Part shown: in pieces, positions 1-64,000 of the stretch
Layout of the letters: every line of letters starts with the position of its first letter
Numbering within the stretch: position 1 is the first letter of the stretch
Assembly (NCBI GenBank): GCA_037042915.1
Contig: CM073193.1
Coordinates: 8,246,001 to 8,310,000 of the forward strand
Reading direction: 5' to 3'
DNA length: 64,000 nucleotides
Origin: Auricularia sp. M13
Lineage: Eukaryota > Basidiomycota > Agaricomycetes > Auriculariales > Auriculariaceae
Notes under the pieces: generated by a model
Database searches by the model: none
Told to the model about the DNA's origin: nothing
The model's input: only the letters and a program-made list of their open reading frames with translations
Translations under genes and position numbers: made by a program

Positions 1-1559
1 TGTCCTACAAAGGGCAACACTCTGTCTCGTGGTGGTGAGTACGTCGTGCCTGTTAACGATTGTGATTTGACTCTGGCCTCAGGCCACACGTCTGCGCTGA
101 TCGTCGCATCCGGCCAGGCCAGCTTGTGCATCAGACGGTCTACGAAGAATGCGAGACAGATGGCCTCCCTGAATTCGTCAGAATCGAGCCAGACGAGTAC
201 ACCATATCGAAGAGGTTTGTCATCTCGTCTCCCGAAAAGATCTGGGAGGAAGGAGCACTTTGGAAAGATGAGGATTTATTGCAACTGGAGACGCTCTTGT
301 CCTCAGGTGCGCACGATGCCGCCTTTCTCAGATTTCCCTCAATGTTTCACGTAGAGATTGGCCGTCGATCGTTGGGTGAATTTGCTAGGCAGATAAATGC
401 ATCCATTGGCGCGATGGCCCACTTCTGTCACCAGCACAAGGAGACCGACGCTGCCCGCTCCAAAAGTCTCTTGGAAGAGCTATATTTATTCCAGAATAGG
501 ATCTCATACCGCTCATTCGACTCGCGCAATCGCATGATACCACTGAGCACTGTCCTCGGGACGGCGCCTGCGGACACATATGGTGAGACTGAAATGCAAT
601 TCAACAGCAGGGATGCTCATGAGCACGCAGTGACCCATCCCTTCTTCGTTCACGGTCATAACAATGCCGTCTCGTCTATTGCGTTTCTGTCCCCGCACCT
701 GGCTGTGTCCGGCTCATGGGATCACACCGTTCGCATCTGGAATGTTGAAACCGGAGAAGCCGTCGGTGATCCGTTGACGGGGTACACCGGCAGTGTCTGG
801 TGCGTTGCTGTCTCACCGGACGGTAGTCTCATCGCGTCCGGCTCCCACTACGGTACGATACACACGTGGAAGTTTGCAGCCGGAAATTTTGTTGGCGAAG
901 GGCTTGTCATGCAAGCGGAAGGCATGAACCGGGTTCTCTCAGTTGCGTTCTCGCCTGATGGACTGCGGATTGTTTCTGGTTCTGCGGGCGGAGCGCTCCG
1001 AGTGTGGGATGCTGCGACCGGAAAGCAGGTCGGAGAGGCAATGGAGGGGCATTCCAATCGGGTATGGTCGGTCGCATTCTCCCCGGACGGTGCACGCATC
1101 GCATCTGGCGCAAGCAAGCAGACCGTGCGATTATGGGATGCTGAGACACTTCGACCTCTCGGTGATCCTCTGATTGGACACACGGACTTTGTGTTTTCCG
1201 TCGCATTCTCCCCGGACGGCATCTCTATCGCTTCTGGCAGCCTCGACAAGACGGTCCGAATCTGGAACTCAGAGTCTCGCCAGCTGATGCACACACTGTC
1301 AGGGCATTCTCTCGGGGTCCGTTCCATTGCATTCTCACCGAGCGGACGGCACATCGCATCAGCTTCAGATGACAAGACAGTGCGAGTATGGGATGCGGTC
1401 ACGGGACAGGCAGTCGGCGTGCTCAAGGGGCACACGAGCGAAGTCTCTTCGGTTGCGTTTTCTCCAGACGGCACGCGGATAGCGTCGGGCTCGGGTGACT
1501 ATACTGTACGCATCTGGGATCGCATTCCTGTCACGGAGTTAGCTACGGACACGGCATGA
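1..1559 (+). CDS. Tle1-like lipase-WD40 protein, copy A (3' part only)
   Basis: The window opens inside this gene. Exons 1-34, 83-306 and 355-1559 read in frame to TGA at 1557-1559. The first exon encodes the end of the hydrolase domain (...LSYKGQHSVSW) and the second a linker (VHQTVYEECETDGLPEF). The third carries a helical linker and seven WD40 blades (654-1520), ending RIPVTELATDTA. Introns 35-82 and 307-354 are both 48 bp. The second is stop-free and a multiple of three, so unspliced RNA also reads through. The lipase half lies upstream, outside the window, so catalytic residues cannot be checked. Positions 1-355 are almost identical to copy C at 23475-23829, including both introns. By analogy with B-F it is a lipase-propeller fusion; its biological role is inferred. 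Confidence 0.9.
654..1520 (+). repeat. Seven WD40 blades, copy A
   Basis: Seven consecutive blades of about 41 codons, enough to close one beta-propeller. Each has the GH...SVAFSPDG...IASGS..TVRIWD pattern. Variable starts and ends by blade include GYTGSVWC, GHSNRVWS/GASKQ, GHTDFVFS/GSLDK, GHSLGVRS/ASDDK and GHTSEVSS/GSGDY. Confidence 0.95.
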
Positions 1560-1990
1560 ATTGTACAGTACGCGGAGCCTGTATCATACTTGGTTGTCGT
1601 GCTTCGTTGTGCTTCATCGGGCAGCGTTGTTGGTCTCATGCGCAAAGGGAACAAATTATTTCAGGACTTTATTCTCTGAGTCGAGGGATTTGCTTACACA
1701 TGACAGCAACGGTGAGACGCTCGCGACACGCAAACCTCGCCGTGCGCATTCCGCGGCACCACTTGGCCTGAGATTCCCACATCCTGAGCGTGCGAATGTG
1801 GCCGCGACACAGTATGCACTGAGGAGCGAGGAGGCCCATCATCTGAGCATCTGGACATTGTGTTGGCAACGTATTACGAAAATGCAAATTGAGTGAGTTG
1901 GAGCCATGTGATAGCGATGTATTCCGACCCGTAACTGTAGTGTAAAACAAGATAGCGAGCGACAACAGGAGCTGTTTTTGTCTCTAGATT
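1560..1990. other. 3' flank between copy A and the ERG2 relic
   Basis: Convergent intergenic stretch. It begins with the conserved block GAATTGTACAGTACGCGGAG overlapping the stop codon and ends in the 3' side of the minus-strand ERG2 relic. Units A, B, C and E share this version; D and F carry a different one. Short reading frames here are not conserved as proteins. It probably holds the 3' UTR and poly(A) region of copy A. Confidence 0.6.
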
Positions 1991-2843
1991 TTAGATCTTG
2001 CCGTTGAGCAGGTTGCGGATCATCTCGCGGCCGGTGATGCGGACGGTGTGGTAGGCGGAGATGAAGTCGAGCGTGGAGAAGAGGGCGTCGGCGAAGCCGA
2101 AGGGCAGCATAGGTGGGATCCATCCGCGCGCGTACTCGAGCGCCCAGCAGCCCTCGTGCATCTTGTACTGCTTGACGACGCCGCGCGGGAGGTGGTGCAC
2201 GCTGCCGGCTGGGTAGACCTATGACGCGTGAGCCGAAGGTGAGTGGAGACAGCAGCAGGGTGAGCGGAAATAAGAAAAGGCAATGCGGAGGACAGACCTC
2301 CTTATCGAGCGCGCCAGGCGTAAAGGCCTGCTCCTGGGCCTCGAGGATGTTATTCGTCGATGGCGGTATGGAGACGGGAATGACTCTCAGTGCTTAGCGG
2401 GGTACCGAAGATGAGATGATGTGGTCCTCGGTGATGCTGGCGGGGATGTTGTACATGGCGCCCATGTTGTTGATCACCTACTCGTCGAGCATCTGCACCA
2501 CGGTCTCCGGGTCCGCCAACGGCTGCACGTTGACCGTCTGCTCGCCGTGCGTCTTTGCGAGCGTGCTGACAATCGTATTGATGACGGCGCGCGTGTCGTT
2601 CGGGTGCGCCGCTAACGCCGAGCGCGACAGGGCGTGCAGCTCCTCGGGGTCGAAAACATACCAGCGGTGCTTGATGGTGTCGAGGTAGGCGCCGGTGCCG
2701 ACGAGGACAAAGACGATGCAGGCGAGCGCGAGCCACAGCCTGAGCGGGTCCGCGGCTTTCCTGCGCGCTGCTGGCGGCTTTTTAAGCGACACAGACGGCC
2801 GTATTGGGGGCGCGGCGCTGGAGCCCTTGCCCTTGCTCGACAT
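1991..2843 (-). pseudogene. ERG2: C-8 sterol isomerase (ERG2/sigma-1 receptor family) relic, unit A
   Basis: ERG2 converts fecosterol to episterol in ergosterol synthesis at the ER. The minus strand reads from ATG 2843: a hydrophobic segment (LRLWLALACIVFVLVG), then YVFDPEELHALSRSALAAH and [13 protein letters not shown]. Next come MGAMYNIPASITE, an intron ending near 2219, and the C-terminal exon with VKQYKMHEGCWALEYARG and TGREMIRNLLNGKI before the stop at 1991. This order and wording match the ERG2 family. It is broken: the Trp of the DEW(V)xNN motif is TAG at 2478-2480, and the stretch corresponding to [14 protein letters not shown] is frameshifted (near 2385-2425). It lies tail to tail with copy A and head to head with the Wbp11-like relic. 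A working ERG2 must exist elsewhere. Confidence 0.85.
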
Positions 2844-2944
2844 CGCTGTGCAGTATGCAAGTGGTACGACGCGAAAGTCGAAAGAGCAACGAAACGCGCC
2901 GGTGTTGGCCGACGCTATCTCCGCCCGACATCCTGACTCCGACT

Positions 2945-3445
2945 CCAGGGGCAGGCATCGGCAAAGTCCGGTACACGGACCGGGTGGGGGGTGGGTCCAG
3001 GCAAACGCTTATAACTTTTTTTTTTGGCTTCCGAGGGGGGTCCAGAAGGCCCATTTTGAGATAATTTGTATCCCCCACAGCATACCTCTGTCTTTATTGG
3101 CACAAAGAGCTCTAGCAGAAATGGAATTATGACTTTATGTTGCAATTCGGCCATCTGAGCCCAGGAGCACACCGGGAGCGGCGATGTCCGCGGCTTATGT
3201 AATGGGTTTCCTTTTCTAGAATTTACCTCCGTCCAGAGCGCGGCCACACTGTGCCGTGTCTGTTGCGCTGCTGGACACTTTCAAAGTTGTCCATTTGATC
3301 ATTTTACGGGAGTAGACTTCGTTTCGGACCCAGATAGGCGTTCCCGGGGTCAAATTTGCTTCCGAGGGGGGGAGAGGGGGTCGGCAAACCGCTTATAACT
3401 TTTTTTGGGGTACGTGTCCACTATTTTTCCCTTGCCTGCCCCTTG
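2945..3445. mobile_element. Non-autonomous hAT-like element (MITE), 501 bp
   Basis: Bounded by 13-bp inverted termini: CCAGGGGCAGGCA at 2945-2957 and, as reverse complement, CAAGGGGCAGGCA at 3433-3445 (12 of 13 match). It is flanked by an exact 8-bp direct repeat CTCCGACT at 2937-2944 and 3446-3453. An 8-bp target duplication with CA(A/G)GGG-type ends is typical of hAT transposons. Unit E has the empty site near 48010-48024. No transposase reading frame is visible. Inside, CTTATAAC plus a T-run and GCTTCCGAGGGGGG each occur twice (about 3008/3392 and 3027/3358), suggesting an internal duplication. It separates the ERG2 and Wbp11 relics. Confidence 0.75.
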
Positions 3446-3460
3446 CTCCGACTGCGACCC

Positions 3461-3710
3461 ATGGCGAAGGCGAACCTTAACCCCGCAGAGGCACACCGTA
3501 CGCGCCGTGCCTTGCATATGGTCGGTGGCTGAATAGTGCCTTGAGGCAAGGCGTTGCAGAAGAAGGAGGTGAAGAAGAACAAGGCCGCGCGCAAGACCAA
3601 CTTCCGCAATGCCGCCATTGCCAAAAAGGACACCTTACGAGCTCGAGGACAGCATCTTGCGCGTTATTTCTCGACTCCTCGCTGTTGCGGCGACATTTTT
3701 CAAAGAATAA
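3461..3710 (+). pseudogene. Wbp11-family N-terminal relic, unit A
   Basis: Exon 3461-3497 reads MAKANLNPAEAH. A 48-bp GT...AG gap (3498-3545) can be removed to continue RKALQKKEVKKNKAARK, then TNFRNAAIAKKDT. This resembles the start of fungal Wbp11 proteins (MAKxxNLNPADAxRKAxRKKELKKNKxxR...KKDT), which act in pre-mRNA splicing. An extra A after KKDT compared with units B-D shifts the frame, and nothing of the long C-terminal part is found. It is probably a truncated neighbour gene amplified with ERG2. The family call rests on remembered similarity. Confidence 0.5.
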
Positions 3711-6700
3711 TGAGTAACAACGTACAGCTGCGGGCGCGCGCGCGACGCAGCGAAGCATCCAAATGGCGGTCGAGCGCAGAGTGTCGGAGTTGGCACGTTC
3801 CGTCACGCCGTCTCGCATCCTTTGCAGATGATCCCCTGAACATATGTTACTGCCTGTCCAACTTCCGAACCGCGTGCACGTGTGCGCTGGAGGCATTGGA
3901 ATCTCACAACCTCGCTCCAGTAAAACGGACAGTTGCTCTATTGCTCGCTGCAATTGGGTGATACCTCTTTCTCGAGACCGCGCTCGACTCTAAGTACTGT
4001 CGCAGCTACAGGCGGACACGCCGTCCCGACGCACGAACCAGACAGCGTCCACGAATTCCATGCGTTTGTCCCATCCCCCGCGCGCTCAACGCCTGTGCGC
4101 CGTCAAACACGCACTTGCCGCTGCATTGCGCACCGCCCACTTGCCCCGAAGCCTTTGGCGCTGGTGTATAAGAATGTCGCCGTCGATGATGCTGCGCGAC
4201 CCATGGAGCACGTGCTCCCGCTCAGCGCAGTGGATGCTGCGTGCCCTTTACCCGCACGCCAGCGCCGCACACCTTCCAACCGGCCTCCGCGGCACTGTGG
4301 CTTCGAGACGACGAAGCGACTGACGGACGTGCTCTTCCGCGGCGCATTTGCTCCACACGGAGATCGCATGGCGCGTCTACACACGCTGAGCGACGACAGC
4401 GTCTCGCACCTCGCGTGCGTCTCGGATTTCGTCCAGCTTGTCAGCGTAGCCCTCGTCGGCACGCCCTTCTGCGCGACTATCTGCGTGGCGCCATGTCCGG
4501 GCACTTGTACAGCGCAAAGCTTGCTACGACGGACCGTAGTGCGGCGCCGGCGCCGGTGCGTGCGGCATTCTCCATGCTTGAGAAGTTCTGCGACAGCATG
4601 AGCGACACAACATCGTCGTTGTTATGCAGCACTGACTGAGCATAGAGGGTCCGACGGCCGACAACCAGTTCGAAGTCGTCGCCAGAACGGTGTGTTCGTC
4701 ACGGTCGAGCATGGACAAATCAGCCCGCGGGACGACGTGGACCAGGTTGGGCACTGAGTGCAACTCGACTGTCGACGTTGGGCGGTGACGGTAACGGTGC
4801 CTCGAGCGCGACCAAACCATCGACGCCGTAGACGCGGACGGCGGCGAGCTCTGCAGGTGTCGAAATGCAGAAAGGTGTGGATCCTTGTGCAACTCGCGCA
4901 GCGTCAAACTTTTGACATGCTCAAGAGTGACCTGGGCACGAGGGCCCGACGTTCCGCTCGCCCTGGCGTGTTCGTCGCATGTCGCTGTCAGAAGACGCCC
5001 GTAAATGCGGCGGGCTGTCGACATAGTACGGGACGCCGTTGAGCAGCGGTTCTGCATCGCCGGTGGCGGACCGAGCATCGAGCTCGAGAGCCAGAAATCG
5101 ACGCTGTGCGGCGTTCGCGCCCGAAGCTCTACCTCTACGTCGCGTGCGGCGCCTTGCGGTGTACTTATGGAACGTCGACTGCATTCGCACCCTCGACCAT
5201 TCCAGGCCCGTCCTCACATCCAAATCGCGGCCGTGAATGGCTGTATCTTTCAAATACCGATCGACTATCATCGGGATCAAAGTCAGCAACGGAGACTAGG
5301 CTGTATCGTACTCATACTCATCGGCGGGTTCCCCGTGCGCCCTGCGCCGTCGTAGCGTGCCGTACCGAGCGTCTGTCCTGCTCCAGGACACCGTATTCCG
5401 TCATCGGGCTTCTTCCGCACCAGACTCATCGCGCGTTCGCCTTGCATACCGATCGCGCATACCACCGGCTCAAGGCGCAGTCTGCACGGCTGGATGCCAT
5501 TCTGCTGCGCCGCGACGTGCGCGCGAGATCACCCGCTCCATCGTCCAGGGCGAAGCGCGCGAGACAGCATTCCAGGCTGCAATGACGGACGGTGAGAGGC
5601 AGTCGTTGTTCAACAGCTACCTGCTCCGCACGCGTCGCCTCCTGCACAACACTTCTTTCTGCCGCGCTTCTTCTGCCACCGTCCATGACAGTGCGAAGGA
5701 CAGCGCACCTCCCGGCTCTGGCGCACGCACGTAAGATTTGCGTCGCGGCCAACATATTGCGCTCATCGGCGAGACCGCTATGCGCACCGCCGTTGCGGCG
5801 TGGGATCTGGAACGGCGCCGCTCGAACGATTGAGCGCAGCATCGCCGTCCGGCCAAACGAACGGCGCGGGCGCCCCGCGCCGTACGTTGTGACCGTGGCT
5901 GATAATGCTAAGTACATCTAGCGTCCGGGAATGTTGCGCTGCGTCGGCTGGGTCCAGCGCGCAAGTCCGGTCCATCGCTCTGCCAGTGGCTGCCGCACCC
6001 CGATCTGCAGCCCTCGCGCGTGCTCATACCAGGACTCCTTGCGTCGCCCCGCACCAGATGTTCCCGCATACGTCCACGCAATGCATGGCGGTACAACGAG
6101 GACAGGATGCGTTCCTCGCGGACGCTAAGATCACGAGCTATGCCCGGTGAAACCAAGCGCAACGAGCGCAATGCCAGCGCCCGCGGGTCGAATTGATGAC
6201 GACCACTGGCACTGCGCACGGTTTCTGGCGGCGGCACGGCGCGTTATCGCCTTTCCCTCGCCAGCAAGCGTCCACGACTGACCTTCCGCCCCGTCGCGGA
6301 CTCTGTCCCGGACCCAGGCCTGCCGCGTTGGGCTTCCTCCTGCGCTCGCCCTCCGCATCGCCCGGCGTCGATGGGACTGACGAGCGCGTCTTCAGCCAGA
6401 GCGTGCGCTCGTGCTTGCGACAGGCCGGGGCACAGCTCCCGCACGAGGGTCCTTGTGCGCGCTGCTGCCATTCCCGATGGACTCCGCGGGAAACCTGACG
6501 TGCGCCCTGCGGCGCTTGAGCAGCTCCAGGCTCGCCCTACTTTGCGTGCGCACGCGCGAGCGCGCTGCGCAGCTAGGCTCGGCTTCCGCGACGGGGTCAG
6601 GTCTATCAGGCGCGAGTGCGCGCGGGGCGGGATTCGGCAGGGAACGGCTCGCGCTGTCGTTCGAAGGAATATGCGAAGATCGGTAACGGGCTGCGCGCGG

Positions 6701-6900
6701 CCGGGGGCGGCGCGAGAAGAGCGAGGAGATAGGCGAGCGCCGGAGTGGTAGAGGTACGAAGGCCGATAAACCTTGAGGCCTGTTAAGCTTTGAGTGACGC
6801 CGGACACGAGTAGGACAGCGCCGGCCAGATCCAGCTGGGTTATTTGCATATGCTTTTTCTAGCACGATATGAAGGGAAGGAGCTTGTAAGCACGAGAAAA
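3711..6900. other. Degenerate spacer, unit A, proximal half
   Basis: No intact gene supported. Positions 3776-3805 hold the motif GTCGGAGTTGGCACGTT found twice in every unit. The stretch 4640-5340 is shared with units E and F but absent from B-D. Minus-strand peptides such as FELVVGRRTLYAQSVLHNN (near 4600-4680) recur in other units but are interrupted. All long frames in this GC-rich region overlap others on both strands. Confidence 0.5.
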
Positions 6901-9900
6901 GCGAGTCAAGAAAGTGGAATGATGTACGGGTAATGCGGACAGAGGACAAAGAGCACGTACTTCATGAACCACCGCTACTACCTTGAGCACCCACTCGACG
7001 CGTTCTTTGTCAAGCCCGGCTCGAACTCCTCCAGCGCATGTGCAGAGCGCGCCTCTTGGGGGAAGTCATCACGCTATCGAGACTCAACATGTTCCTCCTC
7101 CCAGCGAAGCACCCACGGATAGACAGCGCTGCTGCTCGATGAAGCGCGCCACGAAGGGATGTTGCTCTTCAGGACCGACAGCCTGTTCATTTTGACGACG
7201 ATGTGACCAGCCATGAGCACCGTCGGTTCGCGCGCGGCAGATGAAGGATTCGTCGCCGCTGTGAGCGCAAACATTGCCGTTGAGGTCGAAGTCGGCGAGG
7301 GCGATGCCGTGTCCGTGGTAAATACGGTCGGTGCGGCGGAGTCTGACCTGGGCACATTCGCAGGGAACAAGACAGGCGAGGTGGATTGTCCCGTCGATGT
7401 TCAGGTCAACGTCGCGCTTTTATGGATTTTGGAGACGTCGAGACTCGGCCACAGCGCCATGCAGCTCGTGTCAGATGTGCCTGAAGGTCCGCAAGTCGAG
7501 AACGCCGGCGCTAGAGTCCAACGCCGCGTAGTTGTATCAAGCAGACTTGGCGCTGGGCTCGGCGATGGGCTGCCGGTGCCCGTCAGCGGGAGGATCTATG
7601 GGCTGCTGTTGCTGTCGTATCGTAGGCGCCAGCGGTATCTGCATGGCGGGGCACGACAATGATGCGTCGCGCCCATTGTCGGCGCGTCGGCGAGAAGAAA
7701 ATGAAGCATCCAGGTTGAAGGTCAAGTGCCGAGCGTCGGAGTTGGCACGTTGCTCGCATCCTGTTCATATCACCTCCTGCCGACTCAAGATTGCGCACTG
7801 GGCGAGCTGTCGAGGTCGTCATTGGCCGCTAAGGCTACGGCGCTTCGAGCGCGACTGCATTTTTTCTATTTCCTTGAGAAACCTGACGGTTGTGGCCCGT
7901 GTTCCATCAAGAGCGACTTGAACGTCGGCACCGGCGCTCTGCTCGCCTTACCAGCCTGGATGCCAGGCGAGACCCGGCGGTCTGCTGCCAACGCCGACGA
8001 GGCCTGTATGCCGTTCACTTGCGCCGCCAGCTAGGAGCGAGACGGTCTCGGATTCGACGACAAGATCTCCGCTGCGGCTGCGCGACCTTCGTCAGCCCAG
8101 CTCTAGGCCTGCATAGCCTGTGACGCCTTGCGCGACGCGAAGCGTCGGTACGGGTCTCTGTCCATTCCAGTACCGTCCCGCGGCCAAGCCGCAAATATGA
8201 ATGTGTACCTGCGCGTTCTTCAACTGCTTGCCGTCCGCCGTTGCGTATGCCAACCAGTCGCCATCCTGTTCTCCGTTTGGCTGGCCCGCAGCGGTCCTGA
8301 TCGAGCGTTCAGTAAATGCATTCACCTAGCAATCGCGCTGTAAGGGAGTCACGGGACATTGCACACCACCGATTCGACGCACCATGGACGGCTCCGTTGC
8401 GCAACGCCGCGCCAGAGCCCTTCCTCCTCAGTGTCTGTCTGCCTGTGCGCGAACACCGAGCCGTGCGCTGGGCATCGGCGGTGCATATCTTGTAGGACCG
8501 GCTCGCGCTGCAATCGGTGTGCGGCGACGTTGCGTCGCTTGTGGTAAGTCAGGCGTTTGTATGCTCGCATTTGTCTGATGTGCGACCTGCAGGCGATCAT
8601 TGTAAAGGGACACAAGAATGCCCGCGTGTTCCTCAGTCATACGCTGACTACTCGTCGTGCATCAAACGCCGCCGTCACACTCGTACCAAGGCGCTCAGCT
8701 CCGCCGTCAGGACGCGCGGTTCGACATCACGTTTCTCCCTTTGTGCAAGGCCCGCCTTCGCCCAAGGTTCGCGCTCGATGGGGCCCCGTGCACCAGCATG
8801 AAAATACATCTCGCTGTGATCTATCCAGAAATCAGCGATGCTGAACGTCGGTGCGCGTCTCTGGTTATTCCAGTCTCGCCTTGCGGCTGTGAATACCTGC
8901 TCATCCCTCATTTATACGCGGCCCGCTCACCGTACGTTCAGCGCCGCTGTCGCCTATCGTACCAATGCACTCAGCTCCGCCACCAATCCGTTCCTGTTGC
9001 CATCATGTTCTCCGTCCATGCTGCTCGCTCATCGTCGCACATCATCCATTCGGCGCGCATCTTGGACGACCCCGTTGCGGAGCTCGCCGTCCAGCTATCA
9101 AGTGAGCTCGCCGTCCGTCAGGTGTGCGTGATGGTGCGCTGACCCGGGACTACAAGCGCGCATCACTTGTGGACCGGCTCGCGCTGCAACGTGCGTCGCG
9201 TCGTGGCAAGTCAGGTGTTGTATTTTTTTTGCCTTTGTATCTCACGCGCAACCGCAGGAAAACGCAGGCGATTCTCGCAGCAACAGTGCGCATGGTCGCC
9301 GACTCATTTGCTGATGGAATTCAGAGCGCGAGATCAGTGCGTGCTCTAAGGATGAACCACCAATGTCTAATCATCAATCTCGTCTTGCAGCGGAGACAGC
9401 GCGTATCGATGCCGTGCAGATGTCGAACGCGGGAGGAAAATTGGTATTATTGTGCGCTGCTGGGCAACTGGAATGCATGCAAAGCTTCAAGTTGACCGCA
9501 TTCAGGTGACCTTGTGTTTTCACGCGCACTGGGCGACATCGAGGTCAAGATGACCATTCTCGAGTCGTCGCGGCCGACTAGATGGAACATTGCACGATCT
9601 CGCGGAGGATGACGACTAATCTGTGTGCGCGTGCGATGGCGCTGCAGCGTGTTGCTCTCCATCCCGAACACAGCGAGTGCATGGGCTATAGCCGCTGGCC
9701 GTGTCATCGTCGCGCCGCAGGTCGAGCTGCCGAGCATCGTTCCATGCCGCGCAGTCGCCTTCGGCGCGCCTCCGGCTCCACGGGACGTACGATGAACGGG
9801 CTATGAGCGGAAGATGAGAGCAGTGGCAGGCCGACCGTGAGGTGCGCAGCCCGAGCCCAACGACGATAGCGAGCCTCGTATGCGATGACAAGGCTGAAAA

Positions 9901-10475
9901 TGCCTACAGTGTGGTCGGCAGTGCAGCGCGAGCCCGCGGCCTGGAGACAGCCGTGCTAGAATGCCGTGCGTAGGAGAATTCGTACCACACTTGCGAGGTC
10001 GGCAACAACGAGAGGATTGCGCTGCTCATTGGTGCGACAACGATCCGCTTCCCTTGCGCATCAGACGGCATCGGGCTCTGTTGCGTCCGTGCAGTGTTTA
10101 CGTGGCTGGCTCTGGCTGCGTTCTCCGGGTTTGTCCTGGTGGTGCGCAATCGAGGACGCCACAAGCCTTCTCTCCGTCGACTGAGACACTTCTCGCGGCA
10201 GCACGCATCTCACTTGAAGCGCCGAGTTCTGAATAGTCTCTCAACCGAGCCGCCGACGCCTGAGGTCACTGGCGAGATCCGTTCATGCACCCCAAGTTGC
10301 GCTTTCCCGTGATCGAGGCCCTGTCTTCGCATTCGACTGTAGAACGGTGGCCATGTTTTCGCCAGGGCTCGCGGCTCCGGAATTGTATCTATCCTAATCC
10401 GTCGTGTTTGCACATCGGAACTGTTGCGCTCACCCGGGTTTGCCACTCGCGCGTGCTGTTGCGGGTGCGCTGCAT
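6901..10475. other. Degenerate spacer, unit A, distal half and upstream block of copy B
   Basis: No intact gene supported. Positions 7213-7400 contain a plus frame (VAVEVEVGEGDAV-like) repeated in all units. The second copy of GTCGGAGTTGGCACGTT is near 7735. The segment 8090-9760 is nearly identical to 19185-20880, and much of it to 41080-42250. From 9960 to the promoter, a plus frame with a hydrophobic segment (WLALAAFSGFVLVV) is conserved upstream of copies B, C, D and E but is interrupted differently in each. Confidence 0.5.
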
Positions 10476-10476
10476 A

Positions 10477-10484
10477 CAATAAAG
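10477..10484 (+). promoter_or_regulatory. TATA-like box of copy B
   Basis: CAATAAAG lies about 55-62 bp before the ATG at 10539, inside a block (ATACAATAAAGACAGCGC) conserved upstream of the other copies. In copy D the same position is a perfect TATAAA. The spacing fits a short 5' UTR. Confidence 0.5.
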
Positions 10485-10538
10485 ACAGCGCTTCAACAAC
10501 GCACTGTTTTGGCGAGCTGCTTGCTGCTTTCCCCTCCC

Positions 10539-13500
10539 ATGTCGCGCCCTCCTTCGCCTCCATCGAGAAACGCTCTCCATGCTGACGCAGCGTCATCTGC
10601 CGCGCCTGCACCTACGTCAAGCGAGACTGCATCGCCGGCTCCGCCAATGGTTACTGAACCTGCAGCTCCGGCGGAAATATCATCCAGGCGTTCAAGAGAT
10701 CGGAGGAACACGACGACTAGCTCTAGTTCTCTCAGCGACAGCCATAGCGTGCGTCCCGGAACAGCCTCGCGCGCGGCTCCGTCTGCCCCGACTGCTGCTC
10801 CAGCGAAGCCTGTCGAAACTGCATCACCGACAGGACCCGGTCCTTCTCGCGAGCCGAAGACTGCAGCGTCCGCCCCAGATCCCCCGACCTGTCCAAGATG
10901 CAGGAGTGGCGGCAAAGGGAAGCGGAACCTCGTCGTCTGCATCGACGGCACGTCGAACCAGTTCAGCAAGAAGGTCCGCTCCCGCGTCCACGCTCAGAAT
11001 TAAGTCTGATATATGCTGATTGACTGACCCAGAATACCAACATCGTCGAACTCTACAGCCGGCTCGTCAAAGACGGCATTCAACTCACGTTCTACAACAG
11101 CGGGATTGGGACCTATGCGAAGCCGAGTTGGAAATCCTTGAGCTATCTCGAGCAGGTCATCGCGAATAAGTTGGATCTTGCCTTCGCACTGTATGTTGCT
11201 AGTCTCGTTGATTCCATTAAACTAACAGCCCAAAAAGCCGATTTGAGAAGATTATCATCAGCGCGTATGCCTGGCTCGTCGACAATTACCATGAAGGGGA
11301 CAGGATATTCCTATTCGGTCCGTTGTCTTGTGCGATCTGGTGCGTCGCTTACGGTTTGCCAGGTTTTTCCCGAGGTGCCTACCAGGTTCGCGCACTGGCA
11401 GCCATGATCAAGACTGTTGGATACTTTCATCTCTGTTTTTAACGTCGCTAATACTTCTCAGGTCGGTCTCCTTCACAAAGGAAACGATGATCAGATACCT
11501 TTGTGAGTTCATAAAGTCCAGCATGTTTGCCAAATCTCATTGTAACAGCGCCTACGAGCTCTACGCCGCCTCGGGACAGGCACCTTCTTCGACGCTCAGA
11601 CAGCGTATCACCCAATCATCCTGGGTGCGGCGGGTCGTTTTTCGCACAGAATCTGTGCGCGAGAAACTCCACGACAAGATCGCCAAGGTCCTCTCTAGGA
11701 GGAAACACAGCTGTAGGCCGGATAGCGATCATATCTCTTCATTGGAGAGTGACGGCGAGCGGGCGTCGTCCGTCGACTTTCCCGCATCTCGCTGGCGTGG
11801 CAAAATGCGCAAGCTCTTTGACAAAACTCGCGCCGGCAAGCCTCGTGAAATCCCACGCCCCAAACCTCAGGCGTTTGCCGAGAGTTGGGATTGGGATCCT
11901 TACAGTTTGCAAGAGCGGTTCAAGCGTACATTCTCCCGTGAAGTTGGGATTCATTTTCTCGGGGCGTGGTGAGTACAGGCAATGAGCCACTGTCGCGTAT
12001 TTCTCACACTTATACAGGGATACCGTCTCCGCAGTAGGTTTTGTGAGAGACAAAACTCTGCCGGGAACGACGGACGGCATGGGCTCCGTGTGCTACTTCC
12101 GTCACGCCCTCGCGCTCCACGAATACCGTGTGAAGTTTCTTCCCGAATATGCGAACGGGGGCAACGGTCCCCGCCCGTTTTATACACAGTCGGAGTCGGG
12201 CGGCCAACCTCATACCAAGGAGGTTTGGTTTACGGGATCGCATTCGGATATGTATGTTTACAGTTCCATAATGCCTAAGTACTCTCACTGACGCCGGTGG
12301 CTTGATAGTGGAGGCGGCAGCTCGGCGAATACAGCGCTGGATAAGTTCGGGCCGTCGCTTCGCTGGATGTCGCGCGAAGCGACGACCGCAGGTCTGAGAT
12401 TGGAGGATAATCGCCGGCAATGGGTTTCTGGCCGTGTCTCGCGATCAATGACTCCGGTCTGGCGATTCATTGAGTGCCTACCCATCAAGCGACTCTCCTA
12501 CAATGGACAACACTCCGTCTCGTGGTGGTAAGTACGTCGTGCATGTTGATAATTATCATCTGACTTTCGCGTCAGGCCACACGTCTGCGGTGATCGTCGC
12601 ATCCGGCCAGGCCAGCTTGTGCATCAGACGGTCTACGAAGAGTGTGAGACAGATGGCCTCCCGGAGTTCGTGCAAATGGAACCAGACGAGTACACCATAT
12701 CGAGAACGTTTGTCATCTCTTCTCCCGAAAAGATCTGGGAGGAAGGAACGCTGTGGAAAGATGAGGACCTATCTCAACTGGAGACACTCTTGTCGTCAGG
12801 TGCGCACGATGTTGCCTTCCTAACATTCTCTCAATGTTTCACGTAGAGATTGGCCGTCGATCGTTGGGTGAATTTGCTGGGGAGATAAATGAATTCATTG
12901 GCGCGATGGCCCACTTCTGTCAGCAGCACAAGGAGACCGACGCTGCCCGCTCCAAAAGACTCCTGGAAGAGCTATATTTATTTCAGAATAGGATCTCATA
13001 CCGCTCGTTCGACTCGCACAATCGCATGATGCCACTGAGCACCGTCCTCGAGACGGCGCCTGCGGACACATATGGTGAGACTGAAATGCGATTCAACAGC
13101 AGGGATGCTCATGAGCACGCAGTGACCCATCCCTTCTTCATTCACAGTCATAACAGTAGCGTCAACTCTGTCGCGTTTCTGTCCCCGCACCTGGCTGTGT
13201 CCGGCTCATGGGATCGCACCGTTCGCATCTGGAATGTTGAAACCGGAGAAGCCGTCGGTGATCCGTTGACGGGGCACACCGACAGTGTCACCTGCGTTGC
13301 TGTCTCACCGGACGGCAGTCTCGTCGCGTCTGGCTCCAGCGACGGCACCATACGCACGTGGAGGTTTGATGCCGGAAAGTTTGTTGGCGAAGGGCTTGCC
13401 ATGCAAGCGGACGGCATGCAGTATGTGCCCTCAGTTGCGTTCTCGCCTGATGGACTGCGGATTGTTTCTGGCTCTGGGGACCGAGCTCTCCGCATGTGGG

Positions 13501-14051
13501 ATGCTGCGACCGGAAAGCAGGTCGGAAACGCAATGGAGGGGCATTCTGGATCGGTATTGTTGGTTGCATTCTCCCCGGATGGTGCACACATCGCATCCGG
13601 CTCGAACGACGATACGGTGCGATTATGGGATGCTGAGACACTTCAACCTCTCGGTGACCCTCTGACCGGACACACGGCCGGCATGTTATCTGTTGCCTTC
13701 TCCCCGGACGGCGTCTCTATCGCTTCAGGCAGCGTCGACGGGACCGTCCGAATCTGGAACGCAGACTCTCGCCAGCTGATGCACACACTATCAGGGCATG
13801 CCCTCTGGGTCGTGTCCATTGCATTCTCACCGAGCGGACGGCACATTGCATCAGCTTCAGGTGACAAGACAGTTCGAATATGGGATGCCGTCACGGGAGA
13901 GGCAGTCGGTGTGCTCAAGGGGCATGCGAGCGAAGTCTCTTCGGTTGCGTTTTCTCCAGACGGCACGCGGATAGCGTCGGGCTCGCGTGACGGCGTTGTA
14001 CGTTTTTGGGATCGCATTCCTGTCACGGAGTTAGCCACGGACACGGCATGA
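10539..14051 (+). CDS. Tle1-like phospholipase-WD40 fusion, copy B (1022 aa)
   Basis: Ten exons: 10539-10973, 11033-11190, 11238-11317, 11363-11415, 11462-11502, 11549-11968, 12018-12251, 12309-12527, 12576-12799, 12847-14051. They join to 3069 bp with no stop. Residues 1-115 are Pro/Ser/Ala-rich. CPRC then SGGKGKRNLVVCIDGT follows (Asp136), then NTNIVELYSRL, the nucleophile elbow GFSRG (Ser227), QIPFAYELY, WDTVS (Asp397) and HSDIGGG (His471). This is the order of the DUF2235/Tle1 alpha/beta hydrolase domain, known from bacterial type VI phospholipase effectors. A helical linker (about 622-720) leads to seven WD40 blades (about 722-1011). ATG 10539 is chosen because it lies downstream of the TATA-like box and is common to all copies. 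Enzyme class is well supported; substrate and immune-type role are inferred. Intron 2 is identical to that of copy E, intron 9 to that of copy F. Confidence 0.92.
13146..14012 (+). repeat. Seven WD40 blades, copy B
   Basis: Seven blades forming one propeller. Variable ends include SHNSSVNS, GHTDSVTC/GSSDG, GHSGSVLL/GSNDD, GHTAGMLS/GSVDG, GHALWVVS/ASGDK and GHASEVSS/GSRDG. The framework SVAFSPDG...IASGS is unchanged. Confidence 0.95.
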
Positions 14052-14483
14052 ATTGTACAGTACGAGGAGAATGTCTCATGATTAGTTGTCTCGCTTGGTT
14101 GTGCTGCATCGGGCAGCGTTGTTCGTCTCATGCGCAAAGGGAACAAATTATTTCAGGATTTTATTCTCTGAGTCGAGGGATTTACTTACACATGACAGCA
14201 ACGGTGAGACGCTCGCGACACGCAAACCTCGCCGTGCGCATTCCGCGGCACCACTTGGCCTGAGATTCCCACATCCTGAGCGTGCGAATGTGGCCGCGAC
14301 ACAGTATGCACTGAGGAGCGAGGAGGCCCATCATCTGAGCATCTGGACGTTGTGTTGGCGACGTATTACGAAAATGCAAATTGAGTGAGTTGGAGCCATG
14401 TGTTAGCGATGTATTCCAACCCGTAACTGGTAGTGTAAAACAAGATAGCGAGCGACAACAGGAGCCGTTTTTGTCTCTAGATT
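14052..14483. other. 3' flank between copy B and its ERG2 relic
   Basis: Same version as units A, C and E, starting with GAATTGTACAGTACGAGGAG across the stop codon. No gene seen; probable 3' UTRs of the convergent gene and relic. Confidence 0.6.
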
Positions 14484-15265
14484 TTAGATCTTGCCGTTGA
14501 GCAGGTTGCGGATCATCTCGCGGCCGGTGATGCGGACGGTGTGGTAGGCGGAGATGAAGTCGAGCGTGGAGAAGAGGGCGTCGGCGAAGCCTAAGGGCAG
14601 CATAGGTGGGATCCAGCCGCGCGCGTACTCGAGTGCCCAGCAGCCCTCGTGCATCTTGTACTGCTTGACGACGCCGCGCGGCAGGTGGTGCACGCTGCCG
14701 GCTGGGTACACCTATGTCGCGCGAACCGGAGGAATGTGAGGCGATAAGAAAAGACAAAGCGGAGGACGGACCTCCTTGTCGAGGGCACCTGGTGCAAAGG
14801 CCCACGGCCCCACTCCTCGCCCTCGAGCATGTTGGAGTAGTCGTCGGACGTATGGCGACCAGTATGGCCCTCAGTGCGGAGCAGGGTACCGAAGATGATG
14901 AGGCCCTCGGTGATGCTGGCGGGGATGTGGTACATGGCGCCCATCGCGCCGCCCGCGTTATTGATCACCTACTGGTCGAGCATCTGCACCGCGGTCTCCG
15001 CGTCCGCCAACGGCCACACTTTGACCGTTTGCTCGCCGTATATTCGCGCGGGCGTCGTATTAATGACTGCGCGCGTGTCGTTTGGGTGCGCAGCTAGCGC
15101 CGAGCGCGCTAGGGCGTGCAGCTCCTCGGGGTCGAAGATTTCCGAGCGTTGCCGGATGGCGTCTGGAGCGGTACTGCCAACCACGAAGGTGGCGAACATG
15201 AGCGTGAGCGCGAGCCACAGCCTGAGCGGGCCCGCGGCCGACGTTCTGCGCTGACGGCGACCCAT
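14484..15265 (-). pseudogene. ERG2: ERG2-family relic, unit B
   Basis: The C-terminal exon (stop at 14484) is open and reads VYPAGSVHHLPRG, VKQYKMHEGCWALEYARG and TGREMIRNLLNGKI. The central part reads [19 protein letters not shown] and [15 protein letters not shown]; the 5' part reads FDPEELHALARSALAAH. The conserved Trp is TAG at 14969-14971, as in A, C and E. Compared with units A and E, the start of the gene and most of the shared promoter are deleted, so it runs straight into the Wbp11-like relic. It cannot encode a working isomerase. Confidence 0.85.
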
Positions 15266-15470
15266 AGCGAAGGCGAATCTTAACCCGGAAGAGAGAACCG
15301 TACGCGCCGTGCCTTGGATATAGTGGGTGGCCGACTCGCGTCTGAACAAGGCCGCGCGCAAGACCAACTTCCGCGATGCTGACATGGCCAAAAAGGACAC
15401 CTTCGAGCTCGGGGAGAGCATCTTGCGCGTTATTTATCGGTTCCTCGTCATTGAGGCGACAGTTGTTTAG
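15264..15470 (+). pseudogene. Wbp11-family N-terminal relic, unit B
   Basis: Corresponds to the relic at 3461 in unit A, but the start codon is ATA and the KKEVKK part is deleted. NKAARKTNFRDADMAKKDT and FELGESILRVIYRFLVIEA remain, ending at TAG 15468-15470. The ATG loss and deletion are shared in kind with C and D. Confidence 0.45.
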
Positions 15471-18040
15471 AATAATGAGTAACAGCGGGCGCGTGCGCGA
15501 CGCAGCGACGCATCCAAATGGCGGTTGAGCGCAGAGTGTCGGAGTTGGCACGTTCCGTCGTGCTGTCTCGCATCCTTTGTAGATGATCCCCTATATATAT
15601 GTTACTGCCTGTCCAACTTACGTACCGCGCACACGTGGGGGCTGGAGGCATTGGGTTCTTGAAATCTCACTGGATTGAAGCGGATATTTGCTCTATTGCT
15701 TGCTGCAATTGGGTGATACCCGGTCTTTCTCGAGGCCGCGCTTGATTTCACTGACCAAGCCACGGACGGACACGCCGTCCCGACGCACGAACCAGACAGC
15801 GTCCACGAATTCCATGCATTTGTCCCATCCCCCGCGCGCTCAACGCCTGCGCGCCGTCGAACACGCTCTTGCCGGTGCTGTTCTGCTGTATTGCCGCCTA
15901 CCCGCCCAGCAGTCGTCGGCGCTGGCGTACAAGAATGCCGTCGTCGCGGATGCTGCGCGACCCATGGAGTTCACGTTCTGGTTCACCGCGGCATGCCCTG
16001 TACCGCCGCGCGCCCCGGCGCCACACACCTTCCAACCGGCCTCCGCGGCACTGTGGCTTCGAGACGACGAAGCGACTGCCGGACGTGCTCTTCCGCGGCG
16101 CATTTGCTGCACACGGAGATCGCATGGCGCGTCTGCACACGCTCAGCGACGACAGCGTCTCGCACCTCGCGTGACTCAGCCTTCGTCCAGCTCGTCAGCG
16201 TATCCTCGTCGGCACGTCCTTCTGCGCGACTCGCTGCGTGGGACTGTGTCCGGGAACTCGCACAGCGCAAAGCTCCCTGCGACGTATCGTAACGCTGCGC
16301 CGGCGCCGGCGCGTGGGGCATTTTATTGCTCGAGAAGTTCTGGACCAGACTGAACGAGTCAGCATCGTCGACATCATGCAGCGCCGACTGGGCATGGAGG
16401 GTGCCTTCCGCGCTCTGCTTCCCCACGGAACGTGCGATGAGCGCGCTCCTATTGACTGCTTAGGAGGAGAACGATGCCAGGCCAATCGCTAGCTTTGGAC
16501 TGCTGAGTGTCGAGCGCATTGTCTGATGTCTGATAGTGTCACATAGTTAAGCTGCGTCACGAGCACGCACAGCGTTGCCAGAGGCGCACCGAGTGGCCCA
16601 GCGGCCGCGAAAGCTGGCACCGTGACACGGTTGCATGCCGCTCCGCTGCGCCGCGACTTGCGCGCGAGATCGCCCGCTCCACCGTCCACAGCGAAGCGCG
16701 CGAGACAGTGCTCCAGGATTTAATGCTGGACGGCGAGCAGGCAGTCGTCGTTCACCAACTTCCTGCGCCGCCTGCGTGACCGGTGCCGACGCGCGCGGCC
16801 GCATGGATGTCGCGCCCCTCCGAGCCACCGTCCGTGACTGTGCGCAGGGCGGCCTGCTCCGCGCCCATCGCACGGAGGCTCTGAGTGGCGACCATGAGGT
16901 TGCGCTCGTCAACGAGACCGCTACGCACCGCGGTTGCCGTATGGAGGCTGGAACGGCGGCGCTCCGCACACGCTGACGATTGCGTGTCGCATCGCCAGGC
17001 GAAGCATTCCATCCGCCCGGCGCGCGCGCGCCCCGTCCCGTACACTGTGATCAGCGGCGGTGGAAAGCCGTGACCAGCTTGCGCGTCATCCCGCGTCGAA
17101 GCATGTTGCGCTGCGTCGGATGAGTCCAGCGCGCGCCGCGCAAATCCGGTCCATTGCTCTGTCCAGCGGCTGCCGCACCGCGAGGTAAACCCCTCGCGCG
17201 TGCTCGTACCAGCGCCTCTCCCTGTCTCGTCCCGCACTCGACGTTCCCTCTCCGCCTATGTAATGAAGACAGGACGCCCTCCTGGCGCACGCGGAGATCA
17301 CAAGCTATGCCCGGTGTAACCAAGCGCAACGAGCGCAATGCCAGCGCCCGCGGGTCGAATTGACGACGGCCCCTGGCACCACGCACGGTGTCTACTGGCG
17401 GCGCAGCGCGGCGCACTGACGCGTCACCCTGGCCAGCGACTCTCCACGGCCGACGCTTCCGCCCCGTTGATTGCGCCGGACTCCGCCACGCACTCCTTCC
17501 GCTTGCGCTCGCCCTCTGCATCGCTCGGCGTCGCACTGGGACTGTACAGGTCACATTAAGCGAGAGGTCGCGCCCGTGCTGGCGACCTGGCGCGAAGTCC
17601 AGCTGCTCGTGCGCAGCAACCGCCGTCCGCCGCCGTTCCTGAGCCTCACAAAATTGGCCCAAGTTTGCGCGTGCATGCGCGATCGCGGACTCGGGAGTGA
17701 CTGTGCGAGGCCAGTCGGGCGCTGGCTTGGGCTTCGGCCAACTGCGCGCGGGACGGGATTCGACAGGGATAGCCGAGATAAACACGCCATTCGGTTCGTA
17801 GGACAAGTCGGGAGTGGGCGTGAAGTAGGCGGGGTCGTTAACAGATTAGATGCGCCGGTCGCGGTCGATCACCGAGCGCTGCCAGGGCGACGCATGAAGA
17901 ACGAGGAAGTATGCAAGCGCCGGAGCAGTAGAGCTATGATGGTCCACAGACGGAGACAGCGACTGCCAGATCCCGCTGCACTATTCCCAGGCGCTTCCGA
18001 GCACGATATGAGCGGAGAAAACTTGTAAGCAGGAGTATGA
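15471..18040. other. Degenerate spacer, unit B, proximal half
   Basis: No intact gene. The motif GTCGGAGTTGGCACGTT is near 15538. Up to about 16490 it closely matches units C (26430-27480) and D (36968-38040), and all three lack a roughly 600-bp stretch present in A, E and F. The part 16500-17080 matches unit D with a deletion in D. A minus-strand peptide QSALHDVDDADSFSLVQNF (near 16330-16390) corresponds to better-kept copies in A, E and F. Confidence 0.5.
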
Positions 18041-21000
18041 GTTAAAAGAATGGATGGACAGTACTTTGTCAAGCAGCGCAGCTACTTGACGCATCAACAC
18101 GACGCCCTCTTCGTCAAGAGAACAACATTTCTTCTCGACCTTCTCCACCGCATTCGCAAAGAGAGCTTATTGTGGGCGTCTTCGCGCTATCGAGACGCTC
18201 CAAGTCCTCGGCAACCGTGCAAAATGCCCACGGAGAGACAGCGCCCGCTGCTCGACATAGCGCGCCACGAATGTGTGCTATATCCCTCCAGAATCAATGA
18301 CGTGTTCGTGCTGGGACGATGCTGTGACCAGCCATGAGCGGTTCGGGCGCGCGGCGGACGAAGGATTTGTCGGCGCTGTGAACGAAGGCGTTGCCGTTGT
18401 GCTTGAAGTTGGCGAGGACAATGCCGTACACGTAATGTATACAGTCAGCGCGGCGGCGTCTGACATGGGCACCTTCGCGGACGACGACACAGGCGAGGTG
18501 GAGCTGGCGGACGGCGGGCGGGTCAACGTCGCGCGTTCTGGAGATGAAAAAACGTCGATACACAGTCACAGCGTCATGTCGCGCGGGCGCAGCAGTCCAA
18601 CGCCGAGTCGTTGCATCGATTCTTGAGACTTGACGATGGGCTCGGCGACAGAGACAGCAGGAGCGCCTTCGCGGGAGCCATTACGGGCTGCTGTTGTGGT
18701 CAAATCGTTGGGGCCAGCAGCGTCAGCCTGGCGGAGCGCCTCAGTGATATATCGCGCCCATTGTCGGCGCGTCGGCGAGAGGAAAAGTGAAGCATCCAGG
18801 TTGAAGGTCAAGTGCCGAGCGTCGGAGTTGGCACGTTGCTCGTATCCTGTTCATATCACCTCCTGCCGACTCAAGATTGCGCACTGGGCGAGCTGTCGAG
18901 GTCGTCATTGGCCGCTAAGGCTACGGCGCTTTGAGCGCGACTGCATTATTACTATTTCCTTGAGAAACCTGACGGTTGTGGCCCGTGTTCCATCAAGAGC
19001 GACTTGAACGTCGGCACCGGCGCTCTGATCGCCTTACCAGCCTGGTTGCCAGGCGAGACCAGACATTTTCGGTGGTCTGCTGCCAACGCCGACGGTGCCT
19101 GTATGCCGTTCACTTGCGCCGCCAGCTAGGAGCGAGACGGTCTCGGATTCGACGACAAGATCTCCGCTGCGGCTGCGCGACCTTCGTCAGCCCAGCTCTA
19201 GGCCTGCATAGCCTGTGACGCCTTGCGCGACGCGAAGCGTCGGTACGGGTCTCTGTCCATTCCAGTACCGTCCCGCGGCCAAGTCGCAAATATGAATGTG
19301 TACCTGCGCGTTCTTCAACTGCTCGCCGTCCGCCGTTGCGTATGCCAACCAGTCGCCATCCTGTTCTCTGTTTGGCTGGCCCGAAGCGGTCCTGATCGAG
19401 CGTTCAGTAAATGCATTCACCTAGCAATCGCGCTGTAAGGGAGTCACGGGACATTGCACACCACCGATTCGACGCACCATGGACGGCTCCGTTGCGCAAC
19501 GCCGCGCCAGAGCCCTTCCTCCTCAGTGTCTGTCTGCCTGTGCGCGAGCACCGAGCCGTGCGCTGGGCATCGGCGGTGCATATCTTGTAGGACCGGCTCG
19601 CGCTGCAATCGGTGTGCGGCGACGTTGCGTCGCTCTGTGGTAAGTCAGGCGTTTGCATGCTCGCATTTGTCTGATGTGCGACCTGCAGGCGATCCTCGTA
19701 CAGGGACATAAGAATGCCCGTGTGTTCCTCAGTCATACGCTAAATACTCGTCGTACATCCTACGCCGCCGTCACACTCGTACCAAGGCGCTCAGCTCCGC
19801 CGTCAGGACGCGCGGTTCGACATCACGTTTCTCCCTTTGTGCAAGGCCCGCCTTCGCCCAAGGTTCGCGCTCGATGGGGCCCCGTGCACCAGCATGAAAA
19901 TACATCTCGCTGTGATCTATCCAGAAATCAGCGATGCTGAACGTCGGTGCGCGTCTCTGGTTATTCCAGTCTCGCCTTGCGGCTGTGAATACCTGCTCAT
20001 CCCTCATTTATACGCGGCCCGCTCGCCGTACGTTCAGCGCCGCTGTCGCCTATCGTACCAATGCACTCAGCTCCGCCACCAATCCGTTCCTGTTGCCATC
20101 ATGTTCTCCGTCCATGCTGCTCGCTCATCGTCGCACATCACCCATTCGGCGCGCATCTTGGACGACCCCGTTGCGGAGCTCGCCGTCCAGCTATCAAGTG
20201 AGCTCGCCGTCCGTCAGGTGTGCGTGATCGTGCGGTGACCCGGGACTACAAGCGCGCATCACTTGCGGACCGGCTCGCGCTGCAACGTGCGTCGCGTCGT
20301 GGCAAGTCAGGTGTTGCTTTTTTTTGCCTTTGTATCTCACGCGCAACCGCAGGAAAACGCAGGCGATTCTCGCAGAAATAGGGCGCATGGTCGCCGACTC
20401 ATTTGCTGATAGCACTCAGAGCGCGAGACTAGTGCGTGCTCCAAGTATGAACCACTAATGTCTAATCATCAATCTCGTCTTGCAGCGGAGACAGCGCGTA
20501 TCGATGCCGTGCAGATGTCGAACGCGGGAGGGAAATTGGTATTATTGTGCGCTTCTGGGCTGCTGGAATGCAGGCAAAGCTTCAAGTTGACAGCATTCAG
20601 GTGACCTTGTGTTTTCACGCGCACTGGGCGACATCGAGGTCGACTGACCATTCTCGAGTCGTCGCGGCCGACTAGATGGAACATTGCGCGATCTCGCGGA
20701 GGATGACGACTAATCTGTGTGCGCGTGCGATGGCGCTGCAGCGTGTTGCTCTCCATCCCGAACACAGCGAGTGCATGGGCTATAGCCGCTGGCCGTGTCA
20801 TCGTCGCGCCGCAGGTCGAGCTGCCGAGCATCGTTCCATGCCGCGCAGTCGCCTTCGGCGCGCCTCCGGCTCCACGGGACGTACGTTGAACGCACTACTG
20901 CGCGGACGAAGGGACACGTGCCAGACCGACTGCGAGGGTGCGCAGCCCGGATATAGGCCGTGCGAAAATTCAGCCCAGAGTTGCGAGGTCGGCAACGTCG

Positions 21001-21480
21001 AGAGGATCGCGCTGCTCATGGGCGCGACAACGATCCGGTTCCCTTGCGCATCGGACAGCATCGGGCTCTGTTGCGTCCGTGCGCTATTTATGTGGCTGGC
21101 TCTGGCCGCTTTCTCCGGGTTTGTTCTGGCGGTGCGCTATCGAGGACGCCACCAGCCTTCTCTACCTCTACTGAGACACGTCTCGCCGCAGTACGCATCT
21201 CACTTGAAGCGCCGAGTCCTGAAGAGTCCCTCAACCGAGCCGCCGACGCCTGGGGTCACTGGAAGGATGCGTTCATGCACCCCCAAGTTGCGCTTTCCCG
21301 TGATCGACACCTTCTCTTCGCATTCGGCGGCTCGTTGCACTGTCGGACGGTGGCCATGTCTTGGCCGGGGCTCGCGGCTCCAGAATTGTATCTATCCCAA
21401 TCGGTCGTGTTTGCACATCGGAACTGTCGCGCTTGCCCGGGAGTGCCACTCGCGCGTGCTGTTGCGGGTGCGCGGCATGC
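18041..21480. other. Degenerate spacer, unit B, distal half and upstream block of copy C
   Basis: Contains the repeated plus frame VAVVLEVGEDNAV (18379-18540), the second GTCGGAGTTGGCACGTT near 18823, and 19185-20880, nearly identical to unit A 8090-9760. A plus frame of 269 codons (20676-21485) runs almost to the promoter, but its counterparts before the other copies are broken. I do not call it a gene. Confidence 0.5.
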
Positions 21481-21486
21481 AATAAA
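21481..21486 (+). promoter_or_regulatory. TATA-like box of copy C
   Basis: AATAAA followed by GGCAGCGCTTCAAC, 56-61 bp before ATG 21542. The flanking block is shared with the other copies. Confidence 0.45.
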
Positions 21487-21541
21487 GGCAGCGCTTCAAC
21501 GCCGCACTGTTTTGGCGAGCTGCTTGCTGCTTTCCCCTCCC

Positions 21542-24500
21542 ATGTCGCGCCCTCCTTCGCCTCCATCGAGAAACGCTCTCCAGACTGACGCAGCGTCATC
21601 CGCTCCTGCACCTACGTCAAGCGAGACTGCGTCGCCGGCTCCTCCAATGAGGGATGAACCTGCAGGTCCGGCGGGAATAACACCCAGACGTTCAAGAGAT
21701 CGTAGAGACACGACGACTAGCTCTAGTTCCCTCCGCGACACAGACGATGTGCGCGCCGGAACAGCCCCGCCCGCGGCTCTATCTACCCAGACTGCTGCTC
21801 CAGCGCCGCCTGTCGATACTGCATCACCTCGCGAGCCGAAGACCGCCGCGGCCGCCCCAGATCCCCCGACGTGTCCGAAGTGCAAGAGCGGTGGCAAAGG
21901 GAAGCGGAATCTCGTTGTCTGCATCGACGGCACGTCGAATCAGTTCAGCAAGAAGGTCCGCTCCGATGCTCAGAATTACGTCTGATGTATACTGATTTAC
22001 TTATCCAGAATACCAATATCGTCGAACTCTACAGCCGGCTCGTCAAGGATGGCATTCAACTCACGTTCTACAACAGCGGGATTGGGACCTATGCGAAGCC
22101 GAGCTGGAAGTCGATGAGCTACCGCAAGCAGGTCATCGCCAACAAGTTGGACCTTGCTTTCGCACTGTGCGTTTTCGATCGAACTCACCGCTTGGTATGA
22201 ACTAATACCTTGCAAGCCGATTCGAGAAGATCATCATCAGTGCTTATGCCTGGCTCGTCGATAATTACCAGGAAGGAGACAGGATCTTCCTATTTGGTGC
22301 GCAACGCGGGAATCCTTGACGCACCGCTTACGCTCCGAGGCAGGGTTTTCCCGCGGCGCGTACCAAGTTCGCGCGCTGGCAGCGATGATCGAGACTGTCA
22401 GTCCATTCATATCTCTGTCTTCGACGTTTCTCATACGTACCAGGTCGGTCTCCTCCACAAGGGAAACAATGATCAGATTCCATTGTGAGTTTGCTGACGC
22501 AGGCATTGCCAAATCTGATCCCACCAGCGCATACGAGCTCTACGCTGCTTCGGGAAAGGACGAAGCACCGTCTTCGACGCTCATAGAGCGTATTACCCAA
22601 TCCTCTTGGGTGCGACGTGTTGTGTCTCAGACCAAGTCCATGCGTCGGAAACTTCACGACGAGCTCGCCAGCGTTCTCCCTCGGAGCAAAGACAGAGAAG
22701 CAACAGTCATTGAGGGCGAGGCTGCGCCGTCCGTTCCCTTTCCTGCCTCGCGGTGGCGTGGGAAAATGCGCAAGGTCTTTGGAAAAATGTCCGCAGACAG
22801 GCCTCGTGAAATCCCGCGCCCGAAACCTCGCGCGGCGAAACCTCGCGCGGCAGAGGCGAGGCTGAGCTCGGACTGGGATTATTGGACTTTACAGCAGCGG
22901 TTCAAGAATACATTCTCCCGCGAAGTCGGTGTCCATTTCGTTGGCGCATGGTGGGTCCTGGTATGCTGATGGCGCTGTTCATTTCTCATACCTAAGCAGG
23001 GATACGGTTTCCTCGGTTGGGTTTATCAGAGATAAGACTCTGCCAGGAACGACGGACGGCATGCAGTCCGTGTGCCACTTCCGCCATGCCCTCGCACTTC
23101 ACGAGTACCGTGTCAAGTTTCTGCCTGAATACGCGAATGGGGGCGATGGTCCCGACGAGGATGCTACTGTTCCTCAGGATGGAAGACCGCCGCATACCAA
23201 GGAAGTCTGGTTTACGGGGTCCCACTCGGATATGTACGGAGATTTTTACACTGTTCCTATGACAGGTTCTGACGTCTGTGGCATGCTAGTGGGGGTGGAA
23301 GCTCCGCAAACAGAAGGCTTGACCAGTTCGGGCCATCACTGCGTTGGATGTCGCGGGAAGCCACCATTGCCGGGCTGAAGTTCGAGGATAAGCACCGCTA
23401 CTGGGCTAATGGTCGTGTCTCGCAGTCAATGACTTCGATTTGGAAAGTCATTGAATGCTTGCCCATCAAGCGACTGTCCTACAAAGGGCAACACTCTGTC
23501 TCGTGGTGGTGAGTACGTCGTGCCTGTTAACGATTGTGATTTGACTCTGGCCTCAGGCCACACGTCTGCGCTGATCGTCGCATCCGGCCAGGCCAGCTTG
23601 TGCATCAGACGGTCTACGAAGAATGCGAGACAGATGGCCTCCCTGAATTCGTCAGAATCGAGCCAGACGAGTACACCATATCGAAGAGGTTTGTCATCTC
23701 GTCTCCCGAAAAGATCTGGGAGGAAGGAGCACTTTGGAAAGATGAGGATTTATTGCAACTGGAGACGCTCTTGTCCTCAGGTGCGCACGATGCCGCCTTT
23801 CTCAGATTTCCCTCAATGTTTCACGTAGAGATTGGCCGTCGATCGTTGGGTGAATTTGATATGGAGATAAATGCATCCATTGGCGCGATGGCCCACTTCT
23901 GTCACCAGCACAAGGAGACCGACGCTGCCCGCACCAAAAGACTCTTGGAAGAGCTATATTTATTCCAGAATAGGATCTCATACCGCTCATTCGACTCGCA
24001 CAATCGCATGATACCACTGAGCACTGTCCTCGGGACGGCGCCTGCGGACACATATGGTGAGACTGAAATGCGATTCAACAGCAGGGATGCTCATGAGCAC
24101 GCAGTGACCCATCCCTTCTTCGTTCACGGTCATAACAGTAGCGTCAACTCTGTTGCGTTTCTATCCCCGCGGCTGGTTGTGTCTGGCTTGTTGGATAACA
24201 CCGTTCGCATTTGGAATATCGAAACCGGAGAAGCCGTCGGTGATCCGTTGACGGGGCACACCGGCAGTGTCTACAGCGTTGCTGTCTCACCGGACGGCAG
24301 TCTCATCGCGTCTGGCTCCAGAGACGGCACCATACGCACGTGGAGGTTTGATGCCGGAAAGTTTGTTGGCGAAGGGCTTGTCATGCAAGCGGACGGCATG
24401 GACTGGGTTCTCTCAGTTGCGTTCTCGCCCGATGGACTGCGGATTGTTTCTGGCTCTGATGACAGAGCTCTCCGCATGTGGGACGCTGCGACCGGGCAGC

Positions 24501-25033
24501 AGGTCGGAAACGCAATGGAGGGGCATTCTGATTGGGTATGGTCGGTCGCATTCTCCCCGGACGGTGCACGCATCGCATCCGGCTCGGACGACGATACGGT
24601 GCGATTATGGGATGCTGAGACACTTCAACCTCTCGGTGACCCTCTGACCGGACACACGGCCGGCATTTTATCTGTTGCCTTCTCCCCGGACGGCGTCTCA
24701 ATCGCTTCTGGCAGCGTCGACAGGACCGTCCGAATCTGGAACGCAGACTCTCGCCAGCTGATGCACACACTATCAGGGCATGCCCTCTTCGTCGTGTCCA
24801 TTGCATTCTCACCGAGCGGACGGCACATCGCATCTGCTTCGCGGAACGGAACAGTGCAAATATGGGATGCCGTCACGGGAGAGGCAGTCGGCGTGCTCAA
24901 GGGGCACACCGACTGGGTCTATTCGGTTGCGTTTTCTCCAGATGGCACGCGGATAGCGTCGGGCTCGCGTGACGGCATTGTACGCTTTTGGGATCGCATT
25001 CCTGTCACGGAGTTAGCCACGGACAGGGCATGA
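21542..25033 (+). CDS. Tle1-like phospholipase-WD40 fusion, copy C (1016 aa)
   Basis: Exons 21542-21955, 22009-22166, 22217-22296, 22344-22396, 22444-22484, 22528-22950, 23000-23233, 23290-23508, 23557-23780, 23829-25033 join to 3051 bp without a stop. The Pro/Ser-rich N-terminus is 7 residues shorter than in B. Key sites: CPKC then VVCIDGT (Asp129), GFSRG (Ser220), WDTVSSVG (Asp391), HSDIGGG (His465). The domain order matches the DUF2235/Tle1 hydrolase. Seven WD40 blades span about residues 716-1005. Intron 9 (48 bp, identical to copy A) is stop-free and a multiple of three, so retention would add 16 residues (a GAHDAAFLRFP-type insert) without changing frame. Intron 7 is identical to that of copy F. 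Predicted soluble: no signal peptide or membrane segment seen. Confidence 0.92.
24128..24994 (+). repeat. Seven WD40 blades, copy C
   Basis: Seven blades. Variable ends include GHNSSVNS/GLLDN, GHTGSVYS/GSRDG, GHSDWVWS/GSDDD, GHTAGILS/GSVDR, GHALFVVS/ASRNG and GHTDWVYS/GSRDG. Confidence 0.95.
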
Positions 25034-25463
25034 ATTGTACAGTACGAGGAGATCGTCTCATCATTAGTTGTCTCGCTTGGTTGTGCTGCATCGGGCAGCG
25101 TTGTTCGTCTCATGCGCAAAGGGAACAAATTATTTCAGGATTTTATTCTCTGAGTCGAGGGATTTACTTACACATGACGGCAACGGTGAGACGCTCGCGA
25201 CACGCAAACCTCGCCGTGCGCATTCCGCGGCACCACTTGGCCTGAGATTCCCACATCCTGAGCGTGCGAATGTGGCCGCGACACAGTATGCACTGAGGAG
25301 CGAGGAGGCCCATCATCTGAGCATCTGGACGTTGTGTTGGCGACGTATTACGAAAATGCAAATTGAGTGAGTTGGAGCCATGTGTTGGCGATGTATTCCG
25401 ACCCGTAACTGTAGTGTAAAACAAGATAGCGAGCGACAACAGGAGCCGTTTTGTCTCTAGATT
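25034..25463. other. 3' flank between copy C and its ERG2 relic
   Basis: A/B/C/E-type flank with the AATTGTACAGTACGAGGAG block after the stop codon. No gene seen. Confidence 0.6.
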
Positions 25464-26222
25464 TTAGATCTTGCCGTGGAGCAGGTTGCGGATCATCTCG
25501 CGGCCGGTGATGCGGACGGTGTGGTAGGCGGAGATGAAGTCGAGCGTAGAGAAGAGGGCGTTGGCGAAGCCGAAGGGCAGCATGGGCGGGATCCAGCCGC
25601 GCGCATACTCGAGCGCCCAGCAGCCCTCGTGCATCTTGTACTGCTTGACGACGCCGCGCGGGAGGTGGTACAGGCTGCGGGCTGGGTAGACCTGCGAAGT
25701 GTCAGCGCAGATTGAAATGGCAAAGCAGAGGACGGACCTCCATGTCGAGGGCGCCTGGTGCAAAGCCCCGCTCCTCACCCTCGAGGATGTTGGAGTAGTC
25801 GTCGGACGTATGGCGACCAGTATGGCCCTCAGTGCGGAGCGGTGTACCGAAGATGATGAGGCCCTCGGTGATGCTGGCGGGGATGTAGTACATGGCGCCC
25901 ATCGCGCCGCCCGCGTTATTGATCACCTACTGGTCGAGCATCTGCACCGCGGTCTCCGCGTCCGCCAACGGCCACACTTTGACCGTTTGCTCGCCGTATA
26001 TTCGCGCGGGCGTCGTATTAATGACTGCGCGCGTGTCGTTTGGGTGCGCAGCGAGCGCCGAGCGCGCTAGGGCGTGCAGCTCCTCGGGGTCGAAGATTTC
26101 CGAGCGTTGCCGGATTGCGTCTGGACCGGTACTGCCAACCACGAACGTGGCGAAGATGAGCGTGAGCGCGAGCCGCAGCCTGAGCGGGCCTGCGGCCGAC
26201 GTTCTGGCGCTGACGGCGACCC
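25464..26222 (-). pseudogene. ERG2: ERG2-family relic, unit C
   Basis: Best-kept middle of the ERG2 relics besides [40 protein letters not shown] and [16 protein letters not shown] are in one frame. After an intron come VKQYKMHEGCWALEYARG and TGREMIRNLLHGKI, with the stop at 25464. The conserved Trp is TAG (25927-25929). The 5' part keeps FDPEELHALARSALAAH, but the gene start is deleted as in B and D. The single nonsense codon plus the missing start make it non-functional. Confidence 0.85.
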
Positions 26223-26429
26223 ACAGCGAAGGCGAATCTTAACCCGGAAGAGGGAGCCGTACGCGCCGTGCCTTGGGTATAGTGGGTGGCCGACTCGCGT
26301 CTGAACAAGGCCGCGCGCAAGACCAACTTCCGCGATGCTGACATTGCCAAAAAGGACACCTTCGAGCTCGGGGAGAGCATCTTGCGCGTTATTTATCGGT
26401 TCCTCGTCATTGAGGCGACAGTTGTCTAG
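26223..26429 (+). pseudogene. Wbp11-family N-terminal relic, unit C
   Basis: The start codon is ACA and the KKEVKK segment is deleted as in B. NKAARKTNFRDADIAKKDT, then FELGESILRVIYRFLVIEA, ends at TAG 26427-26429. Confidence 0.45.
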
Positions 26430-29000
26430 AATAATGAGTGACAACGTACTACTGCGGGCGCGTGCGCGACGCAGCGACGCATCCAAATGGCGGTCGAGCG
26501 CAGAGTGTCGGAGTTGGCACGTTCCGTCGTGCTGTCTCGCATCCTTTGTAGATGATCCCCTATATATATGTTACTGCCTGTCCAACTTACGAACCGCGCA
26601 CACGTGGGGGCTGGAGGCATTGGGGTCTTGAAATCTCACTGGATTGAAACGGATATTTGCTCTATTGCTCGCTGCAATTGGGTGATACCTGCTCTTTCTC
26701 GAGACCGCGCTCGACCCTAAGTACTGTCCCAGCTACAGGCGGACACGCCGTCCCGACGCACGAACCAGACAGCGTCCACGAATTCCATGCGTTTGTCCCA
26801 TCCCCCGCGCGCTCAACGCCTGCGCGCCGTCGAACACGCTCTTGCCGGTGCTGTTCTGCTGTATTGCCGCCTACCCGCCCAGCAGTCGTCGGCGCTGGCG
26901 TACAAGAATGCCGTCGTCGCGGATGCTGCGCGACCCATGGAGTTCACGTTCTGGTTCACCGCGGCATGCCCTGTACCGCCGCGCGCCGGCGCCACACACC
27001 TTCCAACCGGCCTCCGCGGCACTGTGGCTTCGAGACGACGAAGCGACTGCCGGAGGTGCTCTTCCGCGGCGCATTTGCCGCACACGGAGATCGCATGGCG
27101 CGTCTGGACACGCCCAGCGACGACAGCGTCTCTCTGCTCGCGTGCGTCTCGGATTTCGTCCAGCTCGTCAGCGTATCCTCGTCGGCACGTCCTTCTGCGC
27201 GACTCGCTGCATGGCGCTGTGTCCGGGAACTCGCATAGCGCAAAGCTGGCTGCGACGGACTGCAATGCTGCGCCGGCGCCGGCGCGTGGGGCATTTTCAT
27301 TGCTCGAGACGTTCTGGCCAGTCTGAGCGAGTCAGCACCGTCATCATGCAACGCAGACTGGAAGGTGCCTTCCGCGCTCTGCTTCTCCGCGAAACGAGCG
27401 CGCTCCTATTGACTGCTTAGGAGGAGAACGATGCCAGGCCGACCGCGAGCTTTGAACTGCTGAGTGTCGAGCTCATTGTCTAATGTCTGATAGTGTCACA
27501 TAGTTAAGCTGCGTCACGAGCACGCACAGCGTTGCCAGAGGCGCACCGAGTGGCCCAGCGGCCGCGAGCCTGGCACCGTGACACGGCTGCATGCCGTTCT
27601 GCTGCGCTACGACGTCCGCGCGAGATCGCCCGCTTCACTGTCCACAGCGAAGCGCGCGAGACAGCGCTCCAGGATTTAATGCCGGACGGCGAGCAGGTAG
27701 TCGCTGTTCGACAACTGACTGCGCCGCATGCGTGACCGGTGTTAACGCGCGCGGCCGCATGGATGTCGCACCCCTCCGAGCCACCGTCCATGACAGTGCG
27801 AAGGGCGGCCTGCTCCGCCCCCATCGCACGGAGGCTCTGCGTCGCTGCCAATGGATTCAGCCCATCGGCGATACCGCTACGCGCACGGCCTTTGCGGCGT
27901 GGAGCTTCGAACGGCGGCGTTCCGTGCTCGCTGATAATTGAGTGCAGCATCGCTAGGCGAAGCATTCCATCCGCCCGGCGCGCGCGCGCCCCGTCCCGTA
28001 CACTGTGATCAGCGGCGGGGGAAAGCCATGACCAGCTTGCGCGTCATCCCGCGTCGAAGCATGTTGCGCTGTATCCGCTGGGTTGAGCGCGCAAAGCAGG
28101 TCGGTCCATCGCCCTGTCCAGCAGCTCCAGCTTCTCAACATGCCAGTCTCGCGCGTGCTCGTACCTACGCCTCTCCCCGTCTCGTCCCGCAGCATATGCT
28201 CCCTCTCTGTCCACGTAATGAACAGCGGTAGAATGAGGATAGAACGCCCTCCTCGCGCACGCGGAGATCGCGAGCCGAGCCCGGTGAATCCAAGAGGCAA
28301 CGAGCGCAATGCCAGCGCCCGGGGGTCAATTTGACGACGACCACTGGCACTGCGCACGGAGTCTACTGGCGGCGCCGCGCGTTTACGCCTTCCCCTCGCG
28401 TCCACGGCTGACCGGTCCGCCTCGTCGCGGACTCTGTCACGTACTCACACCCGCTGCGATGCCCTTCCGCCTGCGCTCGCTCTCTGCATCGCTCGGCGTC
28501 GCACTGGGACTGTACAGGCCACATTCAGCGAGAGATTGTGCCCGTGCTGGCGACCTGGCGCGGGGTACAGCTGCTCGTGCGCAGCAACCGCCGTCCGCTG
28601 CCTGAGCCTCACAAGGTTCGCCCTGGCTTGCCTGTGCATGCGCGATCGCTAAGTCAGGAGTGCGCAGCCAGTTAGGCGCTGGCTCAGGTTTCCGCGACGA
28701 GGCCAGGTGGATGTGCGCGAGCGCGCGGGGGAAGGGATTCGGCAGGGAACGGCTCGAACTGTCGTTCGAAGGAAAAGTCGGGCATGGGTGGGGACTGATA
28801 TCGAGCTGCTCGCAGCCGGAGGCGACGCGAGAAGAGCGAGGAGACAGGCGAGCTCCGAAGTGGTAGAGGTACGATGGCCGAAGAACGTTGAGCCGCGAGT
28901 GACGCCTGGCACGAGTAGATAAGCGACGGCCAGATCCAGCTGGGCTATTTCCACGTGCTTTTCTAGCACGATATAATGGGAAGGAGCTTGCAAGCATGAG
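26430..29000. other. Degenerate spacer, unit C, proximal half
   Basis: No intact gene. The motif GTCGGAGTTGGCACGTT is near 26508. Very close to unit D (36968-38040) up to about 27500; further on it resembles B, D, E and F with indels. Overlapping frames on both strands are equally long, so no strand can be preferred. Confidence 0.5.
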
Positions 29001-32000
29001 AAAAGTGAGTCAAGAGAGTGGAATCATGGATGGGTAATGCGGACAAGAACAAAGAGCACGTACTTGATGAACCACCGCTACTACTATGCGCACCAACTCG
29101 ACGCGTTCTTCGTCAAGTCCGCCTCGAATTCCTCCAGCGGATGCGCAGAGGGTGCCTGTTGCGGGGCGGCATTACGCTATCGAGACTCAACATGTCCACC
29201 CAGCGAAGCACGCACGGACAGATAACGCTTGCTGCTCGACGAAGCGCGACGAATGTGAATGTTGCTCTTCAAGACCGACACAGTCCGTTCATGCTGGGAT
29301 GATGATGTGACCAGCCATGAGCAGCGTCGGTTCGCGCGGGTGGCAGATGGAAGGATTCGTCGACGCAAACGTTGCCGTTGAGCTCCAAGTCGGCGAGGGC
29401 GATGCAGTGCCGGTGGTGCATACGGTCGGCGCAGCGCCGTCTGACCTGGGCACATTCGCAGGGAACAACACAGGCGAGGTGGAGATGCTCGTCGGTGGGC
29501 GGGTCAACGTAGCGCGTTAACGGGGATTGGCGACGTCGAGGCCAGGCCACCACGCCAAATCGCTCGCGTCAGACATGGATGAAGGTCCGTGGGTCGAGCG
29601 CGCCGGAGATACAGCCTGACGACGCATTATCGTAGCTGTCTTTGAGACTCGGCGCTGAACTCGGCGATGGGCCAACTGTGACGCCTGCGCGGTGCCTCTA
29701 TGGGCTGCTGTTGCGGTCAAACCGTTGAATCCAGCGGCATCCATCTGCCAGAGCACCCCAGAGCTGCGTTGCGGCCATTGTCGGCGCGTCGGCGAGGCGA
29801 AACGCGAAGCATCCAGGTTGCAGATCAAGTGCCGAACGTCGGAGTTGGCACGCTGCCTGCATCCTGTTCACATCATGCTCTGCCCACCCCAGATTGCGCA
29901 CCTGGCGGGCTTTCGAAGTCGACATTGGCGCAGAGGCTACGGCGCGTCGAGCGCAACATCGCGTTTTTCGAAGGGCCCGACGCATGTGGCCCATATTCCT
30001 TCAAGAGCGACTTGGACACCAACGCCCGCGCTCCGCTCGTCGCACCGCGTCCACGGCATGCCTGGTTACCATAGAAGGCTGCCGTTGCCTGGCTCACGCC
30101 TAGCGCTGTTGACGGCGTAGACGACGGTGTACTGTACTTGTACAGTCCGGCACCGCTGGGCGCAGCGAACGTCGGTGTTCTGCTGTACTATTGCGCTCTT
30201 TGAGAAGCCGGAGAGACTTGGCACTTGTTGCATATTCACAACATGTCTGGCTGAAAGGAGAGGCCTGTCATTCCCCGGGTTCTTGCTCAGTTGCAGCAAT
30301 TCGGGATCCGAGGCTGCGCTGGAACAGTGACATTGTGATATCAGCACCACAACGCCAGCATGACATTCCCCCGCGCCTCGACTTGCGCCCGCGACAGCAT
30401 CGGAATTGAAGGCAAGGGATCACCGCTACGGGTCCATTATATGCGATCTGCATAGCCCACAACGCCTTGTGCGATCACCAGCGTCGGGGCGCGTCTCTGG
30501 CCCGTCCTGCGGCCAAGTCGCGACTCCGATGCCCGAGGCAAGCTGTCGTACGTCTCACACCGACGCCGCATTGTATACCCAGGTGTCCAGCTCTGCCGGT
30601 AAGATACGCATGTCGACATCATGTTTCTCCGGTCAGGCAGGCCCGCCCTCGCCCAGGGGCCCTCGACGGGGCCCCGCACACCACCGATTCGGTGCCCACC
30701 GTGGACGACTCCGCTGCGCAACGCCGCCCTTCATATTCTCGCCGTCTGATCACGCCGTCAGCCTGTACGCGAGCGCCTTGCCGTGCGCTGGGTACCAGCG
30801 GTGCATAGCTCGTGGCACCGCTTCACGCTGCAATGGGCGCGCAAAAATGTCGTCGCGCTGTGGTAAGTCAGGCGTTGGTTTTTGTATTTGTGTCTCCCGC
30901 GCGACTGCAGGACGGCGCTGACGATAGTTGCAGAAGCAGCGCGCATCGTCGGCCCCTCATTCGTTGACAATGTTTGGAACGCCAGACCAGTGCGTGTTGC
31001 TTCTGATCCTAAGAACCACCAACGTCTAATATTCAAACTTGTTGTGCAGCGGAGACCGTGCGCATCATGGCACCCAGCGCAGAAATCGAATGAACGAGAA
31101 AATTTGGTATTAAGGTGAGCTTCTGGGCAGCTGAAATGCATGTGTGGCTTCTAGTTAACCTCGTGCTTTTAGGTGCACTGGGCGACTTCGAGGTCAACAA
31201 GTCAGCTCTCTGGTCACAATGCTCGGTCAGGCATAACTATTCTCTTTCGCGGAGTCTTTCCCCTGTGCGCGTGTGATCTCGCTTCAGCGTGCGGCTCTCT
31301 ACCCCCAATGCAGCGAGAACGTGGGCTTTCTGCACGGGCGGCTCCATCGTCACACCGTCGGGAAAGCTGCCTAGCATCCTCCGATGCCGCGCAGCCGCCT
31401 CAATCCGCGCGCTGCTGCTTTAAGGAATGCACCATGAGTGCGCGATTCTCCTGGGACACCTGGGCGAGACGGATGCTCGGCTGACCGTCTGTTCTGTGGG
31501 CCACTTTCTGGGACGAAAATGTACTCGTCGTGGGAGATGGCTTGGGCGTATATGCCTCGAAGACGAACGGCAATACAGCTCGCGCCTGGGACACCTGGAG
31601 GCGACGGCGCTGGGATGTCGTCCGTGCGGGAGCCGGTACCATGCTTGCGGGCTCCGCAACGTCGAGAAAATTGCGCCGCTCATTGGTGCGACAACGATCC
31701 GCTTCCCTTGCACATCGGACGGCATCGGGCTCTGTTGCGTCCGTGCGCTGTTTATGTGGCTGGCTCTGGCCGCGTTCTCCGGGTTTGTTCTGGCGGTACG
31801 CAATCGAGGACGCCACAAGCCTTCTCTCCGTCGACTAAAACACTTCTCGCGGCAGCACGCATCTCACTTGAAGCGCCGAGTCCTGAATAGTCCTTCAACC
31901 GAGCCGCCGACGCCCGGGTCACTGGAAGGATGTGTTCCTGCACCCACAAGTTGCGCTTTCCCGTGATTGAGGGCCTTCTCTTCGCATTTGGCGGCTCGTT

Positions 32001-32150
32001 GCACTGTCGGACGGTGGCCATGTCTTCGCCGGGGCTTGCGGCTCCGGAATTGTATCTATCCCAATCCGTTGTGTTAGCACACCGGAACTGTTGCACTGGC
32101 CCGGGTTTGCCACTCGCGCGTGCTCCTGCGGGTGTGTTGCATCCTATAAA
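29001..32150. other. Degenerate spacer, unit C, distal half and upstream block of copy D
   Basis: Contains the repeated plus frame VAVELQVGEGDAV (29365-29520) and the second GTCGGAGTTGGCACGTT near 29841. A stretch at 30100-30420, with the short palindrome ACTGTACTTGTACAGT at 30131-30146, has no obvious partner in A, B or D. The upstream block (31680-32100) keeps ATTIRFPCTSDGIGLCCVRA and WLALAAFSGFVLAV in one plus frame. Confidence 0.45.
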
Positions 32151-32154
32151 GGCA

Positions 32155-32160
32155 GCGCTT
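32155..32160 (+). promoter_or_regulatory. TATA box of copy D
   Basis: A perfect TATAAA followed by GGCAGCGCTTCAAC, 51-56 bp before ATG 32211. The other copies have AATAAA or CAATAG at this position, which supports reading those as weakened TATA boxes. Confidence 0.65.
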
Positions 32161-32210
32161 CAACGAAGCGACGCACTGTTTTGACGAGCTGTTTGCTGCT
32201 TTCCCTTCCC

Positions 32211-35200
32211 ATGTCGCGTCCTCCTTCCCCGTCATCGAGAAACGCTCTTCATAGTGACGCAGCGCCGTCCGCGCCTGCACTTACATCGACTGAGACTGCG
32301 CCGCCCACTCCGCCCACTGTGATCGAACCTGCAGGTCAGGCGGAAAAAGCACCCAGGCGTTCAGACGATCGGAGGGACACGACGGCTAGCTCTGGGTCTG
32401 CCAACCGCGTGCGTCCCGGATCCGCCCTGCCCGAGCTTCCGACTGCTGCCTCCGAGCCACCCGTCGATACTACATCACCGCGACCGGGTCCCTCTGGCGA
32501 GCGGAAGGCCGCCGCGGCCGCTGTAGATCCCCCGACGTGTCCGAAGTGCAAGAGTGGTGGCAAAGGGAAGCGGAATCTCGTCGTCTGCATCGACGGCACG
32601 TCGAACCAGTTCAGCAAGAAGGTCATTACTTGTGCTTACTGTTGAATCCATTCGGCTGATTTAATCCATTAGAATACCAACATCATCAAACTCTACAGCC
32701 GGCTCGTCAAAGACGGTACACAACTCACATTCTACAACAGCGGGATTGGGACCTATGCGAAGCCAAATTGGAAGTCGTTGAGCTACCGCAAGCAGGTCAT
32801 CGCCAACAAGTTGGACCTTGCTTTCGCACTGTGTGTTCTCCATTCAAGTCTCCGCTTGACATGAACTGATACCTCGAAGCCGATTCGAGAAGATCATTAT
32901 CAGCGCATACGCTTGGCTCGTCGATCATTACCAAGAAGGCGACAGGATCTTCCTATTCGGTCTGTTGCATTGCAGCATTTTGGCGCATCCCTTACGTTCG
33001 GCAGGTTTTTCCCGTGGGGCGTACCAGGTCCGTGCGCTGGCAGCGATGATCGATACGGCAGGTGCATTCCTTCCTAGGTGTTCACCATAGCTGATCTGGT
33101 CTAGGTTGGTCTTCTTCATAAGGGAAATAACGACCAGATCCCATTGTGAGTTTATCGACGAAGCTCTTGCCAAATCTAATCCGGGCAGCGCCTACGAGCT
33201 CTATGCCGCTTCTGGAAAGGACGACGCACCGTCTTCGACGCTCATACAGCGTATCACCCAATCGTCCTGGGTGCGGAGCGTCGTTTCTCGCACAGAACCT
33301 ATGCGCCAGAAACTCCACGACGAGCTCCGAAAGGTACTTACCCCGAAGAAAGATATATCTCCAGCCGACAATCAAGACGAGGCGGTACGATCCATTCCCT
33401 TTCCCACCTCTCGCTGGCGTGGCAAAGTGCGCCAGATATTTCATAAGATACGTGCAGAGAAGCCTCGTGAAATCCCACGCCCAAAACCTCACTGGCAGGC
33501 GTTTGCCGGGAGCTGGAATGGGAATCATTACACCTTGCAAGAGCAGTTCAAGCGTACATTCTCCCGTGAAGTTGGGATTCATTTCGTCGGCGGATGGTGG
33601 GTTCTGATACGCTGCTTCCGCTGCTTATTTCTCACATTCAGACAGGGATACCGTTTCTTCGGTAGGATTTATGAGGGACAAGACTCTTCCAGGAACGACG
33701 GACGGCATGCAGTCTGTTTGCTACTTCCGTCATGCTCTCGCACTGCACGAATACCGCGTCAAATTTCTCCCGGAATATGCGAATGGGGGCAAGGGTCCCA
33801 ACCATGATTCAACCATATCACAAGAAGGAAGGCCTCCGCATACAAAGGAGGTCTGGTTTACAGGGTCCCACTCCGATATGTATGGTTCAACTGCTTACAC
33901 TTTCTGCGATTCGTACTGAGGTCGGTGACTGGATAGCGGGGGCGGCAGCTTGGAAAATACGTCGCTTGACCGATCTGGGCCATCACTTCGCTGGATGTCG
34001 CTTGAAGCTACAATCGCAGGTCTGAAACTCGAGGATCGCTACCGACAATGGGTTTCTGGTCGAGTAACACCGTCAATGACTCCAATCTGGCGGATCATCG
34101 AATACCTGCCCATCAAGCGGCTTTCCTACCAAGGGCCACACTCCGTTTCATGGCGGCAAGTACCGGAAAATTTGATCCTCTGTAATCTAACTGTGAATTT
34201 CAGGCCGCACATGTGCGCTGATCGTCGCATTCAGGAGGGCCAGCTTGTTCACCAGACGGTCTACGAAGAATGCGAGATAGATGGCCTCCCTGAGTTCGTA
34301 GCAATGGAAACAGACGAGTACACCATATCGAGAACGTTTGTCATATCGAATCCCGAAAAGATTTGGGAGGAAGGAAAACTGTTGAAGGATGAGGAATTAT
34401 CGCAATTGGCGATGGTCCTATCGTCAGGTGTGCACACCACTGCTTGGTCTGATCTCTCTCAAACTTTGTACTAGATGCTGGGTGCGAGTCATTGGGCGAC
34501 CTGGCTGGGAGGATAAACGTATCCATCGGAGTGATGGCTCGCTTCTGTCAGCAGCACAAGGAGATCGACGCCATCCTCTCTGAAAGACTCATCGAAGAGC
34601 TTTCTTTATTCCAGGATCGGATCTCATACCGGTCATTCAACTTGGAAGATTGTATGGTGCCGCTGAGCACGGTCCTCGGGACCGCACCTGCGGACCCATA
34701 CGGTGAGACTGAAGTGCGATTTAACAGCAAGGATGCTCACGCGCACGCAGTGACCTATCCCTTCTTCGTTGGCGGTCATAATGATGGCGTCTCTTCTCTT
34801 GCGTTTCTGTCCCCGCAGCTGGTTGTGTCTGGCTCATACGATCGCACGCTTCGCATCTGGAATGTTGAAACCGGAGAAGCCGTCGGTGATCCGTTGACGG
34901 GGCACACCGACAGTGTCCACAGCGTTGCTGTCTCACCGGACGGCAGTCTCGTCGCGTCTGGCTCTGAGTACGGTACAATACGCACGTGGAAGTTTGCAGC
35001 CGGCAAGTTTGTTGGCGAAGGGCCTGTCATGCAAGCGGACGGCATGCAGTATGTTGTCTCAGTTGCGTTCTCGCCCGATGGGCTGCGGATTGTTTCTGGC
35101 TCTGCGGACGGCGCTCTCCGCATGTGGGATGCTGCGACCGGAAAGCAGGTCGGAGAGGCAATGAAGGCGCATTCTGATTGGGTATGGTCGGTCGCATTCT

Positions 35201-35661
35201 CCCCGGACGGTGCACGCATCGCATCCGGCTCGGGCGACAAGACCGTGCGATTATGGGATGCTGACACACTTCGACCTCTCGGGGATCCTCTGACTGGACA
35301 CACGGGATTTGTGTATTCCGTCGCATTCTCCCCGGACGGCGTCTCTATCGCTTCTGGCAGCACCCACAAGACGGTCCGAATCTGGAACGCAGACTCTCGC
35401 CGGCTGATGCACGCACTGTCAGGGCATACCGACTCGGTCTGGTCCATTTCATTCTCACCGAGCGGACGGCACATCGCATCATCTTCAGCTGACAAGACAG
35501 TGCGAATATGGGATGCCGTCACGGGAGAGGCAGTCGGCGTGCTCAAGGGGCACACCCACTGGGTCAATTCGGTCGCGTTTTCTCCAGACGGCACGCGGAT
35601 AGCGTCGGGATCATGGGACAGAACTGTACGCATCTGGGATCGCATACCTGTCACGCAGTGA
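32211..35661 (+). CDS. Tle1-like phospholipase-WD40 fusion, copy D (1004 aa)
   Basis: Exons 32211-32621, 32673-32830, 32880-32959, 33005-33057, 33105-33145, 33189-33596, 33646-33879, 33937-34155, 34204-34427, 34475-35661 give 3015 bp without a stop. Hydrolase sites: VVCIDGT (Asp128), GFSRG (Ser219), WDTVSSVG (Asp385), HSDIGGG (His459). Seven WD40 blades occupy about residues 710-1000. Two introns need GC donors: intron 8 (34156, GCAAGT, the usual GC-AG consensus) and intron 4 (33058, GCAGGT, less typical). If intron 4 used the GT 4 bp downstream the frame would break, so this splice decides whether D is functional. The protein ends IPVTQ because TTA became TGA compared with A, B, C and E, removing six residues; copy F shares this end. 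Confidence 0.88.
34774..35640 (+). repeat. Seven WD40 blades, copy D
   Basis: Seven blades. Variable ends include GHNDGVSS/GSYDR, GHTDSVHS/GSEYG, AHSDWVWS/GSGDK, GHTGFVYS/GSTHK, GHTDSVWS/SSADK and GHTHWVNS/GSWDR. Blade 6 shares its SISFSPSG variant with copy E only. Confidence 0.95.
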
Positions 35662-35996
35662 GCCGCGGACGCTACACGAAATTGTACAGCACGCGGAGCA
35701 TGTCTCATTATTGGTTGTCGAGCCTCGTTGTGCTGCAGCAGGCAGCTTTATCAATGTCATTGCCAAATCCAAGAAATCCAGAACTTGGTTCTCCGAGTGA
35801 GGTGCGCCGTGAACGTTGATCCGTCAGCAACCGTGGACCTCGGACTTGCAAGCTCGCGGCTTGGTGTTCAGAAATGGAACTGGCTATTGCAGTTGAGCTG
35901 GAGCCATGTGTTAGCGATGTACTGTATTCCGACCGGTAACTGGTAGTGTAAAACAAGATAGTGAGCGACAACAGGAGCCGTTTTTGTCTCTAGATT
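35662..35996. other. 3' flank between copy D and its ERG2 relic (D/F type)
   Basis: Differs from the A/B/C/E flank. It keeps AATTGTACAGCACGCGGAG but then follows a separate sequence shared only with unit F (58138-58400). No gene seen. Confidence 0.6.
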
Positions 35997-36763
35997 TTAG
36001 ATCTTGCCATAGAGCAGGTTGCGGATCATCTCGCGGCCGGTGATGCGGACGGTGTGGTAGGCGGACATGAAGTCGAGCGTGGAGTAGAGGGCATCGGCGA
36101 AGCCGAAGGGCAGCAGGGGCGGGATCCAGCCACGCGCGTACTCGAGCGCCCAGCAGCCCTCGTGCATCCTGTACTGCTTAATGACGCCGCGCGGGAGGTG
36201 GTGCAGGCTGCGGGCTGTGTAGACCTGCGAAGTGTTAGCGCAGATCGAAATGGCGAAGTAGAGGACGGACCTCTATGTCGAGGGCGCCTGGTGCGAAGCC
36301 CCGCTCCTCACCCTCGAGAATGTTGAAGTAGTCATCGGCGCTGTGACGGCCGATGTGACTCTCAGTGCCGAGCGGGGTGCCAAAGATGATGAGATACTCA
36401 GTAATGCAGGCGTGAATGAGGTACATGGCGCCCATTGCGCCGCCAGCATTATTGAACACCCACTCGTCGGGCGTTTGCACCGCGGCAGTCGGCTCAGAAA
36501 GCAGGCGCACGTTGTCTGCTGGCCGTGTATTTGCGCGAGCGTGCTGACAATGGAATTAATGACAGCGCGAGTGTCGTTTGGGTGCGCAGCGAGCGCGGAG
36601 CGCGCTAGGGCGTACAGCTCCTCGGGGTCGAAGATTTCCGAGCGTTGCCGGATGGCGTCTGGACCGGTACTGCCAACCACGAACGTGGCGAAGATGAGCG
36701 TGAGCGCGAGCCGCAGCCTGAGCGGGCCCGCGGCCGACGTTCTGGCGCTGACGGCGACCCATA
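35997..36763 (-). pseudogene. ERG2: ERG2-family relic, unit D (Trp codon intact)
   Basis: Reads [35 protein letters not shown], then after a one-base frameshift near 36505 [56 protein letters not shown] and [20 protein letters not shown] follow. The last exon ends REMIRNLLYGKI with the stop at 35997. The conserved Trp is TGG (36460-36462), unlike the other units. The frameshift and the deleted gene start still mark it as a pseudogene. Confidence 0.85.
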
Positions 36764-36967
36764 GCGAAGGCGAATCTTAACCCGGAAGAGGGAACCGTAC
36801 GCGCCGTGCCTTGGATATAGTGGGTGGCCGACTCGCGTCTGAACAAGGCCGCGCGCAAGACCAACTTCCGCGATGCTGACATTGCCAAAAAGGACACCTT
36901 CGAGCTCGGGGAGAGCATCTTGCGCGTTATTTATCGGTTCCTCGTCATTGAGGCGACAGTTGTCTAG
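36761..36967 (+). pseudogene. Wbp11-family N-terminal relic, unit D
   Basis: The start codon is ATA; the lesions are the same as in B and C. NKAARKTNFRDADIAKKDT, then FELGESILRVIYRFLVIEA, ends at TAG 36965-36967. Confidence 0.45.
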
Positions 36968-39470
36968 AATAATGAGTAACAACGTACTACTGCGGGCGCG
37001 TGCGCGACGCAGCGACGCATCCAAATGGCGGTCGAGCGCAGAGTGTCGGAGTTGGCACGTTCCGTCGTGCTGTCTCGCATCCTTTGCAGATGATCCCCTA
37101 TATATATGTTACTGCCTGTCCAACTTACGAACCGCGCACACGTGGGGCTGGAGGCATTGGGGTCTTGAAATCTCACTGGATTGAAGCGGATATTTGCTCT
37201 ATTGCTTGCTGCAATTGGGTGATACCCGGTCTTTCTCGAGGCCGCGCTTGATTTCACTGACCAAGCCACGGACGGACACAACATCCCGACGCACGAGCCA
37301 CACGGCGTCTACGTATTCAATGCGTTTGTCCCATCCGCCGCGCGCTCAACGCGTGTGCGCCGTCGAACACGCTCTTGCTGGTGCTGTTCTGCTGCATTGC
37401 CGCCTACCCGCCCGGCAGTCCTCTGCGCTGGCGTACAAGAATGCCGCCGTCGCGGATGCTGCGCGACCCATGGAGTTCACGTTCTTGTTCACCGCGATGG
37501 ATGCTGCGTGCCCTTTACCATCGCACGCCAGCGCCGCACACCTTCCAACCGGCCTCCGCGGCACTGGCTTCGAGACGACGAAGCGACTGCCGGAGGTGCT
37601 CTATCGCGGCGCATTTGCCGCACACAGAGATCGCACGGCGCGTCTGGACACGCTCAGCGACGACAGCGTCTCTCTGCTCGCGTGCGTCTCGGATTTCGTC
37701 CAGCTCGTCAGCGTATCCTCGTCGGCACGTCCTTCTGCGCGACTCGCTGCGTGGCGCTGTGTCCGGGAACTCGCACGGCGCACAGCTGGCTGCGACGGAT
37801 CGTAACGCTGCGCCGGCTCCGGCGCGTGGGGCATTTCATTGCTCGAGACGTTCTGGCCAGTCTGAGCGAGTCAGCACCGTCATCATGCAACGCAGACTGG
37901 AAGGTGCCTTCCGCGCTCTGCTTCTCCACGAAGCGAGCGCGCTCCTATTGACCGCTTAGGAGGAGAACGATGCCAGGCCGACCGCGAGCTTTGAACTGCT
38001 GAGTGTCGAGCTCATTGTCTGATGTCTGATAGTGTCACATAGTTAAGCTGCGTCACGAGCACGCACAGCGTTGCCAGAGGCGCACCGAGTGGCCCAGCGG
38101 CCGCGAGCGCTGGCACCGTGACACGGCTGGATTTAATGCTGGACGGCGAGCAGGCAGTCGTCGTTCACCAACTTCCTGCGCCGCCTGCGTGACCGGTGCC
38201 AACGCGCGCGGCCGCATGGATGTCGCGCCCCTCCGAGCCACCGTCCGTGACTGTGCGAAGGGCGGCCTGCTCCGCGCCCATCGCACGGAGACTCTGCGTG
38301 GCGACCATGAGGTTGCGCTCGTCAACGAGACCGCTACGCACCGCGGTTGCCGTATGGAGACTGGAACGGCGGCGCTCCGCGCACGCTGACGATTGCGTGT
38401 CGCATCGCCAGGCGAAGCATTCCATCCGCCCGGCGCGCGCGCGCCCCGTCCCGTACACTGTGATCAGCGGCGGTGGAAAGCCGTGACCAGCTTGCGCTTC
38501 ATCCAGCGGCGGGGTATGTTGCGCTGCGTCGGCTGGGTCCAGCGCGCAAGTTCGGTCCATCGCTCTGCCCAGCTGCTGCAGCACCTCGCTCTGCAGCCCT
38601 CGCGCGTGCTCGTATCAGCACCTATGCTTGTGTCGCCTCGCACGCGATGTCCCCGCATTTGTCCACGCAGTGCAGGGTGGTACAACGAGGACAGGATGCA
38701 TTTCCTCGCGCACGCGGAGATCACGAGCTATGCCGGTGAAACCAAGCGCAACGAGCGCAATGCCAGCGCCCGCCGGTCGGATTGACGACGAGCACTGGAA
38801 CCACGCACGGTGTCTACTGGCGGCGCGCGCGGCGCACTGACGCGTCACCCTGGCCAGCGGCCGACGCTTCCGCCCCGTCGCGGACTCTGTCACGCACACA
38901 TGCCCGCTGCGTCGCCTTTCCGCCTGCGCCCGCCCTCTGCATCGCTCGGCGTCGGGCTAGGACTGACGAGCCCGAATTCAGCTCGTGCCTGCCGCTTGGC
39001 CCGGGGCACGCAGCCCCTGCACGAGGGCACGATCCGCCGTCCGCTGCCGTTCCAGATGGCGCCCGATGGACGCCTGGTTGGCGACAGTGGTTGAACAGCA
39101 CAACTCTTGCCCTGCATTGCGTGCGAATGCGCGATCGCGCTCTCGTGCGCGCGCAGCCAGGCTCGGGCTTCCACGACGAGGTCAGGTCACTGCCGAATCC
39201 CGCCCGAGGCACGCGCTATCGCTTGAAGGAAAAGTCGGGAATGGGTGTGAATTGGTTACGGGCTCGATGCGCCCGTCGCGACCAATCACTGCGCGGGACC
39301 GGGGCGACGCAAGAAGAGCGAGGATGCGTAGGAGGGCCGGAGCAGCAGTAGGCGGCCGATGAACCGCGAGCGAAGCCGGAGACACTGCAAGAGCGACGGG
39401 CAGATCCATCCGGGTTATTTCCAAACACGTTCCGAGCACAATCTGAGCGGAGGAAGCTTGTAAGCAGAAG
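36968..39470. other. Degenerate spacer, unit D, proximal half
   Basis: No intact gene. The motif GTCGGAGTTGGCACGTT is near 37047. Nearly identical to unit C up to 38040, then to unit B (16500-17080) with a deletion around 38130. From about 39160 it is nearly identical to unit F (from about 62300). Confidence 0.5.
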
Positions 39471-42400
39471 GAGTGTGTGTCATAGGATGGAAGAACAATA
39501 CTGTGTCAACCAGCGCAGCTACTTTGCGCATCAACACGACAAGTTCTTCGTCAAGCATACGAGCCTCCTTCTCGACATCCTCCAGCGAAACCGCAAAGAG
39601 CGCCTGTTTTGGGCGTCGTCGCGCTATCGAGACATTCCAAGTCCTCGGCAATCGTGCAAATTGTTCACGGATAGGCAGTGCCTGCTGCTGGACGAAGCGC
39701 GCCACAAATGTGTGCTATATCCCTCCAGAATCAATGACCGGTTCGTACTGGGACGTGCTGTGACCAGCCTTGAGCGGTTCGGGCGCGCGCGGCGGATGAA
39801 GAATTTGTCGGCGCTGTGAACGAAGGCGTTGCCGTTGTGCTTGAAGTTGGCGAGGAAGATGCTGCGCCCGTGGTGTATACAGTCAGCGCGGCGGCGTCTG
39901 ACATGGGCACCTTCGCGGACGACGACACAGGCGAGGTGGAGCTGGCGGACGGCGGGCGGGTCAACGTCGCGCGTTCTGGAGATGAAAAAACGTCGATACA
40001 CAGTCACAGCGTCATGTCGCGCGGGCGCAGCAGTCCAACGCCGAGTCATTGCATCGATTTCTGAGTCTTGGCGATGAGCTCGGCGACAGAGACTGAGAGA
40101 CGGCAGGAGCGCCTTCGCGGGAGCCATTACGGGCTGCTGTTGTGGTTAGATCGTTGGCGCCAGCAGCGTCGGCCTGGCGGAGCGCCTCAGTGATATATGG
40201 CGCCCATTGTCGGTGCGTCAACGAGAGGAAAAGTGAAGCATCCAGGTTGGAGGTCAAGTGCCGAGCGTCGGAGTTGGCACGTTGCTCGCATCCTATTCAG
40301 ACCATGCCCTGCCGACCCCAGATTGCGCACTGGGCGAGCTGTCGAGGTCGACATTGGCCGCCAAGGCTACGGCGCGTCGAGCGCGACTGCATTATTGCAT
40401 TTTTTTTTTTGTTTTTTGTTTTTTTTTTGTTTTTAGAAACCTGACGGTTGTGGCCCGTGTTCCATCAAGAGCGACTTGAACGTCGGCACCGTCGCACTGC
40501 TCGCCTTACCAGCCTAGTTGCCAGGCGAGAGCAGTCATTCTCGGCGGTCTGGTGCCAACGCCGACGGTGCCTGTATGCCGTTCAATTGCGCCGCCAGCTA
40601 GGAGCGAGACGGTGTCGGATTCGACGACAAGATCACCGCTGTGCGGCCTTCGTCAGCCCAGCTCTAGGTCTGCATAGCCCGTGACGCCTTGCGCGATGCG
40701 GAGCGTCTGTACGGGTCTGTCCATTCCAGAAGCCGCGAATATGACTGTGTACCTGCGCGTTCTTCAGCGACTCGCCGTCCTTTCCGCGCCGCCGTTGCGG
40801 ATACCAGCCTGTCGCCATCGTGTTCTCCGTTTAGGCTGGCCCGCAGCGGCCCTCATCAAGTGTTCAGAAAATCCATTCACCTAGCGATCGCGCTCGACGG
40901 GACATTGCACACCACCGATTCGACGCACCATGGACGGCTCCGTTGCGCAACGCCGCGCCAGAGCCCTTTCCGTCCTCGCCGTCCGTCCGCCTGTGCGCGA
41001 GCACCGAGCCGTGCGCTGGGTATCGGTGGTGCATATCTCGTGGGACCGGCTCGCGCTGCAATCGGCACGCGGCGACGCATTGTGGTAAGTCAGGCGCTTG
41101 CATGCTTGCATTTGTCTCACATGCGACCTGCAGGCGGTCCTCGTACAGGGACATCAGAATGCCCGCGTGTTCCTCAGTCATACGCTGACTACTCGTCGTG
41201 CATCCTACGCCGCCGTCACACTCGTACCAAGGCGCTCAGCTCCGCCGTCAGGACGCGCGGTTCGACATCACGTTTCTCCCTTTGTGCAAGGCCCGCCTTC
41301 GCCCAAGGTTCGCGCTCGATGGGGCCCCGTGCACCAGCATGAAAATACATCTCGCTGTGATCTATCCAGAAATCAGCGATGCTGAACGTCGGTGCGCGTC
41401 TCTGGTTATTCCAGTCTCGCCTTGCGGCTGTGAATACCTGCTCATCCCTCATTTATACGCGGCCCGCTCACCGTACGTTCAGCGCCGCTGTCGCCTATCG
41501 TACCAATGCACTCAGCTCCGCCACCAATCCGTTCCTGTTGTCATCATGTTCTCCGTCCATGCTGCTCGCTCATCGTCGCACATCATCCATTCGGCGCGCA
41601 TCTTGGACGACCCCGTTGCGGAGCTCGCCGTCCGGCTATCAAGTGAGCTCGCCGTCCGTCAGGTGTGGGAGACCGTGCGCTGACCCGGGACTACAAGCGC
41701 GCATCACTTGTGGACCGGCTCGCGCTGCAACGTGCGTCGCGTCGTGGCAAGTCAGGTGTTGTATTTTTTTTTTGCCTTTGTATCTCACGCGCAACCGCAG
41801 GAAAACGCAGGCGATTCTCGCAGAAATAGGGCGCATGGTCGCCACTCATTTGCTGATGGAATTCAGAGCGCGAGACTAGTGCGTGCTCCAAGTATGAACC
41901 ACCAACGTCTAATCATCGATCTCGTCTTGCAGCGGAGACAGCGCGTATCGATGCCGTGCAGATGTCGAACGCGGGAGGAAAATTGGTATTATTGTGCGCT
42001 CCTGAGCTGCTGCAATGCATGCAAAGCTTCGAGTTGACCGCGTTCAGGTGACCTCGCGTCTTCACGCGCACTGGACGTCGTCGAGGTCAAGATGACCATT
42101 CTCGAGTCGTCGCGGCCGACTAGATGGAACATTGCACGATCTCGCGGAGGATGACGACTAATCTGTGTGCGCGTGCGATGGCGCTCTAGCGTGCTGCTCT
42201 CCATCCCGAACGCGGCGAGCGCATGGGCTATAGCCGCAGGCCGTGTCATCGTCGTACCGCAGGTAGAGGGGTTGAGGGGGTTTCCATGTCGCGCAGTCGC
42301 CTTCGGCGCGCCTCCGGCTCCACGGGTCGTACGATGAACGCGCTACTGCGCGGACGAAGAAACACGTGACCGCGAGGTGCGCAGCCCGGCTACAGGGCGT

Positions 42401-42904
42401 GCGAAAATTCATACCAGAGTTGCAAAGTCGGAAACGTCGAGAGGATCGCCCCGCTCATTCGTGCAACGACCATCCGCTTCCCTTGCATCGGACGCTATTG
42501 GGCGCTGCTGCGTCCGTGCGGTGTTTACGTGGCTGGCTCTGGCCGCTTTCTCCGGGTTTGTCCTGGCGGTGCGCGATCGAGGACGCCACAAGCCTTCTCT
42601 ACCTCTACTGAGACACTTCTCGCGGCAGCACGCATCTCACTTGAAGCGCCGAGTCCTGAATACTCCCTCAACCGAGCCGCCGACGCCTGATGTCACTGGC
42701 GAGATCCGTTCATGCACCCCAAGTTGCGCTTTCCCGTGATCGAGGCCCTGTCTTCGCATCCGACTGTAGAACGGTGGCCGTGTTTTCGCCAGGGCTCGCG
42801 GCTCCGGAATTGTATCTATCCCAATCCGTCGTGTTTGCACACCGGAACTGTTGCGCTCACCCGGGTTTGCCACTCGCGCGTGCTGTTGCGGTTGCGCTGC
42901 ATAC
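39471..42904. other. Degenerate spacer, unit D, distal half and upstream block of copy E
   Basis: 39470-40500 matches unit F 62630-63640 almost base for base, including an interrupted T-run at 40400-40436. A minus frame at 39415-39705 (SLEDVEKEARMLDEELVVLM) is open here and in F but broken in A and B. 41080-42250 is nearly identical to the matching parts of A and B. The block before the promoter has the hydrophobic plus frame WLALAAFSGFVLAV. Confidence 0.5.
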
Positions 42905-42910
42905 AATAAA
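42905..42910 (+). promoter_or_regulatory. TATA-like box of copy E
   Basis: AATAAA in ATACAATAAAGACAGCGC, 56-61 bp before ATG 42966. The surrounding promoter is nearly identical to that of copy B. Confidence 0.45.
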
Positions 42911-42965
42911 GACAGCGCTTCAACGACGCACTGTTTTGGCCAGCTGTTTGCTGCTTTCCCCTCCC

Positions 42966-45900
42966 ATGTCGCGCCCTCCTTCGCCTCCATCGAGAAACGC
43001 TCTCCAGGCTGACGCAGCGCCGTCCGCGCCTGCACCTACGACCACTGAGACTGCGCTGCCCATGGTTACTGAACCTGCAGGTCCGGTGGGAATAAAACCG
43101 AGACGTTCAAGAGATCGGAGGGACACGACGAGTAGCTCTAGTTCCCTCCGCGACACGGACGATGTGCGCGCCGGAACAGCCCCGCGCGCGGCTCCGTCTG
43201 TCACTGCTGCTCCAGCTCCGCCTGTCGATAGTGTACCACCAACTGGACCCGGTCCCTCTCGCGAGCCGAAGACTGCAGCGTCAGCACCAGATCCCCCAAT
43301 CTGTCCGAAGTGCGGGAGTGGCGGCAAAGGGAAGCGGAATCTCGTCGTCTGCATCGACGGCACGTCGAATCAATTCAGCAAGAAGGTCCGCTCCGATGTT
43401 CAGAATTACGTCTGATGTATACTGATTTACTTATCCAGAATACCAACATCGTCGAACTCTACAGCCGGCTCGTCAAGGATGGCATTCAACTTACGTTCTA
43501 CAACAGCGGGATTGGGACCTATGCAAAGCCGAGCTGGAAGTCGTTGAGCTATCTCGAGCAGGTCATCGCGAATAAGTTGGATCTTGCCTTCGCACTGTAT
43601 GTTGCTAGTCTCGTTGATTCCATTAAACTAACAGCCCAAAAAGCCGATTTGAGAAGATCATCATCAGCGCATATGCCTGGCTCGTCGACAATTACCAGGA
43701 AGGGGACAGGATATTCCTATTCGGTCTGTTGTCTTGTGCGGGTTTGGGCTTCGCTTACGTTCAGCAGGTTTTTCCCGCGGGGCGTACCAAGTTCGCGCGC
43801 TGGCGGCCATGATTGATATAGTTCGTTTGTTCATACTGCTATCCTCGAAGTCACTCACATGTCTCAGGTCGGTCTTCTTCATAAGGGGAATAACGATCAA
43901 ATCCCATTGTGAGTTTTAAGACACAGCATTTCGCCCAATCTCATCGTTTCAGCGCATATGAGCTCTACGCTGATTCAGGACCGCGAGAGGAGATGCCGTC
44001 ATCGTCATCGCCGATTACTCAATCGAGGTTACTGCGGCGCGTCTTCTCTTACGCCGAGGACGTGCGCCAAAAACTCCATGACGCACTGTCCAAAGTGCTC
44101 CCTTCCAGACCTGCCCCTTCAGAAGTGCGAGCGGACGAGCAGCCTCCTTCGACGCTCCTAAATCGCATCACCCAGTCGCGGTTGGTGCAGAGTCTCTCGT
44201 CTCACTCCAAGTACTTGCGTCAAAAGCTCTATGACGCGCTGGCCAAGGTACTTCCTCGCGAAAATCGCAACTCTGCAACGGAGAACCAAGGCGCTACGTC
44301 TCCATCCAAACCGCTTCCTCCCTCGACTTGGAGTGGGCGGATGCGCAAGATCTTTGGCATAAGGCACAGAGATTCGCCCCATGCAATCCCGCGGCCGAAG
44401 CCTCATGCAGCCGATGAACGTCCGCATACGGAATTTCACGGTTTTCTGCAATGGCGATTTAAGAGGACGTTTTCTCGCGATGTTAAGGTGCATTATGTCG
44501 GGGCTTGGTGCGTCTTGACACGCTGCTGTGCCCTTCTATCTCTCACACTCGTGCAGGGACACGGTCTCTTCGGTGGGTTTTGTCCGAGACAAAACTCTAC
44601 CGGGGACGACGGAAGGCATGCAATCCGTGTGCTACTTCCGTCATGCCCTTGCACTGCACGAATATCGCGTCAAGTTTCTTCCTGAATATGCAAACGGAGG
44701 CAATGGTCCCGACGAGCAGGCGACTCTGCCACAGGACGGCAGACCGCCGCACACGAAAGAAGTTTGGTTTACGGGTTCCCACTCGGACATGTACGGAGAT
44801 TTTCAAATTATTACCGTGACAGGTACTGACGTCGTGATAGCGGGGGCGGCAGCTCGGAAAATACATCGCTTGACAAGTTCGGGCCATCACTTCGCTGGAT
44901 GTCGCGTGAAGCCACAATCGCAGGTCTGAAATTCGAGGATGGCTACCGACAATGGGTTTCTGGTCGAGTAACACAGTCAATGACTCCAATCTGGCGAACC
45001 ATCGAATACCTGCCCATCAAGCGGCTTTCCTACCAAGGGCCACACTCCGTTTCATGGTGGCAAGTACCCGAAATTTTGATCCTCTGTAATTTAACTGTGA
45101 ATTTCAGGCCGCACATGTGCGCTGATCGTCGCATTCAGGAGGGCCAGCTTGTTCACCAGACGGTCTACGAAGAATGCGAGATAGATGGCCTCCCTGAGTT
45201 CGTAGCAATGGAACCAGACGAGTACACCATATCGAAAACATTCCTCATATCGAATCCCGAAAAGATTTGGGAGGAAGGAAAACTGTTGAAGGATGAGGAA
45301 TTATCGCAATTGGCGATGGTCCTGTCATCAGGTGTGCACGCCACTGCTTGGTCTGATCTCTCTCAACATTTGTACCAGAGGCTGGGCGCGAATCATTGGG
45401 CGACCTGGCTGGGAGGATAAACGTATCCATCGGAGTGATGGCTCGCTTCTGTCAGCAGCACAAGGAGATCGACGCCATCCTCTCTGAAAGACTCATCGAA
45501 GAGCTTTCTTCATTCCAGGATCGGATCTCATACCGCTCATTCAACTTGGAAGATTGCATGGTGCCGCTGAGCACGGTCCTCGGGACCGCACCTGCGGACC
45601 CATACGGTGAGACTGAAGGGCGATTTAACAGCAAGGATGCTCACGCGCACGCAGTGACCTATCCCTTCTTCGTTGGCGGTCATAATGGTGGCGTCTCTTC
45701 TGATGCGTTTCTATCCCCGCAGCTGGTTGTGTCTGGCTCATGGGATTGCACCATTCGTAACTGGAATGTTGAAACCGGAGAAGCGGTCAGTGATCCGTTG
45801 ACGGGGCACACTGACAGAATCAACTGTGTTGCTGTCTCACCGGACGGCAGTCTCGTCGCGTCTGGCTCTGACGACAGTAGCATACGCACGTGGAAGTTTG

Positions 45901-46583
45901 CAGCCGGCAAGTTTGTTGGCGAAGGGCTTGTCATGCAAGCGGACGGCATGCAGTATGTGCCCTCAGTTGCGTTCTCGCCTGATGGACTGCGGATTGTTTC
46001 TGGCTCTGGGGACCGAGCTCTCCGCATGTGGGACGCTGCGACCGGGCGGCAGGTCGGAAACGCGATGGAGGGGCATTCTGATTGGGTATGGTCGGTCGCA
46101 TTCTCCCCGGACGGTGCACGCATCGCATCCGGCTCATCCGACCAGACTGTGCGATTATGGGATGCTGAGACACTTCGACCTCTCGGTGGTCCTCTCATCG
46201 GACATACGGCCGGCATGTTATCTGTTGCCTTCTCCCCGGACGGCGTCTCTATCGCTTCTGGCAGCGTCGATGAGACGGTCCGAATCTGGAACGCAGACTC
46301 TCGCCAGCTGATGTACACACTGTCAGGGCATTCCGACTCGGCCTGGTCCATTTCATTCTCACCGAGCGGACGGCACATCGTATCATCTTCAGCTGACAAG
46401 ACAGTGCGAATATGGGATGCCGTCACGGGAGAGGCAGTCGGCGTGCTCAAGGGGCACACCAACTGGGTCAATTCGGTCGCGTTTTCTCCAGACGGCACGC
46501 GGATAGCGTCGGGCTCAGAAGACAGAACTGTACGCATTTGGGATCGCATCCCAGTCACGGAGTTAGCCACGGACACGGCATGA
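42966..46583 (+). CDS. Tle1-like phospholipase-WD40 fusion, copy E (1062 aa)
   Basis: Exons 42966-43385, 43439-43596, 43644-43723, 43768-43820, 43868-43908, 43953-44507, 44557-44790, 44841-45059, 45108-45331, 45379-46583 give 3189 bp without a stop. Sites: CPKC then VVCIDGT (Asp131), GFSRG (Ser222), WDTVSSVG (Asp437), HSDIGGG (His511). Seven WD40 blades span about residues 762-1052. Exon 6 is 555 bp against 399-423 bp in the other complete copies, because a basic helical segment of the insert between the serine and aspartate motifs is present twice (ITQSRLLRRVFSYAEDVRQK and ITQSRLVQSLSSHSKYLRQK). Intron 8 (45060) has a GC donor (GCAAGT) as in D. Intron 2 is identical to copy B and intron 1 differs from copy C by one base. 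Confidence 0.91.
45678..46544 (+). repeat. Seven WD40 blades, copy E
   Basis: Seven blades. Variable ends include GHNGGVSS/GSWDC, GHTDRINC/GSDDS, GHSDWVWS/GSSDQ, GHTAGMLS/GSVDE, GHSDSAWS/SSADK and GHTNWVNS/GSEDR. Confidence 0.95.
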
Positions 46584-47013
46584 ATTGTACAGTACGCGGA
46601 GCTGTATCACACTTGGTTGTCGTGCTTCGTTGTGCTTCATCGGGCAGCGTTGTTGGTCTCATGCGCAAAGGGAACAAATTATTTCAGGATTTTATTCTCT
46701 GAGTCGAGGGATTTACTTACACATGACAGCAACGGTGAGACGCTCGCGACACGCAAACCTCGCCGTGCGTATTACGCGGCACCACTTGGCCTGAGATTCA
46801 GACATCCTGAGCGTGCGAATGTGGCCGCGACACAGGATGCACTGAGGAGCGAGGAGGCCCATCATCTGAGCATCTGGACATTGTGTTGGCGACGTATTAC
46901 GAAAATGCAAATTGAGTGAGTTGGAGCCATGTGTTGGCGATGTATTCCGACCCGTAAATGTAGTGTAAAACAAGATAGCGAGCGACAACAGGAGCCGTTT
47001 TTGTCTCTAGATT
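46584..47013. other. 3' flank between copy E and its ERG2 relic
   Basis: A/B/C/E-type flank, nearly identical to unit A 1560-1990. No gene seen. Confidence 0.6.
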
Positions 47014-47916
47014 TTAGATCTTGCCGTTGAGCAGGTTGCGGATCATCTCGCGGCCGGTGATGCGGACGGTGTGGTAGGCGGAGATGAAGTCGAGCGTGGA
47101 GAAGAGGGCGTCGGCGAAGCCGAAGGGCAGCATGGGCGGGATCCAGCCGCGCGCGTACTCGAGCGCCCAGCAGCCCTCGTGCATCTTGTACTGCTTGACG
47201 ACGCCGCGCGGGAGGTGGTGCACGCTGCCGGCTGGGTAGACCTATGACGCGTGAGCCGAAGGTGAGTGGAGACAGCAGCAGGGTGAGCGGAAATAAGAAA
47301 AGGCAATGCGGAGGACAGACCTCCTTATCGAGCGCGCCAGGCGTAAAGGCCTGCTCCTGGGCCTCGAGGATGTTATTCATCGACGGCGGTATGGAGACGG
47401 CAATGACTCTCAGTGCTTAGCGGGGTACCGAAGATGAGATGATGTGGTCCTCGGTGATGCTGGCGGGGATGTTGTACATGGCGCCCATGTTGTTGATCAC
47501 CTACTCGTCGAGCATCTGCACCACGGTCTCCGGGTCCGCCAACGGCTTAGTCTCCTTCGCAGACTTTAACGTTCGAAGATAATCGTTCCAACGGCTGCAC
47601 GTTGTCCGTCTGCTCGCCGTGTATTCGCGTGAGCGTGCTGACAATTGTATCAACAACGGCGCGCGTGTTGTTTGGGTGCGCAGCGAGCGCCGAGCGTACC
47701 AGGGCGTGCAGCGCCTCGGGGTCGAAGACTTATGAGCGGTGCTGGATGGCGTCTGGCCGGTCACCGGTACTGCCAACCAAACAGATGGCGAAGACGAACG
47801 CGAGCCGCAGCTGAGCGGGTCCGCGGCCTTCCTGCGCGCGGCGGGCGGCTTTTTGAGCGAGATAGAGGGCCGGATGCGCGGCGCGCGGTGCTGGTGCCCC
47901 TGCCCTCGCTCGACAT
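47014..47916 (-). pseudogene. ERG2: ERG2-family relic, unit E
   Basis: Full-length layout like unit A: start ATG at 47916, IRPSISLKKPPAARRKAADP, then frameshifts. TAA replaces the Tyr of the YVFDPE motif (near 47730), and the conserved Trp is TAG (47501-47503). The C-terminal exon VKQYKMHEGCWALEYARG...LLNGKI is open (stop 47014). A 49-bp insertion at 47548-47596 is flanked by the 8-bp repeat CAACGGCT. The downstream half is nearly identical to unit A, including the intron. Confidence 0.85.
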
Positions 47917-48024
47917 CGCTGTACAGTATGCAAATGGTACGACTCAAAAGTGGGACCAGGGACGAAAGAGCGATACGGTGCCCGACGCTATATCCGCCCG
48001 ACGTCCTGGCGCTGACGGCGACCC

Positions 48025-48261
48025 ATGGCGAAGGCGAACCTTAACCCCGCAGAGGCACACCGTACGCGCCGTGCCTTGCATGCAGTCGCTGGCTGACTCG
48101 TGCCTTGAGGCAATGCGTTGCAGAAGGAGGTGAAAAAGAACAAGGCCGCGCGCAAGACCAACCGCGATGCCGCCATTGCCATAAAGGACAGCTTGGAGCT
48201 CGAGGAGAGCATCTTGCGCGTTATTTCTCGACTCCTCGTTGTTGCAGCGACATTTGTTTAG
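48025..48261 (+). pseudogene. Wbp11-family N-terminal relic, unit E (best preserved)
   Basis: ATG is intact. Exon 48025-48061 reads MAKANLNPAEAH. After an intron ending near 48109 it continues NALQKEVKKNKAARKTN, RDAAIAIKDSLELEESILRV and ISRLLVVAATFV, with the stop at 48259-48261. Fewer than 70 codons, against several hundred in Wbp11-family proteins, so it is a truncated relic. Its promoter region with ERG2 (47917-48024) is the uninterrupted version of the site filled by the hAT-like element in unit A. Confidence 0.5.
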
Positions 48262-51200
48262 AATAATGAGTAACGACGTACATACTGCTGCGGGGGCGCA
48301 TCTTGATCCCAGGTTGCGTGTGCGACGCAGCGAAGCATCCAGATGGCGAGCGCAGAGTGTCGGAGTTGGCACGTTCCATCCCGGCGCCTCGCATCCTTTC
48401 AGGTGATCCCCTGGACATATATATGTTACTGCCTGTGCAACTTACGAACCGCGCACACGTGGGGGCTGGAGGCATTGGCATCTTGAAACCTCGCTGCAAT
48501 GAAACGGATATTTGCTCTATTGCTCGCTGCAATTGGGTGATACCTGCTCTTTCTCGAGACCGCGCTCGACCCTAAGTACTGTCCCAGCTACAGGCGGACA
48601 CGCCGTCCCGACGCACGAACCAGACAGCGTCCAAGAATTCCATGCGTTTGTCCCATCCCCCGCGCGCTCAACGCCTGCGCGCCGTCGAACACGCTCTTGC
48701 CGGTGCTGTTCTGCTGTATTGCCGCCTACCCGCCCAGCAGTCGTCGGCGCTGGCGTACAAGAATGCCGTCGTCGCGGATGCTGCGCGACCCATGGAGTTC
48801 ACGTTCTTGTTCACCGCGATGGATGCTGCGTGCCCTTTACCATCGCACGCCAGCGCCGCACACCTTCCAACCGGCCTCCGCGGCACTATGGCTTCGAGAC
48901 GACGAAGCGACTGCAGAACGTGCTCTTCCGCGGTGCGGTTGCTTCACATTGAGATCGCATGACACCCGTTTTTACGCGATCAACGACGCCAGCGTCTCAC
49001 ACCTCATGTGCGCCTTAGCCTTCGCCCTGCCTGTGAGCGTACCGCTCGTCGGCACGCCCTTCTGCGCGACTATCTGCGTGGCGCTATGTCCGGGCACTTG
49101 TACAGCGCAAAGCTTGCGTAGCGCGGCGCCGGCGACAACGCGTGGGGCATTTTCATTGCTCGAGAAGTTCTGAGACAGTATGAGCGACTCAGCATCGTCG
49201 TTATTATGCAGCACTGACTGGACGTGGAGGGTCCGACCGCCGATAATAAGTTCGAAGTCGTCGCCAGAACGCTTTGGTCGTCGTCGAGCATGAAGAAACC
49301 AGCCCGCGGGACGATGTGGACCAGGTTGGGCACTGAGTGAACTGTCCAACTCGACTGTCGACGTTGGGCGGTGACGGTAACGGTGCGTCGAGCGCAACCA
49401 GACCATCGACGCCGTAGACGCGGACGGCGGCGAGCTCTGCAGGTGTCGAAATGCAGAAAGGTGTGGATCCTTGTGCAACTCGCGCAGCGTCAAACTTTTG
49501 ACATGCTCAAGAGTGACCTGGGCACGAGGGCCCGACGTTCCGCTCGCCCTGGCGTGTTCGTCGCATGTCGCTGTCAGAAGACGCCCGTAAATGCGGCGGG
49601 CTGTCGACATAGTACGGGACGCCGTTGAGCAGCGGTTCTGGATCGCCGGTGGCGGACCGAGCATCGAGCTCGAGAGCCAGAAATCGACGCTGTGCGGCGT
49701 TCGCGCCCGAAGCTCTACCTCTACGTCGCGTGCGGCGCCTTGCGGTGTGCGGAACGTCGGCTGCATTCGCACCCTCGACCATTCCAGGCCCGTCCTCACA
49801 TCCAAATCGCGGCCGTGAATGGCTGTATCGTACTTATACTCATCGGCGGGTTCCCCGTGCGCCCTGCGCCGTCGTAGCGACGTGCTCTCTGCGCCAGGAC
49901 ACCGCATTTCGCCACCGCGCTTCTGCTTCCAGACCCGCGCCAGCACTCGGCGATGAGGACTGAGTACTCATCGCGCACTCGCCCCACATCCGGGATCACG
50001 CACCCAGTGCACCGTGGACGCCAAGGGCGCAGGGCACATCGCTCATCCTGCCGCGCTCGTCTCATTCGCGTGTTACACCGGAAGAGCCCACGCACGTTGT
50101 CGACGTCCGCAACGAAGTCCAGCAGCAGTTCGGCGTTGACAGCGGCAGATCGAGTGGCCCAGCGGCCGCGAGCGCAGGCACCGTGACACGGCTGCATGCC
50201 GCTCCGCTGCGCCGCGACTAGCGCGCGAGATCGCAAGAGCGCGATGGTGCAGCAGAACACCGACGCTCGCTGCGCTGTGACGCTCCACCGTCCACAGCAA
50301 AGCGCGCGAGACAGCGCTCCAGGCTGTAAGGACGCACGGGGAGCAGGTAGTCGCTGTTCAACTTCCTGCGCCGCCTGCATGACCGGTGCCAACGCGCGCC
50401 GCCGCATGGATGTCGCGCCCTCCGAGCCGCCGTCCATGACCGTTGCGAAGGGCGGCCTGCTCCGCGCCCATCGCACGGAGACTCTGCGTCGTCGGCATGA
50501 GATTGCGCTCATCGACGAGGCCGCTATGCGCACCGCCTCGCGGCATGGAGCTTGGAACGGCGCGCTCTATGCTCGCTGAGGACACAGTCCCGCATCACCA
50601 GGCAAAGCCTTCCACCCGTCCCGGGTGCGCGAGCTCCGCGCCCTACGCGCGGCGACCGTGCTGGATAGCTTGTGGGATTAGGGCGCGCCGCATCCAGCAT
50701 CGGAGCATGTCGCGCTGCGTCGGCTGGGTCCAGCGCGCAAGTTCTGACCATCGCTCGGCCCCGCTGCTGCAACACCGTGATCTGCAGCCCTCGCGTGTGC
50801 TCGAACCAGCGCCTCGTCCCGCACTCGATGTTCCCGCACGTGTCCGTGTGATACAACGAGGGCAGGACGCCCTCCTCGTGCATGCGGAGCTTGCGAGCTG
50901 AGCTCACTGAAACCAGGAGCAACGAGCGCGATTCCAGCACCCGCCGGTCAAATTGACGACGAGCGCAGGCACCACGCACGGTGTCTACTGGCGGCGCAGC
51001 GCGGCGCTGTGACGCGTCACCCTGGCGAGCGACTCTCCACGGCCGACGCTTCCACCCCGTCGACGATTGCGCCGGACTCCGCCACGCACTCCTTCCGCTT
51101 GCGCTTGCCGTCTGCATCGCTCGGCGTCGCACTGGGACCGTACAGGTCACATTGAGCGAGAGAAGCGCTCGTGCTGGCGACCTGGCGCGAGGTACAGCTG

Positions 51201-51640
51201 CTCGTGCGCATGAACTGCTGTCCGCCGCCGTTCCTGAGCCTCACAAATTTCGCCCAGATTTGCGTGTGCCTGCGCGATCGCGGCGCGCGGCCAGTCGGGC
51301 GCTGGCTCAGGTTTCCGCGACGAGGCCAGGTGAATGTGTGCGAGCGCGCGCGGGAAAGGCTTCCGCAGGGAACGGCTCGTGCCGTCGTTCGAAGGAAATC
51401 GTTGGAAATGGGAAACAGGCTGCAAGCACCGGTCACCTTCAATTACTACGCGCGACCGGGGGCGACGCAAGAAGAGCGGGGAAGCATAGGAGCGCCGGAG
51501 CGCTAGAGATACGATGGTGGATGGTCGATGAACGGCGAGTTACGCCAGGGAAAAAGGGCAGGTCGCGTTGGATTAAGGACGCTTTAGAGCACGATCTGAG
51601 CGGAAGAAGCTCGTGAGCACAGGGGGTGTGAGTGAGGAAA
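48262..51640. other. Degenerate spacer, unit E, proximal half
   Basis: The motif GTCGGAGTTGGCACGTT is near 48359. 49210-49880 is shared with A and F. 49760-51140 is nearly identical to F 60755-62130. The longest non-WD40 frame is on the minus strand (48972-49946) and is listed separately. No other gene supported. Confidence 0.5.
48972..49946 (-). other. Unassigned minus-strand reading frame, 324 codons
   Basis: I do not recognise this frame. It contains VTLEHVKSLTLRELHKDPHL, HLSAFRHLQSS and GDDFELIIGGRTLHVQSVLH followed by NNDDAESLILSQNFSS. The last two pieces also occur in A (about 4560-4680) and F (about 60150-60270) with mostly mild amino-acid changes, but there the frame is shifted or stopped. 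Shorter remnants exist in B and D. It may be the least damaged remnant of a former unit gene, or chance openness in GC-rich DNA. Other frames here are also long, so the coding claim is weak. Confidence 0.2.
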
Positions 51641-54600
51641 CGGAAGGACGATACTTTGTCAACCAGCGCAGCTACTTTCGCCCCTCAACGCCACGTGTTC
51701 TTCGTCCATAGTACAACGTTCCTTCTCGAAATGCTACAGCGTACTCTCAAAGAGCGTCTGTTGTGGCCGTCGTGACGCTCTCGAGATGCTTCAGGTCCTC
51801 GGCCATAGTGCGCAGTGTCAACGGATATGCTGCTCGATGAAGCGCGGCGCGAGACTGTGCTGTTGCCCTTCAGGACTGACAGACTGTTCGTGCTGAGGCG
51901 ATGCGGTTCGCGCGCGCGGTGGGTGAAGGATTCGTCAGCGTCGTGACCGAAAACGTTGCCGTTGTGCTCGGCGTCGGCGAGTGCGAAGCCGTGGCCGTGG
52001 TGAATCCTGTCGGCGAGGCGGCGTCTGGCGGGGACACCTTCTCAGGCAACAACGTTGGCGAGGTGGAGGTGCTCGTCGCTGCGCGTGTCAACGTCGCGCA
52101 TTCGTGGAGACTGAAGACGTCGACACTCGGCCACGTCGCTCGTGCAGACGTCGGATAAGGCGTCTCCGTCGGCTCTGCACGCGCTCGCTGCGCCGCATCG
52201 TTGGCACTGAGCCGGGCGATGGGTTGGAGCGCATTCGCGCGAGCCTCTATGGGCTGCTGTTGCAGTCGAATCGTTGACGCCAGCAGAGTCCCCATGGCGG
52301 GGCGCCCCGGGAATGCTTGGCGCCCATTGTTGGCGCGTCGGCGAGAGGAAAAATGAATTGAAGCATGCAGGTTGAAGGTCAAGAGCAGAGCGTCGGAGTT
52401 GGCACGTTGCTCGCATCCTTTTCAGGTCATGCCCTGCCGACCCAAGATTGCGCACTGGACGGGCTCTCGACATGGGGCGCGAAAACTACGGCGCGGCGAG
52501 CGCGACTACTCCATTGGGCTCTAAAAGCCGGACCGATATGGTCCCAGGAGCGACTTAAGAGCGACTTGAACACTGGCGCTCACGCTACCTCGTTCTCGGC
52601 ATGCCTGGTTGCGAAAAGAGACCTCCGACGCACGCCTAGCCAGCGGTCGCCATTGAAATCGACGGCGTCCGGCAGGAATTCTGCTTTGCTCGCCACGGAG
52701 CTAGCGTCGGCGGTCCGCTGTCGACGCCGACAGCGCCTGCATGCCGTTCCAGTCAGCGTCGGATTCTACGCGCATAAATTACCCTGCAATGCCCGCGCAA
52801 CCTAAGTTCTACGCATATATCGCTCACGACGCCTTGCGCAGTGTGGAACGCCGGCGTGATCCACGTCTGTGGCCATCTTGCTATCCACCTCGCGGCTGTC
52901 GATACCCGCGCCTTCCCCAGTCTCGATTTGCATTACCTAATGAGCGAGCTTCCCCCTCGCGTCGCGTGCCGCCGTGGCGTGCCGTGCCTCCATTCGGGCA
53001 AAACATCAGCAGCGCTCGTCGCGCGATTGCACCAGCGGCTTGCGCTTAACAACGGGGACGCCACGCATGCTGGCTCAGCAACACCCTTCCCGTCATCGCC
53101 GTCCCTCCGTGTGCTCGTAAGCTAGGTTGCCGCGTGCGGAGTGCAAGTCAGTGACGACGGGTCGTGGGACCTGCTCGCGTTCGCCGCTGCCACCGGCGTA
53201 CAGGGACACTGCGTTCGCGAAGGCTGCGTCCTGCGTACAAAGCCAAAGTCTGTCCGTCTCTGCCCGCCGACTCCTGCATTATCTCGCAGTTGGGCGTGCT
53301 CGCGCTGCCGCGGCGTTTACCAAGTCAGACCGCGCGCATTCGTTCATCGCCGTGGCTACGAGGAGACCGCCAAATTCTGTTGTCGCTTCCGCGGACGCAC
53401 ACGAAGGTACGTGCTGCCCAAAGACTGCGCATCGAAGCTCACTCGAATCTCCAGAGCGCGATAATCGTGTAGGGTTATATGGCAGTAGTCGCTCGACCGA
53501 TCTCACGGTCCTACCTCGAGAAACGGTATGCGACGGCCCACAAGCAGGATATGTGCGCCGGCCTGTCCGTTCATTATTGCTGGTCCATTTCGTGTCCTTA
53601 TATCCACACAGATAAATATCTTGTCCGTTCGCGGGCCCTCCAGCTACACCGCCGTCGTCTGATTCAGCGGCGCCGAAGGTCGATCCGGTAAATGATGCTT
53701 TGAGTTGCTTCAGCCGTGTCTTACTATGTGCGGCTGTAGGAAAGCACATACAATCCGCGAGCGATTCTCCCGTCACAGCAAACGATTAGTTGCCGCAAAA
53801 TCAGGTGCGCAGTGCATTCGAGTTTACTAGGTATTAAGGTGTTGATGTTGCTGTAAAGCAGAGACGCACATGGAAGCGATGAACGCATACATGCTGTCTC
53901 AAAGGCTTCTACGAGTCAACCGGAACGCATATCAAGTTTCGATGGCGGCCTGCCCTTGTCTAGGCAACCTCATGCTATCATGATCCTGGGCGCGAGACGC
54001 GACCGCGAGGATGGCAGGTTACGCGCACATATGATGGTGCTCCAGCGCGTGGCGCTCCGGCCGAATGCGGCCAGTGCTGGCGCTGGCTCCGTCCGAACTC
54101 CTCGACGCATTGTTGGTAAAGCTGTTGAGCGTTCTGCCATGCCGCGCAGCCGCCTTCAGCGCGCCTGCGGCATCACAGGATGTACGATGAATGCGCTGTT
54201 ACCTGGACAGGACAAAACCGATGCCGGGCCGATTGCGAGCTCTTCAGCGCTGCCTCATAGACGATCATCAGGGCCACGCGCGCAATGTCGGCATGTCGTC
54301 CGCACGAGACCCGGCCACACGCTTGCGAGTTTGGCGACGGCGAGACACCGCTCCCTCAGGGAGACACTCTTCTCTCCGCTTCGACTGAGCCGCCCAGGCC
54401 TCGAGTCAGTATGAGTTTCATGCGCTATCCTATAACTGAGGCCTGCTCTTCGGATTAGAACAGTCCGGCACGGTCTGGCGGCTCGATATTCGAGTCGATG
54501 TTCCTGTCTTTGGTAGGGCTCGTGTCGCCGGAATATATCCTTGCTGGGTTATGACATAACATGGCACATGGGAACTGTGCTGTTGCGGGTGGGCCGCATC
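51641..54600. other. Degenerate spacer, unit E, distal half and upstream block of copy F
   Basis: Contains the repeated plus frame VAVVLGVGECEAV (51950-52110) and the second GTCGGAGTTGGCACGTT near 52390. From about 52500 to 54400 it is the most divergent spacer of the array and lacks the nearly identical block seen in A, B and D. A minus frame at 53279-53776 (165 codons) matches nothing I know and has no partner in other units. No gene called. Confidence 0.45.
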
Positions 54601-54606
54601 CAATAG
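54601..54606 (+). promoter_or_regulatory. Weakened TATA-like box of copy F
   Basis: CAATAG followed by GTGCAGCGCTTCAA occupies the position of TATAAA in copy D, 55-60 bp before ATG 54661. It is the poorest match among the copies. Confidence 0.35.
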
Positions 54607-54660
54607 GTGCAGCGCTTCAAAGCCGCGTGTTTTGGCACATGTTTGCAGCGTTTCTCTCCC

Positions 54661-57600
54661 ATGTCGCGTCCTCCTTCGCCCCCGTCGACAAACGTCCTCC
54701 AGAGTGACGCAGCGCCGTCCGCGCCTGCACCTACGACGACCGAGACTGCGATGTCCGCTCCGCCCGTGACTGTGACCGGGCCCACTGGTCCAGCGGGAAA
54801 AGCACCCAGGCGTTCAGGCGATCGGAGGAACACGACGTCTAGCTCTGGTTCTCAGAGCAACACCAATAGCGGGCGTCCCGCACCTGCCCCGCCCGCGGCC
54901 CCGTCTGTCCCGACTGCTGCTCCAGTGTCGCCTGTCGATACTGGAGCACCGAGAGCACCCGGTGCTTCTGGCGAGCCGAAGACTGCAGCATCCGCCCCAG
55001 ATCCCCCAATCTGTCCGAGGTGCAGGAGTGGGGGCAAAGGGAAGCGGAATCTTGTCGTCTGCATCGACGGCACGTCGAACCAGTTCGGCAAGAAGGTCCG
55101 CTCCCGGGTCCACGCGCAGAATCAAGGTCTGATGTATACTGATTTACATCTCCAGAATACCAACATCGTCGAACTCTACAGCCGGCTCGTCAAAGACGGT
55201 ACTCAACTCACATTCTACAACAGCGGGATTGGGACATACGCGAAGCCGAGTTGGAAGTCGATGAGCTACCGCAAGCAGGTGATCGCGAACAAGTTGGACC
55301 TTGCTTTCGCACTGTGTGTTATCGATCCAACTCACCGCTTGATATGAACTAATGCCTCACAAGCCGATTCGAGAAGATCATTATCAGTGCATACGCTTGG
55401 CTTGTCGATAATTACCAGGAAGGCGACAGGATCTTTCTGTTCGGTCTGTTGCTTCGTGGCACTGTTTTGGTGTATCATTGACGTTAGCAGGGTTTTCACG
55501 CGGCGCGTACCAAGTTCGCGCGCTGGCGGCTATGATTGATACCGTTCGTCCAATGACGTCTCTGTCTTCGACGTCGCTCATACATACCAGGTCGGCCTCC
55601 TCCACAAGGGAAACAACGACCAGATTCCATTGTGAGTTTATCGATACGGGCTTTGCCAAATCTGATCCCTCCAGCGCATACGAACTCTACGCTGCTTCGG
55701 GAAAGGCAGAGGCACCTTCTTCGACGCTCATTCAGCGCATTACCCAATCCTCTTGGGTGCGACGGGTTGTTTCTCAGACAAAATCCATGCATCGGAAATT
55801 TCACGACGAGCTCGCCAACGTCCTCCCCCGGAGAAAAGACAGAGAAACGGATATTGAGGGCGAGGCTGCGCCGTCCGTTCCCTTTCCTGCCTCGCGGTGG
55901 CGTGGGAAAATGCGCAAGGTCTTTGGAAAAATGTCCGCAGACAGGCCTCGTGAAATCCCGCGCCCGAAACCTCGCGCGGCCGAGGAGAGCTCGGACTGGG
56001 ATTATTGGACTTTACAAGAGAGGTTCAAGAATACATTCTCCCGCGAAGTCGGTGTCCATTTTGTTGGCGCGTGGTGGGTCCTGGTATGCTGATGCCGCTG
56101 TTCATTTCTCACACCTAGGCAGGGATACGGTTTCCTCGGTTGGGTTCATCAGAGACAAGACTCTGCCAGGAACGACGGATGGCATGCAGTCTGTGTGCTA
56201 CTTCCGCCATGCACTAGCACTTCACGAGTACCGTGTCAAGTTTCTGCCTGAATACGCGAATGGGGGCGATGGTCCCCACGAGTATGCTACCGTGCCTCAG
56301 GATGGAAGACCGCCGCATACCAAGGAAGTCTGGTTCACGGGCTCCCACTCGGATATGTACGGAGATTTTTACACTGTTCCTATGACAGGTTCTGACGTCT
56401 GTGGCATGCTAGTGGGGGTGGAAGCTCCGCAAACAGAAGGCTTGACCAGTTCGGGCCATCACTGCGTTGGATGTCGCGCGAAGCGATGATCGCGGGCTTG
56501 AGGTTTGAGGATAAGCAACGCGACTGGGTTGCTGGTCGTGTCTCGCAGTCAATGACTTCGATCTGGAAAGTCATTGAATGCTTGCCCATCAAGCGACTGT
56601 CCTACAAAGGGCAACACTCTGTCTCGTGGTGGTGAGTACGTTGTGCCTGTTAACGATTGTGATTTGATTCTGGCGTCAGGCCACACGTCTGCGCTGATCG
56701 TCGCATCCGGCCAGGCCAGCTTGTGCATCAGACCGTCTACGAAGAGTGTGAGACAGATGGCCTCCCGGAGTTCGTGCAAATGAAAACAGACGAGTACACC
56801 ATATCGAAAAGGCTCGTCATCTCGTCTCCTGAAAAGATCTGGGAGAGAGGAATACTTTGGGAAGATGAGGATTTATCACAACTGGAGACCCTCTTGTCGT
56901 CAGGTGCGCACGATGTTGCCTTCCTAACATTCTCTCAATGTTTCACGTAGAGATTGGCCGTCGATCGTTGGGTGAATTTGCTGGGGAGATAAATGAATCC
57001 ATTGGCGCGATGGCCCACTTCTGTCAGCAACACAAGGAGACCGACGCTGCCCGCTCCAAAAGACTCTTGGAAGAGCTATATTTATTCCAGAATAGGATCT
57101 CATACCGCTCATTCGACTCGCACAATCGCATGATACCACTGAGCACCGTCCTCGGGACGGCGCCTGCGGACACATATGGTGAGACTGAAATGCGATTCAA
57201 CAGCAGGGATGCTCATGAGCACGCAGTGACCTATCCCTTCTTCGTTGGCGGTCATAATGATGAGGTCTCTTCTCTTGCGTTTCTGTCCCCGCAGCTGGTT
57301 GTGTCCGGCTCATGGGATCGCACCCTTCGCATCTGGAATATCGAAACCGGAGAAGCTGTCGGTGATGCGTTGACGGGGCACACCGGCAGTGTCTACAGCG
57401 TTGCTGTCTCACCGGACGGCAGTCTCGTCGCGTATGGCTCCACAGACGGCACCATACGCACGTGGAGGATTGATGCCGGAAATTTTGTTGGCGAAGGGCT
57501 TGTCATGCAAGCGGACGGCATGGACCGAGTTTTCTCAGTTGCGTTCTCGCCGGATGGACTGCGGATTGCTTCTGGCTCTGCGGACGGAGCGCTCCGCGTG

Positions 57601-58137
57601 TGGGACGCTGCTACCGGGCAGCAGGTCGGAAACGCAATGAAGGGGCATTCTGACTGGGTACGGTCGGTTGCATTCTCCCGGGACAGTGCACGCATCGCAT
57701 CCGGCTCGGACGACATGACCGTGCGATTATGGGATGCTGAGACACTTCAACCGCTCGGTGATCCTCTAACGGGACACACGGACTATGTGTGTTCCGTTGC
57801 ATTCTCCCCGGACGGCATCTCTATCGCTTCTGGCAGCGACGACAGGACCGTCCGAATCTGGAACGCAGACTCTCGCCAGCTGATGCACACACTATCAGGG
57901 CATGCCCACTTCGTCGAGTCCATTGCATTCTCACCGAGCGGACGGCACATCGCATCTGCTTCGTCGGACAGAACAGTGCGAATATGGGATGCTATCACGG
58001 GAGAGGCAGTCGGCGTGCTCAAGGGGCACACGAGCGCAGTCTATTCGGTTGCGTTTTCTCCAGACGGCACGCGGATAGCGTCGGGCTCGCATGACAGAAC
58101 TGTACGCATCTGGGATCGCATTCCAGTCACGCAGTGA
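54661..58137 (+). CDS. Tle1-like phospholipase-WD40 fusion, copy F (1009 aa)
   Basis: Exons 54661-55095, 55156-55313, 55364-55443, 55491-55543, 55591-55631, 55675-56073, 56123-56356, 56413-56631, 56680-56903, 56951-58137 give 3030 bp without a stop. Sites: CPRC then VVCIDGT (Asp136), GFSRG (Ser227), WDTVSSVG (Asp390), HSDIGGG (His464). Seven WD40 blades span about residues 715-1005. Intron 1 (55096-55155) is 60 bp, stop-free and a multiple of three, so retention would insert 20 residues right after the CIDGT strand. The 5' and middle parts resemble copy C (intron 7 identical). Intron 9 equals copy B. The 3' end, with the early TGA after IPVTQ and the flank beyond, equals copy D. This mosaic points to conversion between copies. 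Confidence 0.91.
57250..58116 (+). repeat. Seven WD40 blades, copy F
   Basis: Seven blades. Variable ends include GHNDEVSS/GSWDR, GHTGSVYS/GSTDG, GHSDWVRS/GSDDM, GHTDYVCS/GSDDR, GHAHFVES/ASSDR and GHTSAVYS/GSHDR. Blade 4 has FSRDSA where the other copies have FSPDGA. Confidence 0.95.
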
Positions 58138-58489
58138 GCCACGGACGCGGCACGAAATTGTACAGCACGCGGAGCATGTCTCATTATTGGTTGTCGAGCC
58201 TCGTTGTGCTGCAGCAGGCAGCTTTATCGATGTCATTCCTAAATCCAAGAAATCCAGAACTTGGTTCTGCGAGTGAGGTGCGCCGTGGACGTTGAACCGT
58301 CAGCAACCGTGGACCTCGGACTTGCAAGCTCGCGGCTTGGTGTCCAGAAATGGAATTGGCCATCGCAGTTGAGCTGGAGCCATGTGTTAGTGATGTATTC
58401 CGACCCATGTATTCCGACCCGTAAATGTAGCGTAAAACAAGACAGAGAGCAACAACCGTGACAGGAGCCCTTGTTTCTCTAGATTTTAG
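58138..58489. other. 3' flank between copy F and its ERG2 relic (D/F type)
   Basis: Close match to unit D 35662-35940. Conserved AATTGTACAGCACGCGGAG follows the stop. A short repeat of TGTATTCCGACCC is present near 58394-58420. No gene seen. Confidence 0.6.
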
Positions 58490-59090
58490 TCTTGCCGTTG
58501 AGCAAGGTGCGTATCATCTCGCGGCCGTGATACGGACGGTGTGGTAGGCGGAGACGAAGTCGAGCGTGGAGAAGAGGGCGTCGGCGAATCCGAAGGGCAG
58601 CATGGGCGGGATCCAGCCGCGCGCGTACTCGGGTGTCTAACAGCCATTGTGCATCTTTTACAGCTTGACGACGCCGCGCGGGAGGTGATAGACGCTGCGG
58701 GCTGGGTAGACCTGCGAAGTGTCAGCGCAGATCGCAATGGCAAAGCGGTGGACGGACCTCATTGTCGAGCGCGCAGGTCGCAACGGTCCACTGTTCGCCT
58801 TGGAAAATGTTGAGTAGTCTTCAGCGGTATAGCTGCCGGTATGGCTCTCGATGTTGAACTGGCTGTTGAGATGATGAGATAATCGGTGATGTTGGTATGG
58901 AAGAGGTACAGTACATGGCGCATCGCGCCGCCAGCATTATTGAATACTCACTCGTCGGGCGTATGGACCGCGGTAGCCGGCTCGTAAAGCGGGCGCACGT
59001 TGATTTTCTGCTCGCCGTGGGTCTTTGCGACATGCTGACGATGGTAACGAAGACGGCGCGCCGCTCCTCGGAGTAGCATATTTACCAGCG
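58490..59090 (-). pseudogene. ERG2: ERG2-family relic, unit F (most decayed)
   Basis: Fragments only: [32 protein letters not shown] and DE[13 protein letters not shown]. The conserved Trp codon is TGA (58948-58950), a different nonsense change from the TAG of A, B, C and E. Many small deletions. The Wbp11-like relic that follows in other units is essentially gone. Confidence 0.7.
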
Positions 59091-62000
59091 GTGCTTAACG
59101 GTTTAGAGATATACGCCGGTGCCGACTAGCACAAAGGCGGCGCAGGCAAGGCGCAGGTAACCGCGAGCCATAGTGCTACAGGTGCTGGAGTCCTCGCTGT
59201 TACGGCGACATCAGCACCTGGATTATGGCAATGAGTGACACCGTAATGCACGCATTTCAAACCCTTGTTGCGCATGCGACGCAGCGAACAGTCCATGGCA
59301 GTTGGCGTCGAGCGCAGAGTGTCGGAGTTGCCACGAGTTCCGTCCCGCCGTCTCGCATCCTTTTCAGATGTTCATCTGGAAACTTACGACTGCCAGTCTC
59401 ACTTGCAAAACGCCCGAATGTGTGAGCTGGAGGAACTGGGAGTTTATAACCTCTCTGCGGTGAACGGATACTTGCTCTATTGCTCGCTGCATTTGGATAG
59501 TACCCGCTCGCTCATCAGACTTCAGAGCTGCATCGAGGCCGCGCTCGACTACACTGTCCCAGCTCCGGGCGGACATGCCGTCCCGCAGCACGAGCCAGAC
59601 GGCGTACACGAATTTCATGCACTGTTCCCCCCGCAGCGCGCTGAGCGGGTGCGCACCGTCGAACACCGTGTTAACACGCTCTTGCCACTGCTGCTCTACT
59701 GTATTGCCGCCGACCTACCAAGCAGCCCTTGGCGCTGGCGTACATGACAAGTTGATAACCGCCGTCGCGGATGTCGCGCGACCCATGGAGCTCGCGCTCT
59801 TGGTGAGCGCGACAGATGCTGCATGCCCTTTACCACCGCGCGCCGGCGCCGCACACCTTGGAACCGACCTCCGCGGTATTGTGGCTTCAAGACGACAAAG
59901 ATCCTGCCAGACGAGCTCTTCTGCGGCAAGTTTGCTGCACCCGGAGATCGCCTGACGCTCGTTTGCACGCGCTCAGCGAGGACAGCATCTCGCACCTCAT
60001 GTGCGCCTCAGCCTTCGTCCAGCCTGTGAGCGCACCCCTCCTCAGCACGTCGTTCTGTGCGACTCGCTGCGCGGCGCAGTGTCCGGGTTTCTGTACGGCG
60101 CAAAGCTTGCTACGACGGACCGTAGCGCGGCGCCGGCGTCAGGGCGTGGGGTATTCTCACTGCTGGAGAAGTTCTGCGCCAGTCTTAGCGACTCAGCACC
60201 GTCGTTATTATGCAGCACTGACTGAGCATGGAGGGTCCGACGACCGACAACCAGTTCGAAGTCGTCGCCAGAACGCTTTGGTCGTCATCGAGCATAAACA
60301 AATCAACCCGCGTGACAATGTGGACCAGGTTGGGCACTGAGTGCAACTCGACTGTCGACGTTGGGCGGTGACGGTAACGGTGCCTCGAGCGCGACCAAAC
60401 CATCGACGCCGTCGACGCGGACGGCGGCGAGCTCTGCAGATGTCGAAATGCAGAAAGGTGGGGATCCTTGCGCAACTCGCGCAGCTTCAAACTTTTGACG
60501 TGCTCAAGAGTGACCTGGGCACGAGGGCCCGACGTTCCGCTCGCCCTGGCGTGTTCGTCGCATGTCGCTGTCAGAAGACGCCCCGTAAATGCGGCGCGCT
60601 GTCGACATAGTACGGGACGCCGTTGAGCAGCGGTTCTGCATCGCCGGTGGCGGACCGAGCATCGAGCTCGAGAGCCAGAAATCGACGCTGTGCGGCGTTC
60701 GCGCCCGAAGCTCTACCTCTACGTCGCGTGCGGCGCCTTGCGGTCTGCGGAACGTCGGCTGCATTCGCACCCTCGACCATTCCAGGCCCGTCCTCACATC
60801 CAAATCGCGGCCGTGAATGGCTGTATCGTACTCATACTCATCGGCGGGTTCCCCGTGCGCCCTGCGCCGTCGTAGCGACGTGCTCTCTGCGCCAGGACAC
60901 CGCATTTCGCCACCGCGCTTCTGCTTCCAGACCCGCGCCAGCACTCGGCGATGAGGACTGAGTACTCATCGCGCACTCGCCCCACATCCGGGATCACGCA
61001 CCCAGTGCACCGTGGACGCCAAGGGCGCAGGGCACATCGCTCATCCTGCCGCGCTCGTCTAATTCGCGTGTTACGCCGGAAGAGCCCACGCACGTTGTCG
61101 ACGTCCACAACGAAGTCCAGCAGTAGTTCGGCGTTGACAGCGGCAGATCGAGTGGCCCAGCGGCCGCGAGCGCAGGCACCGTGACACGGCTGCATGCCGC
61201 TCCGCTGCGCCGCGACTAGCGCGCGAGATCGCAAGAGCGCGATGGTGCAGCAGAACACCGACGCTCGCTGCGCTGTGACGCTCCACCGTCCACAGCAAAG
61301 CGCGCGAGACAGCGCTCCAGGCTGTAAGGACGCACTGGGAGCAGGTAGTCGCTGTTCAACTTCCTGCGTCACCTGCATGACCGGTGCCAACGCGCGCCGC
61401 CGCATGGATGTCGCGCCCTCCGAGCCGCCGTCCATGACCGTTGCGAAGGGCGGCCTGCTCCGCGCCCATCGCACGGAGACTCTGCGTCGTCGGCATGAGA
61501 TTGCGCTCATCGACGAGGCCGTTATGCGCACCTCCTCGCGGCATGGAGCTTGGAACGGCGCGCTCTATGCTCGCTGAGGACACAGTCCCGCATCACCAGG
61601 CAAAGCCTTCCACCCGTCCCGGGTGCGCGAGCTCCGCGCCCTACGCGCGGTGACCGTGGTGGATAGCTTGTGGGATTAGGGCGCGCCGCATCCAGCATCG
61701 GAGCATGTCGCGCTGCGTTGGCTGGGACCAGCGCGCAAGTTCGGTCCATCGCTCGGCCCCGCTGCTGCACAGCACCGTGATCTGCAGCCCTCGCGCGTGC
61801 TCATACCAGCGCCTCGTGCCGCACTCGATGTTCCCGCACGTGTCCGTGTGATACAACGAGGGCAGGACGCCCTCCTCGCGCATGCGGAGCTCGCGAGCTG
61901 AGCTCACTGAAACCAGGAGCAACGAGCGCGATTCCAGCACCCGCCGGTCAAATTGACGACGAGCGCTGGCACCACGCACGGTGTCTACTGGTGGCGCAGC

Positions 62001-62630
62001 GTGGCGCACTGACGCGTCACCCTGGCCAGCGACTCTCCACGGCCGACGCTTCCGCCCCGTCGACGATTGCACCGGACTCCGCCACGCTCGCCTCTGCATC
62101 GCTCGGCGTCGCACTGGGACTGTACAGGTCACATTAAGCGAGAGGTTGCGGCTTGGCCCGGGAAACGCAGCCCCCGCACGAGGGCACGATCCGCCGTCCG
62201 CCGCCGTTCCAGATGGCGCCCGATGGAAGCGTGGTCGGCGACAGTGGTTGAACAGAAGAACTCTGGCTCTGCATTGCGTGCGAATGGCTCTCGTTCCCGC
62301 GCAGCCAGGCTCGGGCTTCCACGACGAGGTCAGGTCACTGCCGAATCCCGCCCGAGGCACGCGCTATCGCTTGAAGGAAAAGTCGGGAATGGGTGTGGAT
62401 TGGTTACGGGCTCGATGCGCCCGTCGCGATCAATCACTGCGCGGGGCCGGGGGCGACGCAAGAAGAGCGAGGAAGCGTAGGAGGGCCGGAGCAGCAGTAG
62501 GCGGCCGATGAACCGCGAGCGAAGCCGGAGACACTGCAAGAGCGATGGGCAGTTCCATCCGGGTCATTTCCAAACACGTTCCGAGCACAATCTGCGCGGA
62601 AGAAGCTTGTAAGCAGAAGGAGTGTGTGTC
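59091..62630. other. Degenerate spacer, unit F, proximal half
   Basis: The motif GTCGGAGTTGG(C/-)CACG is near 59320. 59200-60200 is diverged. 60220-60880 is shared with A and E, and 60755-62130 is nearly identical to E 49760-51140. From about 62300 it matches unit D. A minus peptide (FVYAVWLVLRDGMSARSWDS, near 59540-59600) has weaker partners in other units. No intact gene. Confidence 0.5.
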
Positions 62631-64000
62631 ATAGGATGGAAGAACAATACTGTGTCAACCAGCGCAGCTACTTTGCGCATCAACACGACAAGTTCTTCGT
62701 CAAGCATACGAGCCTCCTTCTCGACATCCTCTAGCGAAACCGCAAAGAGCGCCTGTTTTGGGCGTCGTCGCGCTATCGAGACATTCCAAGTCCTCGGTAA
62801 TCGTGCAAATTGTTCACGGATAGGCAGTGCCTGCTGCTTGACGAAGCGCGCCACAAATGTGTGCTATATCCCTCCAGAATCAATGACCGGTTCGTACTGG
62901 GACGATGCTGTGACCAGCCTTGAGCGGTTCGGGCGCGCGCGGCGGATGAAGAATTTGTCGGCGCTGTGAACGAAGGCGTTGCCGTTGTGCTTGAAGTTGG
63001 CGAGGACAATGCCGTACACGTGGTGTATACAGTCAGCGCGGCGGCGTCTGACATGGGCACCTTCGCGGACGACGACACAGGCGAGGTGGAGCTGGCGGAC
63101 GGCGGCCGGGTCAACGTCGCGCGTTCTGGAGATGAAAAAACGTCGATACACAGTCACAGCGTCATGTCGCGCGGGCGCAGCAGTCCAACGCCGAGTCGTT
63201 GCATCGATTCTTGAGACTTGACGATGGGCTCGGCGACAGAGACAGCAGGAGCGCCTTCGCGGGAGTCTTTATGGCTGCTGTTGTGAGATCGTTGGCAACA
63301 GCAGCGTCAGCCTGGCGGAGCGCCTCAGTGATATGTCGCGCCCATTGTCGGTGCGTCAACGAGAGGAAAAGTGAAGCATCCAGGTTGGAGGTCAAGTGCC
63401 GAGCGTCGGAGTTGGCACGTTGCTCGCATCCTATTCAGACCATGCCCTGCCGACCCCAGATTGCGCACTGGGCGAGCTGTCGAGGTCGACATTGGCCGCC
63501 AAGGCTACGGCGCGTCGAGCGCGACTGCATTATTGCATTTTTTTTTTTGTTTTTTGTTTTTTTTTTGTTTTTAGAAACCTGACGGTTGTGGCCCGTGTTC
63601 CATCAAGAGCGACTTGAACGTCGGCACCGTCGCTCTGCTCGCCTTACCAGCCTGGTTGCCAGACGAAAGCAGTCATTCCCGGCGGTCTGCTGCCAACGCG
63701 GACGGTGCCTGTATGCCGTTCAATTGCGCCGCCAGCTAAGTGCGAGACGGTGTCGGATTCGACGACAAGATCACCGCTGTGCGGCCTTCGTCAGCCCAGC
63801 TCTAGGCCTGCATAACCCGTGACGCCTTGCGCGATGCGGAGCTTCGGTACGTATCTCTGGCCACTCCAGAAGCCGCGAATATGAATGTGTACCTGCACGT
63901 TCTTTGGCGACTCGCCGTCCTTCCCGCGCCGCCGTTGCGTATGCCAGCCTGTCGCCATCGTGTTCGCTGTTCAGGCTGGCCCGCAGCGGCGCTCATCAAG
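62631..64000. other. Degenerate spacer, unit F, distal half (runs off the window)
   Basis: Nearly identical to unit D 39475-40860, with the repeated plus frame VAVVLEVGEDNAV, the motif GTCGGAGTTGGCACGTT near 63404 and the interrupted T-run at 63538-63574. The periodicity predicts a seventh lipase-WD40 gene starting about 1.5-2.5 kb beyond the window end. Confidence 0.5.

Follow-up and report, generated by a model that had tools for sequence, protein, structure and literature searches.

We propose, with a probability of roughly 0.6, that the genes repeated along the window, a stretch of 64,000 nucleotides (C1:8246001-8310000) within a 52.1-Mb genome of 14 contigs, encode NOD-less HET-like recognition propellers joined directly to a lipase-type effector, and that tandem duplication and gene conversion diversify them. 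The features behind this proposal are read from the DNA: the domain architecture, the open frames, the constraint on the enzyme, the diversified surface positions and the mosaic copies. The contact surface varies among the copies in a way that recalls fungal self/non-self receptors, and this suggests one-piece recognition-and-attack proteins. The gene family is neither an NLR family nor a T6SS effector family.

The window (G+C 54-66%) contains six direct-repeat units on the plus strand, with start-to-start spacings of 12492, 10982, 10646, 10904 and 11572 (about 11 kb). These spacings and the spliced alignments bear out an earlier note on this DNA, which had described five complete and one partial ten-exon genes on one strand. 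The same note had counted at least six genes; this is right for the window, and as a size for the array it is an undercount, the 28 propellers making the array about five times larger. These were obtained by comparing a 259-residue WD40 probe with the genome, places being counted as array copies when they had at least 70% identity and at least 173 of the 259 probe residues covered. Among the matches listed there were 28 such places, all within about 0.6 Mb of one contig (C1:8201039-8797842). Three of the 28 propellers, near the end of the second stretch (C1:8510000-8800000), are on the minus strand. Beyond the 28, the array harbours two shorter WD40 pieces, one of 91 residues at 73% identity and one at 66%. 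Outside the array, the best probe match by E-value among the matches listed had 49% identity over 244 residues, and shorter pieces among the matches listed reached up to 61% over 82 residues. The PF09994 profile gave 90 exon-level matches in the genome, the majority in the array stretch. Seventeen copies were read, ten in stretch A (8.198-8.323 Mb) and seven in stretch B (8.509-8.576 Mb); the remaining 11 of the 28 were covered by the WD40 probe alone. The copies of the second stretch (C1:8510000-8800000) are more diverged and come without a listed ERG2 passenger. Between array genes 8208550 and 8244070 there are about 23 kb (C1:8213700-8237000) in which blastn with gene 2 or with other unit DNA gave no match.

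Gene 2 was spliced by hand, and its nine introns are all GT-AG and 45-59 nt long. Introns this short, the presence of an ERG2-like gene and the G+C content are in keeping with a filamentous fungus, probably a basidiomycete. The other genes were modelled by spliced alignment of gene 2 to each copy. The frame lengths of 1004-1062 aa given previously hold for genes 1 to 6, all of which are open (Table 1; gene 1, which starts 1930 bases upstream of the window, has 1016 aa and is open after adding the flank). Gene 4 is frameshifted unless GC-AG is accepted for introns 4 and 8. An eleventh exon written by the aligner in gene 5 was merged, since the 123 nt concerned are duplicated in frame. Nine of the ten copies in stretch A are open, and the tenth (8198318) has one frameshift and one stop; the model of copy 8319100, also in stretch A, is without the first exon. 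All seven copies of stretch B share an extra GT-AG intron before the propeller (47 nt in six, 46 nt in one). The change of frame ahead of the propeller in these copies was considered as a lesion and rejected, as it corresponds to this 46-47-nt intron in all seven. With the intron, five of the seven are lesion-free from the hydrolase onward, 8549675 is ambiguous at one intron, and 8509600 is broken by stops and one frameshift. Clear lesions were found in two of the 17 main-gene copies read (8198318 and 8509600).

Table 1. Features of the array units. Positions are those of the window, except for unit 7, which is given in coordinates of contig C1.
Feature	Position	Strand	Remarks
Gene 1, 3' part	1..1559	+	exon 8 end 1-34, exon 9 83-306, exon 10 355-1559; spliced alignment, open frame
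ERG2-like passenger, unit 1	1994..2672	-	two frameshifts
Gene 2	10539..14051	+	ten exons, 1022 aa; hand splicing, Pfam
Gene 2, exons 1-5	10539-10973, 11033-11190, 11238-11317, 11363-11415, 11462-11502		
Gene 2, exons 6-10	11549-11968, 12018-12251, 12309-12527, 12576-12799, 12847-14051		
Gene 2, PF09994 hydrolase domain	10923..12378	+	aa 129-497, converted to nt; GFSRG, DTVSAVG, GSHSDIGGG
Gene 2, seven-bladed WD40 propeller	13137..14012	+	aa 719-1010, converted to nt
ERG2-like passenger, unit 2	14487..15154	-	lesion-free where aligned; N-terminal part uncovered
Gene 3	21542..25033	+	ten exons, 1016 aa; spliced alignment
ERG2-like passenger, unit 3	25467..26112	-	lesion-free where aligned; N-terminal part uncovered
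Gene 4	32211..35661	+	ten exons, 1004 aa; GC-AG introns 4 (33058-33104) and 8 (34156-34203)
ERG2-like passenger, unit 4	36000..36650	-	one frameshift
Gene 5	42966..46583	+	ten exons, 1062 aa; GC-AG intron 8 (45060-45107)
In-frame 123-nt tandem duplication, exon 6 of gene 5 (hydrolase insert)	44125..44247	+	
ERG2-like passenger, unit 5	47017..47744	-	stop and two frameshifts
Gene 6	54661..58137	+	ten exons, 1009 aa; spliced alignment, ORF end
ERG2-like passenger, unit 6	58488..59034	-	several stops and frameshifts
ERG2-like passenger, unit 7	8316321-8317029	-	lesion-free where aligned

A Pfam search of gene 2 matched PF09994 (DUF2235/Tle1-like) at full length (profile positions 1-287 of 287; 1.1e-71; 242 bits against a curated cut-off of 27) and seven WD40 stretches (9.8e-73), which confirmed the fusion of a DUF2235/Tle1-like hydrolase with a seven-bladed WD40 propeller described earlier. 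The genome-wide PF09994 match at C1:8258019-8258378 ends at the same base as the hydrolase domain of gene 2. Pfam, run with gene 2 as the sole protein, reported neither NACHT nor NB-ARC in residues 1-720 at E<=10, in agreement with the claim that the genes are NACHT-less. There was no HET domain in these residues either, the families reported being PF09994 and, weakly, Rsbr_N (E 0.055). The NACHT profile gave 27 matches in the genome, none of them in C1:8.2-8.8 Mb. Ten of the 27 listed NACHT matches fall in C10:2898219-3377387, several of them near WD40-probe matches, and this region is likely an ordinary NACHT-WD40 cluster. PF09994 matches followed by WD40 matches on the same strand were also seen at C1:5731902-5734947, C2:1513793-1516817 and C3:3963719-3966991; these three dispersed loci are possible relatives with the same architecture.

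The motifs GFSRG, DTVS[AS]VG and GSHSDIGGG were all present in nine of nine copies. By analogy they would form the Ser-Asp-His triad, and the motifs are as complete as had been stated. In the 28 pairs formed by the eight intact A copies, dS was 0.635, dN 0.044 and dN/dS 0.07 for the hydrolase core. This is strong purifying selection, as expected from the earlier claim that the hydrolase frame is kept, and together with the motifs it argues for a strongly constrained enzyme that is in use. In the same copies dN/dS was 0.33 in the hydrolase variable insert, 0.25 in the part behind this insert, 0.46 in the linker, 0.52 in the tail and 0.63 in the whole propeller. A CPxC-x-SGG motif with a zinc-ribbon-like look stands directly before the hydrolase in nine of nine copies (aa 117-123 in gene 2 and the equivalent residues in the others); Pfam gave no family at this motif in gene 2 apart from the start of PF09994. 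A phmmer search gave no solved relative of the hydrolase, and two designed proteins matched weakly in the linker. A PADLOC search returned no family.

In the HET-type WD40 repeats of Podospora, four positions of the blade (7, 9, 25 and 27), which flank two conserved ones, are described as being under diversifying selection (PMC1805685, PMC2873952); in another numbering, positions 10, 11, 12, 14, 30, 32 and 39 are named (PMC12222747). By our own mapping, the four positions were placed next to the conserved V and D residues of the blades (V-to-D spacing 18, and 17 in blade 1), and the resulting 28 codons (four in each of seven blades) were fixed beforehand from the Podospora papers. At these face codons dN/dS was 1.83 in A9, 1.91 in the six genes of the window, which are part of A9, and 1.92 in B7, compared to 0.37, 0.43 and 0.39 respectively at the other propeller codons. 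The bootstrap P(dN<=dS) for the 28 codons was modest and uncorrected (0.022, 0.045 and 0.017 for A9, the window genes and B7). When 28 codons were drawn at random among the remaining WD codons, the observed ratio was reached in 0 of 500 draws, three times over, and random four-offset sets reached the observed mean pN in 0 of 20000. The 28-codon ratio between sub-arrays A and B was 0.87, at a dS (1.34) that is near saturation. Using all seven literature positions instead of four, the ratio went down to 1.15-1.33. pN was higher than pS at offsets -2, -1, +1, +17 and +18, and also at +10 and +24, where both values were small. The selection described for positions 7, 9, 25 and 27 was accordingly found at three of the four positions, with pN higher than pS, the exception being offset +19 (pN 0.238, pS 0.338). 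Entropy was 2.20 bits at the face positions versus 0.43 bits. The 119 blades held 111 distinct four-letter combinations, and the codes of the 17 propellers were all different (in A8198318, one blade-4 code varies with the placement of a one-residue gap), with seven blades in every one of the 17. The analogy with fungal recognition propellers drawn in the earlier note is backed by this pattern of diversified positions, which is that of HET-D/HET-E.

The dS of the propeller (0.180) and of the linker (0.163) in the eight intact A copies was far below that of the hydrolase. Identical runs were significant in a global test (p<0.01, 300 permutations) in 9 of 28 gene pairs, mostly in the tail, the hydrolase insert and the linker, and also in the C-terminal part of the hydrolase. 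Runs within the propeller were significant pairwise and not in the global test; diversified codons there would break runs. The nearest blade from another gene had the same index for all 119 blades, and the nearest blade overall was located in the same gene for none of them, a pattern that looks like exchange between copies keeping register. Blades of one gene shared on average 38% aa identity; among the 119 blades there was neither the strong within-gene similarity nor the blade shuffling of the HNWD/HET type.

An ERG2-like (PF04622) passenger is present on the minus strand in each of the ten units of stretch A, which contains 16 of the 20 ERG2-like matches in the genome (C1:8196828-8317029, minus-strand pieces). 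None of the genome matches listed was in stretch B, and a separate ERG2 is located at C11:819648-820552. Stops or frameshifts were found in seven of the ten stretch A passengers, units 2, 3 and 7 being clean where aligned; the passenger at 8212580 has a single lesion, a stop right where its alignment begins. The idea that the rest of each unit had decayed stood in part, the passenger being broken in four of the six window units and intact where aligned in two. The passenger thus decays and the main gene stays open, though not everywhere. A proline-rich reading frame (L030) downstream of the ERG2-like passenger presumably resembles WBP11-like splicing proteins.

The HET-D/HET-E/HET-R (HNWD) NLRs of Podospora anserina, as described, have a similarly conserved WD40 framework with diversified positions beside V and D (PMC1805685, PMC2873952, PMC12222747), and they also form a multi-gene family with exchange between copies. 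They differ in having HET and NACHT domains, neither of which was found in gene 2, in their variable blade number (constant at seven here, 17 of 17) and in their shuffled, length-variable blades, whereas here exchange keeps register and the nearest blade is the same-index blade of another gene. The tandem array is a feature of the genes studied here, unlike the HNWD genes as described. Fungal NLRs with a lipase-type N-terminus (PLP-1 patatin, SesB-like) likewise combine a lipase-type effector and a repeat sensor in one polypeptide (PMC12881547, PMC10197012), but the genes of the array are without a NOD and use another hydrolase family, PF09994. In the Q2L proteases that control fungal gasdermins an effector enzyme adjoins ANK, TPR or WD40 repeats, in architectures that are mostly not described as NLR; however, these are proteases acting on gasdermin, and a tandem array is not part of their description (PMC10197012). 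Bacterial Tle1 phospholipases of the T6SS share the PF09994 domain and the Ser-Asp-His type of triad, but as described they have a secretion context and membrane-anchoring domains (PMC13133936), in contrast to the WD40 fusion seen here in sequence. A T6SS effector was considered for the array and ruled out by the eukaryotic, intron-bearing gene and by the ERG2-like passenger in the units. Effector enzymes beside repeats (Q2L proteases) and HET-like propellers (NLRs) are known already, and what appears to be new is their PF09994 combination as a tandem library. By title and abstract, no description of PF09994 with a HET-like propeller as a NOD-less tandem library was found in the open-licence PMC literature, and none of the papers searched gave an activity for fungal PF09994 enzymes.

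The product would be one cytosolic polypeptide that starts with a disordered tail and continues through a Tle1-like alpha/beta hydrolase and a linker of helices to a seven-bladed WD40 propeller. The residues next to the V and D in the blades would shape the top face of the propeller; this face would read a variable partner, and binding of the partner would release or position the hydrolase. The hydrolase might then attack the lipids of the cell's own membranes, leading to local death or a sealing response. The binding partner, the release, the phospholipase activity, cell death and a non-self role are inferred by analogy with HET-D/HET-E, patatin NLRs and Tle1. New copies would be generated by tandem duplication of the ~11-kb unit, and exchange between copies would keep the propeller framework similar, with selection diversifying the reading face. 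We tentatively regard it as possible that the array is a basidiomycete-type non-self locus with about 28 NOD-less receptors lined up as a tandem library. Each receptor would combine an invariably seven-bladed propeller and a 28-residue code of its own with a Tle1-like lipase and would need no switch ATPase for recognition and membrane attack, and the diversity would come from unit duplication and in-register exchange.

The same receptor-effector could also be directed not at same-species partners, but at foreign molecules from bacteria, viruses or fungi, or at a host protein under guard. We consider this rather unlikely, even if it would predict the same selection pattern, is indistinguishable from a same-species partner in sequence, and has precedents as described in that HET-D/HET-E read the host protein HET-C and that an immune role was already proposed for such genes. 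An ordinary lipid-metabolism or scaffold family, in which the WD40 domain has a fixed partner and the differences between copies are relaxed drift, is improbable. The whole-propeller dN/dS is below 1 and the family has no known activity or phenotype, as such a family might; however, the variation is concentrated on the face, where entropy is about 2.2 bits versus 0.4 and dN/dS exceeds 1, with purifying selection adjacent.

It is very improbable that the product is an antagonistic toxin that is released against competitors and binds its target through the propeller. In the source concerned PF09994 is listed as a bacterial toxin domain that is present in fungi, but seven of nine copies show no hydrophobic leader (maximum 15-residue mean <=0.78), the maxima of the other two being 1.14 and 1.41, the latter in a copy whose first exon is outside the model, and no immunity gene was noticed. 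There is equally little to recommend a selfish or passive segmental amplification rich in pseudogenes: the broken ERG2 passengers in seven of ten units and the clear lesions in two of 17 main-gene copies would fit it, but not a hydrolase core with a dN/dS of 0.07 at its level of dS, nor the long open frames of most copies examined.

Somatic incompatibility in basidiomycetes is described as poorly understood, with models drawn from ascomycetes (PMC8229728). If the fungus is a basidiomycete, as its gene structure and composition suggest, the array of NOD-less propellers joined to a Tle1-like hydrolase provides a concrete candidate locus for this process. If the proposal is true, strains should differ in their propeller codes and removal of the array should alter rejection, and HET-like propellers would be able to function without a NOD.
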